A stretch of 53,626 nucleotides of DNA from Devosia sp. 66-22 (GTDB taxonomy: Bacteria; Pseudomonadota; Alphaproteobacteria; Rhizobiales; Devosiaceae): positions 183,121-236,746 of the forward strand of contig MKUZ01000008.1 of the NCBI GenBank assembly GCA_001899065.1. Direction: 5' to 3'. Under the pieces are notes generated by a model that worked only from the letters and a program-made list of their open reading frames with translations, did not search any database and was not told where the DNA came from. Each line of letters starts with the position of its first letter. The stretch's first letter is position 1. Below are positions 1-53,626 of this stretch, piece by piece. Made by a program: the position numbers and the translations under genes.

Positions 1-990
1 GCCAGGCTGCTGGTCGTCCATCCCGGCGAGCCGCTGCGCGACCGCCGCGTCACCGACCTGCTGGACATCCTCCGCGCCGGCGACGTCCTCGTCGTCAACG
101 ACAGCAAGGTGCTGCCCGCCGAGCTCAAGGGCACCCGCATCCGCGGCGAGAACCGCGCCACCGTCTCGTTCAACCTCCACAAGCGTGTCGATGCCAGGAC
201 CTGGCGCGCTTTCGCCCGTCCGGCCAAGCGGCTGCAGATCCTCGACCGGCTCGAATTGGGCGACGACGGCTCGTTGCTGGCGCGGGTGGCGGGGAAGGGG
301 GAAACCGGCGAGGTCACGCTCGAATTCGACCTCGGCGGCGCCCCGCTCGACGAGGCCATCAAGGCGCACGGCGCCATGCCGCTGCCGCCCTATATCGAGG
401 CCAAGCGCGGTACCGAGGCGCGTGACAAGACCGACTACCAGACCGTCTACGCCGCCGTTGACGGGGCCGTGGCCGCGCCGACGGCGGGTCTGCACTTTAC
501 AGAGGGTCTGCTGCAGAAGCTCCGCGACAAGGGCGTCGGCATCGAGCGGGTGACGCTGCATGTGGGGGCCGGGACGTTCCTGCCGATGAAGGCCGACGAC
601 ACCGATGACCACGTCATGCACGCCGAGTGGGGCGAGCTCACCGATGCCGTTGTCCACCGGCTCGACGCCGCCAGGGCCGCCGGCGGTCGCATTGTAGCCG
701 TCGGGACCACGAGCCTCCGCCTGCTCGAAACCGCCGCCCGCGCGACCGGCTCGCTTGCCCCCTTCGTCGGCGAAACCGACATCTTCATCACCCCCGGCTT
801 CCGCTTCCGGGCCGTGGACCTGCTGATGACCAATTTCCACCTGCCCAGGTCGACGCTCTTCATGCTGGTCAGCGCCTTCGCCGGGCTGGACACGATGAAG
901 GCGGCCTACGCCCATGCCATCGGCTCGGGCTACCGGTTCTACTCTTATGGGGATTCGAGCCTGCTGTTCCGGCAGGAGCAGGGCGACTAG
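1..990 (+). CDS. queA: S-adenosylmethionine:tRNA ribosyltransferase-isomerase (QueA), 5' partial
   Basis: Transfers and isomerises the ribosyl moiety of SAM onto 7-aminomethyl-7-deazaguanine in tRNA, making epoxyqueuosine (queuosine pathway). The frame is open from base 1 and reads [16 protein letters not shown] then [19 protein letters not shown], a typical QueA N-terminal segment, so the true start lies upstream of the window. The C-terminal part ([37 protein letters not shown]) is the conserved family ending. About 329 codons are present of a usual 340-360. tgt, the other tRNA-queuosine gene, follows 70 bases later, which supports the call. Confidence 0.95.
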
Positions 991-1060
991 CGCGTAGGGC
1001 ACAATGGGTCTTGCTGCAGCTCGCGTGACTTCCGCCCTTCCGCCCATTAATACCCCGCCG

Positions 1061-2197
1061 ATGACCGACTTTTCCTTCTCCCTCACCCATACCGATGGCA
1101 CTGCGCGGCGCGGCCGCATGGACACCTCGCGCGGCGAGATCAACACGCCGGCCTTCATGCCGGTGGGGACCGTGGGCACGGTCAAGGCGATGTATCCCGA
1201 GCAGGTGCGCGACACCGGTGCGGACATCCTGCTCGGCAACACCTACCACCTGATGCTGCGCCCCGGCGCCGAGCGCGTCGCCTCGCTGGGCGGCCTCCAC
1301 GTCTTCATGGACTGGGCGCGGCCGATCCTTACCGATTCCGGCGGCTTCCAGGTGATGTCGCTGGCCAAACTCAGGAAGCTCACCGAAAAGGGCGTGACCT
1401 TCCGCTCGCATATCGACGGCTCCGCCCATGAGCTCACCCCCGAGCGCTCGATCGAAATTCAGACGCTGCTCGACAGCGACATCATCATGCAGCTCGACGA
1501 GTGCATTCCGCTGCCGTCCGAGCGCAAGGAGATGGAGCGCGCGATGGAGCTGTCGCTGCGCTGGGCGCAGCGCTCCAAGGACGCCTTCGGTCACCAGCCG
1601 CACCGCGCGCTGTTCGGCATCGTGCAGGGCGGTGATGATCCGGAACTGCGTTCTAGATCGGCCGCTGGCCTCAAATCCATCGGGTTCAACGGCTATGCCG
1701 TCGGTGGTCTCGCCGTGGGCGAGCCGCAGGAGGTGATGTTCCGGGTGCTCTCGGAGATCACCCCCGATCTGCCGACGGACAAGCCGCGCTATCTCATGGG
1801 CGTGGGCAAGCCCGACGACATCCTCGGCGGCATCGAGCGCGGTATCGACATGTTCGATTGCGTGCATCCCACGCGCGCCGGCCGGCACGGCCACGCCTAC
1901 ACCCGCTTCGGCGTCATCAATCTGAAGAACGCCCGGCATAGGGATGATCCGCGTCCGCTCGACGAGGCTTCGCCCAATCCCAACTGCCGGCGCTTCTCGC
2001 GCGCCTATCTGCACCATCTGGTGCGGACGGAGGAAATCCTCGGCGCCATGATCCTGAGCCAGATCAATCTGAGCTATTATCAGGAGCTTTGCATCGGGGC
2101 GCGCGCCGCCATCGAGGTGGGCACCATGAGCGACTACGCCCAAGCCACCCGTGCCCGCTGGGCGCAAGGCGACCTGCCGCCAATCGAAGGGAACTGA
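1061..2197 (+). CDS. tgt: queuine tRNA-ribosyltransferase (Tgt)
   Basis: Exchanges guanine 34 of Asp, Asn, His and Tyr tRNAs for preQ1. The ATG at 1061 gives 378 aa, the usual family length; an upstream in-frame ATG at 1004 would add 19 unconserved residues. Substrate-pocket motif [12 protein letters not shown] and the nucleophile segment [18 protein letters not shown] are intact. The C-terminal zinc site is not: where the family has C-x-C-x2-C and a distant His, this protein reads S304, N306, C309 and I335, so only one of four ligands remains. pgi starts 2 bases after the stop, so the genes are probably cotranscribed. Confidence 0.93.
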
Positions 2198-2199
2198 CA

Positions 2200-3840
2200 A
2201 TGGCCTCGAACCGCAAGTCTCTCCTCAACCCGATGATGAAGCAGCGCGCGCGGCTCGCCGATACGCCGATGCGGCAGCTCTTCGAGGAGGACAAGAACCG
2301 GTTCAAGACCTTCACGGCTTCCGCCGGCGACATCCTGCTCGACTACTCCAAGAACCGCATCGACCAGAAGGCGATGGACCTGCTCATCGACATCGCGCGC
2401 AAGGCCGGCGTCGAGGAGCGGCGCAAGGCGATGTGGGCGGGCCAGCACATCAATGTCAGCGAAGACCGCGCCGTGATGCACATGGCGCTGCGCTATCAGG
2501 GCGACAAGCCGGTCAAGGTCGACGGCAAGGATGTGATGCCCGACGTGCGCGCCGTCCTCGCGGCGATGAAGGCCTTTTCGGGCCGGATCCGCGACGGCTC
2601 GATCAAGGGCTCGACCGGCGAGGCCTTCACCGACGTCGTCAACATCGGCATCGGCGGGTCGGACCTTGGGCCGGCAATGGTGACGCTGGCCCTCGCGCCT
2701 TACACGCGCCCCGACCTGCGCCTCCATTACGTGTCGAACGTCGACGGCGCGCACATCCATGACACGCTCAAGGGTCTCGACCCCAGGCGCACGATGTTCA
2801 TCGTGGCGTCAAAGACCTTCACCACCGACGAAACGATGACCAACGCGGCGAGCGCCCGCGCCTGGATCGCCAATGCGCTTGGCGATGCCGCTGTACCCCA
2901 CCACTTCGCGGCGCTGTCGACCAACCTCAGGGCGTGCGCCGATTTCGGCATCAAGTCCGATCGCATCTTCGGCTTCTGGGACTGGGTCGGGGGCCGCTAC
3001 TCGGTGTGGTCCGCCATCGGCCTGCCGGTCGCGATCGCTGTCGGCTTCGACAATTTCGCGGCATTCCTGCGGGGCGCCTACGAGATGGACCAGCACTTCC
3101 TCAAGACCAGGCTCGACAGGAACCTGCCGGTCATCATGGGCATGCTCGGTGTCTGGTACCGCAACGCCTGGGGTTTCCCGTCCTATGCCGTGCTGCCCTA
3201 CGACCAGCGTCTCAGCCGCTTCGCCGCCTATCTGCAGCAGCAGGACATGGAGAGCAACGGCAAGTCAGTGACCCTGGAGGGCAAGCCGCTCGACTACGAA
3301 TCGGGCCCGATCATCTGGGGCGAGCCGGGCACGAACGGCCAGCATGCGTTCTACCAGCTCATCCACCAGGGGACGACCGTCATCCCGGCCGACTTCCTGA
3401 TCGCTGCCAATCCGCATGAGAACATGGCGCCGCACCACGACAAGCTCGTTGCCAACGTCCTCGCGCAGTCCGAAGCGCTGATGCTGGGCAAGACCAAGGA
3501 AGAAGTCGTCGCCGAGCTCACCGCCCAGGGCCTCGACAAGGCGAGGATCAAGGAGTTGACCCCGCACAAGGTGTTCCCCGGCAACCGGCCGAGCAACACC
3601 CTCATGTATCCCAAGCTGACCCCGGAAATCCTCGGCGCCCTGGTCGCGCTCTACGAGCACAAGGTGTTCGTCCAGGGCGTCATCTGGAACGTCGATTCCT
3701 ACGACCAGTGGGGCGTCGAGTTGGGCAAGCAGCTCGCCAAGGCGCTGTTGCCCAAGGTGCAGGGCACCGCGCCCGCCAAGGGCAACGACGCCTCGACCAT
3801 CGGCCTGCTGCGCCACTTCCATTCGCTGCGCGGCCAATGA
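2200..3840 (+). CDS. pgi: glucose-6-phosphate isomerase
   Basis: Interconverts glucose-6-phosphate and fructose-6-phosphate in the cytosol. The ATG at 2200 gives 546 aa, near the 549 of E. coli Pgi, and lies 2 bases after the tgt stop. Family signatures are present: [12 protein letters not shown] (phosphate binding), [24 protein letters not shown] (catalytic Glu), [19 protein letters not shown] (catalytic His) and [14 protein letters not shown] (catalytic Lys). The reading frame stays open upstream to 2089 but that extension overlaps tgt and is not conserved. The stop overlaps the start of the next gene in an ATGA junction. Confidence 0.96.
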
Positions 3841-4586
3841 CCATCGAGAACGAGGAGCAGCTCCAGCGCCTCAGGGCCGCCGGCCGCGTCTGCTCCGTGG
3901 CGCGCGACGCCATGGCCGCCGCACTCCGCCCCGGCATCACCACGGCTGAGCTCGACCGGATCGGCGCGACGATCATCGAGGCGGCCGGTGCGCGCTCCGC
4001 ACCGGCGCTGACCTACGACTTTCCGGGAACGACCTGCATTTCGGTGAATGAGGAAGTGGCGCACGGCATCCCGGGCGAGCGCGTCATTGCTGCCGGCGAC
4101 CTCGTCAATATCGACGTGTCGGTCGAGCTCGGCGGCGTTTTCGCCGACACCGGGGCCTCGTTCCTCGTGGGAGCAGGCGATCCCCGCCTCGCCCGTCTCG
4201 TGCGCGACGGCAAGCGCGCCACCTGGGAGGGCATCCGCGCGGTCCGCAGCGGTTCGGAGCTTGCCGGGATCGGCGATGCCATCGGCGCCTTTGCCAGGAA
4301 GCACGGCTACTCGCTGCTGACCAATCTCGCGAGCCACGGCGTGGGCGACAGTCTCCACGACGAGCCGCGGGAAATCCCTACCTGGCCCGACCGCTCCGAG
4401 CGCCGCCGCATTGCCGACGGGCTCGTGTTCACCGTCGAGCCGTTCCTCTCGCTCGGCGCCCGCGAGGCGATCGACGCGCCGCAGCACGATGGCTTCACGC
4501 TGCACGCCCGGCCGCGGGCCGCCACGGTGCAGTTCGAGCACACCGTCGTTGCGACGCCGCGCGGCGCCGTCGTCGTCACGCTCTAG
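3837..4586 (+). CDS. map: type I methionine aminopeptidase
   Basis: Removes N-terminal Met from nascent proteins (M24 family). 249 aa, starting at the ATG that overlaps the pgi stop. The five metal ligands of the pita-bread fold are all visible: two Asp in [16 protein letters not shown], His in [13 protein letters not shown], Glu in FTVEPFLS and Glu in FEHTVVATP. Last gene of the queA-tgt-pgi-map run; a hairpin with a T-rich tail follows 50 bases after the stop. The ending [11 protein letters not shown] is typical of the family. A second map gene elsewhere is likely, because many alphaproteobacteria have more than one. Confidence 0.9.
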
Positions 4587-4638
4587 CAAGGGTGGAGCGG
4601 CGCGGACCGGTAAGAGACTCGTCTGCCATTTCGTTGGC

Positions 4639-4675
4639 CAGCACGGGAAACTGGAAAAATCGTGCTGTTTCTCTT
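4639..4675 (+). terminator. probable intrinsic terminator after map
   Basis: Seven-base arms CAGCACG and CGTGCTG enclose a 15-base loop and are followed by TTTCTCTT. It sits 50 bases after the map stop and before the tRNA-Lys promoter. The long loop weakens the call. Confidence 0.45.
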
Positions 4676-4754
4676 CCCGGTCGCGTCCAGTTGGCACGCG
4701 CCGCATCCAAAAAGGCTAACTTCGAGAACAGCTTAGGGTTGCAACCGAATGCGG

Positions 4755-4782
4755 TTGACTTGATGGGGTCCGCCGCTATGTT
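4755..4782 (+). promoter_or_regulatory. putative sigma-70 promoter of tRNA-Lys
   Basis: TTGACT and TATGTT boxes with a 16-base spacer, placing the start about 28 bases before the mature tRNA-Lys 5' end. The spacing and proximity fit a stable-RNA promoter; there is no other gene it could serve. Confidence 0.5.
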
Positions 4783-4816
4783 CCGCGCACTTTCGGCGGC
4801 TCCCCTCCGCCACGAT

Positions 4817-4891
4817 GGGCCGGTAGCTCAGGGGTAGAGCATTCGACTTTTAATCGAATGGTCGCGGGTTCGATTCCCGCCCGGCCTACCA
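4817..4891 (+). tRNA. tRNA-Lys(TTT)
   Basis: A full cloverleaf can be drawn. The acceptor GGGCCGG pairs with CCGGCCT (one G-U). The D arm is TAGCTCAGGGGTAGAGCA. The anticodon stem ATTCGA/TCGAAT encloses loop CTTTTAA with anticodon TTT. The T arm is CGCGGGTTCGATTCCCGC, and the 3' CCA is genomically encoded. 75 nt long. Confidence 0.96.
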
Positions 4892-4916
4892 ATCTCCCGA
4901 AACTCCACGGCTGTAG

Positions 4917-4938
4917 GCATGATCAAGTTTGATCATGC
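4917..4938. promoter_or_regulatory. perfect 10-bp inverted repeat upstream of the RTX gene
   Basis: Arms GCATGATCAA and TTGATCATGC are exact complements separated by GT. The site lies 54 bases before the TTG start at 4993, and its right arm contains TTGATC, so it overlaps the likely -35 region. This size and symmetry fit a dimeric transcription regulator operator; no cognate regulator gene is adjacent. Confidence 0.5.
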
Positions 4939-4992
4939 GGCTTGAGCAGTATCTGCTAAGATTCGCCGCAAAATGTCTTGGGGGAGGCAGCA

Positions 4993-6498
4993 TTGTCCCG
5001 GCAGATTTACTTGAAGCTTCAGCATGTGCGGAAGTGGGACATAGGCAATACGCCGCCCGACGTGAACGCGATGCTCTACATCAATGGTGTGAGCACCGGG
5101 GTGAGGAAGTACCAGGAGTTCGAGCAGGAAACCGCGCCGGGCGTCTGGCAGAAGTACTATTCCGAAGTCATCATCATCGAAGCGTCCTTCACCAAGCCCG
5201 CGGACTATGGTTCCGCCGTCCTGAGCGACGCCAATGGCAATCAGTGGCCAGGAACGGTCACCTTGGCGCACCGCATCGGCACGGTGCCCGACAACTTCCA
5301 GATACCGGACGATCTGGGCGGAGGCGACAACCCAGGTCCCTCGCCGCAGCCCGACGACCCCTATGTGCGCGACTATTACACCTATTTCACCAGCGACAAG
5401 AGCGGGCAGATCTACGACCAGAACGGCGTGAAAGTCCGCCAGTCGGGAGCTTACCAGGCACTCGAAAGCGCCGGCGAATCCCTGATCATCGAGATGCTCG
5501 ACCTCGGCCCCTACGACGATTTCGAGCAGTACTGGCCGGCGGTCGATTTGATCGACAGCATTCTCTCGCAGATGCCTAACGCCCAGGCTGCCGCCGATGT
5601 TCTTCGCTCGGCCCTCAAGACGATCAAGGCGCTCAATGGCGGCGGCCGCGCCGCCGATCCGGCGGACATCGCCGCCGACCTCAATGCAACCTGGTGGAAG
5701 CTGCAGCAGAAGCTTGCCGACAAGCTCGAGGCGCACCTGATCTCGCTGGGCGGCTTCCCGGACGACGCCGCCGCGCGGCAGGCGGTCAAGGAAGCCTTTG
5801 CCGGCTGGTCGCTCGGCATCGAGAAGTCCAGCGGCGGCCGGTCGGAGACCGTCATCCAGCATTCGACCAACCAGGACATCGGCGATTTCATCGGCTATCA
5901 GTTCGACCGCTCGGCCAAGATCGTCGGCTCGATCTTCGACGACGTCATCCTCTTACCCAAGGGCGGCACGGCGTTCATGGGACCGGGCGACGACTACTTC
6001 GCGGCGAACTATTACGGGGAGCCCGACTATCACGCCGCCACGGTCTATGGCGGCGCCGGCAACGACACGTTCGACGCGTCGCGCCGGGGCGACAAGCTCT
6101 ATGGCGAAAAGGGCAATGACAGCATCCACGGTGCCGACGGCGCCGATACGATGAGCGGCGGCTCGGGCAGCGACACCTTCTACTATTTCCTCGCCAGCGA
6201 GAGCGGCGTCGGCAAAGGCAAGCGCGACGTCATCACCGACTTCAAGCGCGGCCAGGACAAGTTCTACTTCCACCCCAAGTCGGACACCAACTCCGCCTTC
6301 GTCGACGCGCATTTCGGCGGCAAGACCAAGAAGTTCGACGGCACCGTGGGCGAGATCATCTACCACCACGTCAACAAATCGGGCACCGCCAACGACCGGA
6401 CGTTCGTGCGCATGGATACCGATGGCGACCGGAGGGCCGATTTCGAGATTGAGCTCAAGGGCCTCATCAAGCTGACGGCGGACGACTTTATCCTGTAA
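4993..6498 (+). CDS. RTX calcium-binding-repeat protein, probably type I secreted
   Basis: 501 aa from TTG 4993, chosen because GGGGAGG (4981-4987) sits 5 bases ahead; TTG 4978 is an in-frame alternative with the Shine-Dalgarno inside the gene. Residues 1-330 match no family I can name and carry no signal peptide. From about residue 353 there are degenerate glycine-rich nonapeptides (GGAGNDTFD, LYGEKGNDSIHG, GADTMSGGSGSDTF) and then VITDFKRGQDKF, the ending typical of RTX proteins exported by type I systems, folding on extracellular calcium. No ABC exporter or membrane fusion gene lies nearby. A perfect palindrome precedes the gene. Confidence 0.8.
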   Translation: MSRQIYLKLQHVRKWDIGNTPPDVNAMLYINGVSTGVRKYQEFEQETAPGVWQKYYSEVIIIEASFTKPADYGSAVLSDANGNQWPGTVTLAHRIGTVPDNFQIPDDLGGGDNPGPSPQPDDPYVRDYYTYFTSDKSGQIYDQNGVKVRQSGAYQALESAGESLIIEMLDLGPYDDFEQYWPAVDLIDSILSQMPNAQAAADVLRSALKTIKALNGGGRAADPADIAADLNATWWKLQQKLADKLEAHLISLGGFPDDAAARQAVKEAFAGWSLGIEKSSGGRSETVIQHSTNQDIGDFIGYQFDRSAKIVGSIFDDVILLPKGGTAFMGPGDDYFAANYYGEPDYHAATVYGGAGNDTFDASRRGDKLYGEKGNDSIHGADGADTMSGGSGSDTFYYFLASESGVGKGKRDVITDFKRGQDKFYFHPKSDTNSAFVDAHFGGKTKKFDGTVGEIIYHHVNKSGTANDRTFVRMDTDGDRRADFEIELKGLIKLTADDFIL

Positions 6499-6507
6499 CG
6501 TCGGCCG

Positions 6508-7038
6508 ATGCCGACCAAGCCGTTCGCCACCGACAAGTACGAGGAGCCGACCGGCCGCGACTGGGCCGCGTGGCTGAAATTCGCCGAGCAGGAGAAGCTT
6601 GCCAACCTGTCGCATGCCGAGATTGCCGAGCGCTTCGGCAAGGCGGGTGTCTCGGGCTGGTGGGCGCAGAACCTCACCGTCGCCTTCGAACAGCATATCG
6701 GGCGGCGTCTGCCCGGGCAGGTCGGCGACAGCTTCCGCACGCAGGTCAACCGCACCGTTCCGGGTGGGCGCGAAGCCGTGGCCGCCCGCTGGGCCGAGGC
6801 ACATGCGGGGACGCGCAAGATCGGCGGCGTGGCAATTGACGGCCCGGCGACCACCTCGGATACGCCCAAGCGCAGCTACTGGCGCATCACTCTCGCCGAC
6901 GGCAGCAAGGTGCAGGTGGCGTTCGAGCCAAGACCCGGGGACAAGACCATGGTCAACGCCACCATCGACCGGCTTGGCTCGGCCGAAGCGATCGAAATCG
7001 CCAAGGCGGTGTGGAAGGAGCTGCTGGGGAAGCTCTAG
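6508..7038 (+). CDS. DUF4287-like conserved hypothetical protein
   Basis: 176 aa from the ATG 10 bases after the RTX gene stop. The N-terminal half (TGRDWAAWLKFAEQEKLA, then GVSGWWAQNLTVAFEQHIGRR) resembles the short helical DUF4287 domain, whose hallmark is a GWWAQ..T..YEQ block. The C-terminal half (YWRITLADGSKVQVAFEPR, then AIEIAKAVWKELLGKL) looks like a beta-rich module with a closing amphipathic helix, found in START/SRPBCC-like proteins. The last four bases, CTAG, are shared with the stop of the convergent gene. The function is unknown and the family assignment is from memory of motif shape. Confidence 0.7.
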   Translation: MPTKPFATDKYEEPTGRDWAAWLKFAEQEKLANLSHAEIAERFGKAGVSGWWAQNLTVAFEQHIGRRLPGQVGDSFRTQVNRTVPGGREAVAARWAEAHAGTRKIGGVAIDGPATTSDTPKRSYWRITLADGSKVQVAFEPRPGDKTMVNATIDRLGSAEAIEIAKAVWKELLGKL

Positions 7039-7817
7039 TTGAGCAGCGGCAGCGGCGTGCCGATGAACGGCACGCTGGCGCAGGCGATGCCGACCTTGGC
7101 CATGTGGCCGCACAATTGCCGGGCGTCGGCTTCCGTCGCGACCGGTCCCACCACCAGCCGCTTGCCGGCGCCACCTTCCACATTGGCGAGCAGCGGTCCC
7201 ATGCCGAGCAGCAGCGTGCCCACCTTGGTGTTCATGCTCCGCCAGGCCGTCTCGCCCTCGTCGGCGTCGATCGGGGGGCCCAAGGCGATGCCGAAGGCGT
7301 TCGAATCCGGCGCCAGCGGCGCGATCGCCTCGGGCATCGGCTGGTCGGGCGCGCTCTGCCGCTCGATGCCCGACATCGGCGTCGTGGTGTAGCTCACCGA
7401 GCCGCCGGGCACATCGAAGCTCGTCGCCGACGAGGTCCCGGTCGAGGCCGTCGTTCCCGTATCGATGCCCGGCCCGCGCGTGCTCAGCGCATCGAGAATC
7501 TGCGGCACCGTCAGCTCCAGCGCGCCGACGCGCCGCGTAACTTCGCCGCCCGCCTGCTCGTTGAGCGCGAAACGCTGCAGCAGCACGCCGTTCTCCTGCC
7601 TGAGCCGCGCCGTCTCGCTTTCGAGCGCGGCGACCTGGCCACGGAGCTGGTTGAGGTTGCCGCCGCTCAACCGCGAGGCGTGCAGGCCGCCCAGCATGCT
7701 GTCCGGGATGAAGGCGGACACGTTCGCCCCCAGCACCGCCACCGCCCAGGTGATCAGCGCGAACACGCCCCAGAAGGTAATATCCGATGCCCGGAAGTGT
7801 TCGACCGGTCTCGCCAA
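7035..7817 (-). CDS. membrane-anchored coiled-coil protein with SPOR-like C-terminus
   Basis: 260 aa from a TTG at 7817; no better in-frame start is seen nearby. Residues about 14-36 (ITFWGVFALITWAVAVLGANV) are one transmembrane segment, followed by a heptad-rich stretch (LNQLRGQVAALESETARLRQ) and a Thr/Ser/Pro-rich linker. The end, KRLVVGPVATEADARQLCGHMAKVG, has the layout of SPOR peptidoglycan-binding repeats (VGPF...A..LC..L...G). This suggests an inner-membrane protein facing the periplasm. It is divergent from glmU and overlaps the convergent gene by 4 bases. Confidence 0.7.
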   Translation of the reverse strand: MARPVEHFRASDITFWGVFALITWAVAVLGANVSAFIPDSMLGGLHASRLSGGNLNQLRGQVAALESETARLRQENGVLLQRFALNEQAGGEVTRRVGALELTVPQILDALSTRGPGIDTGTTASTGTSSATSFDVPGGSVSYTTTPMSGIERQSAPDQPMPEAIAPLAPDSNAFGIALGPPIDADEGETAWRSMNTKVGTLLLGMGPLLANVEGGAGKRLVVGPVATEADARQLCGHMAKVGIACASVPFIGTPLPLLN

Positions 7818-7946
7818 ACGTCAGCCCCGCCGCACGCTACGAATCGCGTGCCCGATATGCTTTTACCATCGCGGCGGAGTAATGGTTTTCCAACCATGCT
7901 GCTGCCATAAAATACGGCAAGATTCCGCGGGGAAAACGGGGCAGTA

Positions 7947-9314
7947 ATGGCTGAATTGTTGTCGATCATCCTGGCGGCGGGCGAGGGCACCCGCATGCGA
8001 TCGGCGACGCCCAAGCTGCTTCATCCGGTGGGTGGGCTTCCCATCATCGGCCATGTCGTGCGCGCCGCCGTCGGCGCCGGTTCGACGCAGGTGGCGATGA
8101 TCACCGCACCCGAGCATGAGCGGCTGCGCGCTGAAGTCGCGGCGGCCTTCCCCGATGTCCAGTTCTTCCAGCAGGCCGAGCGCCGGGGCACAGCGCATGC
8201 CGCTGCCATGGCCCGGCCGCTCTGGGAAGGCGCCAGGGGCTATGTCGCCGTGGTCTATGGCGACCACCCGCTGCTCTCGGGCCCGATCTTCAAGCTCGTC
8301 ACCGACCGGCTCGATGCGGGCATGGACGCCGCGATCCTCGGCTTCATTCCGGCCAACCCGACCGGCTATGGCCGCTTCATCACCGACGGCGAGCGGCTGC
8401 TCGCCATTCGCGAGCACAAGGATGCGAGCGAGGAGGAGCGCAAGATCGGGCTGTGCAACGCCTGCATCCTCGCCTTCCGCGCCGACGTGTTCCGCGAACT
8501 GATCGACCGCGTCGGCAGCAATAACGCGCAGAACGAGTTCTATGTGACCGATCTGGTCGAACTCGCCAACGCCGCCGGGCACAAGGTCGGCTATGCCGTG
8601 GCGCCCGAGCGCGACGTGATGGGCGTCAACGACCGCGCGCAGCTCGCCCGCGCCGAAGCGCAGTTCCAGGAACTCCGCCGCGACGACTTCATGCGCGCCG
8701 GCGTCACCCTCAAGGACCCCTCAACGGTCTACTTTTCCTACGACACCGAGATCGGGCGAGATGTCACGATCTTCCCCAATGTCGTCTTCGGCCCCGGCGT
8801 GAAGATCGGCGACAATGTCGAGATCCGCGCCTTCTGCGACATCGAGGATGTGACCATCGGGGAGGGCGCCAGCATCGGCCCCTTCGCCCGCATCCGCGCC
8901 GGCGCTGAAATCGGGCCGAACGCGCATCTGGGCAATTTCGTCGAGGTCAAGAAGTCCCGCATCGGCGCCGGTACCAAGGCGGGCCATCTGAGCTATCTGG
9001 GCGACGCCGAGATCGGGTCCGGCGTCAACATCGGCGCGGGCACCATCACCTGCAACTATGACGGCGTGAACAAGGACAAGACGATCATCGGCGATGACGT
9101 CTTCATCGGCTCGAACGCCTCGCTCGTGGCGCCGGTGACGATCGGCGACCGGGCCTACACCGCGTCGGGCAGCGTCATCACCGAGGACGTACCGGCCGAC
9201 GCTGTGGCCTTCGGCCGCGCGCGGCAGGAGAACAAGCCGGGTTACGCCCCGAAACTGCGCGAACAGGCGCTCGCGAAGAAAGCCGCCAAGCAAGCAGCGA
9301 AGGGAAAAGCCTGA
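7947..9314 (+). CDS. glmU: bifunctional GlcNAc-1-phosphate uridyltransferase / GlcN-1-phosphate acetyltransferase
   Basis: Makes UDP-GlcNAc for peptidoglycan and lipopolysaccharide. 455 aa. The N-terminal nucleotidyltransferase carries LAAGEGTRMRS and the uridyl-binding VVYGDHPLLSG. From about residue 260 a left-handed beta-helix of hexapeptide repeats (IGRDVTIFPNVVFGPGVKIGDNVEI and on) carries the acetyltransferase site (GAGTITCNYDG, KTIIGDDVFIGSN). The tail is Lys/Ala rich. The stop overlaps the glmS start by one base (TGATG), so the two UDP-GlcNAc enzymes are translationally linked. Confidence 0.97.
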   Translation: MAELLSIILAAGEGTRMRSATPKLLHPVGGLPIIGHVVRAAVGAGSTQVAMITAPEHERLRAEVAAAFPDVQFFQQAERRGTAHAAAMARPLWEGARGYVAVVYGDHPLLSGPIFKLVTDRLDAGMDAAILGFIPANPTGYGRFITDGERLLAIREHKDASEEERKIGLCNACILAFRADVFRELIDRVGSNNAQNEFYVTDLVELANAAGHKVGYAVAPERDVMGVNDRAQLARAEAQFQELRRDDFMRAGVTLKDPSTVYFSYDTEIGRDVTIFPNVVFGPGVKIGDNVEIRAFCDIEDVTIGEGASIGPFARIRAGAEIGPNAHLGNFVEVKKSRIGAGTKAGHLSYLGDAEIGSGVNIGAGTITCNYDGVNKDKTIIGDDVFIGSNASLVAPVTIGDRAYTASGSVITEDVPADAVAFGRARQENKPGYAPKLREQALAKKAAKQAAKGKA

Positions 9315-11140
9315 TGTGCGGGATCGTGGGGATCATCGGCGTCGAGCCGGTCGCGCCGCGCCTTGTCGATGCGCTCAAGCGGCTCGAATATCGCGGCTAT
9401 GACAGCGCCGGCGTGGCGACGCTAGAACATGGTTCCATTGCGCGGCGCCGGGCCGAAGGCAAGCTGGGCAATCTGGCCAGCAAGCTCGGCATGGAGCCGC
9501 TCGCGGGCAATATCGGCATCGGCCACACGCGCTGGGCCACGCATGGTGCGCCCACCGAGGGCAATGCCCACCCGCATGCCACCGACAAGGTCGCCATCGT
9601 CCACAACGGCATCATCGAGAATTTCCGCGAGCTGCTCGCGGACCTTGCAACGGACGGTTACCTGCCCAAGACGCAGACCGACACCGAGTCCGTGGCGTTG
9701 TGGGTTACCCGCGAAATCGATCGCGGCCTCGACCCGGAGATGGCGGTCGCCGTCACGCTCAGGAAGCTGCGCGGTGCCTTCGCGCTCGCCTTCATGTTCA
9801 AGGGCCATGACCGGCTGCTGATCGCCGCACGGCACGGCGCGCCGCTCGCCGTCGGCTATGGCGAGACCGAGATGTATCTGGGCTCGGACGCGATGGCGCT
9901 GGCGCCGTTCACCTCGCGGCTGAGCTACCTGCTCGACGGCGACTGGGCGGTCATCACGCCCCAGGGCGTCACCATTCGCGACGGCTCCGACGCCATCGTG
10001 CGTCGCGAGACGATGCTGTCGCAGGTCTCGGCGCTGATGGTCGACAAGGGCAACCACCGCCATTTCATGGCCAAGGAAATCTACGAGCAGCCCGAGACCA
10101 TCTCGCACACCCTCAGCCACTATGTGGACATGGGTGCCGAGAAGGTCGCGCTGCGCGAGACGCTGCCCTTCGATTTCGCCGGCCTCGGCCGCCTCACCAT
10201 TTCCGCCTGCGGTACGGCCTACTATGCCGGGCTGATCGCGAAGTACTGGTTCGAGAGATATGCGCGGCTTCCGGTCGATGTCGATGTCGCCTCGGAGTTC
10301 CGCTACCGCGAGCCGCCGGTCGACAAGGGCGGCCTCGCGCTGTTCATCTCGCAGTCGGGCGAGACCGCCGACACGCTCGCGGCGCTGCGCTACTGCGCGG
10401 GGCAGGGGCAGCATGTCGTGTCGCTGCTCAACGTGCCGGAATCGACCATCGGGCGCGAGAGCGCGGTGGTGTTTCCGACCCTGTGCGGTCCCGAAATCGG
10501 CGTCGCTTCGACCAAGGCGCTGACAGCGCAGCTTACCGCGCTGGCGAGCCTCGTGGTCGCCGCCGGCGTCGCGCGCGGCGTCCTTTCCGCGTCGCAGGAG
10601 GCCGAGCTCGTCCGCTCGCTCACGGCGCTGCCGGCTGCCGTGTCGGCGGCGCTCGGCACCGAGACGCAGATCGAAAAGATCGCCAAGGGACTGAGCAAGG
10701 CCAAGGACGTGCTCTATCTGGGCCGCGGCCAGATGTTCCCCGTCGCCATGGAAGGCGCGCTGAAGCTCAAGGAGATCAGCTACATCCATGCCGAGGGCTA
10801 TCCGGCGGGCGAGCTCAAGCATGGCCCGATCGCGCTGGTCGATGAAGTCATGCCGGTGATCGTCGTCGCGCCCTCCGACGAGCTGATGGAGAAGACGCTC
10901 TCCAACATGCAGGAAGTGGCCGCGCGCGGTGGCCAGATCATCCTCGTCACCGATGAGGAAGGGGCCGGCCATATCGGCCACGGCGTTGCCGAAACCATCG
11001 TCATCCCGAAGGTCTCGAGCTTCGTTGCCCCCATCGTCGCCCTGATCCCGGTGCAGCTCCTCGCCTACCACACCGCCGTGTTCATGGGCACCGACGTCGA
11101 CCAGCCGCGCAATCTGGCGAAGTCGGTGACGGTCGAGTAG
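9314..11140 (+). CDS. glmS: glutamine--fructose-6-phosphate aminotransferase (isomerizing)
   Basis: Supplies glucosamine-6-phosphate. 608 aa. The N-terminus MCGIVGIIG puts the catalytic Cys at position 2 of the class II glutaminase domain. HTRWATHGAPTEGNAHPH is the conserved glutaminase loop. Two SIS sugar-isomerase domains follow (FISQSGETADTLAALRYC; GRGQMFPVAMEGALKLKEISYIHAEGY), and the end PRNLAKSVTVE is the family terminus. It overlaps glmU by one base, and aroA starts 66 bases later. Those 66 bases show no obvious glmS ribozyme or terminator. Confidence 0.97.
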   Translation: MCGIVGIIGVEPVAPRLVDALKRLEYRGYDSAGVATLEHGSIARRRAEGKLGNLASKLGMEPLAGNIGIGHTRWATHGAPTEGNAHPHATDKVAIVHNGIIENFRELLADLATDGYLPKTQTDTESVALWVTREIDRGLDPEMAVAVTLRKLRGAFALAFMFKGHDRLLIAARHGAPLAVGYGETEMYLGSDAMALAPFTSRLSYLLDGDWAVITPQGVTIRDGSDAIVRRETMLSQVSALMVDKGNHRHFMAKEIYEQPETISHTLSHYVDMGAEKVALRETLPFDFAGLGRLTISACGTAYYAGLIAKYWFERYARLPVDVDVASEFRYREPPVDKGGLALFISQSGETADTLAALRYCAGQGQHVVSLLNVPESTIGRESAVVFPTLCGPEIGVASTKALTAQLTALASLVVAAGVARGVLSASQEAELVRSLTALPAAVSAALGTETQIEKIAKGLSKAKDVLYLGRGQMFPVAMEGALKLKEISYIHAEGYPAGELKHGPIALVDEVMPVIVVAPSDELMEKTLSNMQEVAARGGQIILVTDEEGAGHIGHGVAETIVIPKVSSFVAPIVALIPVQLLAYHTAVFMGTDVDQPRNLAKSVTVE

Positions 11141-11206
11141 CGCAAGAGTCTCCAGCCTGGCCCCCGGGCCTTGCACGCCTACCCCTTCCTGTGCGAACTC
11201 GCCCCC

Positions 11207-12460
11207 ATGACCGCGTCCCTCGCCATCACGCCGCCCGACCACCCGTTGGTGGGGCGCGTCACGCCGCCCGGCAGCAAGTCCATCACCAATCGTGCGCTGC
11301 TGCTGGCGGCGCTGGCCAAGGGGACGAGCCGGCTCACCGGGGCGCTCAAGTCCAAGGACACCAAGCTGATGGCGGCCGCGCTGCGGCAGATGGGCGTCAC
11401 CGTCGAGGAGCCGGACGACACAAGCTTCACCGTTACCAGCGCCGGCTTCCTGGCCGCGCCTGCCGCGCCGCTGCTGCTGGGCAATGCCGGCACCGCGGTG
11501 CGGTTCCTCACGGCCGCGGTAGCCCTCGTCGATGGCATGGTGGTCGTCGATGGCGACGAGGCGATGCGCAAGCGCCCGATCGGCCCGCTCGTCACCGCGC
11601 TGAATTCGCTCGGCATCAAGGCCAGCGCGCCGACCGGCTGCCCGCCGGTGATGGTCGAGGGGCGTGGGCATTTCGGCTCCGGCCGCGTCGAGATCGATGG
11701 CGGCCTGTCGAGCCAATACGTGTCCGCGCTGCTGATGGCCGCGCCGTTCGGCGAGGGCCCGATCGATGTCGCGCTGACCGGCCAGGACCTCGATGCGCGC
11801 GGCTATGTCGATCTCACCGTCGCCGCCATGACGGCCTTCGGCGCGCAGGTCACCCAGCTCGACCACACCACCTGGCGGGTCGAGCCGACGCGCTACGCGG
11901 CCACCGATTTCGTCATCGAACCCGATGCGTCCGCCGCGACCTATTTGTGGGCGGCCGAGGCGCTGACTGGTGGCAGCATCGACATCGGCGTGCCGATGGA
12001 TGCGTTCACCCAGCCCGACGCGAGGGCCGCCGCCTTCATCCGCATGTTCCCCAACATGCCGGCAGTCATCGACGGCTCGCAGATGCAGGACGCCGTTCCA
12101 ACGCTTGCCGTGCTCGCTGCGTTCAACGCCACGCCGGTGCGGTTCGTCGGCATCGCCAATCTGCGCGTCAAGGAAACCGATCGCATCCGCGCCATCGCCA
12201 CCGAGCTCAACCGCGTCCGGCCGGGCCTCGCCAGCGAGGAGGGCGATGAACTGCTCGTCCGCAGCGACCCTGCGCTCGCCAATCCGTCGCGCAAGGCGCG
12301 CAGCCGCATCGAGACCTACGAAGACCACCGCATCGCCATGAGCTTCGCGCTCGCCGGCCTCAGGATGGGCGGCATCGTCATTCTCGATCCCGATTGCGTC
12401 GGCAAGACCTATCCCGGCTACTGGGATGCGCTGCGCTCGCTGGGTGTCGCGATCACCTAA
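11207..12460 (+). CDS. aroA: 3-phosphoshikimate 1-carboxyvinyltransferase (EPSP synthase)
   Basis: Joins shikimate-3-phosphate and PEP in the shikimate pathway. The ATG at 11207 gives 417 aa; an in-frame TTG at 11171 would add 12 unconserved residues. Motifs: PPGSKSITNRALLLAAL (Lys-Ser pocket), LLGNAGTAVRFLTAA, RVKETDRIRAIATEL and YEDHRIAMSFAL. In the glyphosate-contact loop the Gly is kept but the residue equal to E. coli Pro101 is Phe. The gene is convergent with the GGDEF gene and overlaps it by 4 bases. Confidence 0.94.
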   Translation: MTASLAITPPDHPLVGRVTPPGSKSITNRALLLAALAKGTSRLTGALKSKDTKLMAAALRQMGVTVEEPDDTSFTVTSAGFLAAPAAPLLLGNAGTAVRFLTAAVALVDGMVVVDGDEAMRKRPIGPLVTALNSLGIKASAPTGCPPVMVEGRGHFGSGRVEIDGGLSSQYVSALLMAAPFGEGPIDVALTGQDLDARGYVDLTVAAMTAFGAQVTQLDHTTWRVEPTRYAATDFVIEPDASAATYLWAAEALTGGSIDIGVPMDAFTQPDARAAAFIRMFPNMPAVIDGSQMQDAVPTLAVLAAFNATPVRFVGIANLRVKETDRIRAIATELNRVRPGLASEEGDELLVRSDPALANPSRKARSRIETYEDHRIAMSFALAGLRMGGIVILDPDCVGKTYPGYWDALRSLGVAIT

Positions 12461-13506
12461 GCGACAATCTTGACGTCGTCCTTGAGTTCGTTCTCGCTCA
12501 GCACCCGGTTGCGGCCGGCGTGCTTGGCCGCATAGAGGCAGCGGTCGGCGCGTTCGATCAGCGAGGCGGGCGTATCGCCCGGCTTGTACATCGCCACGCC
12601 CATCGACGCGGTGATCCGCCCCAGCTTCTCGTTGGTCGAGCGCTTGAGCAGCTCTTTAGCCTGGATCGCCTTGCGGATGTTGTCGGCGACGATGATCGCG
12701 CCCTCGAGGTCGGTCTCGGGCAGGATCGCGGCGAATTCTTCGCCGCCATAGCGCGCCGCCATGTCCTTGCCCTTGATGTTGGACTTGAGCGTCATCGCCA
12801 CGAGGCGCAGCACCTGGTCGCCGGTCTGGTGGCCCCAGGTGTCGTTGAAGCGCTTGAAGTGGTCGATGTCGAGCAGCATCAGGCAGAGCGGCGTGCCCTC
12901 GCCGGCGGCTTCGTTGAAGCTCTTGAGCAGGCCCTCGTCGAACGATTTGCGGTTGAAGATCTTGGTCAGTGGGTCGAGCATCGACTCACGCCGCACTTCG
13001 TCGAGATCACGCTGCAGCGCAGCGATATCGTCGCGTGAGGCGTCCAGCTTCTGCTCGAGCTGCGCGTTCGCGTCCTGCATACGGCGCGTTTCGCCCAGAA
13101 GCTTCTGCGCCATGTTGCGCAACTCGGCTTCGTTCATGTCGTTGCCGAGGTCGCCGCTCGCCGATTGCAGCGTGCCGGAATAGGCATTCGCCGTCGCCAT
13201 GGCGGTGTCGATCGCCTCGTGCACCGCCTCAATGCGCGTCGCCATGCGCTCGGAGACGTTGGAGATGCGCTCGTTGGCGTCCTGCGATTTGAGGAATTCG
13301 TTGTAGAGCCGCTCCGCCAACTCCTGCGTCGCGGTGCCATCGCGGAAAATCTGGTTGACGCGCTGATTCAGCGAAGGGTTGACCCCCGTCGCATAGGAAT
13401 AGAGCAGTTCGTAGAACTGGGGGTAGGGCGGAATTTGCCCGCGCTTGAGTAAGTCCATTGCCGAGTTGGCATAGCCCAGGGCGCGCCTGAATTCCTGTTC
13501 TGACAC
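12457..13506 (-). CDS. GGDEF diguanylate cyclase, cytosolic
   Basis: Predicted to make cyclic di-GMP from two GTP. 349 aa from a GTG at 13506. Residues 1 to about 170 are helical with heptads (AQLEQKLDASRDDIAALQRDL), probably a dimerising sensor region; no transmembrane segment is present. The catalytic domain begins at LDPLTKIFNRKSF and carries an intact GGEEF at 254-258. The product-inhibition site five residues upstream reads K-G-K-D (245-248) rather than R-x-x-D, so feedback inhibition may be weak. A divergent DEAD-box helicase promoter region lies behind its start. Confidence 0.9.
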   Translation of the reverse strand: MSEQEFRRALGYANSAMDLLKRGQIPPYPQFYELLYSYATGVNPSLNQRVNQIFRDGTATQELAERLYNEFLKSQDANERISNVSERMATRIEAVHEAIDTAMATANAYSGTLQSASGDLGNDMNEAELRNMAQKLLGETRRMQDANAQLEQKLDASRDDIAALQRDLDEVRRESMLDPLTKIFNRKSFDEGLLKSFNEAAGEGTPLCLMLLDIDHFKRFNDTWGHQTGDQVLRLVAMTLKSNIKGKDMAARYGGEEFAAILPETDLEGAIIVADNIRKAIQAKELLKRSTNEKLGRITASMGVAMYKPGDTPASLIERADRCLYAAKHAGRNRVLSENELKDDVKIVA

Positions 13507-13650
13507 TGTGCCCCCGGGCCTGACGCGTGACCTAATTCTAGTCGTTCGTAGTTTTCCGATGAGTCAATTAAGGGTCAGTAAAAGTCACGGGGCTTGGGGC
13601 CCAACTCACCAAATTGTTGATCGCAGCGCTAATACCGGGGCGCTGCTCAA

Positions 13651-15084
<1,434 letters not shown>

Positions 15085-15176
15085 TGTGTTCGTCCACTCA
15101 GAGGTGTGGGAGGGCCGGCGTTGAGACTGCAAGCAGCCGAGCGGCGGAGTGGTTCCCGACGGGCCGGGAACATAGT

Positions 15177-15206
15177 GGGAATCCCCCGCGAGTCAACGGG
15201 ATTCCC
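15177..15206. repeat. inverted repeat downstream of parE
   Basis: GGGAATCCC and GGGATTCCC are exact complements separated by 12 bases. A second pair, GTTCCC and GGGAAC, lies at about 15151-15171. Together they could fold in the 3' part of the parE transcript, but no T-run follows on the minus strand, so a terminator role is unproven. Confidence 0.35.
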
Positions 15207-15236
15207 TAGGGTTTCCCTAATATGGGAACGTGACCG

Positions 15237-17234
15237 TCAGATGTCGAGGTCGCTGACGAACTGGGCGTTCTCCTGAATGAACTCGAAGCGGGCCTCGGGC
15301 TTGGTGCCCATCAGCCGGTCGACCGACGACTTTGTCTCGTCCCGATCGTCGAGCACGCGGACCCTGAGCAGGGTGCGCGTTTTCTTGTCCATCGTGGTCT
15401 CGCGCAGATGCGCATAGGGCATCTCGCCCAGGCCCTTGAAGCGTGTGATATCGACCTTCTTGCCCTTGAACTCGCTCACCATGAGCTGGTCCTTGTGGGC
15501 GTCGTTCATGGCGTAGAGCACCTTGGGGCCGGCGCTGATACGGTAGAGCGGCGGCATGGCCAGATAGAGATGCCCGTCGTCGATCAGCTTGGGCATTTCC
15601 TGGAAGAAGAAGGTCATCAGCAGCGAGGCGATGTGGGCGCCGTCCACGTCGGCGTCGGTCATCAGGATGATCTTGTCGTAGCGCAGATCGTCCTCGCGAT
15701 AGCGCTCGCGGGTGCCGCAGCCCAGCGCCTGGACCAGGTCGGCGATGGTCTGGTTGGCGGTGATCTTGTCGCGCGTCGCGCCGGCGACGTTGAGCACCTT
15801 GCCGCGCAGCGGTAGCACGGCCTGGCTGGCACGGTCGCGCGCCGATTTGGCGCTGCCGCCGGCCGAGTCGCCTTCGACGATGAAGATCTCGGCACCCTGG
15901 GCGGCCGATTGCGTGCAGTCGGCGAGCTTGCCCGGCAGGCGTAGCTTGCGCGTCGCCGACTGCCGGTCGATTTCCTTTTCCTTCTTGCGGCGCAGGCGCT
16001 CCTCGGCGCGCTCCACTGCCCAGTCGAGCAGCTTGTTGGCCTGCTGCGGCGCTGCCGTCAGCCAGTGGTCGAAGGCATCGCGCAGGGCCGTGTCGACGAT
16101 GCGCGTCGCCTCGGGCGAGCTCAGCCGGTCCTTGGTCTGGCCGACGAATTCGGGTTCGCGCACGAATACCGACAGCATGGCCGAGCATTGCACCAGCACG
16201 TCCTCGGCCGTCAGCATGGCGGCGCGCTTGTCGCCCTTGAGCTCGGCGTAGGCGCGTATGCCGCGCAGCAGGGCCATCCGCAGGCCGGCCTCATGCGTGC
16301 CGCCTTCGGCGGTTGGAATCGTGTTGCAGTAGGATTGCAGGAAGCCGTCCGCGAGGTTCCAGCTCACCGCCCATTCCACCGCACCGTGGCTGCCCGGTTT
16401 GCCCGACTGGCCCGAGAAGATGTCCTCGACGATGCGCTGTTCGCCCTCGACGCGCGCCGCGAGGAACTCGCGCAGGCCGCCGGGAAAATGGAACTGCGCC
16501 TTGGCCGGCACTTCGTCGGTCGCCAGGCTCTCGTCGCAGCTCCAGCGGATCTCGACGCCGCCGAACAGATAGGCCTTGGCCCGCGTCATGCGGAACAGCC
16601 GCACGACCGAGAACTCGGCCTTGCCGCCGAAAATCTCCGGGTCGGGATGGAAGCGCTGCGTGGTGCCCCGGCGGTTCTGCACCGGGCCGACCTTGATCAC
16701 TTTGCTGGTCGGCTTGCCGCGCGAATAAGTCTGTCGATAGAGCACCTGGTCGCGGGCGACTTCGGTCACCAGCTCGTCACTCAGTGCGTTCACCACCGAC
16801 ACGCCGACGCCATGCAGGCCGCCCGAGGTCTCGTATGCCTTGCCGTCGAACTTGCCGCCGGCATGGAGCGTCGTCATCACGATTTCCAGCGTCGAGCGGC
16901 CGGGGTGCTTGGGGTGGTTCTCGACCGGGATGCCGCGGCCATTGTCGCTGACCGTCAAATAGCCGTCGGTGCCGAAATGCACTTCGATGCGCGTCGCGTG
17001 GCCGGCGATCGCTTCGTCCATGCAGTTGTCGATCACCTCGGCGAACAGATGGTGCAGCGCGTTGGAGTCGGTGCCGCCGATGAACATGCCCGGCCGCCGC
17101 CGGACCGGCTCCAGCCCCTCCAGCACCTCGATGTCGGCCGCCGAATAGGACGACTGCCCGCCGGGAGCAGGCGAGGCCGCCTTCTTCTTGGGCGTGGGTT
17201 CCGGGGCGTCGCCGAACAGGTCGTCTTTGGGCAT
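15237..17234 (-). CDS. parE: DNA topoisomerase IV subunit B
   Basis: ATPase subunit of the decatenating type IIA topoisomerase. 665 aa from the ATG at 17234. GHKL ATPase motifs: EVIDNCMDEAIAGHA, VSDNGRGIPVENH and SGGLHGVGVSVVNALS. Transducer and TOPRIM segments: FIVEGDSAGGSAKSARDR and KIILMTDADVDGAHIASLL. The TOPRIM runs straight into FFFQEMP with no large insertion, and the length is that of ParE rather than GyrB. The N-terminal 30 residues are a Pro/Lys/Ala linker found in alphaproteobacterial ParE. Its upstream region is shared with the divergent secreted-protein gene. Confidence 0.94.
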   Translation of the reverse strand: MPKDDLFGDAPEPTPKKKAASPAPGGQSSYSAADIEVLEGLEPVRRRPGMFIGGTDSNALHHLFAEVIDNCMDEAIAGHATRIEVHFGTDGYLTVSDNGRGIPVENHPKHPGRSTLEIVMTTLHAGGKFDGKAYETSGGLHGVGVSVVNALSDELVTEVARDQVLYRQTYSRGKPTSKVIKVGPVQNRRGTTQRFHPDPEIFGGKAEFSVVRLFRMTRAKAYLFGGVEIRWSCDESLATDEVPAKAQFHFPGGLREFLAARVEGEQRIVEDIFSGQSGKPGSHGAVEWAVSWNLADGFLQSYCNTIPTAEGGTHEAGLRMALLRGIRAYAELKGDKRAAMLTAEDVLVQCSAMLSVFVREPEFVGQTKDRLSSPEATRIVDTALRDAFDHWLTAAPQQANKLLDWAVERAEERLRRKKEKEIDRQSATRKLRLPGKLADCTQSAAQGAEIFIVEGDSAGGSAKSARDRASQAVLPLRGKVLNVAGATRDKITANQTIADLVQALGCGTRERYREDDLRYDKIILMTDADVDGAHIASLLMTFFFQEMPKLIDDGHLYLAMPPLYRISAGPKVLYAMNDAHKDQLMVSEFKGKKVDITRFKGLGEMPYAHLRETTMDKKTRTLLRVRVLDDRDETKSSVDRLMGTKPEARFEFIQENAQFVSDLDI

Positions 17235-17330
17235 GGGTGCGTCACTCGAATCGTCGGCTGTGTTCTAGCACAGAGCGACGTATCCGTTGCCGCTCCGTTC
17301 ACGGTGGGGCGTTGGTGGCTCACACTGGCG

Positions 17331-17457
17331 TGAACGCCTTCTGAACGCCGGCTTCCGGCTTGTGTCAGCCGCGCCGTGTCAAACCGGCCGGTAGCAGCCA
17401 CCGAGGAAGCCGCGCAGAGCGGCCGGGGGCATTCCGTTCCTGAACGCCAGATGAATG
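17331..17457 (+). promoter_or_regulatory. two pairs of TGAACGCC direct repeats with 11-bp period
   Basis: TGAACGCC occurs at 17331-17338 and 17342-17349, and again at 17441-17448 with a partial copy TGAATG at 17452-17457. Within each pair the repeats are 11 bp apart, and the two pairs are exactly 110 bp apart. Head-to-tail 11-bp repeats are how OmpR/PhoB-family regulators bind. A possible -10 (TATTGT, 17489-17494) lies downstream, before the secreted-protein start at 17543. The rest of the 17,235-17,542 gap holds nothing else I can name. Confidence 0.45.
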
Positions 17458-17542
17458 TGGGGTTCCGCTCACGTTTAGAGAGGAACGCTATTGTAGGGGC
17501 AACGCTTATCCGAGCGACCTCACTTCAGATCGGAGATCGAAA

Positions 17543-17953
17543 ATGATCCGCAACACCCTCAAGGCCGGCGTCGTCGCCCTCGCTCTCGCTGGCACCGCCA
17601 TCGCGGCCGTTCCCGCCCAGGCTGCGCAGCCCACCTTCGGCTTCCAGCTCAATTTCGGCGGCGGCAATTTCCCGGGCGGTGGCGGCATCGTCCTGCATTT
17701 CGGCGACGACGATTACTGGGATTATTGCCTCACCAACAAGCAGGTCATCCGTGGCCTCAACGACCGCGGCTACACCCGCGTGAAGATCGTCAAGGAGTCC
17801 AACAGCACCAACAAGGTGTGGGCGATCGGCCGCAAGCACGGCGACTGGTACCAGATGCGCGTCGACCGCTGCACGCACAAGGTCGATCGCGTCAAGCAGA
17901 TCCGCCCGCTCCACAATGGCGGCAACTCCTTCAACCTGACCTTCACGTTCTAA
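17543..17953 (+). CDS. small secreted periplasmic protein of unknown function
   Basis: 136 aa. A clear Sec signal peptide (MIRNTLKAGVVALALAGTA, ending VPAQA before AQPTF) is followed by a Gly-rich segment (FGGGNFPGGGG) and a compact domain beginning DYWDYCLTNKQVIRGLNDRG. Two Cys, one in YCLTNK and one in VDRCTHK, could form a disulfide in the periplasm. The layout of an N-terminal Cys-Leu, an I..GL...GY block and a late VDRCT recalls small PepSY-like secreted proteins common in rhizobia, but I do not recognise the function. A good Shine-Dalgarno (CGGAGA) precedes it, and a strong terminator follows. Confidence 0.8.
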   Translation: MIRNTLKAGVVALALAGTAIAAVPAQAAQPTFGFQLNFGGGNFPGGGGIVLHFGDDDYWDYCLTNKQVIRGLNDRGYTRVKIVKESNSTNKVWAIGRKHGDWYQMRVDRCTHKVDRVKQIRPLHNGGNSFNLTFTF

Positions 17954-17976
17954 GACACCGCTCCATAGCGGCACAT

Positions 17977-18020
17977 GCAATCCCGGTCCGATCCTCCCCT
18001 CGGACCGGGATTGCTCTTTT
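17977..18020 (+). terminator. strong intrinsic terminator
   Basis: A 15-bp perfect stem, GCAATCCCGGTCCGA paired with its complement ending at 18014, has an 8-base loop and is followed by TCTTTT. It ends the transcript of the small secreted protein gene. Confidence 0.85.
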
Positions 18021-18507
18021 CCGGCAAGCGTTTGACCAGTGAGCCAGCCCCGAAACGGCGCACTGCGTTTACCAATGTTTCGCTTCTTGGAAGCACTTCC
18101 TTAAGCGTGCCCCAGTACAGTCTCCCCATACGGTTTTTGTGTCTGGAGTAGCCGTTGCGCACCCGTTCGGTGAGCGCTTTTGAGTTCCTGCGTCTGGGGT
18201 GGCTGCAGGCCGGATTGTTGAGTTCTGCGTACCGGCTTGCCCACCTTCGCACGGCCCGATCGGCTGCCATCGGAACGCTGGCGCTGGTGTTCTTCCTCGC
18301 TTGATCTCGTAAGGCGCCGAGGGTATTGCTCGCGCCATGTTCGTTCTGTTCAGCCGTCCCGATTTCCATCGCACGCGTGGCCCTGTTCAGGCCCTGCAGT
18401 TCTTCCTGCAGGGCTGACCAAAGGGTCCGGACGTTCTCGTTCAGCTCTGGTCTGCCCATCGCGGCGCTCCGCGCGCCATGGCTTCCTCATAGACCAGAGA
18501 CAACGAA
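18021..18507 (+). other. 487-bp gene-poor region and structured leader of the ABC-F gene
   Basis: No gene I can support lies here, and base composition is visibly less GC-rich than the surroundings. It contains a perfect 9-bp hairpin (GCCCTGCAG/CTGCAGGGC, 18391-18414). It also has a long-range 9-bp inverted repeat, CTCTGGTCT (18445-18453) with AGACCAGAG (18491-18499), that would sequester the ABC-F ribosome binding region. A four-codon reading frame, Met-Ala-Ser-Ser-stop (18478-18492), ends inside the right arm, 15 bases before the ABC-F start. This layout could allow translation-coupled control; that is inference. Confidence 0.4.
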
Positions 18508-20025
18508 ATGGGCTCCATCAGCCTCAACTCCGTCGGCGTCGTCGCCACCAGCACGCTCTTTGACAATCTCAGCCTCGTGATCGGGGAGGGGGACCGCGTC
18601 GGCCTCATCGCGGGCAATGGCAACGGCAAGACCACGCTGCTGCGCTGCATCGCCGGGCAGCAGGACGTCACGCATGGCGAGATCGTCCGCTCGCGCGGCC
18701 TGCGCGTCGGCTTCGTCGAGCAGGACGTGCCGCCGCGCCTGCTGCCGCTCACCCTGCGCGATGCGGTGCTCGACGCACTGCCTGCCGATGCCCGCGACAC
18801 CGACTCCTGGCGCGCCGAGGTGGTCCTCGACGAATTCGAGACCCCCGACGACATGCGCGGGCGTGAAGTCTCCCGCCTGTCCGGCGGCTGGCTGCGGCTC
18901 ATGCTCATCGCCCGCGTCTGGATCAACGAGCCCGACGCCCTGCTGCTGGACGAGCCGACCAACCATCTCGACCTGGGCAAGATCATCCAGCTCGAGCGCT
19001 GGCTGAAGAACGCCACAAGGAGCATGCCGGTCGTCATTGCCAGCCATGACCGCGGTTTTCTCGACGCGAGCACCAATCGCACGCTGTTCCTCCGTCCCGG
19101 TCCCTCGCATTTCTTCGCACTGCCCTTCACCCGTGCCCGCGCCGCCCTGGCCGAGGCCGACGAAGCGGCGGCAAAGCAGCAGGAGCGCGATCTCAAGGAG
19201 GCCAGGCAGCTTCGCCAGCAGGCGAGCAAGCTCACCAATATCGGCATCAATTCGGGCTCCGACCTGCTGACGCTCAAGGCGAAATACCTCAAGGAGCGCG
19301 CGGCCAGGATCGAGGCGTCCGCCGTCCAGCTTCACAAGGAGCGCGCCGGCGACATCCGCCTCGCCAATGCCGGCACGCACGCCAAGGTCCTCGTCGCCAT
19401 CGAGAACCTGACCGTCCGCACGCCCGACGACCGGGCGCTGTTCTCGATTGGCAAGCTGCACCTGTTCCAGGGTGATCGCGTGGTGCTGCTGGGGCGCAAC
19501 GGCACCGGCAAGTCGCAGTTCATGAAGCTCGTGACGCGGGCCATGTCGGGGGAGGCGATCCCGGGCATCCGCGTCACCTCCTCGCTCCGGCTGGGAGCGA
19601 CCGACCAGGAGATGTCGCAGCTTCCCAGCAGCGGAACGCCGTTCGACTTCATTGCCGGTTACGACCAGGGCGACCAGCGCACCAAGGCCCTGCTCGCGGC
19701 CGCCGGCTTTCCGGTCGACAAGCAGACCCAGCCCATCGCCAGGCTCAGCTTCGGCCAGCGTGCCCGCCTCGCGCTGCTCGCGCTGCGCCTCAGCGAGCCG
19801 AACTTCTACCTCATGGACGAGCCGACCAACCATGTCGACATCGCCGGGCAGGAGCAGCTCGAGGCCGAAATCCTCGAGCATGGGGCAAGCTGCATTCTCG
19901 TCTCGCACGATCGCAGCTTCGTGCGGAACATCGGCACGCGCTTCTTCGAGATTGCGGGCGGCCGGCTGGTTGAGCGCGATGGTCCCGAAGGCTTCTTTGC
20001 CGCCATGGCGTCCGTAGATCAGTGA
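18508..20025 (+). CDS. ABC-F family ATPase
   Basis: 505 aa with two ATP-binding cassettes and no membrane segments. Cassette 1: GNGNGKTT, signature LSGGWLRLMLIARV, LLLDEPTNHLDL and SHDRGFLD. Cassette 2: GRNGTGKS, signature LSFGQRARLALLAL, LMDEPTNHVDI and SHDRSFV. Between them is a charged helical linker (about residues 210-270: EADEAAAKQQERDLKEARQLRQQ), the region that reaches into the ribosome E site in this family. ABC-F proteins act on stalled ribosomes, and some confer antibiotic resistance; the specific role cannot be read from sequence. The leader carries possible regulatory folds. Confidence 0.9.
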   Translation: MGSISLNSVGVVATSTLFDNLSLVIGEGDRVGLIAGNGNGKTTLLRCIAGQQDVTHGEIVRSRGLRVGFVEQDVPPRLLPLTLRDAVLDALPADARDTDSWRAEVVLDEFETPDDMRGREVSRLSGGWLRLMLIARVWINEPDALLLDEPTNHLDLGKIIQLERWLKNATRSMPVVIASHDRGFLDASTNRTLFLRPGPSHFFALPFTRARAALAEADEAAAKQQERDLKEARQLRQQASKLTNIGINSGSDLLTLKAKYLKERAARIEASAVQLHKERAGDIRLANAGTHAKVLVAIENLTVRTPDDRALFSIGKLHLFQGDRVVLLGRNGTGKSQFMKLVTRAMSGEAIPGIRVTSSLRLGATDQEMSQLPSSGTPFDFIAGYDQGDQRTKALLAAAGFPVDKQTQPIARLSFGQRARLALLALRLSEPNFYLMDEPTNHVDIAGQEQLEAEILEHGASCILVSHDRSFVRNIGTRFFEIAGGRLVERDGPEGFFAAMASVDQ

Positions 20026-20091
20026 GCTAATAGGCAGTTCACCTGATGTCCGTACACTGCCGGTGCACAGCGACGTTCGACAGGAGGCGGA

Positions 20092-20763
20092 ATGCTCAGG
20101 CAGGCGCCGGGAAATGCGGGAGTTCAACGGGCGGTCGATCGCCGAACCGACCTTCGCTATGTCGGGCCGATTAACGGTTGCTACACATTCTCCGAGCGCC
20201 GCGAGATCACGAACGGTGACGTAGAGGTGTTCGCCTGCCGAACGCAGAGCATCTCATCGACCGCAGTTGCCGTAACGGCCCCGGTCGCCGCCAAGCTTGG
20301 TGAGTGGGTGACGGCTCGCTTCGACGGGATCGGCATCGTCCGAGGAACCGTCGAGCGGCTCACGTCAGAAGGCTTCGTTTTCTCCATCGTCGCGTCCGAT
20401 CAGCATCGCGCGAAGCTGGCGGCCAAGATCGACTGGCTCAAGAAGAAGAGTGTCCGCAAGCAAAGCGATCAGCGCGATTTCCGGCGGTTTCAGCCCCGCG
20501 ATCCGAGATCGATATTGGGTCTTGCGGATGGGCGGGTGACGAAGTGCTTCGTCATCGACCTGTCGCGTAGCGGCGCCGCCGTCTCATGTCAGCATGTTCC
20601 CGGCATCGGCGAGCAGCTCGTGCTGGGGACACTGAAGTGTCATGTGGTGCGCCGCCTCGATGTGGGCTTCGCGGTGCAGTTTGAGGCATCGCAGGATGCC
20701 GAGGGGCTCGAACAGTTGGTGAGCGGTTTCGAACTCAGCGAACCCCGGGCTCCCGGCCTCTGA
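20092..20763 (+). CDS. PilZ-domain protein (putative cyclic di-GMP effector)
   Basis: 223 aa with a strong Shine-Dalgarno (AGGAGG, 20082-20087) before the ATG. The C-terminal half carries the PilZ pattern: an Arg-rich entry (QRDFRRFQPR), then DLSRSGAAVSC fitting the D/N-x-S-x-x-G motif that binds cyclic di-GMP. The N-terminal half (RRTDLRYVG..., ISSTAVAVTAPVAAKLGEWVTARFDGIG...) looks like a second, degenerate PilZ fold. No membrane or catalytic domain is present. The diguanylate cyclase at 12,457 could supply the ligand, though the two genes are not linked in an operon. Confidence 0.8.
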   Translation: MLRQAPGNAGVQRAVDRRTDLRYVGPINGCYTFSERREITNGDVEVFACRTQSISSTAVAVTAPVAAKLGEWVTARFDGIGIVRGTVERLTSEGFVFSIVASDQHRAKLAAKIDWLKKKSVRKQSDQRDFRRFQPRDPRSILGLADGRVTKCFVIDLSRSGAAVSCQHVPGIGEQLVLGTLKCHVVRRLDVGFAVQFEASQDAEGLEQLVSGFELSEPRAPGL

Positions 20764-20785
20764 CGGTCGGTCTCAGGCAGGCCGA

Positions 20786-21607
20786 TCAGTATTGCCCCAC
20801 CGGATGCGTCCGCCACCGGACGGTAGCGAAGTCGACGACCTCGCGCAGCCCGAACAGGAGCGATGCCGCGGAACCGACGTCGCCTGCCTTGGCGCCTCCG
20901 GCCGCGACGAACGCCGCGCCAGTTGGACCATACTGCTCGCTGTCGCCGAGGCCCGGGGCATCGTAAGCCACCCAGCGCCGTTCGCCCGCCAGCACGATCG
21001 GCGACCCCGAATGCTCCGGCTCCATCGCCGGCCACGCCCGTTGCTCGGCGAGGTGCAGCGCCGTGCAGCGCTCGAAGCCGACGCCGAGCAGCAGCACCTT
21101 GGCGTTGCGCTCGTAGAGCCGCATCAGCGGCGAGTGCTCGCCCAGCGGGCTCGTCAGGCGATGGTCCGCCGTGATGACCCCGGCGTCTGGACCCCGCGCG
21201 GAGAACGACGACGTTGGATGGTCGCTGCGCAGCGCGCCCGGCCAAGCGCGGAACAGTTCTGCTATCGCCCCCATGTCGCGCGTCGGCGTGGTGCGCGGAT
21301 CGAAGGCCGGCGTTTCCGCCCGCAGCGTTTCGACCCAGTCGGCCGGTACCGGCGGATTCTGCCAGTGCGCGGGGTCGCTCAACTGGCCGCTATGGGCGGG
21401 CATCACCAGCGTTCCCGTCGCCCCCAAAGCATCGAGCAGCGCCTCGATCACGCCCACCGGGCCACCCGCCACCCAGCCGATGGCGCTCAGCGAGGCATGC
21501 ACAAGCAGCACGTCGCCCGCTTCGACACCGAGCCGGCGCAAATCGGCGGCGAGGCTGCGCGGCGTCCGCGGGGCAGGGGATTTCGCAATCGCATCGGCTT
21601 CGGTCAT
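20786..21607 (-). CDS. aminoglycoside N(3)-acetyltransferase family protein
   Basis: 273 aa; ATG at 21607 overlapping the upstream gene's stop (ATGA). The AAC(3) fold signatures are present: [19 protein letters not shown] (CoA-side loop), [14 protein letters not shown] and [21 protein letters not shown]. The family acetylates the 3-amino group of aminoglycosides using acetyl-CoA, but chromosomal members may use other amines, so resistance is not proven. Directly behind a nucleotidyltransferase gene of a second aminoglycoside-modifying type, in the same transcript. Convergent with the PilZ gene. Confidence 0.88.
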
Positions 21608-22194
21608 CGCCGCATCCCCTCCAGGTCCGGCAGGAACCCCGCGTGCGCCCGCGCCACGGCCTCATGCAGCCAGGCATAGGCGCGTGCATCGAGCCGCGGC
21701 ACGCAGCGGCGCAAGTCCTCGACGTCCTTGGGGCGCGGGTCGCGGCATTTGTAGAGGAGCTGGATCTCGGGCGCGATGATCGGGACGCCGCCGGCTGATG
21801 TCAGAACGTCCGCGACGGGCCGCGTGATGGCGGGCTCACGCCGGTAGGCCCACAGCCCGCCCCGCTGTTCCTCGACCACGATCTCGAAATCCCACAGCGT
21901 CTCGCCGCGCCGCCTGAGCCACAGGCTGAAGCTGTCGTCGGGCAGGGCGTCGCCAATGGCGTAGGGCGTCAGTTGCTTGCCGCGTGCGATGACGATCTCG
22001 AACGCAGGGAGCTTGGGCAGCAGCCGGTGGAGGTCGGCACGAAAGCAGGCGATCTCGATATCCGAGTGCGGGCGCGTCACCGCCCCCTGCCAGAGGTCCA
22101 GCGCCCAGCCGCCCGCAATGGCCCGCGGGACATCCACGGCCCCGAGCCAGTCGATCAGTTCCCGCGGTGTGGTCTGGCGCCAGCGGTTCGACAT
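21604..22194 (-). CDS. aminoglycoside adenylyltransferase-like nucleotidyltransferase
   Basis: 196 aa from the ATG at 22194. The N-terminal nucleotidyltransferase core reads [20 protein letters not shown] followed by IEI, matching the GGWAxD...R.HxDxxI pattern of ANT(2'')-like enzymes and related small transferases. A later [10 protein letters not shown] may carry the third acidic ligand. The C-terminal half is helical ([22 protein letters not shown]), as in that family. It overlaps the AAC(3)-like gene by 4 bases, so the two are probably coexpressed. Only about 80 bases separate it from glnA, with the glnA terminator between them. Confidence 0.8.
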
Positions 22195-22227
22195 CCCGCC
22201 TGCTTACCGGGCGCGGCCCAACGAAGA

Positions 22228-22247
22228 AAGGGCCCCGCAGGGCCCTT
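22228..22247 (-). terminator. intrinsic terminator of the glnB-glnA operon
   Basis: Read on the minus strand: AAGGGCCC, loop TGCG, GGGCCCTT, then TTCTTCGTT. It lies 27 bases after the glnA stop codon. Confidence 0.75.
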
Positions 22248-22273
22248 CCAAGTTCGTCGATCGAGCCCCGGTC

Positions 22274-23683
22274 TTAGGCCGAGTAGTACATCTCGTACTC
22301 GACCGGGTGCGGGGTGTGCTCGAACTTGATCACTTCCACCATCTTGAGGTCGATGTAGCTATCGATCTGGTCGTCGTCGAAGACGCCGCCGGTCTTGAGG
22401 AACTCGCGGTCGGCATCGAGCGATTCCAGCGCCTCACGCAGCGAGCCGCAGACGGTCGGGATCTGCTTGAGCTCCTCGGGCGGCAGCTCGTAGAGGTCCT
22501 TGTCCATGGCATCGCCCGGATGGAGCTTGTTGCGGATGCCGTCGACGCCGGCCATCAGCATCGCAGCAAAGCCCAGATACGGGTTCGCCAGCGGATCGGG
22601 GAAGCGCACTTCGACGCGCTTGGCCTTGGGCGACTGGCCGAACGGGATGCGGCACGACGCCGAGCGGTTGCGCGCCGAATAGGCGAGCAGCACCGGCGCC
22701 TCGAAGCCCGGCACCAGACGCTTGTAGCTGTTGGTGGTGGGGTTGGTGAAGGCGTTGATGGCCTTGGCGTGCTTGATGATGCCGCCGATGTAGTAGAGCG
22801 CGTCCATCGACAGGCCGGCATACTGGTCGCCGGCGAACAGCGGCTTGCCGTCCTTCCAGATCGACTGGTGGCAGTGCATGCCCGAGCCGTTGTCGCCATA
22901 GACCGGCTTGGGCATGAAAGTGACGGTCTTGCCATAGGCATGCGCCACCTGCTGGATCACGTATTTGTAGATCTGTACGCAGTCGGCGGCCTTGATCAGC
23001 GGCGAGAACTTGATGCCGAGCTCATGCTGGGCCGAGGCCACTTCATGGTGGTGCTTTTCGATCGGCACGCCCATGGCGCCCATCGCGGCCAGCATCTCGC
23101 CGCGCATGTCCTGCGCGCTGTCGAGCGGCGGGACCGGGAAGTAGCCTTTCTTGAGACCGATATGGTGGCCGTGATTGCCCTGCTCGTAGTCGGTGTCGTT
23201 ATTGGTGGGCAGCTCGGAATGGTCCACCTGGAAGCCGACCTTATAGGTCGTGTTCGAGTACTTCACGTCGTCGAAGATGAAGAATTCGGGCTCGGGGCCG
23301 AAATAGACGCTGTCGCCCAGGCCCGTCGACTTCACATAGGCTTCGGCCTTCTTGGCCGTGGTGCGCGGGTCGCGGTTGTAGGGCTGGTAGGTGAGGGGGT
23401 CGAGCACGTCGCAATTGATGGCGAGCGTCGAGGCCGAAAAGAACGGGTCCATGTAAGCCGAGTCCGGATCGGGCATCAGCACCATGTCGGACTCGTTGAT
23501 GGCCTTCCAGCCGGCGATCGAGGAGCCGTCGAACATCGTGCCTTCTTCGAAGATGTCCTCGTCGATCATTGTCTGATCAAAGGTCACGTGCTGCAGCTTG
23601 CCGCGGATGTCGGTGAAGCGCAGGTCGACATACTTGATGTTCTCGTCCTTGATCTTCTTGAGAATGTCGTTGCCGGTAGTCAT
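22274..23683 (-). CDS. glnA: type I glutamine synthetase
   Basis: Condenses ammonia and glutamate with ATP; the main ammonium assimilation enzyme. The ATG at 23683 gives 469 aa, the GSI length. Motifs: [19 protein letters not shown] (substrate loop), [26 protein letters not shown] (ATP site) and the adenylylation loop [10 protein letters not shown] with Tyr398, matching Tyr397 of E. coli. This marks the GSI-beta type controlled by covalent AMP addition. It lies 50 bases after glnB in the same direction, the usual alphaproteobacterial glnB-glnA operon. Confidence 0.97.
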
Positions 23684-23733
23684 GGTTTTCCCCGTTGAGA
23701 GTCCGTTGATTGCTGTGAGATGACCCGCTCGCC

Positions 23734-24084
<351 letters not shown>

Positions 24085-24108
24085 TCAAGCTTTGTTCGCC
24101 CACCAGTA

Positions 24109-24124
24109 TGCACGGTCCGTGCCA
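24109..24124 (-). promoter_or_regulatory. sigma-54 promoter of glnB-glnA
   Basis: On the minus strand the site reads TGGCACGGACCGTGCA. It has the -24 element TGGCACG, then four bases, then GTGCA against the -12 consensus TTGCA, with the GG and GC pairs at correct spacing. The transcript would start roughly 25 bases before glnB. Confidence 0.75.
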
Positions 24125-24274
24125 GCCATTCCGCAGTGTCCGGAATCGATGGCCGTTCAGGATGTTAGCGCCGCTCTCGAATGTTGTGGTTGATGGGACG
24201 ATCGGCGCTATTGCCTAGAAATTATGCAACATGCCCAGTTCTTGCTCAAATCTGGGCGTCGAGCGCCGCGCAAA

Positions 24275-24629
24275 ATGCCGATCAATTGTGCGGAACCTCC
24301 GCGGCTTGACTTCATCGGCGGCAGCTTCCCGGTCTCAGCGCGGCCATGCATCTGGTTCGCGCCGGCCGCACGGTCACGATCGTCGACTCCGATCTGCCCC
24401 CAACCGTATCGGGATCGAGACCTTCGACGCCCCGCTCGGCCCCTACCTCAGGATCAATGACGAGTACGAGACCAGCGTGCGCGGCATCTTTGCCGCGGGC
24501 GATCTCGCGGGGCCCCGGTACAGCATCACCGGCGCCATGCATGGCGGCAGTCTGGCCGCCGTCGGCTGCCATCGCTCGCTGCTGGGCACACTTGAGCCTT
24601 TGACTGGCGGAGTCAGTTCATATATCTGA
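24275..24629 (+). pseudogene. decayed thioredoxin-reductase-like FAD oxidoreductase
   Basis: Two conserved ends of a flavoprotein are present without the middle. The N-terminal dinucleotide fold reads LDFIGGSF in one frame and continues one frame away as LSAAMHLVRAGRTVTIVDSD, so one base is missing near 24332. The C-terminal FAD motif follows shortly after in a third arrangement: LRINDEYETSVRGIFAAGDLAGP, then AMHGGSLAAVGCHRSLLG. The roughly 200 residues normally between are deleted. It borders the tRNA-Leu fragment and phage junction, so the decay may be tied to past rearrangement there. Confidence 0.7.
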
Positions 24630-24653
24630 CCCGCCAGCCCGGCCGCAGGGCGT

Positions 24654-24697
24654 GCGGGTGTGGCGAAACTGGTAGACGCAACGGATTTAGGTTCCGT
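24654..24697 (+). pseudogene. tRNA-Leu(TAG) 5' half, truncated; candidate attL
   Basis: GCGGGTG (acceptor), a Leu-type D arm (GGCGAAACTGGTAGACGC) and a full anticodon stem-loop ACGGA-TTTAGGT-TCCGT with anticodon TAG are present. The long variable arm, a pairable T arm and the acceptor 3' strand are not recognisable downstream; only CACCC at about 24711 recalls the 3' acceptor. Phage sequence begins after this point. Truncation at the anticodon stem fits a recombination site within the tRNA gene, but the other attachment site is outside the window. Confidence 0.7.
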
Positions 24698-24734
24698 CCC
24701 GTCCGCAATGCACCCCTGACTAGTTCAAGCAACA

Positions 24735-24768
24735 GGCTCGCCCTCCGTATGTGGAGCGCGGGCCTTTT
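24735..24768 (+). terminator. intrinsic terminator at the host-phage border
   Basis: GGCTCGC pairs with GCGGGCC (one U-G), an inner CTCC/GGAG stem closes loop GTATGT, and TTTT follows. It would stop transcription entering the phage from the tRNA-Leu promoter. Confidence 0.65.
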
Positions 24769-24777
24769 CTCGCTCTC

Positions 24778-24796
24778 GATCAATCCACTGTCGCAT
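24778..24796 (+). repeat. intergenic ATCCAC motif, copy 1
   Basis: GATCAATCCACTGTCGCAT. Member of a four-copy family of 19-bp intergenic motifs in the phage (others at 27636, 33703 and 43615). No known role. Confidence 0.4.
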
Positions 24797-24825
24797 AGAT
24801 ACTTGATCGTGCATTGATCGTCCGC

Positions 24826-24906
24826 GCCACACGATGTGGCTTGGCGGGCATGTGGCGTGGCCCCGTTGCGGGTCCGTTCGCCCTCGGTTCTGCGCCACGT
24901 GTGGCG
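24826..24906. promoter_or_regulatory. cluster of GTGGC/GCCAC palindromes, candidate operator region
   Basis: GCCACA-CGA-TGTGGC (24826-24840) and CGCCAC-GT-GTGGCG (24893-24906) are perfect inverted repeats. Single GTGGCG half-sites lie between them (about 24852-24861). The cluster sits 37 bases before the tandem phage promoters that drive the RNA polymerase gene, the place a lysogeny repressor would act. No repressor gene has been identified, so the binding role is inference. Confidence 0.4.
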
Positions 24907-24942
24907 TGGGGCAGGGGACCAAATGGACCCTCTTGCCGGGGC

Positions 24943-24960
24943 GATTACCCCTCCCCCTAA
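24943..24960 (+). promoter_or_regulatory. phage RNA polymerase promoter, copy 1 (tandem)
   Basis: GATTACCCCTCCCCCTAA. Best match to the six-copy consensus; the predicted start is A24960. First of two promoters in tandem, 26 bp apart, ahead of the RNA polymerase gene, which suggests autoregulation. Confidence 0.75.
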
Positions 24961-24968
24961 GCGCTCGC

Positions 24969-24986
24969 AATTTCCCCTCCCCCTAA
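24969..24986 (+). promoter_or_regulatory. phage RNA polymerase promoter, copy 2 (tandem, variant)
   Basis: AATTTCCCCTCCCCCTAA, differing from the consensus only by T for A at the position equal to -13. Lies 66 bases before the RNA polymerase start codon. Confidence 0.65.
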
Positions 24987-25051
24987 GCCCCTGCGGTTCC
25001 ACCTAACAACTAGTTGGGCGGGCCTCGGCGGGGCGTCTCCGAAGGACCCCA

Positions 25052-27637
25052 ATGTCTGAGATCACCAACGCCCTCTTTGCGTCCACGCACGGCTGCCTCC
25101 CCATGGAGCATCCTCAGTGGGAGCGTCAGCTCGAACTCGAAGAGGAAATGCGGTCGGCCGGCATCGCGCGCTTCCGCGACCAGCTCGAAGAGTACCGGAA
25201 CCGGCATCAGGAGAGCCAAGGCGCTGCCGCCCGCCGCCTGATGGTTCACGCCCATGAGGGGGTGGTCGAGGGGCTCAAGGCGTTCTTCGCTGAGGCCAGC
25301 TCGGGGAAGGCGGGAGCGAAGCACACGGCCATCAAGTACCTTGCGGAGGTCGATGTGGACGTAGCCGCTCACCTGACCCTGCGCACGCTCCTGGACACCG
25401 TGAGCCTCCGCTCCAAGCTCACCCCGGTGGCCATCCGTATCTCCTCGCTGATCGAGGACGAGTTGTACTTCGACACCTTCAAGGACACGGACGAGTTCGC
25501 CTACAATCGCGCCCGTACCAAGATCACCGAGCAGTCGCAGAACCCAACCTACCGCAAGCGCGTCATGTCCAAGCATGCCCGGAACAAGGGCGTAGAGTGG
25601 GCCGAGTGGCCCGCTGACGTGCGCGTGAAGGTGGGCGTGAAGCTGATCGAGATCGCCGTTGAGCGCACCGGCCTGTTCGAGCTGGTCCGCAACTCCGAGG
25701 GGGTCAACAACACCCAGCTATACGTGGTCGCAGCGCCCGAGACGCTGGAGTGGATGAGCACCGAGAACGCCCGCTTGGAGCCGCTCTCGCCCGTCTATCT
25801 GCCCACCCTTGTGCCGCCCCGCCCGTGGACCAGTCCGAAGGCTGGCGGGTACTGGTCGGGCAGGGTGCGCCACCTGCGCCTCGTGAAGACCGGCAACATG
25901 CCCTACCTCGCGGAGCTGGAGAACTGCGACATGGGCGAGGTCTACTCGGCGGTCAACGCCATGCAGGAGACCGCGTGGACCATCAACCGCAAGGTCCACG
26001 ATGTGATGGTCGAGCTTTGGGACAATCAATCCACCATCGCAAGCATCCCGCAGGCCGAGGACCTCCCGCTCCCCGAGAAGCCCCTATGGCTGACCCCTGA
26101 AATGAAGACCGAGGACATGACCCCGGCCCAGGTGGGGGAGTTCCAGAAGTGGAAGTCCTCGCGGACCTCGGTCTACGAGGCCAACGCCCGCGCCGTGTCT
26201 AAGCGGATGCAGTTCGGGCGGATGCTGTGGGTGGCGAACCGGTTCAAGGATGAGCCGGAGTTCTTCTTCCCGCACCAACTCGACTTCCGGGGCCGGGTCT
26301 ACGCCGTGCCGCTCTTCCTCCACCCGCAGGGCAACGACGCCGCGCGGGGCCTGCTGACGTTCGCCTCCACGGTCCCCATCGGGGACGAGGAAGGGGCGCG
26401 CTGGCTGGCCATTCACGGGGCAGGGCTGTGGGGCGTAGACAAGGTGGGCATGGATGCCCGCGTGCAGTGGGTCCTCGACAACGAGGAAGCCATTCTCGCC
26501 AGCGCCCGCAACCCCACCGACAACCGCTTCTGGGCCGAGGCGGAGAAGCCGTGGCAGGCGCTCGCGTTCTGCTTCGAATGGCTGGGGTTCCACGAGCAGG
26601 GGTTCGCCTACGAGAGCCACCTGCCGGTCCAGATGGACGGCACCTGCAACGGGCTCCAGAACTTCTCCGCCATGCTGCTCGATGAGGTCGGGGGCAGGGC
26701 GGTGAACCTCGTGCCCGGTGACCAGCCGAACGACATCTACCAGACGGTGGCGGACGTGCTGGTCAAGAAGCTGGAGGCAATCGCCGCCACCTGCCTGCTG
26801 CCGCTGGTCGAGCGGGAGATCAAGGACAAGCAGACCGGTGAGTGGAAGACCGTCATGGTCGAGAGCGATGGGTCGATGGCGCGCAAGTGGCTGGCCCGAG
26901 GCATCACCCGCAAGACCACCAAGCGGCCCGTGATGACGCTCGCCTACGGGGCAAGCCAGTTCGGGTTCAAGGAACAGGTCTACGACGACACGGTGACGCC
27001 GTGGAAGATCGAGGCCGGCGACGCCTTCCCGTTCGAGGGCACTGGCTTTGCCGCCGCTGCCTTCCTCGGGGGCCTCATCTGGGAATGTGTGGGGGAGGTC
27101 GTGGTCGCCGCTCGCGGGGCCATGGACTGGCTCCAGAAGGTGGCCGTTGCCGCGTCCAAGGAACGGCTCCCCGTGGTGTGGACTACGCCGACCGGCTTCA
27201 AGGTTATGCAGGAGTACACGACCAGCGAGCAGAAGAAGCTCGACCTCACGTTCCAGAAGGTCCGCCTCCAACTCCGCCTGGACACCTCGACCAGGACCAT
27301 CGACAAGCGGCGGCAGTCGTCGGGCATTAGCCCCAACTGGGTCCACTCCATGGACGCGGCGCACATGCAGAAGACCGTCCTCCGCTCCCACGCCGAGGGC
27401 ATCCGCTCGTTCTCCCTCATCCACGACAGCTACGGCACCCATGCGGGCAATAGCTGGGCGCTCGCCCAGTACCTCCGTGAGGAGTTCGTTCGCATGTACA
27501 CCGAGCACGATGTTCTCGCTGAGTTCCGTGAGGAGATCGCCATGGCGTTGCCGGGGGGCACGGCGCTCCCCGAGCTACCGCCGAAGGGGCAACTAGACCT
27601 CTCTCAGGTCCTCCACTCGCCCTTCTTTTTCGCCTGA
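25052..27637 (+). CDS. T7-like single-subunit DNA-directed RNA polymerase
   Basis: 861 aa (T7 has 883). The ATG at 25052 follows GAAGGA. Catalytic residues align with T7 Asp537, Lys631, Tyr639 and Asp812: D529 in QMDGTCNGLQNFSAML, K624 and Y632 in TKRPVMTLAYG, and D792 in LIHDSYGT. The specificity strand aligns without gaps from TTPTGF through KKLDLTF and puts D731 at T7 Asn748, K729 at Arg746; one residue is missing just after, before VRLQ. The C-terminus PFFFA matches the essential FAFA-type end of T7. Likely expressed first from a host promoter, then from its own tandem promoters. Confidence 0.97.
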   Translation: MSEITNALFASTHGCLPMEHPQWERQLELEEEMRSAGIARFRDQLEEYRNRHQESQGAAARRLMVHAHEGVVEGLKAFFAEASSGKAGAKHTAIKYLAEVDVDVAAHLTLRTLLDTVSLRSKLTPVAIRISSLIEDELYFDTFKDTDEFAYNRARTKITEQSQNPTYRKRVMSKHARNKGVEWAEWPADVRVKVGVKLIEIAVERTGLFELVRNSEGVNNTQLYVVAAPETLEWMSTENARLEPLSPVYLPTLVPPRPWTSPKAGGYWSGRVRHLRLVKTGNMPYLAELENCDMGEVYSAVNAMQETAWTINRKVHDVMVELWDNQSTIASIPQAEDLPLPEKPLWLTPEMKTEDMTPAQVGEFQKWKSSRTSVYEANARAVSKRMQFGRMLWVANRFKDEPEFFFPHQLDFRGRVYAVPLFLHPQGNDAARGLLTFASTVPIGDEEGARWLAIHGAGLWGVDKVGMDARVQWVLDNEEAILASARNPTDNRFWAEAEKPWQALAFCFEWLGFHEQGFAYESHLPVQMDGTCNGLQNFSAMLLDEVGGRAVNLVPGDQPNDIYQTVADVLVKKLEAIAATCLLPLVEREIKDKQTGEWKTVMVESDGSMARKWLARGITRKTTKRPVMTLAYGASQFGFKEQVYDDTVTPWKIEAGDAFPFEGTGFAAAAFLGGLIWECVGEVVVAARGAMDWLQKVAVAASKERLPVVWTTPTGFKVMQEYTTSEQKKLDLTFQKVRLQLRLDTSTRTIDKRRQSSGISPNWVHSMDAAHMQKTVLRSHAEGIRSFSLIHDSYGTHAGNSWALAQYLREEFVRMYTEHDVLAEFREEIAMALPGGTALPELPPKGQLDLSQVLHSPFFFA

Positions 27638-27654
27638 TCTATCCACCATCGCAT
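27636..27654 (+). repeat. intergenic ATCCAC motif, copy 2
   Basis: GATCTATCCACCATCGCAT; begins within the RNA polymerase stop codon. 16 of 19 bases match copy 1. Confidence 0.4.
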
Positions 27655-27689
27655 GTGTCGGAGGCGGTTTTAGGCCGCAACCATTGGCC

Positions 27690-27707
27690 GATTACCCCTC
27701 CCCCTAG
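27690..27707 (+). promoter_or_regulatory. phage RNA polymerase promoter, copy 3
   Basis: GATTACCCCTCCCCCTAG; predicted start G27707, followed by CTTCTCACAAA, which resembles the initially transcribed bases of other copies. Drives the small early genes. Confidence 0.75.
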
Positions 27708-27731
27708 CTTCTCACAAATCGGAGCGTCCCC

Positions 27732-27872
27732 ATGGACACCTCGCTGACCTCGGCATTGGGCCGAGCCATCGCCCTCTGGTCGCAGGGCAAATCCATCCCC
27801 ATGACCCTCGCCGCCGAACTGATGGCCGAGGGCTACGACATTCCCTCGCTCGAACGGAGGCACCGCAAATGA
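27732..27872 (+). CDS. small early phage protein, unknown
   Basis: 46 aa (MDTSLTSALGRAIALWSQGK, ending SLERRHRK). Starts 25 bases after a phage promoter, with GGAG eight bases ahead of the ATG. Predicted to be one amphipathic helix pair with a basic end; no cysteine and no membrane segment. It overlaps the next gene's ATG by 4 bases, so it is read as translated. No family recognised; position resembles the short host-takeover genes of T7. Confidence 0.55.
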   Translation: MDTSLTSALGRAIALWSQGKSIPMTLAAELMAEGYDIPSLERRHRK

Positions 27873-28409
27873 TGAAGCTCCACGAAGCGTGGGAGCTGGG
27901 CCTCCGGTTCCCCGAAGCGGCCCGCGTGCGTTCCCTCATGTCGATGCTGGGCGTGGTCGGCCACCGGCTACGTCATTGCCGGAGGCTACTTCCGCGACAA
28001 GATACACGGCGTCCCCTTCAAGGACGTTGACGTGTTCGTCATTGGTGATGTGCCGGTCGCGGAGGCGGACCCGTGCCACCGATACGACCTTGAGAACGCC
28101 GCCACGTTTCTCCTTCCGCCAGCCCGAGAGGGCGGCGATCAGGTCGAGGTCAACGTCATCCGCTTGCGGCACGACTTCTCGTTCGCCGAGGTGCTCGGCC
28201 GCATGGACATCGGCCTGTGCCAACTTGGTCTCGACGCGGACGGCCACCTCTGGGCAACCGAGGAGTGTCAGCGGGACGTGGCCAAGCGCACTATCACGGT
28301 GCTCTTCCCGCCCGAGAGCGACCGGGACTACGACCACCTGCGCCGCGTGCAGGTAAAGTACCCCGACCACGAAGTGGTGTGGACCACCTACGCCCCGGTG
28401 GCGAGCTGA
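27869..28409 (+). pseudogene. frameshifted nucleotidyltransferase-like early gene
   Basis: The reading starts MMKLHEAWELGLRFPEAARV in one frame and, near 27958-27963, must add one base to continue as TGYVIAGGYFRDKIHG then VPFKDVDVFVIGD. GG-x2-RD and D-x-D at this spacing match pol-beta type nucleotidyltransferases (CCA-adding enzyme-like). Left alone, the first frame turns Arg-rich and stops at 28030; the second has no good start codon before GTG 28032, past the active site. Either a disrupted gene, a programmed frameshift, or a sequence error. It ends overlapping the next start (TGATG). Confidence 0.6.
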
Positions 28410-28612
28410 TGTGTAATCCCGCCCCGCTCATAGCCAGCTATCCTGTCGGCCACGCGGTCCTGCGGCCAATGACACTGGTCTCCACCCGCTCGACGCATGC
28501 CGACTGCTGGCGCGTCCCCGATCACACCCCGCCCGAGCCCACCCGATGGGACCGCATCAAGCGGTTCCTCGTGGAGGCGTTCTGGCTCATCCTCTTGGGA
28601 CCCAACCGTTGA
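28409..28612 (+). CDS. small phage protein with a short hydrophobic C-terminal helix
   Basis: 67 aa. The ATG overlaps the previous stop (TGATG). The body is polar and Pro/Thr rich; residues about 52-65 (RFLVEAFWLILLGPNR) form one short hydrophobic helix next to basic residues, possibly a membrane tether. Its stop overlaps the TTG start of the next frame, the translational-coupling pattern seen throughout this early cluster. No family recognised. Confidence 0.45.
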   Translation: MCNPAPLIASYPVGHAVLRPMTLVSTRSTHADCWRVPDHTPPEPTRWDRIKRFLVEAFWLILLGPNR

Positions 28613-28842
28613 CCCACGACGACCACCTCAAGGCCATCGCTACGGCCCAGACCAACAACTCCCTCCATGCCCGCAACGCGCTCGTCTCGCTGTGGGTCAT
28701 GGGGCACCACGTCGAGGCCCTCTTCGCGGACTGCCTGTCGCCCGCTGAGGTGGCAAGTGGGGCAGGGGTCTCGACCGCTCAGGTCTACGCCGCGCTCAGC
28801 GCCCGGCAGGCATACAAGCACGTGCGGGACATTCCGGCATGA
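28609..28842 (+). CDS. small phage protein with a helix-turn-helix-like motif
   Basis: 77 aa from TTG 28609, whose TGA overlap with the previous gene supports this start; an in-frame start at 28546 exists but lies deep inside that gene. The segment LSPAEVASGAGVSTAQVYAA has the spacing of a helix-turn-helix (AEVA..AGVS..QVY), preceded by a long helix (LHARNALVSLWVMGHHVEAL). It could be a small DNA-binding regulator and is the only such candidate in the early region. This is motif reading, not a family match. Confidence 0.5.
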   Translation: MTHDDHLKAIATAQTNNSLHARNALVSLWVMGHHVEALFADCLSPAEVASGAGVSTAQVYAALSARQAYKHVRDIPA

Positions 28843-28991
28843 GGACCGCAGCCTTCCGCCGCCGCTGTGGGGCGTTCAAACGTCCCGCTCGCTTGCTCGC
28901 GGTCTACTCGTGGCTCGCTATGCGCTCCGCGCGCCGCGCCTCCGAACTTGCCGCCGCAGCCGAGGCCAGCGCTCGGGCCGCTCGCGGCTAG
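28839..28991 (+). CDS. very basic small early phage protein
   Basis: 50 aa, ATG overlapping the previous stop (ATGA). The N-terminal half is rich in Arg (MRTAAFRRRCGAFKRPARLL), the C-terminal half is an Ala/Arg/Glu helix. Net charge is strongly positive, which suits nucleic-acid or host-protein binding, but no family is recognised. Last gene before the phage promoter at 28993 and the strong terminator at 29040. Confidence 0.45.
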   Translation: MRTAAFRRRCGAFKRPARLLAVYSWLAMRSARRASELAAAAEASARAARG

Positions 28992-28992
28992 C

Positions 28993-29010
28993 AATTACCC
29001 CTCCCCCTAG
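28993..29010 (+). promoter_or_regulatory. phage RNA polymerase promoter, copy 4
   Basis: AATTACCCCTCCCCCTAG; predicted start G29010. Lies 30 bases upstream of a strong terminator and 81 before the SSB gene. Confidence 0.75.
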
Positions 29011-29039
29011 CTCCGCACAGAGCACCATCCATCCAACCG

Positions 29040-29073
29040 CCCCCGCGCCACCACTGGCCGGGGGTTTTTCTTT
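29040..29073 (+). terminator. strong intrinsic terminator, early-region boundary
   Basis: CCCCCG pairs with CGGGGG and GCCA with TGGC (one bulged C, CCAC loop), followed by TTTTTCTTT. It separates the early genes from the SSB gene, the position of the host-polymerase early terminator TE in T7. The promoter just upstream would let phage polymerase read through. Confidence 0.8.
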
Positions 29074-29090
29074 GCGCACTGCGAGACCCA

Positions 29091-29822
29091 ATGACTGACA
29101 AGAAGAAGCCCCCGAAGATCACCGGCCCCCGGATGGTCTTCAAGTTTCCGAAGCTCAACGAGCCCGACTACGGCTCGAAGGACTACCCGAAGCCCGATGG
29201 CGAGTACTCGACCAGGGGCGTGATGACGGCCGACGACGCCGCGACCAAGGAGTTCATCAAGCAGCTCCAGCCGCTCTACGACGAGGCGCTTGCTGAGGCC
29301 GAGGTGGCGTTCAAGGAACTCAAGGTCGAGACCCGGAAGAAGCTGGGTGGCGTGAAGCCGAACGACCTCTTCACCACCCTGTACGACCAGGAGACCGAGG
29401 AGCCGACCGGCGAGATCGAGTTCAAGTTCGCCATGAAGGCGAGCGGCGTCCGCAAGAAGGGTCCGAAGGCGGGCACCAAGTGGACCATGAAGCCCGACAT
29501 CTACGACGCCTCGGGCAAGCTGCTCGTCAAGGCTCCGTCCATCTGGGGCGGCACGGTCGGCAAGATCAGCTTCGAGGCGTCCCCCTACTTCATTCCGGGG
29601 ACCGGAGCTGCCGGCCTCAAGCTGAGCCTGCTCGGCGTCCAGATCATCGACCTCAAGTCGGCTGGTCAGCGCTCCGCCGCGAGCCACGGCTTCGGTGCCG
29701 AGGACGGCTACACCCACACCGAGACCGTCGAGGACGAGGATGAGGGCGGCTTTGGTGACGAGACGGGCGGTGACGCTTCGGCGGATGCCGGCTCGGCCTC
29801 GGGCGACCAGCAGGAGTTCTGA
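29091..29822 (+). CDS. single-stranded DNA-binding protein, T7 gp2.5-like
   Basis: 243 aa (T7 gp2.5 has 232). The N-terminal two thirds resemble the OB-fold of gp2.5 homologues (RMVFKFPKLNEPDYGS, EIEFKFAMKASG, PSIWGGTVGKISFEASPYF). The last 35 residues are an acidic tail (VEDEDEGGFGDETGGDAS) ending in Phe, as in T7, where the acidic tail and terminal Phe bind DNA polymerase and helicase. In T7 the protein coats ssDNA and promotes annealing. Opens the replication module and overlaps the next gene by one base. Confidence 0.88.
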   Translation: MTDKKKPPKITGPRMVFKFPKLNEPDYGSKDYPKPDGEYSTRGVMTADDAATKEFIKQLQPLYDEALAEAEVAFKELKVETRKKLGGVKPNDLFTTLYDQETEEPTGEIEFKFAMKASGVRKKGPKAGTKWTMKPDIYDASGKLLVKAPSIWGGTVGKISFEASPYFIPGTGAAGLKLSLLGVQIIDLKSAGQRSAASHGFGAEDGYTHTETVEDEDEGGFGDETGGDASADAGSASGDQQEF

Positions 29823-30148
29823 TGGCCGACGAGTTCCTCACCCTTCGCGCGGCCAACGAGCTGCGCATGCAGGAATGGCCGGGCGCTGAGAAGGTCACCC
29901 CGGCCTTCCAGGGCAACGAGCTGGCTGGCGAAGTGGGCGAAGCCTGCAACGTCATCAAGAAGCTGGAGCGTTCGCGCCTCGGCATCGCTGGCTCCAAGGA
30001 CACCATCGAGCACCTCGCTGAGGAGCTTGCTGACGTTGTGATCTGCGTGGACCTCATCGCTTCAACCTACGGCATCGACCTCTGGTCCGCCGTGAAGTCG
30101 AAGTTCAATGGGACCTCCCACAAGATCGGCGCGACGGTGTTCCTGTAG
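29822..30148 (+). CDS. MazG-like nucleotide pyrophosphohydrolase
   Basis: 108 aa. The four-helix metal site is visible as NELAGEVGEACNVIKKL and HLAEELADVVICVDLIA, the ExxE...ExxD pattern of all-alpha NTP pyrophosphatases. Phage members are thought to adjust NTP or alarmone pools during infection. It sits between SSB and endonuclease I with one-base overlaps at both ends, so it belongs to the replication operon. Confidence 0.85.
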   Translation: MADEFLTLRAANELRMQEWPGAEKVTPAFQGNELAGEVGEACNVIKKLERSRLGIAGSKDTIEHLAEELADVVICVDLIASTYGIDLWSAVKSKFNGTSHKIGATVFL

Positions 30149-30546
30149 TGGGCTGGCCCTCCCGGAGCAATCCGGGGGTGGTCCATGGCTACCGGAGCGG
30201 GCTCGAAGACAAGGTTGCGAAGCAGCTCGAAGACCTCGGCATTGAGGTCAGGTTCGAGAGCTTCAAGATCGAGTACGAGGTGCCCGCCCGGAAGGCCAAA
30301 TACACCCCGGACTTCCTCCTCCCCAACGGCCTCATCATCGAGACCAAGGGGAGGTTCCTCACCGCCGACCGGCAGAAGCACATTCTAGTGAAGGCCCAGC
30401 GGCCCGAGCTGGATATCCGCTTCGTGTTCTCGAACAGCCGAGCGCGCATTTCCAAAACCTCGAAGACCACATACGCGGACTGGTGCGAGAAGCACGGCTT
30501 CAAGTTCGCGGACAAGGTCATCCCCCTTTCCTGGATCAAGGAATGA
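30148..30546 (+). CDS. endonuclease I (Holliday junction resolvase), T7 gp3-like
   Basis: 132 aa (T7 149). The GTG start shares a base with the previous stop. Active-site residues match T7 Glu20, Asp55, Glu65 and Lys67: Glu in YRSGLEDKVAKQL, then YTPDFLLPNGLIIETKGRF giving Asp, Glu and Lys. In T7 the homodimer resolves branched DNA and helps break down host DNA. Tight spacing with MazG and the amidase keeps T7 order (gene 3 then 3.5). Confidence 0.93.
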   Translation: MGWPSRSNPGVVHGYRSGLEDKVAKQLEDLGIEVRFESFKIEYEVPARKAKYTPDFLLPNGLIIETKGRFLTADRQKHILVKAQRPELDIRFVFSNSRARISKTSKTTYADWCEKHGFKFADKVIPLSWIKE

Positions 30547-31208
30547 CCACCAAGAACAGGGCCAGCACCGACTGGCTCGTGGTCCACTGCTCGGCAACGC
30601 CGGGCACCATGGACATTGGCCGTGCAGAAATCGACCGCTGGCACCGCCAGAAGGGTTGGCTCATGATCGGCTACCACTTCGTCATCCGCCGCAACGGCAA
30701 GGTGGAGATCGGTCGCCCCGTGGACACCATCGGTGCCCATGTCGAAGGTCACAACTCCGTCTCCATCGGCATCTGCATGGTGGGCGGCACGGACGCCAAG
30801 GGTGCCCCCGAGGACAACTTCACGAGTGCCCAGTACGCGGCCCTTGCGGAGCTGTTGCGGGACCTCAAGGCGAAGTACCCCCGCGCCAACATCTGCGGCC
30901 ACCGCGACTTCTCCCCTGACAAGAACAAGGACGGCAAGATCACGCCGAACGAGTTCGTCAAGGCGTGCCCCAGCTTCGACGTTCACGACTGGCTTGTGGC
31001 TACCGCCGTACTGCCCGTGACGCCCCCGAAGGTGAACCCGCCGAAGACCGCCAAGCAGGGCGGCTGGGCGTACCACCAGATCGTCGCAGGCGACACGCTC
31101 TTCTCGCTGGCCCGCACCTACGCGGTCAGCGCGGACACCATCGTGGCCCTCAATCCGGGCGTCATCACGAAGGCCCTCAAGGTGGGCGCGGGCATCCGCG
31201 TCCGCTGA
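30543..31208 (+). CDS. N-acetylmuramoyl-L-alanine amidase with C-terminal LysM
   Basis: 221 aa; the ATG overlaps the endonuclease stop. Residues 1 to about 140 align with T7 lysozyme gp3.5, which cleaves peptidoglycan and also binds and slows T7 RNA polymerase: VVHCSATPGTMDIG, RWHRQKGWLMIGYHFVIRRN, SIGICMVGG, GHRDFSPD and KACPSFDVHDW, with the zinc ligands (His, His, Cys) and the catalytic Tyr and Lys kept. Unlike T7 (151 aa), a LysM domain follows (YHQIVAGDTLFSLARTYAVS to IRVR), binding cell-wall glycan. Likely the endolysin. Confidence 0.92.
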   Translation: MTTKNRASTDWLVVHCSATPGTMDIGRAEIDRWHRQKGWLMIGYHFVIRRNGKVEIGRPVDTIGAHVEGHNSVSIGICMVGGTDAKGAPEDNFTSAQYAALAELLRDLKAKYPRANICGHRDFSPDKNKDGKITPNEFVKACPSFDVHDWLVATAVLPVTPPKVNPPKTAKQGGWAYHQIVAGDTLFSLARTYAVSADTIVALNPGVITKALKVGAGIRVR

Positions 31209-31219
31209 CGCCACGGGCT

Positions 31220-31237
31220 GATTACCCCTCCCCCTAG
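31220..31237 (+). promoter_or_regulatory. phage RNA polymerase promoter, copy 5
   Basis: GATTACCCCTCCCCCTAG; predicted start G31237, followed by CGTCTCACGAA. Heads the primase-helicase to kinase gene run. Confidence 0.75.
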
Positions 31238-31248
31238 CGTCTCACGAA

Positions 31249-31275
31249 CCCTCGGCTCTCGGGCCGGGGGCTTTC
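31249..31275 (+). terminator. leader hairpin with T-rich tail
   Basis: CCCTCGGC pairs with GCCGGGGG (one U-G) around loop TCTCGG, followed by CTTTCGTCGTT. It begins 12 bases after the predicted phage promoter start, repeating the promoter-then-terminator layout at 28993/29040. Confidence 0.5.
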
Positions 31276-31321
31276 GTCGTTCCAGCGCTCCGGCGCACTC
31301 AACAACTGAAACGGAACTCCA

Positions 31322-31501
31322 ATGCCTCTCAGCAACTCCAAGCGCCCGGTCAAGACGACCGATGAGCGCGTCCTTCACCCGACCAAGGGCTACCGCAAGG
31401 TGTCCGTGAAGCGGGGCCGCGCCGCCACCGCCATGCAGGCCATCCTCCGGGGTGGCATGGCCGTCGATCTCCGTTCCCTCCAGCAGTTCATCCGAGGCTG
31501 A
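31322..31501 (+). CDS. small basic phage protein, unknown
   Basis: 59 aa (MPLSNSKRPVKTTDERVLHP to LQQFIRG). The central segment is basic (KGYRKVSVKRGRAATAMQ) and the end is a single predicted helix. First gene behind the promoter at 31220. There is only a weak Shine-Dalgarno (ACGGAAC). It stops 7 bases before the next ATG. No family recognised. Confidence 0.5.
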   Translation: MPLSNSKRPVKTTDERVLHPTKGYRKVSVKRGRAATAMQAILRGGMAVDLRSLQQFIRG

Positions 31502-31508
31502 CACAACC

Positions 31509-31934
31509 ATGACCACGTTCAAGATCGGCCAAAAGGTCCGCTACATCGGCAAGTGCCGTGACTACAATGAACCCGCCCATGTCGGGAAGACCGGCACGGT
31601 CACCGGCTTCAAGAACTGGGGCGGCGTGACCGTCCGCTGGGATAAGGAGGACGAGCGGCCCTCACTCTCGGTCTACTCCGAGAACCTGGAGCCCGTCCGC
31701 ACCCTGCGCCCGGCCAACCAGAACACCAAGATCGAGAAGATCAAGGCGCACCTCCTCTCGGGGAAGTCGCTGACCCAGCTCGAAGCCCTCGGCCTCTACG
31801 GTGCCTTCCGCCTCGCCGCCCGCGTCCACGAACTCAAGGCCGCTGGCATGAAGATCAAGACCACGATCAAGCACGACCCGAACGGCAACCCGTATGCGGA
31901 GTACGCGCTGGTCACCCGGAAGGTGGCTGCATGA
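31509..31934 (+). CDS. phage winged-helix protein with KOW-like N-terminus
   Basis: 141 aa. The N-terminal 55 residues (KIGQKVRYIGKC, GKTGTVTGFKNWGGVTVRWD) look like an SH3/KOW-type barrel. The C-terminal part, KIEKIKAHLLSGKSLTQLEA then LGLYGAFRLAARVHELKAAG, matches the phage helix-turn-helix family in which LxxGxSxTxLEAL.LYG..RLAARI is diagnostic. This suggests nucleic-acid binding, role unknown. The ATG at 31509 is used; upstream in-frame starts lie inside the previous gene. Confidence 0.7.
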   Translation: MTTFKIGQKVRYIGKCRDYNEPAHVGKTGTVTGFKNWGGVTVRWDKEDERPSLSVYSENLEPVRTLRPANQNTKIEKIKAHLLSGKSLTQLEALGLYGAFRLAARVHELKAAGMKIKTTIKHDPNGNPYAEYALVTRKVAA

Positions 31935-32062
31935 CCTTCGCCGCCTTCATGACCTCGGTCGTGCAGATCACGGCCAGCTTCATGTGGGGCCTCACCGTGC
32001 TGGCCATCGTGCTGTCTCTCTGCATCCTCGCATCGGGCGCGTGGGCTGACCGCTTCAAATGA
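31931..32062 (+). CDS. small single-pass membrane protein
   Basis: 43 aa, ATGA overlaps at both ends. Residues about 12-36 (ITASFMWGLTVLAIVLSLCI) form one transmembrane helix, with a short basic end (WADRFK). Translationally coupled to the primase-helicase. No family recognised. Confidence 0.5.
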   Translation: MTFAAFMTSVVQITASFMWGLTVLAIVLSLCILASGAWADRFK

Positions 32063-33699
32063 CTGACGACGACAGCTCCTTCATCGGCAAGGAGCCATGC
32101 CCTGAATGCGGGTCGAGGGACAACCTCGCCCGCTACTCGGACGGCCACGGCTACTGCTTCGGCTGTGGCTACCGAGAGCGGGGCGATGGCTCCGGTGCCA
32201 ACCCCATCACCACCAAGAGGACCTCCATGGAAGACGCCATCGACGGCGAGTTCAAGCCGCTCGCCAAGCGCGCGATCTCCGAGGAGACGTGCCGCAAGTT
32301 CGGATACACGGTGGGCACCAAGCGGGACGGCACTACGGTCCAGATCGCCCCGTACTACGACGCAGACGGCAACGTGGTCGCCCAGAAGACCCGTGACGCC
32401 GACAAGAACTTTTCCGTCATTGGCTCCCTCAAGACGGCGCTGCTCTTTGGGCAGAACCTCTGGCCCTCGGGCGGTCGCCGCGTGACGGTGATCGAGGGCG
32501 AGATCGACACCATGTCCGTCTCCCAGGTGCAGGGCAACAAGTGGCCGGTTGTGGGCATCCCAAACGGCGCACAGGGCGCGAAGAAGGCCCTCGCTCGGCA
32601 GCTCGAATGGCTCAACACCTTCGAGGAAATCGTCCTCATGTTCGACATGGACGAGCCAGGGCAGGAGGCCGCGCGAGAGTGCGCGCCACTCTTCCCCGCT
32701 GGGAAGGCGAAGATCGCGTCCCTGCCGCGCAAGGACCCCAACGAAATGCTCGTGGCTGGTGAGGGCGACCTCATTGTTCGGGCCATCTGGGATGCCAAGG
32801 TCTACCGGCCCGATGGCATCGTCACCCTCGCGGACATCAAGGCGGACATTCTCAAGCCCGTCGAGCTGGGCCTCCCGTGGTGGTCCGAGACCCTCACGAA
32901 GCTGACCTACGGACGCCGGCACGGCGAGCTGTATGCGGTCGGCGCGGGTACCGGCATCGGCAAGTCCGACTGGCTGAGCCAACAGGTCATCTACGACCTC
33001 ACCGAGCTGGACCAGAAGGTCGGCGTCTTCTTCCTCGAACAGCAGCCCCGAGAGACCGGTCAGAGATTGGCGGGCAAGCTCGCCGGCAAGCGGTTCCACG
33101 TTCCTGATGGGAGCTGGACCAGCGAGGAGCTGGCTGCCGCCGTGGACCTCCTCATCAGCAGTGGAAAGCTGTTCCTATACGACAGCTTCGGCACCGCCGA
33201 CTGGGAGGTCATCCGCGAAGCCATGCGGTTCCTCAACAAGTCCGAGGGCGTCCGCATCTTCTACCTCGACCACCTCACGGCTCTGGCCGCGACAGCCGAG
33301 GACGAGCGCAAGGCCCTCGAAGTCATCATGGCTGAGCTGGGCGGGCTCGTGAAGGAACTGGACATCATCCTCACCATCGTCAGCCACCTCGCCACCCCCG
33401 AAGGGAAACCTCACGAGGAAGGCGGGCGGGTCATGATTAGGCACTTCAAGGGCAGCCGAGCGATTGGCTTCTGGTGTGCCTTCATGTTCGGCCTCGAACG
33501 TGACCAGCAGGCCGAGGACCCGATGGTCGCATCCACCACCACGTTCCGCGTCCTCAAGGACCGCTACACGGGGCAGGCGACGGGCGAGGTGATCTACCTC
33601 GGCTACGACCCCGACACCGGCAGGCTCTTCGAGACCACCAAGCCCGCTGAGCCCGGCAACGCCCACGGCTTCGTCCCCGAAGACGACGCCCCCTTTTGA
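32059..33699 (+). CDS. primase-helicase, T7 gp4-like
   Basis: 546 aa (T7 566). N-terminal zinc ribbon with C14, C17, C33, C36 for primer-site recognition, then a TOPRIM primase (VIEGEIDTMSVSQVQG; FDMDEPGQ), then a hexameric 5'-3' helicase with Walker A GAGTGIGKS at about residue 295 and YLDHLTAL as Walker B. The C-terminus EDDAPF is acidic with terminal Phe, as in T7, where it docks on DNA polymerase. An internal ATG at 32227 (Met57) just after the zinc ribbon has its own Shine-Dalgarno AAGAGG, mirroring T7's short 4B form. Confidence 0.95.
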   Translation: MTDDDSSFIGKEPCPECGSRDNLARYSDGHGYCFGCGYRERGDGSGANPITTKRTSMEDAIDGEFKPLAKRAISEETCRKFGYTVGTKRDGTTVQIAPYYDADGNVVAQKTRDADKNFSVIGSLKTALLFGQNLWPSGGRRVTVIEGEIDTMSVSQVQGNKWPVVGIPNGAQGAKKALARQLEWLNTFEEIVLMFDMDEPGQEAARECAPLFPAGKAKIASLPRKDPNEMLVAGEGDLIVRAIWDAKVYRPDGIVTLADIKADILKPVELGLPWWSETLTKLTYGRRHGELYAVGAGTGIGKSDWLSQQVIYDLTELDQKVGVFFLEQQPRETGQRLAGKLAGKRFHVPDGSWTSEELAAAVDLLISSGKLFLYDSFGTADWEVIREAMRFLNKSEGVRIFYLDHLTALAATAEDERKALEVIMAELGGLVKELDIILTIVSHLATPEGKPHEEGGRVMIRHFKGSRAIGFWCAFMFGLERDQQAEDPMVASTTTFRVLKDRYTGQATGEVIYLGYDPDTGRLFETTKPAEPGNAHGFVPEDDAPF

Positions 33700-33702
33700 C
33701 CT

Positions 33703-33721
33703 GACCCATCCACCATCGAGA
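33703..33721 (+). repeat. intergenic ATCCAC motif, copy 3 (divergent)
   Basis: GACCCATCCACCATCGAGA, four bases after the primase-helicase stop. Shares CATCCACCATCG with its relatives. Confidence 0.3.
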
Positions 33722-33726
33722 AGATC

Positions 33727-34425
33727 ATGACCCGAGACACCGTGGTCACGGCCATTGACGCCGTGCAGAACCTTGCCGCCCGCGCTGAGGAACTGGAACG
33801 CCATAGCATCATCCTCGCGCAGGGCACCGCCACCCAGGCGGCGACCATCCGCAAGCAGGCCGACACCATCAGCCAGCTCCGCAACGAAGTGGGGATGGAA
33901 GCCTACAACGTCGAGTTCCTCAAGCGGCAAGGCCGCAAGACGCGCTCGAAGACCCGCGCCCTCCGCGACAACTGCAAAGCTCAGGCGAAGAAGATCGCAG
34001 AGCTGGAGGCACGACTGGCTGCGAGCGCCAACCGCATCGACGATGACCGCAAGACAATCGAGCGTCAGATCATCGAGCGTCACAACCTCGCCCTCGAACT
34101 GGTGACGACCAAGAAGTACCTCGACAACGCTCTACACAGCCGTGAGCTACCGGAGATCACCGTACTCCACACCAGCCATCCGGTGGTGAAGTTCGCTGAG
34201 CACGTCGCCGTCCCGTCCTTCGAGCGCTTCCTCGCCGTCGATTGGCAGGAGCCGGTGAAGGTAACCGAGGTCCGCCTCCGCACGCTGGCCTTCGGTGCGC
34301 ATATCCCCGCGATGCTCGCCCGCAGCGCGCCGGTCGAGGAAGTCACCAGCACGGTGATGAACCTCCTCAGCGAGACCATGCGCGTCGAGGTTGAGCGGGC
34401 CGTCCGAGAGTACCAGCGTGGCTGA
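33727..34425 (+). CDS. phage coiled-coil protein, unknown
   Basis: 232 aa from the ATG 27 bases after the primase-helicase stop. Residues 15-135 are strongly heptad-like (LAARAEELERHSIILAQ, IRKQADTISQLRNEV, AKKIAELEARLAASANR), forming a long basic coiled coil. The C-terminal third is a mixed globular segment (FERFLAVDWQEPVKVTEVRL, VTSTVMNLLSETMRVEVERA). No catalytic motif is seen. It lies between helicase and polymerase genes, so a replication accessory role is possible but unproven. Confidence 0.7.
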   Translation: MTRDTVVTAIDAVQNLAARAEELERHSIILAQGTATQAATIRKQADTISQLRNEVGMEAYNVEFLKRQGRKTRSKTRALRDNCKAQAKKIAELEARLAASANRIDDDRKTIERQIIERHNLALELVTTKKYLDNALHSRELPEITVLHTSHPVVKFAEHVAVPSFERFLAVDWQEPVKVTEVRLRTLAFGAHIPAMLARSAPVEEVTSTVMNLLSETMRVEVERAVREYQRG

Positions 34426-34813
34426 GTTCATCAACGAACTCCGCGTCACCCGCATCGACCGAAAGCTCCGACGCTACCGCCTCGACGCGCCATTCACCGT
34501 GCGGAAGACGGGGCACCGTGGGACCTCGGTCATGCGGGACCTCGTGGTGGTCCCCTCGGGGTTCCTAACGGACGGCGCTTCGGTGCCCTCGTGGCTCTGG
34601 GGCGCAATCCCTCCAGATGGAATGTCGTTCAAGGCGGCGGTCGTTCACGACTGGCTCTGCCTGCTCATCGATCAAGGGCGGCCACACCCCGGTTTCGTCA
34701 CTCGGCGGCGGTGCGACGACTTCTTCCTAGAACTGCTGGAGGAGAGCCGTGTGCCCGCCATCCAACGGTGGGCCATGTACCTCGCCGTGCGCTGGTTCTC
34801 CGACCGCCTCTGA
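34418..34813 (+). CDS. DUF1353 family phage protein
   Basis: 131 aa from GTG 34418, overlapping the previous stop by 8 bases; an in-frame start at 34391 is possible. The family hallmark is clear: VVPSGFLTDGASVPSWLWGA followed by KAAVVHDWLC. DUF1353 occurs widely in phages and prophages. The conserved D, H-D and buried W residues suggest a small enzyme-like fold, but no activity is established that I know of. It lies immediately before the DNA polymerase leader hairpin. Confidence 0.85.
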   Translation: MAEFINELRVTRIDRKLRRYRLDAPFTVRKTGHRGTSVMRDLVVVPSGFLTDGASVPSWLWGAIPPDGMSFKAAVVHDWLCLLIDQGRPHPGFVTRRRCDDFFLELLEESRVPAIQRWAMYLAVRWFSDRL

Positions 34814-34836
34814 CCACCCCCAACACATCAACCGAA

Positions 34837-34856
34837 GTGGCCCCTTCGGGGGCCGC
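34837..34856 (+). other. UUCG-capped stem-loop before the DNA polymerase gene
   Basis: GTGGCCCC pairs with GGGGCCGC around TTCG, a very stable tetraloop. No T-run follows, so an RNA processing or stability element is more likely than a terminator. It lies 24 bases before the start codon. Confidence 0.5.
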
Positions 34857-34879
34857 TCTAGCTACTCCAGCGAGAGGGC

Positions 34880-36883
34880 ATGACCCGATATGCATTCGAC
34901 ATCGAGACCGATGGACTGCTCGATGACCTGACCAAAGTCCACTCCCTCGTCATCCACGATCTAGACACCGATGAGGTGTGGTCGTGTCACGACGAGAACT
35001 ACCCCGCCGAGCTTGAACGTGAAGATGGTCCGCTGGTCAGCTTCGGGTTGAAGAAGCTGATGGAGGCCGACGAACTGATCGGCCACAACATCATCAAGTT
35101 CGACGTTCCGGCCCTCCAGAAGGTCTACCCGTGGTTCAAGCCTCGGGGCAAGCAGATCGACACGCTGGTGCTGACCCGCCTCATCTACACGATGGTGCAG
35201 CGGCGGCAGGGCTGGGTGTCGCTCGTGGACTTCGATCAGGTGCAAGCCAAGATCGGCAAGTTCCCCGGTCGCCTCATCGGCTCCCACTCGCTCGACGCTT
35301 GGGGCCACCGCCTCGGTGAGTGGAAGGGCGACTACGCCGCCATGATGATCGAGCAGGGGCTTGACCCGTGGGCGTCGTGGAACCCTGAAATGCAGTCCTA
35401 CTGCGAGCAGGACGTTCGCGTCACCACCAAGCTCTACAAGCGCATCCTCTCCGAGAACTACAGCCAGCAGGCCATCGACCTGGAGCTGGAGTTCGCCTTC
35501 ATCATCGCGCAGCAGGAGCGCTACGGCTTCGGCTTCGACGAGGCGGCTGCGGCGGACCTCTACGGGGTGCTCATCAAGCGCCGGCAGGAGATTGCGGAGA
35601 AGCTCAAGGCAGCGTTCCCGCCCGAGGTCATCCGCACGGTCAAGGTGGCGGGGGCCAACAACAAGAAGCTCGGCCGCGTGAAGGGGCAACCCTACACGGT
35701 AGAGAAGGTGGTCGAGTTCAACCCCTCGTCTCGCCAGATGATCGCGGCCCGCCTCAAGGTGCTCGGCTGGGTCCCCACTGAGTTCACCCCCAACGGACAG
35801 GCGAAGGTCGATGAAACCATTCTCTCAGCTTTGCCTTGGCCCGAAGCCAAAGTCCTTGCCGAGCACTTTCTCGTGGAGAAGCGCATCGGGCAGCTCGCAG
35901 AGGGCGACCAAGCGTGGCTCCGACTGGTGCGGCGAGGCATCATTCACGGCGGCGTCAATACGAATGGAGCCGTTACCGGTCGATGCACCCACAGCCGACC
36001 TAATGTTGCGCAAACGCCGGCAGTTGGCAGCCCTTATGGCGAAGAATGTCGAGCGCTCTTTGTTGCGCGACTTGGACGCCTTGTCGGGGCCGACCTCTCA
36101 GGGCTCGAACTCCGTTGCCTCGCTCACTTCATGGCTCGCTTCGACGGGGGCGCTTACGGCGAGGTACTCCTCACGGGGGACGTACATTGGGCTAACGTGC
36201 TCGCTCTTGGACTTGTGCCGGAAGGGACTGCCCGAGACGAAGACCGCCACCCCATCCACAAGCTCTTCCGAGGTGGGGCCAAGACCTTCATCTACGGGTT
36301 CTTGTACGGGGCAGGGGACGCCAAGGCTGGTGAGATCGTTCTGGACATCGCCATGCGCGAAGTCCGCGATGGTCTTGGCCACTCCGTCTTCCTGAAATAC
36401 TTCCCAGCGAAGACCGCTAAGGGCTACATCGAGAACCCCGACGAGGACACCCTCAAGAGGGTTGGTAAGCGGCTCAAGAAGTCGTTCCTCGAAAAGACCC
36501 CCGCCCTCAAGCAGCTCCGCGAGAAGGTCCAGGCAGCCGCCGCACGCGGCTACCTCATCGGCCTCGACGGTCGCAAGCTGTACGTCCGCTCGGTCCACGC
36601 CGCCGTCAACACGCTCCTCCAATCAGCCGGCGCGCTCATCGCAAAGATGGCCACCGTCATTGCCTACCGCAAGCTGACCGCGCTCGGTCACGTCTTCGGC
36701 AGGGACTACGCCCTCGTGGCCCACGTGCATGACGAAATGCAGGTGGACGCACGGGAGGCGCTCGCAACCCTTGTGGGTGAAACGCTGGTCCAATCCATGC
36801 GCGACACCACCGAGGTCTTCAACTTCCGCTGCCCCATCGACGGGGAGTTCAAGATCGGAGCCAACTGGCGTGACACTCACTGA
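34880..36883 (+). CDS. DNA polymerase I-type replicative polymerase, T7 gp5-like
   Basis: 667 aa (T7 704). N-terminal proofreading exonuclease with D7 and E9 in AFDIETDGLL, and GHNIIKFDVPAL and DQVQAKIGKF further in. Family A polymerase motifs: A, GADLSGLELRCLAHF (D405); B, HKLFRGGAKTFIYGFLYGAG with the Tyr that accepts dideoxynucleotides; C, HVHDEMQVD (D618, E619). T7's enzyme uses host thioredoxin for processivity; the thumb region here (about residues 250-330) is hard to judge. GAGAGG precedes the ATG. The gene begins after a UUCG stem-loop. Confidence 0.95.
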   Translation: MTRYAFDIETDGLLDDLTKVHSLVIHDLDTDEVWSCHDENYPAELEREDGPLVSFGLKKLMEADELIGHNIIKFDVPALQKVYPWFKPRGKQIDTLVLTRLIYTMVQRRQGWVSLVDFDQVQAKIGKFPGRLIGSHSLDAWGHRLGEWKGDYAAMMIEQGLDPWASWNPEMQSYCEQDVRVTTKLYKRILSENYSQQAIDLELEFAFIIAQQERYGFGFDEAAAADLYGVLIKRRQEIAEKLKAAFPPEVIRTVKVAGANNKKLGRVKGQPYTVEKVVEFNPSSRQMIAARLKVLGWVPTEFTPNGQAKVDETILSALPWPEAKVLAEHFLVEKRIGQLAEGDQAWLRLVRRGIIHGGVNTNGAVTGRCTHSRPNVAQTPAVGSPYGEECRALFVARLGRLVGADLSGLELRCLAHFMARFDGGAYGEVLLTGDVHWANVLALGLVPEGTARDEDRHPIHKLFRGGAKTFIYGFLYGAGDAKAGEIVLDIAMREVRDGLGHSVFLKYFPAKTAKGYIENPDEDTLKRVGKRLKKSFLEKTPALKQLREKVQAAAARGYLIGLDGRKLYVRSVHAAVNTLLQSAGALIAKMATVIAYRKLTALGHVFGRDYALVAHVHDEMQVDAREALATLVGETLVQSMRDTTEVFNFRCPIDGEFKIGANWRDTH

Positions 36884-37082
36884 CGTTCTCAGCACCGCTT
36901 GGAACAACCCGTTCCGCACCAAGGGCGACTTCGCCCGCATGAACGCCGACCTCGTGGCCATGGCTGCCAGCGACGGCTTCATCACCACCCGCATTGCCAC
37001 CGGCCTCTACGGCAAGTCGTGGCAGATTACCCCGCGCGGCCTCCAGCACCTTCACCGCCTGCGCGGTGAAGCCTCGGCCTGA
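36870..37082 (+). CDS. small phage protein with winged-helix look
   Basis: 70 aa from GTG 36870, overlapping the DNA polymerase stop by 14 bases. Segment MNADLVAMAASDGFITTRIA then YGKSWQITPRGLQHL has the helix-helix-strand shape of a winged-helix 'MarR-like' end (ITPRGLQ). The strand ITPxG is common at the wing of such folds. No partner or DNA site is evident. The call of function is tentative. Confidence 0.5.
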   Translation: MTLTDVLSTAWNNPFRTKGDFARMNADLVAMAASDGFITTRIATGLYGKSWQITPRGLQHLHRLRGEASA

Positions 37083-37105
37083 CCCTCCAACAACCGGAAA
37101 CCATC

Positions 37106-37306
37106 ATGTCCCAAGAGAATGGCGCTGTCATAGCGCTGACTACGCTCGCCCTGTGGTTCGCGTTCATCGCCTTCATCCTCGTCGGCTACTGGATGAACGT
37201 GGCCGATCTCGTCACCGGCAACGGTGGCGATCAGGGCCTCTTTGTCGCCCGCATCGTGGGCCTCGTGTTTGCCCCGCTTGGGGCCGTGCTAGGGGTGTTC
37301 TTCTGA
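37106..37306 (+). CDS. small two-helix membrane protein
   Basis: 66 aa with two hydrophobic helices, about residues 7-30 (AVIALTTLALWFAFIAFILV) and 46-66 (ARIVGLVFAPLGAVLGVFF), joined by a polar loop (DLVTGNGGDQG). It overlaps the next membrane protein's ATG by one base. Could be a phage membrane accessory such as a second holin or antiholin; nothing in sequence decides this. Confidence 0.5.
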   Translation: MSQENGAVIALTTLALWFAFIAFILVGYWMNVADLVTGNGGDQGLFVARIVGLVFAPLGAVLGVFF

Positions 37307-37404
37307 TGCTCACCGCCATTCTTTGCGCACTCAGCTTCATCGTCGGCATGCCGGTGGGCGTCGGCCTGTTCCTCTGGTGGCTCACCTCGGTGCTCGCCCG
37401 ATGA
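37306..37404 (+). CDS. 32-residue membrane peptide
   Basis: A single hydrophobic helix (MLTAILCALSFIVGMPVGVG then LFLWWLTSVLAR), coupled by overlaps to the gene before (TGATG) and the exonuclease after (ATGA). Such overlap on both sides argues it is translated. Function unknown. Confidence 0.4.
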   Translation: MLTAILCALSFIVGMPVGVGLFLWWLTSVLAR

Positions 37405-38189
37405 CCAGAACCCTCCTACTCGACGCGGACGTGATCGCCTATGCGGCGGCGTCCTCGAACGAGAAAGCCATGGAGCTGGAGGGGGGCTACTGGACCTGGC
37501 ACTGCAACATCGACGATGTGAAAGAACAGATCGACGATGAGATCGCAGCGCTGGTGAAGAAGTTCAAAGGCACGAGCTACAAGCTCTGCCTGACGGACAG
37601 CATCGGCAACTTCCGCAAGTCCGTCCTCCCCACCTACAAGGGCAACCGGGCGACGGTGAAGAAACCCGTGGTCCTCAAGCCCATCCGCGACTGGCTGATC
37701 GAGGAGCGGGATGCCTACTTCCGCCCGGCTCTCGAAGGCGATGACGTGATGGGCATTCTTGCCACCGGCACGATGATACCGGGCGAGAAGATCATCGTGT
37801 CGATCGACAAGGACATGAAGACCATCCCCGGCCTCTTCGCCCGTGGCGGCGACGCCAAGGTGGTCCAGATCACCGAGGACGAGGCAAACTACTGGCACCT
37901 CTACCAGACGCTTATTGGGGACACCACGGACGGCTATTCCGGGTGCCCCGGTGTGGGTCCCGTGAAGGCCACCGCTATCCTTAACGGCGTCAAGGCTGAC
38001 GTGGCCGCGTTCGGCGGCGACTTCCTGCCCATCGCGTGGGCCGCTGTCGTGCTCGCCTACGAGAAGGCCGGGCTCACCGAAGCCGATGCCCTCGTCCAAG
38101 CCCGCGTTGCCCGCATCCTCCGCGCCTCCGACTACAACTTCAAGACGAAGGAACCCATCCTGTGGCAACCGCCAAGAACCCCAGCCTGA
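37401..38189 (+). CDS. 5'-3' exonuclease, T7 gp6-like
   Basis: 262 aa (T7 300) from the ATG at 37401. Flap/5'-exonuclease metal ligands: LLLDADVIAYAA, DSIGNFRKSVLPTYKGNR, LEGDDVMGILAT and SIDKDMKTIPGLF. A helix-hairpin-helix-like segment follows (YSGCPGVGPVKATAIL). In T7 this enzyme removes RNA primers and degrades host DNA. It overlaps the next gene by 28 bases. Confidence 0.93.
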   Translation: MTRTLLLDADVIAYAAASSNEKAMELEGGYWTWHCNIDDVKEQIDDEIAALVKKFKGTSYKLCLTDSIGNFRKSVLPTYKGNRATVKKPVVLKPIRDWLIEERDAYFRPALEGDDVMGILATGTMIPGEKIIVSIDKDMKTIPGLFARGGDAKVVQITEDEANYWHLYQTLIGDTTDGYSGCPGVGPVKATAILNGVKADVAAFGGDFLPIAWAAVVLAYEKAGLTEADALVQARVARILRASDYNFKTKEPILWQPPRTPA

Positions 38190-38743
38190 TCGCGCTGTAC
38201 TCTCCAGCGCCTCAGATGGGCAAATCGACGGCCACTCAGCTCCTCACCGAGGGGCTGGGCTACAAGCTCGTCAAGTTCGCCGCTCCTGGCAAAGCCATGG
38301 TGAACATCTTCCTCGCCCAGCTCGGCGTGGACCCACACCTGCGAGAGCTGATGATCGAGGGGAACCTCAAAGAGAAGACCCTTGAGGACTTCGGCTTTGA
38401 GAAGCTGACGCCCCGCTACATCATGCAGACCATCGGCAGCGAGTGGGGCAGGGGGTGCATCGACACCAACCTGTGGACCACCATCGCGGCCCGCAAGGTC
38501 CGCAAGCTGCTCGATGCCGGCCTCCGCGTGGTCATCGACGACATGCGGTTCCCCAATGAGCTGGACCTCGTGCGCTCCATGGGCGGCGAGTGCTGGTGCA
38601 TCCTGCGGCCCGAGGTGGCCTACACGGGCGAACACAAGTCCGAGGGCCTGCTCGACCGGCACCCGTTCGACCGGATGCTCGTCAACGATGGCACCCTCGA
38701 CCAGTTCAACGAGCGACTGCTCGAAGCCATCACCCGCTTCTGA
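38162..38743 (+). CDS. deoxynucleoside monophosphate kinase-like protein
   Basis: 193 aa from GTG 38162 inside the exonuclease end. The P-loop reads YSPAPQMGKST, keeping GKS/T but replacing the usual first Gly by Ser-Pro. IDDMRFPNELDLVRSMGG is the Walker B/LID region typical of phage dNMP kinases, and TIGSEWGRGCIDTNLW is the substrate segment. Would phosphorylate dNMPs for phage DNA synthesis. Last gene before the promoter at 38776, which opens the virion genes. Confidence 0.8.
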   Translation: MATAKNPSLIALYSPAPQMGKSTATQLLTEGLGYKLVKFAAPGKAMVNIFLAQLGVDPHLRELMIEGNLKEKTLEDFGFEKLTPRYIMQTIGSEWGRGCIDTNLWTTIAARKVRKLLDAGLRVVIDDMRFPNELDLVRSMGGECWCILRPEVAYTGEHKSEGLLDRHPFDRMLVNDGTLDQFNERLLEAITRF

Positions 38744-38775
38744 CCGGGGCCGGGGAGGGGCGCTCACCTCTCCCC

Positions 38776-38793
38776 GATTACCCCTCCCCCTAG
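38776..38793 (+). promoter_or_regulatory. phage RNA polymerase promoter, copy 6
   Basis: GATTACCCCTCCCCCTAG; predicted start G38793, only 9 bases before the ATG at 38802, so the transcript would begin with the Shine-Dalgarno GGAGG itself. Opens the late, virion region. Confidence 0.75.
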
Positions 38794-38801
38794 GAGGTCT
38801 C

Positions 38802-38987
38802 ATGGATTTCCCAACTATTTCAGAGCAACTGCTCCGCGCCCTCGAAGTCCGCTTCCCAGATCGCGCCCCCGAACTGACTACGCCAGACCGCGAGGTATGG
38901 GCGCAGGCCGGCGAGGCGCGTCTCATCCGGTTCCTCCGGGCGAAGTTCGACGAGCAGTCGGAGACTATCACCCGAAAGAACCCCTAA
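38802..38987 (+). CDS. small late phage protein, unknown
   Basis: 61 aa, with AGGAGG four bases before the ATG. Mostly helical and charged (MDFPTISEQLLRALEVRFPD, EARLIRFLRAKFDEQSETI). First gene of the late region, where T7 has gp6.7 and gp7; its short length and place suggest a minor virion or assembly protein, but no match is certain. It overlaps the next ATG by one base. Confidence 0.6.
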   Translation: MDFPTISEQLLRALEVRFPDRAPELTTPDREVWAQAGEARLIRFLRAKFDEQSETITRKNP

Positions 38988-39289
38988 TGTGCTTCAACCC
39001 CTTCGGTAAGAAGAACGGCGGAGGTGGCGGTGGTGGCAAGGATGGTGGCAAGACCGACACCACGAAGACCATCACCAACATCATCAACGAAACCAACGCG
39101 CCGCCTCCGCCGCCCGTAACGGCCACCGCCCAGTCGGCTTCGGTCGCGCAGGGTGACGTTGTGCGCGAAGAGGACCAGCTCGACGCGAAGGACCTGCGCA
39201 TCAAGAAGCGCGGTCGCAACTCCCTGAAAATCCGCCTCGACGCGGGCAACTCCGGTGGCAGCACTGGGGTCAACGTTCCTCGCGCCTAA
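38987..39289 (+). CDS. T7 gp7.3-like virion/tail assembly protein
   Basis: 100 aa. N-terminal KKN followed by seven Gly, then Thr/Asn-rich and polyproline segments. The C-terminus, IKKRGRNSLKIRLDAGNSGG then STGVNVPRA, resembles the T7 gp7.3 ending (KK-SL-V...GGGINI). In T7 gp7.3 is a small virion protein needed for tail fibre attachment or adsorption. Immediately before the portal, as in T7. Confidence 0.65.
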   Translation: MCFNPFGKKNGGGGGGGKDGGKTDTTKTITNIINETNAPPPPPVTATAQSASVAQGDVVREEDQLDAKDLRIKKRGRNSLKIRLDAGNSGGSTGVNVPRA

Positions 39290-39301
39290 CGGAGGGACGC
39301 A

Positions 39302-40855
39302 ATGGCTACTACCGCAGCCGCCCTCTATCGGCGGCTAGAGAACGCACGCCTGCCGTTCCTCGAAAGGGCGCGCGACTGCGCCAAGCTCACTATCCCCGCG
39401 CTGATGCCCCCGCAGGGCCACACCGGGCAGAACAAGCTCCCGACCCCGTATCAGGGCCTCGGGGCGCGAGGCGTGAACAACCTCGCGTCCAAGCTGCTGC
39501 TTACCCTGCTGCCGCCCAACGCCCCCTTCTTCCGCTACGTCATGGACGACTTCACGGTCGAGCAGATGACGCGGCGAGTAGACCTGAAAGGAAAGGTCGA
39601 GAAGGCCCTCGGCAAGTACGAGCGGGCCATTATGTCGGACATCGAAGCCTCTGCGCTCCGGGTCCCCCTGTTCGAGGCCCTCAAGCAGCTCGTGAACTCC
39701 GGCAACATTCTGCTCTACCTGCCGCCGAAGGACCGCATGCGCGCCTTCAAGCTGGACCGCTACGTGGTCAAGCGAGACCCCATGGGCAACGTGCTGGACA
39801 TCGTGGCGCTGGAGACGGTCGCCCCCGATACGCTCCCCGAAGGCTTCGTCGAGAAGCTGGACGCTGAGCAGGCACACAAGTTCGCCAATGCGCGGTCCCG
39901 CGACAAGAACCTGGAGCTGTTCACCCATATCTCGCTGAGGGGTGGCCGCTGGGTCATTTATCAGGAGTGCATGGGGCTGAAGATTCCGGGCACCGAGGGG
40001 AGCTACCCCAAGGACAAGAGCCCGTGGCTCGCGCTGCGCTTCACCGCCATCGACGGCGAGGACTACGGTCGCGGCTATGTCGAGGAGTACTACGGCGATC
40101 TCAAGTCGCTGGAGACGCTCTCCAAGGCCGTGGTCGAGGGCTCTGCCGCAGCGGCCAAGGTGCTGCTGCTCGTGAACCCCAACGGCGTCACCTCACTCAA
40201 GACCGTAGCGGAAGCCCCCAATGGCTCCGTGCGGGCCGGCAAGGCGGATGACGTGACGGTCCTCCAGATGGACAAGTACGCCGACTTTCGCGTGGCCAAG
40301 GAAATGATCGAAGAGATCACCCAGCGCCTCGCCTTCGCCTTCCTCCTCAACTCTGCCATCCAGCGGAACGGGGAGCGGGTGACGGCCGAGGAAATCCGCT
40401 ACATGGCGGGTGAGCTGGAGGATGCCCTCGGCGGCATCTACTCAATCCTCAGCCTCGAACTCCAGCTTCCCGTGGTCACCCTCACGGCCCATCGGCTCGC
40501 CCTCAAGGGCACGCTGCCGACGCTGCCCAAGAACGTGAAGCCCACGATCACCACGGGCCTCGAAGCCCTTGGGCGTGGCCATGACCTCAACCGGCTCGAC
40601 GCCTTCATGGAGCGCGTGCAGCGCATGGGTCCCGAAGCCCAGCGCCGCGTCGTGTGGGGCGAACTGCTTGATCGCACTGGTGCCTCCCTCGGGGTGAGCA
40701 CCGATGGCCTCATCAAGGACGAGGAACAGGTCCAGCAGGAAATCGAAGCCGAGCGCATGCAGATGGCCATGGCCCAGATGGGCGAGAAGGCCGTACCCGG
40801 CGCAATGAACATCGTCCGAGATCAACTCCAACCCGGAGCAGAAGCCAATGGCTGA
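39302..40855 (+). CDS. portal (head-to-tail connector) protein, T7 gp8-like
   Basis: 517 aa (T7 536). Diagnostic start AKLTIPALMPPQGHTG, then TPYQGLGARGVNNLASKLLL and TLLPPNAPFFRYVMDD. A dodecamer of this protein forms the DNA entry vertex. GGAGG lies seven bases before the ATG. Followed with an 8-base overlap by a Pro/Glu repeat gene. Confidence 0.95.
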   Translation: MATTAAALYRRLENARLPFLERARDCAKLTIPALMPPQGHTGQNKLPTPYQGLGARGVNNLASKLLLTLLPPNAPFFRYVMDDFTVEQMTRRVDLKGKVEKALGKYERAIMSDIEASALRVPLFEALKQLVNSGNILLYLPPKDRMRAFKLDRYVVKRDPMGNVLDIVALETVAPDTLPEGFVEKLDAEQAHKFANARSRDKNLELFTHISLRGGRWVIYQECMGLKIPGTEGSYPKDKSPWLALRFTAIDGEDYGRGYVEEYYGDLKSLETLSKAVVEGSAAAAKVLLLVNPNGVTSLKTVAEAPNGSVRAGKADDVTVLQMDKYADFRVAKEMIEEITQRLAFAFLLNSAIQRNGERVTAEEIRYMAGELEDALGGIYSILSLELQLPVVTLTAHRLALKGTLPTLPKNVKPTITTGLEALGRGHDLNRLDAFMERVQRMGPEAQRRVVWGELLDRTGASLGVSTDGLIKDEEQVQQEIEAERMQMAMAQMGEKAVPGAMNIVRDQLQPGAEANG

Positions 40856-41093
40856 TGTAATCCCGGCTCATGGCGCACAGCCCGAGCCTGCCGCTGAGCC
40901 GGCCCCCGAAAGTGCTCCCACGGCCACCCGTAGGAGCGCTCCCCGCGTCACCGCACCGGCCCCCGAGCCGGCCGCTGAGCCTGCCCCCGAGCCTGCCGCT
41001 GAGCCTGCCGCTGAGCCGGCCCCCGCACTTGTCGCTGGCGTGGCTCCACCCGTTGTAGGCTTCGGCTTCCAGTTCACGATCATCGACCGCTAG
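40848..41093 (+). CDS. Pro-Ala-Glu repeat protein between portal and scaffold
   Basis: 81 aa, overlapping the portal stop by 8 bases. Residues 12-60 are almost wholly Pro/Ala/Glu with a repeating PAAEPAPE unit, likely extended and unstructured. The end (APPVVGFGFQFTIIDR) is a short hydrophobic strand. DNA in the middle (about 40957-41025) is a direct repeat of GAGCCTGCCGCT type, which could expand or contract by slippage. No T7 counterpart known to me. Confidence 0.6.
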   Translation: MADVIPAHGAQPEPAAEPAPESAPTATRRSAPRVTAPAPEPAAEPAPEPAAEPAAEPAPALVAGVAPPVVGFGFQFTIIDR

Positions 41094-41099
41094 AACCCC

Positions 41100-41888
41100 A
41101 TGACCGACACCACTTCAAACGCCACCGAGGTCCCCGCTCCCGAGGGCCACGATGCGGCGATGCTCGCCAAGGCCGAAGCCGCCAACGCGGCCCCCGTTGC
41201 CTCGGGCACCCCGCAGGTTCCCCAGCGACCGGATAACGTCCCCGAGAAGTTCTGGGACGCCACCAAAGGCGAGGTCCGCACCGACGAACTGCTCAAGTCC
41301 TACTCCGAGTTGGAGAAGGGCAAGCCGACCGCAGCGTCCGAGACCCCCGCACCGGGAGACCCGAACGCGGCCCGCGAGGCTGCCACGGCGGCTGGCCTCG
41401 ACTTCGACGCTATCGTGGCCGAGTACACCAAGAACGGCTCCCTCTCGACCGAGACCCGCGCGGCCATCGTCGCCAAGGGCATCACCGAGCAGACCCTCAA
41501 CGACTACATCGCAGGCCAAGAGGCCATCGCTGCGGGCATCCGCACTGACGTGTTCTCCACGGTCGGCGGCGAGGAAGCCTATACGTCGATGGTTGCGTGG
41601 GCCGGGAAGGGTGGCCTGACGCCCGCCGAGGTCGCCTCCTTCGACAAGGTGATGGACAGCGGCGATGTCGGGCAGATCAAGCTCGCGGTCGCGGGCCTCC
41701 ACGCCAAGTTCACCGCCGCTGGCGGGACCGAACCCAAGCTCCTCGGCGGCGGCAGTGAGCCGGATGGCGGCGACGTGTTCACGTCCCGCGCTCAGGTGAC
41801 CTCCGCCATGCGCGACCCGCGCTACGCCAAGGACCCGGCCTACCGCGCCGAGGTGCAGGCGAAGTTGGGCCGCTCCAACGTCAACTAA
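41100..41888 (+). CDS. capsid assembly scaffolding protein, T7 gp9-like
   Basis: 262 aa (T7 307). The N-terminus holds RPDNVPEKFWD, KGEVRTDELLKSYSELEKGK, the conserved phage scaffold segment. The middle is acidic and helical; the C-terminus is basic (RDPRYAKDPAYRAEVQAKLG), which in T7-type scaffolds contacts capsid protein. Acts during procapsid assembly and leaves before maturation. Position between portal and capsid fits T7, apart from the inserted lysis genes that follow. Confidence 0.9.
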   Translation: MTDTTSNATEVPAPEGHDAAMLAKAEAANAAPVASGTPQVPQRPDNVPEKFWDATKGEVRTDELLKSYSELEKGKPTAASETPAPGDPNAAREAATAAGLDFDAIVAEYTKNGSLSTETRAAIVAKGITEQTLNDYIAGQEAIAAGIRTDVFSTVGGEEAYTSMVAWAGKGGLTPAEVASFDKVMDSGDVGQIKLAVAGLHAKFTAAGGTEPKLLGGGSEPDGGDVFTSRAQVTSAMRDPRYAKDPAYRAEVQAKLGRSNVN

Positions 41889-41909
41889 CCTCCCCACAAG
41901 GAACCCACC

Positions 41910-42101
41910 ATGTCCGACATCGTGACCTGGGTGGTGGCTCACCTCTCGGAGATCGTGAACATCGTGTTCGCGGTCTACGCGGTGGCTGCCCTCATCGTGA
42001 AGCTCACCCCCACCCCCAAGGACGACGCCATTCTGGCGGGCGTCTACAAGGCTCTGACGGTGGTCGCCGGCCTTCTCCAGAAGAAGCCCGCCGCCAAGTG
42101 A
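41910..42101 (+). CDS. putative holin
   Basis: 63 aa with one hydrophobic stretch of about 30 residues (LSEIVNIVFAVYAVAALIVK) and a second weaker amphipathic helix (ILAGVYKALTVVAGLL) before the basic end QKKPAAK. Size and topology fit small phage holins, and it directly precedes a spanin pair by overlapping translation. The holin call rests on that context; another small membrane protein is possible. Confidence 0.6.
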   Translation: MSDIVTWVVAHLSEIVNIVFAVYAVAALIVKLTPTPKDDAILAGVYKALTVVAGLLQKKPAAK

Positions 42102-42322
42102 CCATCTGGCTCGCAATCCTGCGGGCCTTCGAGTTCCTCCTCCTGCTGGCCAATGCGCTGCTGCGCGAACGCTGGAAGGAGGAGGGCCGTCAAGAGGTCC
42201 GAACCAAGCAGAAGGAAGACAATGCTCAAGCGTCTGACAAGGCCGCTGAGATTGATGCTCGCGTCTCTGATGCTGGCATTGATGCTCTTCGTGAGCGGAT
42301 GCGCGACTACCAGCGGCTTTAA
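42098..42322 (+). CDS. inner-membrane spanin (Rz-like)
   Basis: 74 aa from a GTG overlapping the holin stop. N-terminal membrane anchor (MTIWLAILRAFEFLLLLANA) and then a charged periplasmic coiled coil (RERWKEEGRQEVRTKQKEDN). This is the i-spanin layout; the second spanin gene starts inside it in another frame, the classic nested Rz/Rz1 arrangement. Spanins fuse inner and outer membranes in the last step of lysis. Confidence 0.7.
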   Translation: MTIWLAILRAFEFLLLLANALLRERWKEEGRQEVRTKQKEDNAQASDKAAEIDARVSDAGIDALRERMRDYQRL

Positions 42323-42440
42323 CCGGGCCGAGGAGTGCGCGTGGACGAAACCCATCGGATGGTCCGAGCAGGACACCGAGGAAACCCAGAAGGAGATATT
42401 CGCACACAACCTCAAGTGGGAGGAGTTCTGCCCCCGGTAG
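42222..42440 (+). CDS. outer-membrane lipoprotein spanin (Rz1-like)
   Basis: 72 aa; ATG at 42222 with Shine-Dalgarno AAGGAAG, nested in the i-spanin gene for 101 bases. A lipoprotein signal (LMLASLMLALMLFVSGC) ends in lipobox VSGC, so the mature protein begins at Cys and would be anchored in the outer membrane. The short mature part (ATTSGFNRAEECAWTKPIG) is not proline-rich as in lambda Rz1, but nesting and lipobox support the call. Confidence 0.7.
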   Translation: MLKRLTRPLRLMLASLMLALMLFVSGCATTSGFNRAEECAWTKPIGWSEQDTEETQKEIFAHNLKWEEFCPR

Positions 42441-42633
42441 GGCCGGACCACTAGAACGACAGACTACCTGTGAAGAAGCCAGTCACACCAGCGCTCCCTA
42501 TGCGCGGTGACGCAAGGTCAACCCAGAACGACACGCACGACCCCAAGCCCGCTGAGGCGGACAACTCGGTGGTGCCGCGCGAGCGAGTTCTCGGAAGCCC
42601 GATCAACTTCCCAAGCTCCTCACAGGAATACCA

Positions 42634-43611
42634 ATGTCTGACGCAACTCCCATTCGCCTTGGCCAGATCAACGGCGCGGGCTCGGTCGATGCCACCTTTG
42701 CCAAGGTCTATCAGGGCGAGGTCATCACCGCATTCGAGACGGCGACCGTCATGGCTGACCGCCACCTCGTCCGCACGATCTCGCACGGCAAGTCGGCAGC
42801 GTTCCCGGCCACTGGCCTGATCGACGCCTACTACCACACGCCCGGCAAGGAAATCCTTGGCCAGACGATGAACCAGAACGAGGCGATCATCAACATCGAC
42901 GACCTCCTGGTCTCGGACGCCTACTTCGCCAACATCGACGAAGCCAAGAACCACTATGACATGCGCTCCATCACGACCACGGAGCAGGGCCGCAAGCTCG
43001 CCAAGGTCATGGACCAGCATGTGCTCCAGGTCGGCGTCCTCGCCGCCCGCGCTTCGAACATCGTCACCGGCCTTCCGGGCGGCTCGACGATCTACCAGAA
43101 CGCGGCCGGCATGCCGGGTTCCGCCGATTTCCTCGGCAATGGCGACCACCTCGCTGCGGCCCTGTTCGCGGCGGCTGCCAAGTTCGACGAGAAGGACGTT
43201 CCCGAAGAGGACCGCTACTTCTTCGTGAAGCCCACGCAGTACTACAAGCTCGTGCAGGCCGAGAAGACCATCAACCGCGACTTCGGCGGCGCTGGCGCTT
43301 ACTCGGAAGGCAAGGTCTACCGTGTCGCCGGCTTCGAGGTCGTAAAGACCAACAACCTCCCGACCGAGGTCATTGCCAACGGCACCGTCCGCGCCGGCAC
43401 GGCGAACCGCTATGCGGGCGACTTCTCGAACGTGGCTGGCCTCGCCATGCAGAAGTCGGCCATCGGCACGGTGAAGCTGCTCGATCTCGGCCTCGACGCT
43501 GGTTACGACCCGCGCCGTCAGGCCCACTTCGTGATCTCGAAGTACGCGGTCGGCCACGGCATCCTCCGCCCGGCCGGCGCTATCGAGGTCAGCGCGACGA
43601 CTTCGCCGTAA
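42634..43611 (+). CDS. major capsid protein, T7 gp10-like
   Basis: 325 aa (T7 gp10A 345). HK97-fold capsid protein of T7 type: DRHLVRTISHGKSAAFPATG, DDLLVSDAYFANIDEAKNHY, FFVKPTQYYKLVQAEKTINR and GVLRPAGAIEV-like ending (HGILRPAGAIEVSATTSP). AGGAAT precedes the ATG. The 193-base leader after the spanins has no copy of the phage promoter, so transcription must come from 38776 or beyond. A strong terminator follows the stop, as in T7. Confidence 0.95.
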   Translation: MSDATPIRLGQINGAGSVDATFAKVYQGEVITAFETATVMADRHLVRTISHGKSAAFPATGLIDAYYHTPGKEILGQTMNQNEAIINIDDLLVSDAYFANIDEAKNHYDMRSITTTEQGRKLAKVMDQHVLQVGVLAARASNIVTGLPGGSTIYQNAAGMPGSADFLGNGDHLAAALFAAAAKFDEKDVPEEDRYFFVKPTQYYKLVQAEKTINRDFGGAGAYSEGKVYRVAGFEVVKTNNLPTEVIANGTVRAGTANRYAGDFSNVAGLAMQKSAIGTVKLLDLGLDAGYDPRRQAHFVISKYAVGHGILRPAGAIEVSATTSP

Positions 43612-43614
43612 CAC

Positions 43615-43633
43615 GATCTATCCACCTTCGCGT
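43615..43633 (+). repeat. intergenic ATCCAC motif, copy 4
   Basis: GATCTATCCACCTTCGCGT, three bases after the capsid stop. Here GTGGAT follows so ATCCAC can form a small hairpin. Confidence 0.4.
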
Positions 43634-43649
43634 GGATCAACCGCCCACT

Positions 43650-43682
43650 GGGGAGGGTCCTTCGGGGCTCTCCCCTTTTTTT
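43650..43682 (+). terminator. strong terminator after the capsid gene
   Basis: An 11-bp stem (GGGGAGGGTCC with GGGCTCTCCCC, two G-U pairs) is capped by TTCG and followed by seven T. It corresponds in place to the T-phi terminator of T7, which lies right after gene 10 and reduces tail-gene expression relative to capsid. Confidence 0.9.
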
Positions 43683-43701
43683 CGTCATCGGAGCCTTACC
43701 C

Positions 43702-44280
43702 ATGCTGGCTACTACGCCGACCACGCTTCTCGAAGCGGTGAACCTGTGCCTCGCCAACATCGGTGAGCCACCGGTCAACAGCATCGAAGATAGCGGCGTC
43801 CTCTTCGCTGTAACGGCGCTCCAGACCCTCTCCAACGTCTCCCGCGAGGTCCAGACCCGAGGGTGGCACTGGAACGAGGAAGTCGATTACCCCATCGCCC
43901 CGACCTATCCTGAGGGCTTCGTCGAGGTCCCCAAGAACACCCTCAAGGTGGACAGCTCGGGCCGCGACAGTGCCATTGATGTGGTCCTCCGAGGGAGCCG
44001 TCTCTACGACCGCCAGCGGCGCAGCTACGTGTTTCCCCGCTCGGTGCTCGTGAACCTCACCCTCCTGCTGCCCTTTGAGGAGCTGCCCGAGGCCGCGCGC
44101 TGGTACATTGCCGTGCGCTCCGCCCGCCGCTTCCAGGCTAGCAATGTGGGCTCAGCGGAGCTGGACAGCTTCACCAAGCTCGATGAGGCGCAGGCCCGCG
44201 TCACCCTCGAAGACGATCAGGCCCAGGTCGCGGACTACAACATCAACCAGACTGGGCCGGTGGAGGGCACCCTGCGATGA
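43702..44280 (+). CDS. tail tubular protein A, T7 gp11-like
   Basis: 192 aa (T7 196). Opening TTLLEAVNLCLANIGEPPVN, then TLSNVSREVQTRGWHWNEE and LPEAARWYIAVRSARRFQ are characteristic of gp11, which docks below the portal as the adaptor ring of the short tail. Stop overlaps the gp12 start (ATGA). Confidence 0.95.
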   Translation: MLATTPTTLLEAVNLCLANIGEPPVNSIEDSGVLFAVTALQTLSNVSREVQTRGWHWNEEVDYPIAPTYPEGFVEVPKNTLKVDSSGRDSAIDVVLRGSRLYDRQRRSYVFPRSVLVNLTLLLPFEELPEAARWYIAVRSARRFQASNVGSAELDSFTKLDEAQARVTLEDDQAQVADYNINQTGPVEGTLR

Positions 44281-46643
44281 GCCTTGTCTCCACCTCCATC
44301 CCCAACCTCGTCAACGGCGTGTCTCAGCAGCCTTTCGCGCTGCGCCTTAGCTCGCAGTGTGACTTGCAGGAGAACGGCCTCAGTTCGGTGGTCGGGGGCC
44401 TGAGCAAGCGTCCCCCCACGAGGTTCGTGGCCAAGGTGAGCAATACCCCGTTTGGGTCCGCCTTCGTCCACAACATCAATCGAGACCTGAGCGAGCGCTA
44501 CGCGGTGGTAATCACCAACGGCGACCTCAAGGTGTTCGACCTGACCGGAGCCGCCAAGACGGTGGCGTTCCCCAACGGGAAGGGCTACCTCGGCGCGGCC
44601 TCGCCTGAGACCGCCTTCACCGCCGTGACGGTGGCCGACTACACCTTCATCCTCAACAAGACGCGGGTGGTCGATAGCCTCGGCACCCTGTCCCCCACGC
44701 GCCGTCCCGAAGCCCTCGTATGGGTTCGGCAGGGCGGCTACGGGCTCGACTACTCCATCACGGTGGACGGCTACACGAAGACGCTGACGACCCCCAACGG
44801 GGACGACCCGGTGCACGCCAAGGCCATCGCCACCAACAAGATCGCCGCCGACCTCGCGGGAGCCTTCGTGGGCGACGCCGCCTTCAACGCCGTCTACGAG
44901 TGCTGGCGGACGGGCTCCACGATCTACTTCGCGCGCCGCAATGGGGCCGACTTCACGGTCACCTACACGGACGGCCTCGGGGACCAAGCCATGCGGCTCG
45001 TCAAGGACGCCGTGCAGCGGTTCTCCGACCTTCCCGCGCGGGCCTTCGACGGCTTCCAGGTGCGGGTGACCGGCGACGCCTCGTCGGGGTTTGACGACTA
45101 CTGGGTCCGCTACTCTGCCAACGCCTCGAACCCGAACGCCAGCGTGTGGGTCGAGACCTTGAAGGGCGGCGAGCGCTACCGGCTCGACCCGGCCCTCATG
45201 CCCCATGTGCTGGTCCGCGAGAGCGATGGGACGTTCACCTTCAAGCAGGCCACTTGGGCCGACCGCAAGGTGGGCGACCTCGACGCTGTTCCGTTCCCGT
45301 CCTTCGTGGGCTTCAAGATCGCGGACGTGTTCTTCCACCGCAACCGCCTCGGGCTGGTGTCGGAAGAGAACGTGGTCCTGTCGCGGGCAGGGGACTACTT
45401 CAACTTCTTCCAGTCGAGCGTCACCCAGCTTCTCGACAGTGACCCTATCGACGTGGCCGCGAGCCACACCAAAGTGGCCCAGCTCCGGCACGCCATCCCG
45501 TTCAACGAAGCGCTGCTTCTCTTCTCCGACCAGACGCAGTTCATGCTCACCGGGGGCGATCTGCTCACCCCGAACACCGCCGCAATCAAGCAGACGACCG
45601 AGTTCCAGTGCTCTCTCGCCGCAAAGCCGGTGGGGGCAGGGCGCAACGTCTACTTCACCGTGAACCGGGGCAGCTACTCGGCCATCCGGGAGTACTACGT
45701 CGAGGGCGACACGCAGACGAACGACGCTGCCGACATCACCGCCCACGTGCCCAAGTACGTGCCGGGTGGCGTGACCAAGCTCGCGGCCTCCTCGAATGAG
45801 GACGTGCTCGTGGCGCTCAGCCCCGCCGACCCCAGCTCGATCTACGTCTACAAGTACTTCTGGCAGGACTTGGAGAAGCTCCAGTCCTCGTGGTCGAAGT
45901 GGACGTTCGCGGCCGGCACCAAGGTACTCAGCGCGGAGTTCGTAGAGAGCGACCTCTGGCTCCTGATCGAGCGCAGCGGGCAGGTGGTCTTCGAGGTCAT
46001 GTCGGTGGACGCCGGCAGGACTGACCCCAGCATCCCCTTCACGTTCAACCTCGACGAGCGCGTGTGGGCCTCGCAGTGCACCCTCAGCTACGACGCCGGG
46101 GCGAACGTCACCCGCGTGACCATGCCATACGCCGTGGGCGTCCCCGGTGACTACGAGGTCTACGGCTACGGCGCTGGCGGCTACAAGGTTGGGCAGCGCA
46201 TCGTGGCCACCTGGGATAGCGGGCAGTTCGTCCTTCCGGGCAACGTGACCAACTTCCTCATCGGCCGGCGCTACACCTTCCGCTACCGGTTCTCCACCTT
46301 GGTCATCAAGGAGGAGGCGGCGGGCGGTGGGATGATGTCGGTGGGCGAGGGCCGCATCATGCTCCGCAAGATGAGCCTGAGCTACGACAAGTCGGGATAC
46401 TTCCGGGTCGAGGTCACGCCCAGCCGCAGGGAGCCCTTCCGCTCGGTGTTCTCGGGCCGCGTGATCGGCTCCGGCAACAACGTCCTCGGCGTCCCCGCAC
46501 TGGAGAGCGGACAGCACCCCTTTGGTGTCCTCGGCCAGAACACCACCACCACCATCGAGATCATCAACGACAAGCCCCTACCGTGCGCCTTCCTGAGCGC
46601 CGAGTGGGAGGCCATGTACGTCATCCGAAGCCGGAGGCTCTAA
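44277..46643 (+). CDS. tail tubular protein B (nozzle), T7 gp12-like
   Basis: 788 aa (T7 794). SIPNLVNGVSQQPFALRLSS is the diagnostic N-terminus, and VFFHRNRLGLVSEENVVLSR, RDYFNFF-like AGDYFNFFQSSVTQLLDSDP are the central beta-propeller segments. Forms the hexameric nozzle of the tail. Overlaps the genes on both sides. Confidence 0.96.
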   Translation: MSLVSTSIPNLVNGVSQQPFALRLSSQCDLQENGLSSVVGGLSKRPPTRFVAKVSNTPFGSAFVHNINRDLSERYAVVITNGDLKVFDLTGAAKTVAFPNGKGYLGAASPETAFTAVTVADYTFILNKTRVVDSLGTLSPTRRPEALVWVRQGGYGLDYSITVDGYTKTLTTPNGDDPVHAKAIATNKIAADLAGAFVGDAAFNAVYECWRTGSTIYFARRNGADFTVTYTDGLGDQAMRLVKDAVQRFSDLPARAFDGFQVRVTGDASSGFDDYWVRYSANASNPNASVWVETLKGGERYRLDPALMPHVLVRESDGTFTFKQATWADRKVGDLDAVPFPSFVGFKIADVFFHRNRLGLVSEENVVLSRAGDYFNFFQSSVTQLLDSDPIDVAASHTKVAQLRHAIPFNEALLLFSDQTQFMLTGGDLLTPNTAAIKQTTEFQCSLAAKPVGAGRNVYFTVNRGSYSAIREYYVEGDTQTNDAADITAHVPKYVPGGVTKLAASSNEDVLVALSPADPSSIYVYKYFWQDLEKLQSSWSKWTFAAGTKVLSAEFVESDLWLLIERSGQVVFEVMSVDAGRTDPSIPFTFNLDERVWASQCTLSYDAGANVTRVTMPYAVGVPGDYEVYGYGAGGYKVGQRIVATWDSGQFVLPGNVTNFLIGRRYTFRYRFSTLVIKEEAAGGGMMSVGEGRIMLRKMSLSYDKSGYFRVEVTPSRREPFRSVFSGRVIGSGNNVLGVPALESGQHPFGVLGQNTTTTIEIINDKPLPCAFLSAEWEAMYVIRSRRL

Positions 46644-47104
46644 TGCTCACTGTTCGACCGACCGTCCTCCGGGACATCGCTCGCCTCGAATACTGCCTCC
46701 GGGCAGAGGACGTGGCCGAGGTGGAAGCCGGGGGGCTCGACCCCTACGACGCGCTCTTCCAAGGCTACTGTGGCGACGTGTGCCTGACGGCGGTCGATGA
46801 GGAGCAATGGCCGGTGGTGATGTTCGGCGTGAGCCCGCACCCGGCCGGCCCCGAAGTGGGCTGCGTGTGGGCGCTCGGCTCGGACGCCATCAAGAAGCAC
46901 CGAGTGGACTTCCTCCGCCAGTCACCGCGCTGGGTGAGGGAGTTCCACAAGAGTTATCCGCTTCTCACGAACCACACCGACTGCCGCAACACCGAACACC
47001 ATCGGTGGCTGCGCTGGTGTGGTTTCAGCTTCGTGCAACGGGAGGTCATCAACGGCCTCCCGTTCTACGAGTTCGTCCGCATAAGGAAAGACGACGATGT
47101 GTAA
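46643..47104 (+). CDS. T7 gp13-like virion assembly protein
   Basis: 153 aa; ATG shares a base with the gp12 stop. LTVRPTVLRDIARLEYCLRA resembles the start of the phage gp13/GNAT-like family, and GCVWALGSDAIKKHRVDFLR, WLRWCGFSFVQREVINGLPF its core. T7 gp13 helps assembly of the internal core. Fold resembles N-acetyltransferases, but catalytic activity is not established. Confidence 0.8.
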   Translation: MLTVRPTVLRDIARLEYCLRAEDVAEVEAGGLDPYDALFQGYCGDVCLTAVDEEQWPVVMFGVSPHPAGPEVGCVWALGSDAIKKHRVDFLRQSPRWVREFHKSYPLLTNHTDCRNTEHHRWLRWCGFSFVQREVINGLPFYEFVRIRKDDDV

Positions 47105-47627
47105 CCCCATGGCACTCGCCATCGGCTCTTTCGCTATCTCCGCCGTGGGCGCGCTAACGCAGCACGCGGCAGATCAGCAGGAGTACGACGAGAACGAAGA
47201 ATACCGCGAGGAGAACATCGTTCTCTCGAACTGGAACGCGCGGCAGGAGTATAACGGAAGCCTGACCCAGCAGCTTCAAGAGGCCGAGGCTACCGCCGCT
47301 ACTAGGGCCGAGGTCTCGCGCGAAGCCCGCGCCACTGCCGCTACGGCTCAGGTCGCGGCGGGCGAGGCCGGCGTGTCGGGCCTGTCCGTGGATGCGCTCC
47401 TGGGCGATATCTACGGCCAAGAGGCCCGCATCAGCGACCGCCTCGACCAGAACCAAGAGTGGACCGCAGAGCAGCTCTCGCAGGAGCGCCTCGGCATCCG
47501 TTCGAAGGCCATCGACCGCGCCCGCTCCATCCGCAAGGGCACGCCGCCGAGCCTGTTCGCCACCGGCCTCAAGATCGCGGGCGCGGGCTTCGGCGCTGCC
47601 GGCAACTACCGCAACATGACCAACTAG
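47097..47627 (+). CDS. internal virion protein B, T7 gp14-like
   Basis: 176 aa (T7 196). A short hydrophobic N-terminus (ALAIGSFAISAVGALTQHAA), then a helical, Ala/Glu-rich rod (TATRAEVSREARATAATAQV...) and Gly-rich end. In T7 gp14 is ejected first and inserts into the host outer membrane. Overlaps gp13 by 8 bases and precedes gp15 by 9. Confidence 0.88.
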   Translation: MCNPMALAIGSFAISAVGALTQHAADQQEYDENEEYREENIVLSNWNARQEYNGSLTQQLQEAEATAATRAEVSREARATAATAQVAAGEAGVSGLSVDALLGDIYGQEARISDRLDQNQEWTAEQLSQERLGIRSKAIDRARSIRKGTPPSLFATGLKIAGAGFGAAGNYRNMTN

Positions 47628-47636
47628 GAGGCTCGC

Positions 47637-49967
47637 ATGCCCAACACCGTACCCGGCCTCCGGACCACCGGCGACCGCGCCTCCCTCGGGGGCCGCATCA
47701 GGCCCCGCGTGCAGGTCAACACGAACACCCGCATGCCGGAGCTGCGACCCGCCGCCCGCCCGGTGGACCAATACTTCCGCCCCGAGGCCCCCGCACAGGG
47801 ACCCAATGAGCTGGCGCAACTCGCCAACGCACTGGCCACGATCAGCCCGGACCTCAACAGCTTCCTCACCGCCGAGGCGACCCAGCAGCGGAAGGACGCC
47901 GAGGACCGCGCGAACCGCCGCATCGGTGGGATGACGTTCGAGGAGTCGCAGTCCGCGCTCCGGGACGGCACGCTCACCGAGCTGGACAATCCGTGGTTCA
48001 AGGCCGCGTACATGAAGCAGTATGGCGAGCGCCTCGCCTACCAGCGGATGAATGAGCTGACCACGAAGTATGAGACGGCGGTCGATAAGGGCAGCCTCAA
48101 CTTCGACCAGTTCGTGGCCGAGCAGATGAAGACCGACCTCGACGAGTTCGGGGACAACAAGTTCTTCGTCTCCTCGTACCAGGCGGCCATGCAGAACTTC
48201 AACGCGAAGGGAGGCGCTGCTCACCAGCAGTACCTCACCACGCAGGCCGTCGAGGAAACCAAGGGCGGCGTCTACGAGACGTTCCTTGGCAGTGCCCGTG
48301 AGCAGCTCGCCGCTGGTGTGCCCCCGGACCAGATCGTGGCCAGCCTCCGGTCGCGCTACGACGCCAACCGCACGATGCTCCACATGGACTACAAGGCGCA
48401 GGACGCCGAGTTGGTCTCGGTGGCGCAGGCGCTCGCGGCTGAGGGGCAGCTCGACCTCGTTAACGCCATCCTCATGACGCCCCGCACAGGCACCGATGGG
48501 ACCCAGCTAGGGACCCTCGCGGACAACCGCACGTTCGCCGCCGACGCCGCCCGCATCATCACCACCGCCAAGACCAAGAAGGCGGAGTTGGACGCCACGG
48601 CGAACTTCGCCCGGCGCACCGACTACGTGAACGCGGCCAGTGAGGGCAACCTCGACGTTGCGCAGTTCACCTCCTACTACGAGGCGAACCCCGAGGGCAG
48701 CGGCTACACCGAGGCCGGCTTCCGTTCCATCCTTGCGATGAACCAGTCGGCCATCGAACGGGTGCAGGCCGAGGCGGCGACGAATGACGAGAAGCTGCGG
48801 CTGGTAGCAACGGCACGGCAGGCGGAGGCCGAGCTGCTGGAGCAGAACGTCGCGCAGCTCCCCAAGGGCGGTGTGGCGTTCCTCGTTCCGCAGACCCTCC
48901 CGACCGACAACGGGGGCACCAAGGCCGTGTCCGTTGAGGACCAGAAGAAGGCCCTCGCGGAGTACGTCACCAAGCAGGCCCAGAGCCTCGCCGCTGAGCG
49001 GAAGCTCACACCCGAGCAGGCTTTCGACTTGGAGGTCTCGATGTTCGCCACCAACGGACTAGAAAACCCGGTGTGGAAGAACACCCTCGCCACCGGCCTG
49101 TCGGCTGCCAATGCGTGGGCGCTCGGAGACGGCGGCGACGTGCCCCCGGCGTTGAAGCAGGGAGCGGAACTCTACGAGCAGCTCCAGGCGAAAGCCCCGG
49201 CCATGCTCGGCAAGCACCTGGACGAGGACGCGCTCGACTTCTTCGAAGCGTACCGCATCGCCCATCAGGACATGCGCATGGGCGAGGACGCCGCCTACCG
49301 TCAAGCGATCATCGTCACCCGCGACCCCACGAAGTTCGACAACCCGTACTACCGCCAGAAGTTCGAGGACATCGACAACGCGGTGGCGAGCACCCGGCAG
49401 GGCTTCTGGATCATTCCGGGAGCACCCGCCGAGAACGAAACCCTCGCCGCTGGCTACATCAGCAAGACTGCCAAGATGCTGGTCCGTTCTGACGTGAACC
49501 CTCCGAAGGCCATTGAGCTGGCCACCGAGCGCTTCAAGCAGAACCACACCAACATCAACGGTCACTGGGTCAACACGGCCAGCCGCGATATCCCCCCGGA
49601 CTTCTCCTCGGCGGTCACAGGCGTGATCGAGGACTACGTGGCGGCGCACCCTGACGAGGGGCTTGAGGCGTCTGACCTGACGGTCCAGGCGCTCGGCAAC
49701 GGGAATGGCGCGTGGCGGCTCATCCAGAAGAACGGCCTTCCGGTCGAGGATGCCGGCGCACGCGATCTCACCCTCCAGTCGATCTACACGGCCAAGCAGG
49801 CGCGAGACGAAGCCACCAAGGCGAAGCTGGCAGCCGAGACCAACGCGAAGCTCGACGACGCAGCAGCGGCCCCCGCGAGGGAGGCAGCAGAGGCGGCGCG
49901 TACGGCCCGCAATCTCGAAGCCGCTGAGTTCTTCGACCCCACGGCCCCCATCGGGCTCATCAAATAG
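47637..49967 (+). CDS. internal virion protein C, T7 gp15-like
   Basis: 776 aa (T7 747). The N-terminus is Pro/Arg-rich, followed by the conserved NELAQLANALATISPDLNSF start region and a long helical body rich in Ala and Gln. ELDNPWFKAAYMKQYGERLA is a segment shared by gp15 homologues. In T7 it forms part of the periplasmic conduit for DNA ejection. AGGAGG precedes the ATG. A stem-loop follows the stop. Confidence 0.88.
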   Translation: MPNTVPGLRTTGDRASLGGRIRPRVQVNTNTRMPELRPAARPVDQYFRPEAPAQGPNELAQLANALATISPDLNSFLTAEATQQRKDAEDRANRRIGGMTFEESQSALRDGTLTELDNPWFKAAYMKQYGERLAYQRMNELTTKYETAVDKGSLNFDQFVAEQMKTDLDEFGDNKFFVSSYQAAMQNFNAKGGAAHQQYLTTQAVEETKGGVYETFLGSAREQLAAGVPPDQIVASLRSRYDANRTMLHMDYKAQDAELVSVAQALAAEGQLDLVNAILMTPRTGTDGTQLGTLADNRTFAADAARIITTAKTKKAELDATANFARRTDYVNAASEGNLDVAQFTSYYEANPEGSGYTEAGFRSILAMNQSAIERVQAEAATNDEKLRLVATARQAEAELLEQNVAQLPKGGVAFLVPQTLPTDNGGTKAVSVEDQKKALAEYVTKQAQSLAAERKLTPEQAFDLEVSMFATNGLENPVWKNTLATGLSAANAWALGDGGDVPPALKQGAELYEQLQAKAPAMLGKHLDEDALDFFEAYRIAHQDMRMGEDAAYRQAIIVTRDPTKFDNPYYRQKFEDIDNAVASTRQGFWIIPGAPAENETLAAGYISKTAKMLVRSDVNPPKAIELATERFKQNHTNINGHWVNTASRDIPPDFSSAVTGVIEDYVAAHPDEGLEASDLTVQALGNGNGAWRLIQKNGLPVEDAGARDLTLQSIYTAKQARDEATKAKLAAETNAKLDDAAAAPAREAAEAARTARNLEAAEFFDPTAPIGLIK

Positions 49968-49986
49968 GGGCACCTACGGGTGCTCC
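49967..49986 (+). other. stem-loop between gp15 and gp16 genes
   Basis: GGGGCACC pairs with GGTGCTCC (one G-U) around loop TACG. No T-run follows, so RNA processing or partial attenuation is more likely than full termination. Confidence 0.45.
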
Positions 49987-50010
49987 CTCACCACCACATA
50001 GGGAACACCC

Positions 50011-53000
50011 ATGCCCGTATCCGGCAACCCGCGCGCCAAGCAGGCGTGGGACTTCTTCACGTCGCGTGGCTACTCGGCCGCGCAGACGGCAGGCATCCTC
50101 GGCAACCTCATTGGCGAAAGCGGGCTAGACCCCAGTGCCGTGGGTGACGGGGGCCTTGCCAAGGGCTTGGCCCAACACCATCCCGACCGCTGGGCGGCGC
50201 ACCTCTCACGCACCTCGGCCTCGGGCACTGACCCGAACGACTTCAACGCCCAGTTGGACTTCATCGACTGGGAACTCCGCAACAAGGAGCAGAAGGCGTT
50301 CAACCGCTTGATGAAGGCCACCACGGTCGATCAGGCGACGGCGGCGTTCATCGGTTTCGAGCGCCCCCAAGGCTTCACCTGGGACAACCCCACGGCGGGC
50401 CACAACTACTCCGGTCGCCTCAGCGGCGCGCAGGAAGCCTACCAGCTCTTCGGCGCTAGCGCTGGGGGTAGTGGGCTGTCCCCGCCGCAGCAACTCACCT
50501 TCGCGGCGACCGAACCCAACGACTATCAGGTCAACGACCCGAGCCACGCAGTGGGCATCAGCGATGTCACCCCCGTGGACCCCTACAGCACCGCCGAACT
50601 GTCCGCCTTCAAGCGGGCCGAGGCGGAGGACGCCGCGCAGGTATCCCTCTGGCAGGGCGTGCAGGATGCCGTGTCCGAGGGCTGGTCCGGTGCGTTCCTC
50701 TTTGAGGGACGCGAGGACTTGGCCCCCGACCCGGACTTCCGCATGTCGGATGAGCGCATGAAGCAGCTCACCGAGGGCGTTCCTGAGCAGTACTGGGACC
50801 GCTTCACAGCGTCCCACTCCGATGCCCACGCCGACCAGATCAAGGCGGGCATCCTCAAGTCCCTTGAAGGGTCCGAGCGGCTCAACTCAATGGGGGGCAT
50901 GGGCGTGGCCCTGCGGCTCGCTGCGGGCTTCACCGACCCCCTCGCATGGGCCGCTGCTGCCGGCGTCTCCATCGCCTCTGGTGGCCTCGGTGCGCCTGCC
51001 GCGCTCGGTGCCCGCTTTGGTCGCCTTGGCTTGGTCGCTGAGGGGGCCGTAGTGGGTGCCCTCGGCAACGTCGCAGCGGACAGCCTCCGCGTCGCCAACA
51101 GTTACACCGCTGACAGCTCGGAGCTTCTGTGGTCGGCGGGTGCCGGCCTCGTGCTCGGGGGTGCCTTTGGCGGCATCGTTCGCAACCCCGCCACGGCCGG
51201 CGAGGCGCGGCGCATCGAGCAGATCGGCCGCGATCTCCAGAACAGCACGGCGCTCACCCCGGACAACTCTGCGGGTGCCATGGCGGTGTCCGCTCGGCAG
51301 GACCTCCGCGCCACCACTGCGGACATTGTTAGGGACGCCGATGAGGTGGCCCCTAAGTCCTTCGCCAGCCGTCTCCGCTTCGACCTCGCGGGCTACCTCA
51401 AGGGCTCCGACAACAAGCTCACTCGCGCGCTCGGCAACGTGCTCGTGGAGGACGGCGCTCGCAACGCGGACGGGGTTACCCCTATCGGGGCCTCCGAGTG
51501 GCAGTCGATCATGTACCGCCGCGCCGAGTTGAAGTGGCGGAAGGGGTTCGACACGGCGTTCAACGAGTACGCCAAGCGGACTGGCGTGAGGTTCGGCCAG
51601 CGCGATGCCGCCCTCGCGGACTTCTCCGAGCAGGTGACGCGCTTCGTCCGCAACCGGGACGATACCCTGGAGTTCGACCCCGCGATCATGAAAGCTGGAA
51701 CCGAGTTCCGGTCGATCATGGCGCGGTGGGCCGAGCTGGCGCAGGACCCCGGCCTGCTAGACGGCACCGTGCGGCGCTCCGTGAGGGGCGCTGAGAACCT
51801 CCAGGCGAACCAGTTCTACGTGCCCCGCATCTTCGACCGTGGGGCCGTCCTCAACGCCATCAATCGGTTCGGTCACGGGACCCTCACGAAGTTCGTCGCG
51901 CAAGCCATGAGGGGGGCGAACCCCGAGCTGGCCGATGAGGTGGCCCAGAAGTTCGCTGCCGGCTACGTCAAGAAGCTCCACCAGCTCTCGGCCGGCGAAC
52001 TGATGAATGCCCAGCGGGCGTTCTCTGGGGAGGACCTTGACGAGCTGGGCAAGATGCTCAGCGACGTGGACATCGCCCCGGAGGAGGTCTCGGCCATCCT
52101 CGCGGCGCTCAAGCCCAAGCCGCAGGACGGGGCGTCGCCCCGCCTCAAGCACCGCCTCATCTTCGACGAAGCGTTCACCGCAAGGTTGCGCCGCTCGGAC
52201 GGTACGGCGGACGAGGCGTTCTCGATCTCGGACCTCTTCGTCAACGACGCCGACTTCCTCATGACCGCTTACTCCCGGCAGATGTCGGGCAGGGTGGCCA
52301 TGGCCCGAGTGCGGGTGAAGAACCCGAAGTGGAAGGCCGGCGACGAGACCCCGGAGTATCTGGTCGATGGCGTCACCAGCGATGGCGAGTTCCGTACGCT
52401 GCTTGATGAGGTGCGGTCGGTCTCGGACGCCACGGGCGGCAAGCAGTTCGCGCTCGACGCGGAGCGCTTGCAGTTCACCTACAACTCCATCATCGGGCGG
52501 CAGAACTTCGACGAGGGCAGCGCGGTCAATCAGGGGCTCCGGCTCCTGCGCGACTACAACTTCCTCCGCGTCATGAACCAGGTGGGCTTCGCTCAGCTTT
52601 CCGAATTGGCCAGCGTCACGGCCCAGCTCGGGCTCCGCGCGATGTTCCACAACATGCCGTCTCTGCGGTCGATGTGGCGCAACGCCAAGACTGGGAAGCT
52701 CGACGACGCCTTCGCTGAGGAGGTCGAGGACGTGCTGACGGTGGGCACCGACTGGGTGCGCCACTCGACGATGACCCGCGTGGACGAGTTCGGGGACCTT
52801 ACGGGGTCCGTTACGGGCAGCCGCGCGTTCCAGCAGGTGGACAGCGCTCTCCAGAAGGGCAAGAAGCTCACCGCCGCAGTCTCGGGCATGGCCCCCATCA
52901 ACACCTTCCTCCAGCGCCTCACGGGGCGGGCGATCTTCAACAAGTTCGCTATCCTCGCAAGGCAGGGAGGGAAGACGGCCACGCGCCGCATGCAGGCCCT

Positions 53001-53625
53001 CGGGCTCGATCAGGCGATGCTTGACCGTGTGACCGCGCAGATCAACACCCACGCCAAGTTCAAGAAAGGTGTGGGTGGGCGGCGACTTCAACAGATGGGC
53101 CTCAATTCGTGGGACGATGTTGAAGCCAAGGCTGCCTTCGAAATGGCTGCGTTCCGGCTCTCGCGCTCGATCATCCAAGAGAACGACCTCGGCAACATGT
53201 CGAAGTGGATGAGCAGCCCCATGATGAGAACGGTCCTCCAGTTCCGCAGCTTCATGCTAGCGGCGTGGAGCAAGCAGTTCTTGCAGGGCCTCAACCACAT
53301 GGACAGCACAACGCTGGTCCAGTGGGGCACCTCGGTGTTCGTCGCCGGGCTGGCCTACACCGCGAGGACGCACCTCAACTCCATCGGTCGCTCCGACCGC
53401 GAGGAGTACCTTGAGAGCCGGCTCAACCTCGGCGCGCTCGCGGGGGCATCGCTCCAGAACAGCTCGTGGTTCTCCGTCCTCTCCCCCGGCATCGACAGCG
53501 CGTGGATGATGCTCGGCAACGACAGCCTCTTCCAGGGCCGCAATACGCAGCTCGCTAGCAACGCCCTCTGGGGGAACCCTACGGCGGATTTGGGCAACCG
53601 CGTGTTGATTGCCACTGAGAACTGA
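50011..53625 (+). CDS. internal virion protein D, T7 gp16-like, with phage lysozyme domain
   Basis: 1204 aa (T7 gp16 1318). The N-terminal 145 residues are a peptidoglycan hydrolase domain of phage-tail-lysozyme type: GYSAAQTAGILGNLIGESGL (Glu as candidate acid), GGLAKGLAQHHPDRWAAHL and FIGFERPQGFTWDNP. T7 gp16 carries a lytic transglycosylase in this place. The remaining 1000 residues have gp16-like helical core segments, a hydrophobic stretch (LAAGFTDPLAWAAAAGVSIA) and MRTVLQFRSFMLAAWSKQFL near the end. Opens the cell wall during DNA ejection. The stop codon is one base before the window ends. Confidence 0.9.
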   Translation: MPVSGNPRAKQAWDFFTSRGYSAAQTAGILGNLIGESGLDPSAVGDGGLAKGLAQHHPDRWAAHLSRTSASGTDPNDFNAQLDFIDWELRNKEQKAFNRLMKATTVDQATAAFIGFERPQGFTWDNPTAGHNYSGRLSGAQEAYQLFGASAGGSGLSPPQQLTFAATEPNDYQVNDPSHAVGISDVTPVDPYSTAELSAFKRAEAEDAAQVSLWQGVQDAVSEGWSGAFLFEGREDLAPDPDFRMSDERMKQLTEGVPEQYWDRFTASHSDAHADQIKAGILKSLEGSERLNSMGGMGVALRLAAGFTDPLAWAAAAGVSIASGGLGAPAALGARFGRLGLVAEGAVVGALGNVAADSLRVANSYTADSSELLWSAGAGLVLGGAFGGIVRNPATAGEARRIEQIGRDLQNSTALTPDNSAGAMAVSARQDLRATTADIVRDADEVAPKSFASRLRFDLAGYLKGSDNKLTRALGNVLVEDGARNADGVTPIGASEWQSIMYRRAELKWRKGFDTAFNEYAKRTGVRFGQRDAALADFSEQVTRFVRNRDDTLEFDPAIMKAGTEFRSIMARWAELAQDPGLLDGTVRRSVRGAENLQANQFYVPRIFDRGAVLNAINRFGHGTLTKFVAQAMRGANPELADEVAQKFAAGYVKKLHQLSAGELMNAQRAFSGEDLDELGKMLSDVDIAPEEVSAILAALKPKPQDGASPRLKHRLIFDEAFTARLRRSDGTADEAFSISDLFVNDADFLMTAYSRQMSGRVAMARVRVKNPKWKAGDETPEYLVDGVTSDGEFRTLLDEVRSVSDATGGKQFALDAERLQFTYNSIIGRQNFDEGSAVNQGLRLLRDYNFLRVMNQVGFAQLSELASVTAQLGLRAMFHNMPSLRSMWRNAKTGKLDDAFAEEVEDVLTVGTDWVRHSTMTRVDEFGDLTGSVTGSRAFQQVDSALQKGKKLTAAVSGMAPINTFLQRLTGRAIFNKFAILARQGGKTATRRMQALGLDQAMLDRVTAQINTHAKFKKGVGGRRLQQMGLNSWDDVEAKAAFEMAAFRLSRSIIQENDLGNMSKWMSSPMMRTVLQFRSFMLAAWSKQFLQGLNHMDSTTLVQWGTSVFVAGLAYTARTHLNSIGRSDREEYLESRLNLGALAGASLQNSSWFSVLSPGIDSAWMMLGNDSLFQGRNTQLASNALWGNPTADLGNRVLIATEN

Positions 53626-53626
53626 C

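Follow-up and report, generated by a model that had tools for sequence, protein, structure and literature searches.

Predicted promoters of a T7-type RNA polymerase in a temperate Devosia prophage, and a polymerase-promoter reading code suggested by covariation

When a single-subunit RNA polymerase gene of the T7 type lies among several copies of a short intergenic motif, it has to be asked whether the motif is the promoter that this polymerase reads. We address this question for a window of 53,626 nucleotides (positions 183,121-236,746 of contig MKUZ01000008.1, hereafter C8, of Devosia sp. 66-22), the end of which is the end of the contig. A sequence-only reading had described there six plus-strand intergenic copies of an 18-bp motif, with at most one core difference, and had taken them as promoters of the encoded polymerase. 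The motif has the form (R)ATTACCCCTCCCCCTA(A/G), and the same six sites were recovered when the window was searched with the pattern ATTACCCCTCCCCCTAR, which starts at 24944, 24970, 27691, 28994, 31221 and 38777, one base after the starts first given since the 18-bp motif includes the leading purine. All six lie outside assigned genes, and five are exact, the copy at 24970 having one mismatch. They are the only matches in the window with up to three mismatches, all on the plus strand, while 100 shuffles gave a mean of 0.05 and a maximum of 1.

The element that carries the motif is split over two contigs, C8 and C9 (L008), and the second holds a seventh, exact copy at 6472-6488, 42 bases 3' of the terminase stop. 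The count of six thus stands for the window and becomes seven for the whole element, with the pattern exact in six of the seven. The full genome was then searched (4.36 Mb in 31 contigs): with up to two mismatches, the seven prophage copies are the only matches (reversed control 0), and with up to three mismatches there are nine, the two added ones being host sites with three mismatches each (reversed control 3). At up to two mismatches the genome thus agrees with the earlier remark that no copy was seen in the host part.

The motif is one-stranded, repeated and intergenic, spans about 17-18 bp and ends near +1, as is expected of a T7-type promoter. With the last motif base taken as +1, the predicted start is a purine in all seven copies (G in five, A in two). 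ATTA or ATTT at -16 to -13 falls in the AT-rich block that such promoters have at -17 to -13, and the block at -12 to -7 that the polymerase loop reads is represented by the covariation of -12 to -8 described below. The likeness to the T3 promoter that had been pointed out holds for ATTA, for CCCTC and for C at -5, which stand at the same places, and the T3 polymerase shares the D-R-Q loop discussed below; it does not hold for A at -1, as two T3 promoters contain TTAACCCTCACTAAC, with C at that position. A pattern after the start, C-(T/G)-C-(A/G)-C-(A/G), is indeed present in the four copies at 24944, 27691, 28994 and 31221 and absent in that register from the others, and its place is to be corrected from +6 to +11 to +5 to +10. 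The melting region at -4 to -1 reads CCTA, which is unusually GC-rich and counts against the promoter reading. It has two A/T out of four, while 39 of the 42 polymerase-motif pairs described below have three or four (four in 26, three in 13); it is rare among these relatives, in line with the earlier remark that it is unusual, without being unique, since one other pair has two (L062) and another has one (L035).

The element itself, which the first description had left more general, is a temperate T7-like prophage in tRNA-Leu, with its att site between the integrase and the polymerase gene. The T7-type polymerase, the T7 gene order, a tyrosine integrase (1.2e-12) and a MarR-like regulator (2e-9; C9 12053-12559) are all present, as in LUZ100/Paadamvirus-like temperate phages. 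It also resembles these phages in having tRNA-Leu as its integration site and a tRNA-Leu gene of its own next to the integrase. Besides those of Table 1, there are Pfam matches to a tail fibre protein and a terminase. The polymerase has conserved catalytic residues (D529, K624, Y632, D792), and its best match among solved structures is the T7 polymerase. A search of the whole genome with a tRNA-Leu pattern gave exact matches only in the split host copy and in the phage copy, with two further matches of one mismatch each that differ in the anticodon region. By the pattern used, then, the phage gene appears to be alone in having that anticodon arm and being intact, and the phage tRNA-Leu probably replaces the broken host gene. 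Such a replacement has been reported for TRX32-1 and its kin (PMC8631192).

Two side observations can be made on the state of the prophage. A large late gene (50011-53625) is cut by the contig border, and window positions 53600-53626 and C9 positions 1-95 carry an IS-like repeat end of the GTCAGTTCTC type, which looks as if an insertion sequence interrupts this gene near its 3' end. The gene at 27870-28409, after promoter copy 3, has stops in its first part and is read there in two frames, as if frameshifted. A consensus terminator scan returned 13 sites in the region against 12.3 expected, and the hairpin between the att core and the promoters is not among them; consensus sigma-70 scans were not above chance (2 against 1.8 and 1 against 1.4).

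Table 1. Features of the prophage (window positions unless C9 is given; 5' and 3' refer to the plus strand)
Feature	Position	Strand	Remarks
Host tRNA-Leu(TAG), 5' part	24654-24698	+	broken by prophage; joined flanks give an 85-nt tRNA-Leu(tag) by ARAGORN
att core TTTAGGTTCCGTC, 13 bp	24686-24698; C9 13877-13889	+	window copy within tRNA-Leu 5' part
Terminator-like hairpin, then TTTT	24735-24768	+	fold of 51-nt stretch, -22.6 kcal/mol; between att core and promoters
Second element (candidate repressor site)	24781-24798	+	3 mismatches; 5' of promoter copies 1 and 2
Predicted promoter copy 1	24943-24960	+	5' of polymerase gene; predicted start 24960 (A)
Predicted promoter copy 2	24969-24986	+	forms a tandem pair with copy 1; one mismatch; predicted start 24986 (A)
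Single-subunit T7-type RNA polymerase	25052-27637	+	861 aa, open frame; PF00940 1e-112, PF14700 3.4e-22
Second element	27639-27656	+	2 mismatches; one base 3' of polymerase stop
Predicted promoter copy 3	27690-27707	+	3' of polymerase gene; predicted start 27707 (G)
Predicted promoter copy 4	28993-29010	+	5' of SSB gene; predicted start 29010 (G)
SSB	29091-29822	+	Pfam; T7-type
MazG-like protein	29822-30148	+	Pfam
Endonuclease I	30148-30546	+	Pfam
Amidase with LysM	30543-31208	+	Pfam
Predicted promoter copy 5	31220-31237	+	3' of amidase gene; predicted start 31237 (G)
Helicase-primase	32059-33699	+	Pfam
Second element	33706-33723	+	4 mismatches; 6 bases 3' of helicase-primase stop
Family A DNA polymerase	34880-36883	+	Pfam
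Exonuclease-like	in 37323-38189	+	Pfam match below cut-off
dNMP kinase	in 38036-38743	+	Pfam
Predicted promoter copy 6	38776-38793	+	5' of connector region; predicted start 38793 (G)
Connector	39302-40855	+	Pfam
Scaffold	41100-41888	+	Pfam
Major capsid	42634-43611	+	Pfam
Second element	43618-43635	+	3 mismatches; 6 bases 3' of capsid stop
Terminator-like hairpin with T run	43650-43675	+	3' of capsid gene; consensus scan, longest stem of its 13 sites
Nozzle	44277-46643	+	Pfam
Phage tRNA-Leu(TAG)	C9 12562-12645	-	beside integrase

The best matches to the polymerase among phage records are those of TRX32-1, LUZ100, RHEph01 and RHEph21, which are 50-52% identical over the alignment. Their core words were found without any prior pattern, and each phage has its own motif family, with 8 copies in TRX32-1, 7 in LUZ100, 7 in RHEph01 and 6 in RHEph21, all on the plus strand and none on the minus strand (up to three mismatches). 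The proposed search of related phages thus yields plus-strand versions of the motif at similar gene borders. RHEph01 has counterparts for six of the seven prophage places, two of them 5' of the polymerase gene, the others 3' of the polymerase, amidase and terminase genes and 5' of the connector region; the seventh pair lies in both genomes between the polymerase and SSB genes, at different borders. Two copies 5' of the polymerase gene are also found in TRX32-1, and one clear and one weak copy in RHEph21; these three phages share with the prophage an integrase 5' of the polymerase gene. They differ from it in their cores (CCCCTCCCTTAA, CCACCCACTTAA and CCCCTCACTTAA) and in a TTAA-type melting region. 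An att site in tRNA-Leu and a phage tRNA-Leu are reported for these Rhizobium phages, which belong to Paadamvirus, and more than 70% nucleotide identity to RHEph01 is quoted as the criterion of this genus (PMC8631192). Because its polymerase is only 50-52% identical to theirs, we do not claim membership for the prophage. The distance from the T3/T7 class is larger, the polymerases being 38% identical; that class has an A/T-rich melting region and, in the stretches fetched, an annotated E. coli promoter and no phage promoter just 5' of the polymerase gene.

LUZ100 connects the motif to mapped promoters. Its record holds eight phage-specific promoters, phi1 to phi8, annotated from ONT-cappable-seq, and seven of them contain the ATTACCACACAG motif, phi5 being without it. 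The seven features, of 50 bp each, end at motif positions 17 to 19, which we assume to be near the mapped start, as the record itself does not say so. Five promoters are described as coming directly from start-site data and three from motif search with manual inspection (PMC10134795); the text of PMC10138996 is without LUZ100 data. Like the prophage, LUZ100 has a 17-bp plus-strand motif starting with ATTACC, a promoter 5' of the polymerase gene, copies 3' of the polymerase, amidase and terminase genes, and a MarR-like regulator, a tRNA-Leu and an integrase that lie next to one another. Unlike the prophage, it has a single copy 5' of the polymerase gene instead of two, a polymerase (about 51% identical) with L at 758, an A at -8, and, 5' of the capsid gene, the promoter phi7, to which the prophage has no counterpart. 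With the polymerase alone as query, none of 20 IMG/VR candidates was a relative, and among 397 genomes of the order nine had a match including the window's own, the other matches being at most 44% identical and left aside.

The question of which protein reads the motif was approached through covariation. We compared 90 loci, 85 of which came from contig and viral scans (5 genome-contig loci and the best 80 of 562 viral ones), the others being the four phages and the window. A motif was assigned in 58 of them and none was trusted in the other 32; with T7, T3 and SP6 this makes 61 pairs, and 42 after merging near-identical ones. For each motif base, 796 alignment columns were ranked by excess mutual information. 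T7 position 748 ranks first for -12, -11 and -10, position 755 for -9, and position 758 for -8, and it is the 755 column that holds the counterpart of R756 because these loops are shorter. T7 residues 748, 756 and 758 touch those promoter bases, and these contacts were already known. The same five first ranks were obtained when only those motifs were used that had been fixed before the full loop set was seen (32 pairs and 797 columns; also 29 pairs without the three from the literature). For the motif positions -16 to -13 and -7 to +1, no obvious contact residue stood out when the columns were ranked. In a leave-one-out comparison, where cases without another example were scored wrong, a residue rule was right more often than the nearest polymerase among the 42, with 37 against 27 at -11, 34 against 28 at -9 and 34 against 23 at -8. 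When two polymerases more than 60% identical have different residues at 758, their -8 bases are different as well in 37 of 50 pairs, as against 1 of 49 pairs with the same residue; for 748 and -11 the corresponding counts are 20 of 23 and 3 of 76. In a set of 18 polymerases less than 65% identical, 758 and the counterpart of 756 keep their first ranks, whereas 748 drops to rank 3, 12 and 10 for -11, -12 and -10.

Compared in this way, the 42 pairs suggest a simple residue-base reading code. At 748, D or E goes with C at -11 (20/20) and K with G (17/18); at 756, R goes with C at -9 (20/20) and L with T (10/11); at 758, Q goes with T at -8 (8/9), R with C (7/8), K with C (5/7), Y with G (11/12) and L with A (3/3). 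The corresponding residues of the prophage polymerase are D731, R738 and Q740, and this D-R-Q loop is paired with CCCCT at -12 to -8 in the window and in four relatives, and with ACCCT in T3. The code can be followed within the nearest clade (71-75% identical), where E-R-Q goes with CCCCT (L031), E-R-R with CCCCC (L036) and A-R-R with GAACC (L034). Very different promoters are seen in other relatives, namely L037 22-5457, L066 and those of L080-L108 with an assigned motif: one group has the promoter GGTTGCAC and polymerases in which 748 is K and 758 is Y, and the promoter of L037 reads ATTAGGTGACAGTATAG, close to the SP6 consensus.

Confinement to the prophage, the versions found in relatives, the mapped LUZ100 promoters and the covariation with the loop all support the original proposal, and as a whole we hold it very likely that the T7-type RNA polymerase encoded by the prophage uses this motif as its promoter. 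It could also be that the promoters are true by descent and that the regulon is no longer used, the prophage being in decay, as the repeat end within the late gene at the contig border and the stops near 27870-28409 would invite one to think. We find this unlikely, since six of the seven copies are exact, the polymerase gene is open and so are the regulator, integrase and terminase frames, and a defect of the virion alone would not silence promoters.

A second dispersed element of 18 bp has to be considered before turning to readings in which another protein binds the motif. This element, CTATCCACCATCGCATAG, is partly palindromic, is common to LUZ100, and has a variant, CAATCCACCNGTGAATAG, in the Rhizobium phages. 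With up to three mismatches it has ten matches in the genome, nine in the prophage (all plus) and one in the host, against two for the reversed control. With up to four mismatches, all matches are again on the plus strand, at 26027 and at the four sites of Table 1 in the window, and on C9 at 7841, 8045, 8969, 9730, 11106, 11721 and 12012. The four phages have 11, 10, 7 and 10 plus-strand and 5, 4, 6 and 4 minus-strand matches at this threshold, some of the latter being the same palindromic site read twice, and the reversed pattern gives 0 or 1. Only the better matches carry weight, because counts at six mismatches are not above shuffles (15 against 18.5 in the window; 27 against 16.6, with a maximum of 28, in LUZ100). 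In all four phages the element lies 0 to 6 nt 3' of the helicase-primase and capsid stops, and it is also seen 3' of the polymerase stop in LUZ100, weakly in RHEph01. Two LUZ100 copies fall within annotated host promoters, P1 and P2, where they lie in the 17-base stretch that separates TTGACA from TAAGAT; another LUZ100 copy has exactly the sequence of the prophage copy at 8045 of C9. MarR sites flanking the polymerase promoter were reportedly described by Boeckman et al. in 2022, and that the MarR-like protein of the prophage binds the second element is our guess. We regard it as conceivable, at somewhat less than an even chance, that the element bound by this regulator silences the T7-type regulon in the lysogen. 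Its copies within early host promoters, upstream of the polymerase gene and, for the most part in one orientation, shortly 3' of the polymerase, helicase-primase and capsid stops would be the sites of this control, and those past the stop codons could block elongation, as stoperators do in mycobacteriophage L5. Among the papers listed by our literature searches, some of them judged by title, there was nothing relevant on the second element or on stoperators in this phage family. The element may be more novel than the promoter set.

The promoter motif could in turn be the binding site of another phage protein, such as a repressor or activator, rather than of its RNA polymerase. Like some operators, it occurs at scattered intergenic sites and is specific to the prophage, which also encodes a MarR-like regulator. 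This is very improbable given the single orientation, the T3-like layout, the counterparts in mapped LUZ100 promoters and the covariation with the polymerase loop, and the second element is the better operator candidate. More improbable still is a replication, packaging or RNA-level element that looks like a promoter only, which would suit copies near gene-block ends, and T7 promoters can also prime replication, but which leaves both the covariation with 748, 756 and 758 and the LUZ100 mapped starts unexplained. It was the covariation of polymerase and motif that led us to drop the readings of the motif as operator, iteron or RNA element.

If the motif is the promoter of the prophage polymerase, the specificity loop (D731, R738, Q740) would read CCCCT at -12 to -8, and transcription would start at the last base of the motif, or close to it, and proceed rightwards. 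Most likely the polymerase would transcribe its own gene as well as the middle and late genes. The tandem pair 5' of the polymerase gene could then act as a self-amplifying switch, and the remaining copies would drive replication genes, structural genes and the end of the late region. In a lysogen, host DNA (tRNA-Leu), the terminator-like hairpin and the candidate repressor site at 24781 would end up upstream of the polymerase gene, and the MarR-like regulator and the integrase would be moved to the other end of the prophage. Integration between the integrase and the polymerase gene would thus sever the latter from upstream transcription, and the regulon would stay silent until leaky host transcription yields some polymerase. 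For LUZ100 a model has been put forward in which host transcription leaks past the terminator behind the integrase and self-amplification follows, with MarR-like repression in the lysogen (PMC10134795). The layout of the prophage fits this proposal, to which it would add the separation at the att site.

The kind of motif, the architecture and the idea of self-amplification are already in print for relatives, and the RHEph01 motif had been predicted (PMC11475235). What is new here is the exact promoter of the prophage, which an exact-motif search found in no IMG/VR contig, records very near the window being possibly excluded from that search. With this prophage the temperate T7-like phages gain what is, by sequence comparison, a clean polymerase-promoter pair; their switch between dormancy and lysis is still a hypothesis (PMC10134795). 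The reading code would be worth testing because promoter prediction is a named limit on the use of new phage polymerases (PMC11475235). There, the RHEph01 polymerase and its predicted motif ATTACCCCTCCCTTAAGCAAAG make up pair R21, one of 26 pairs examined in a cell-free assay. Eight of the 26 worked, the six working pairs named in the text do not include R21, and none of the 16 whose DNA-binding domain is less than 30% identical to T7 was active. R21 may therefore have failed, a possible counter-result.

A last observation concerns two stretches, at 29040-29075 and 31250-31275, which come soon after copies 4 and 5 of the promoter. Inspected by eye, both are rich in GC, look like hairpins and have T runs. 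These two stretches are not among the sites of the terminator scan. In LUZ100 a terminator is annotated at the corresponding position, which follows phi4.
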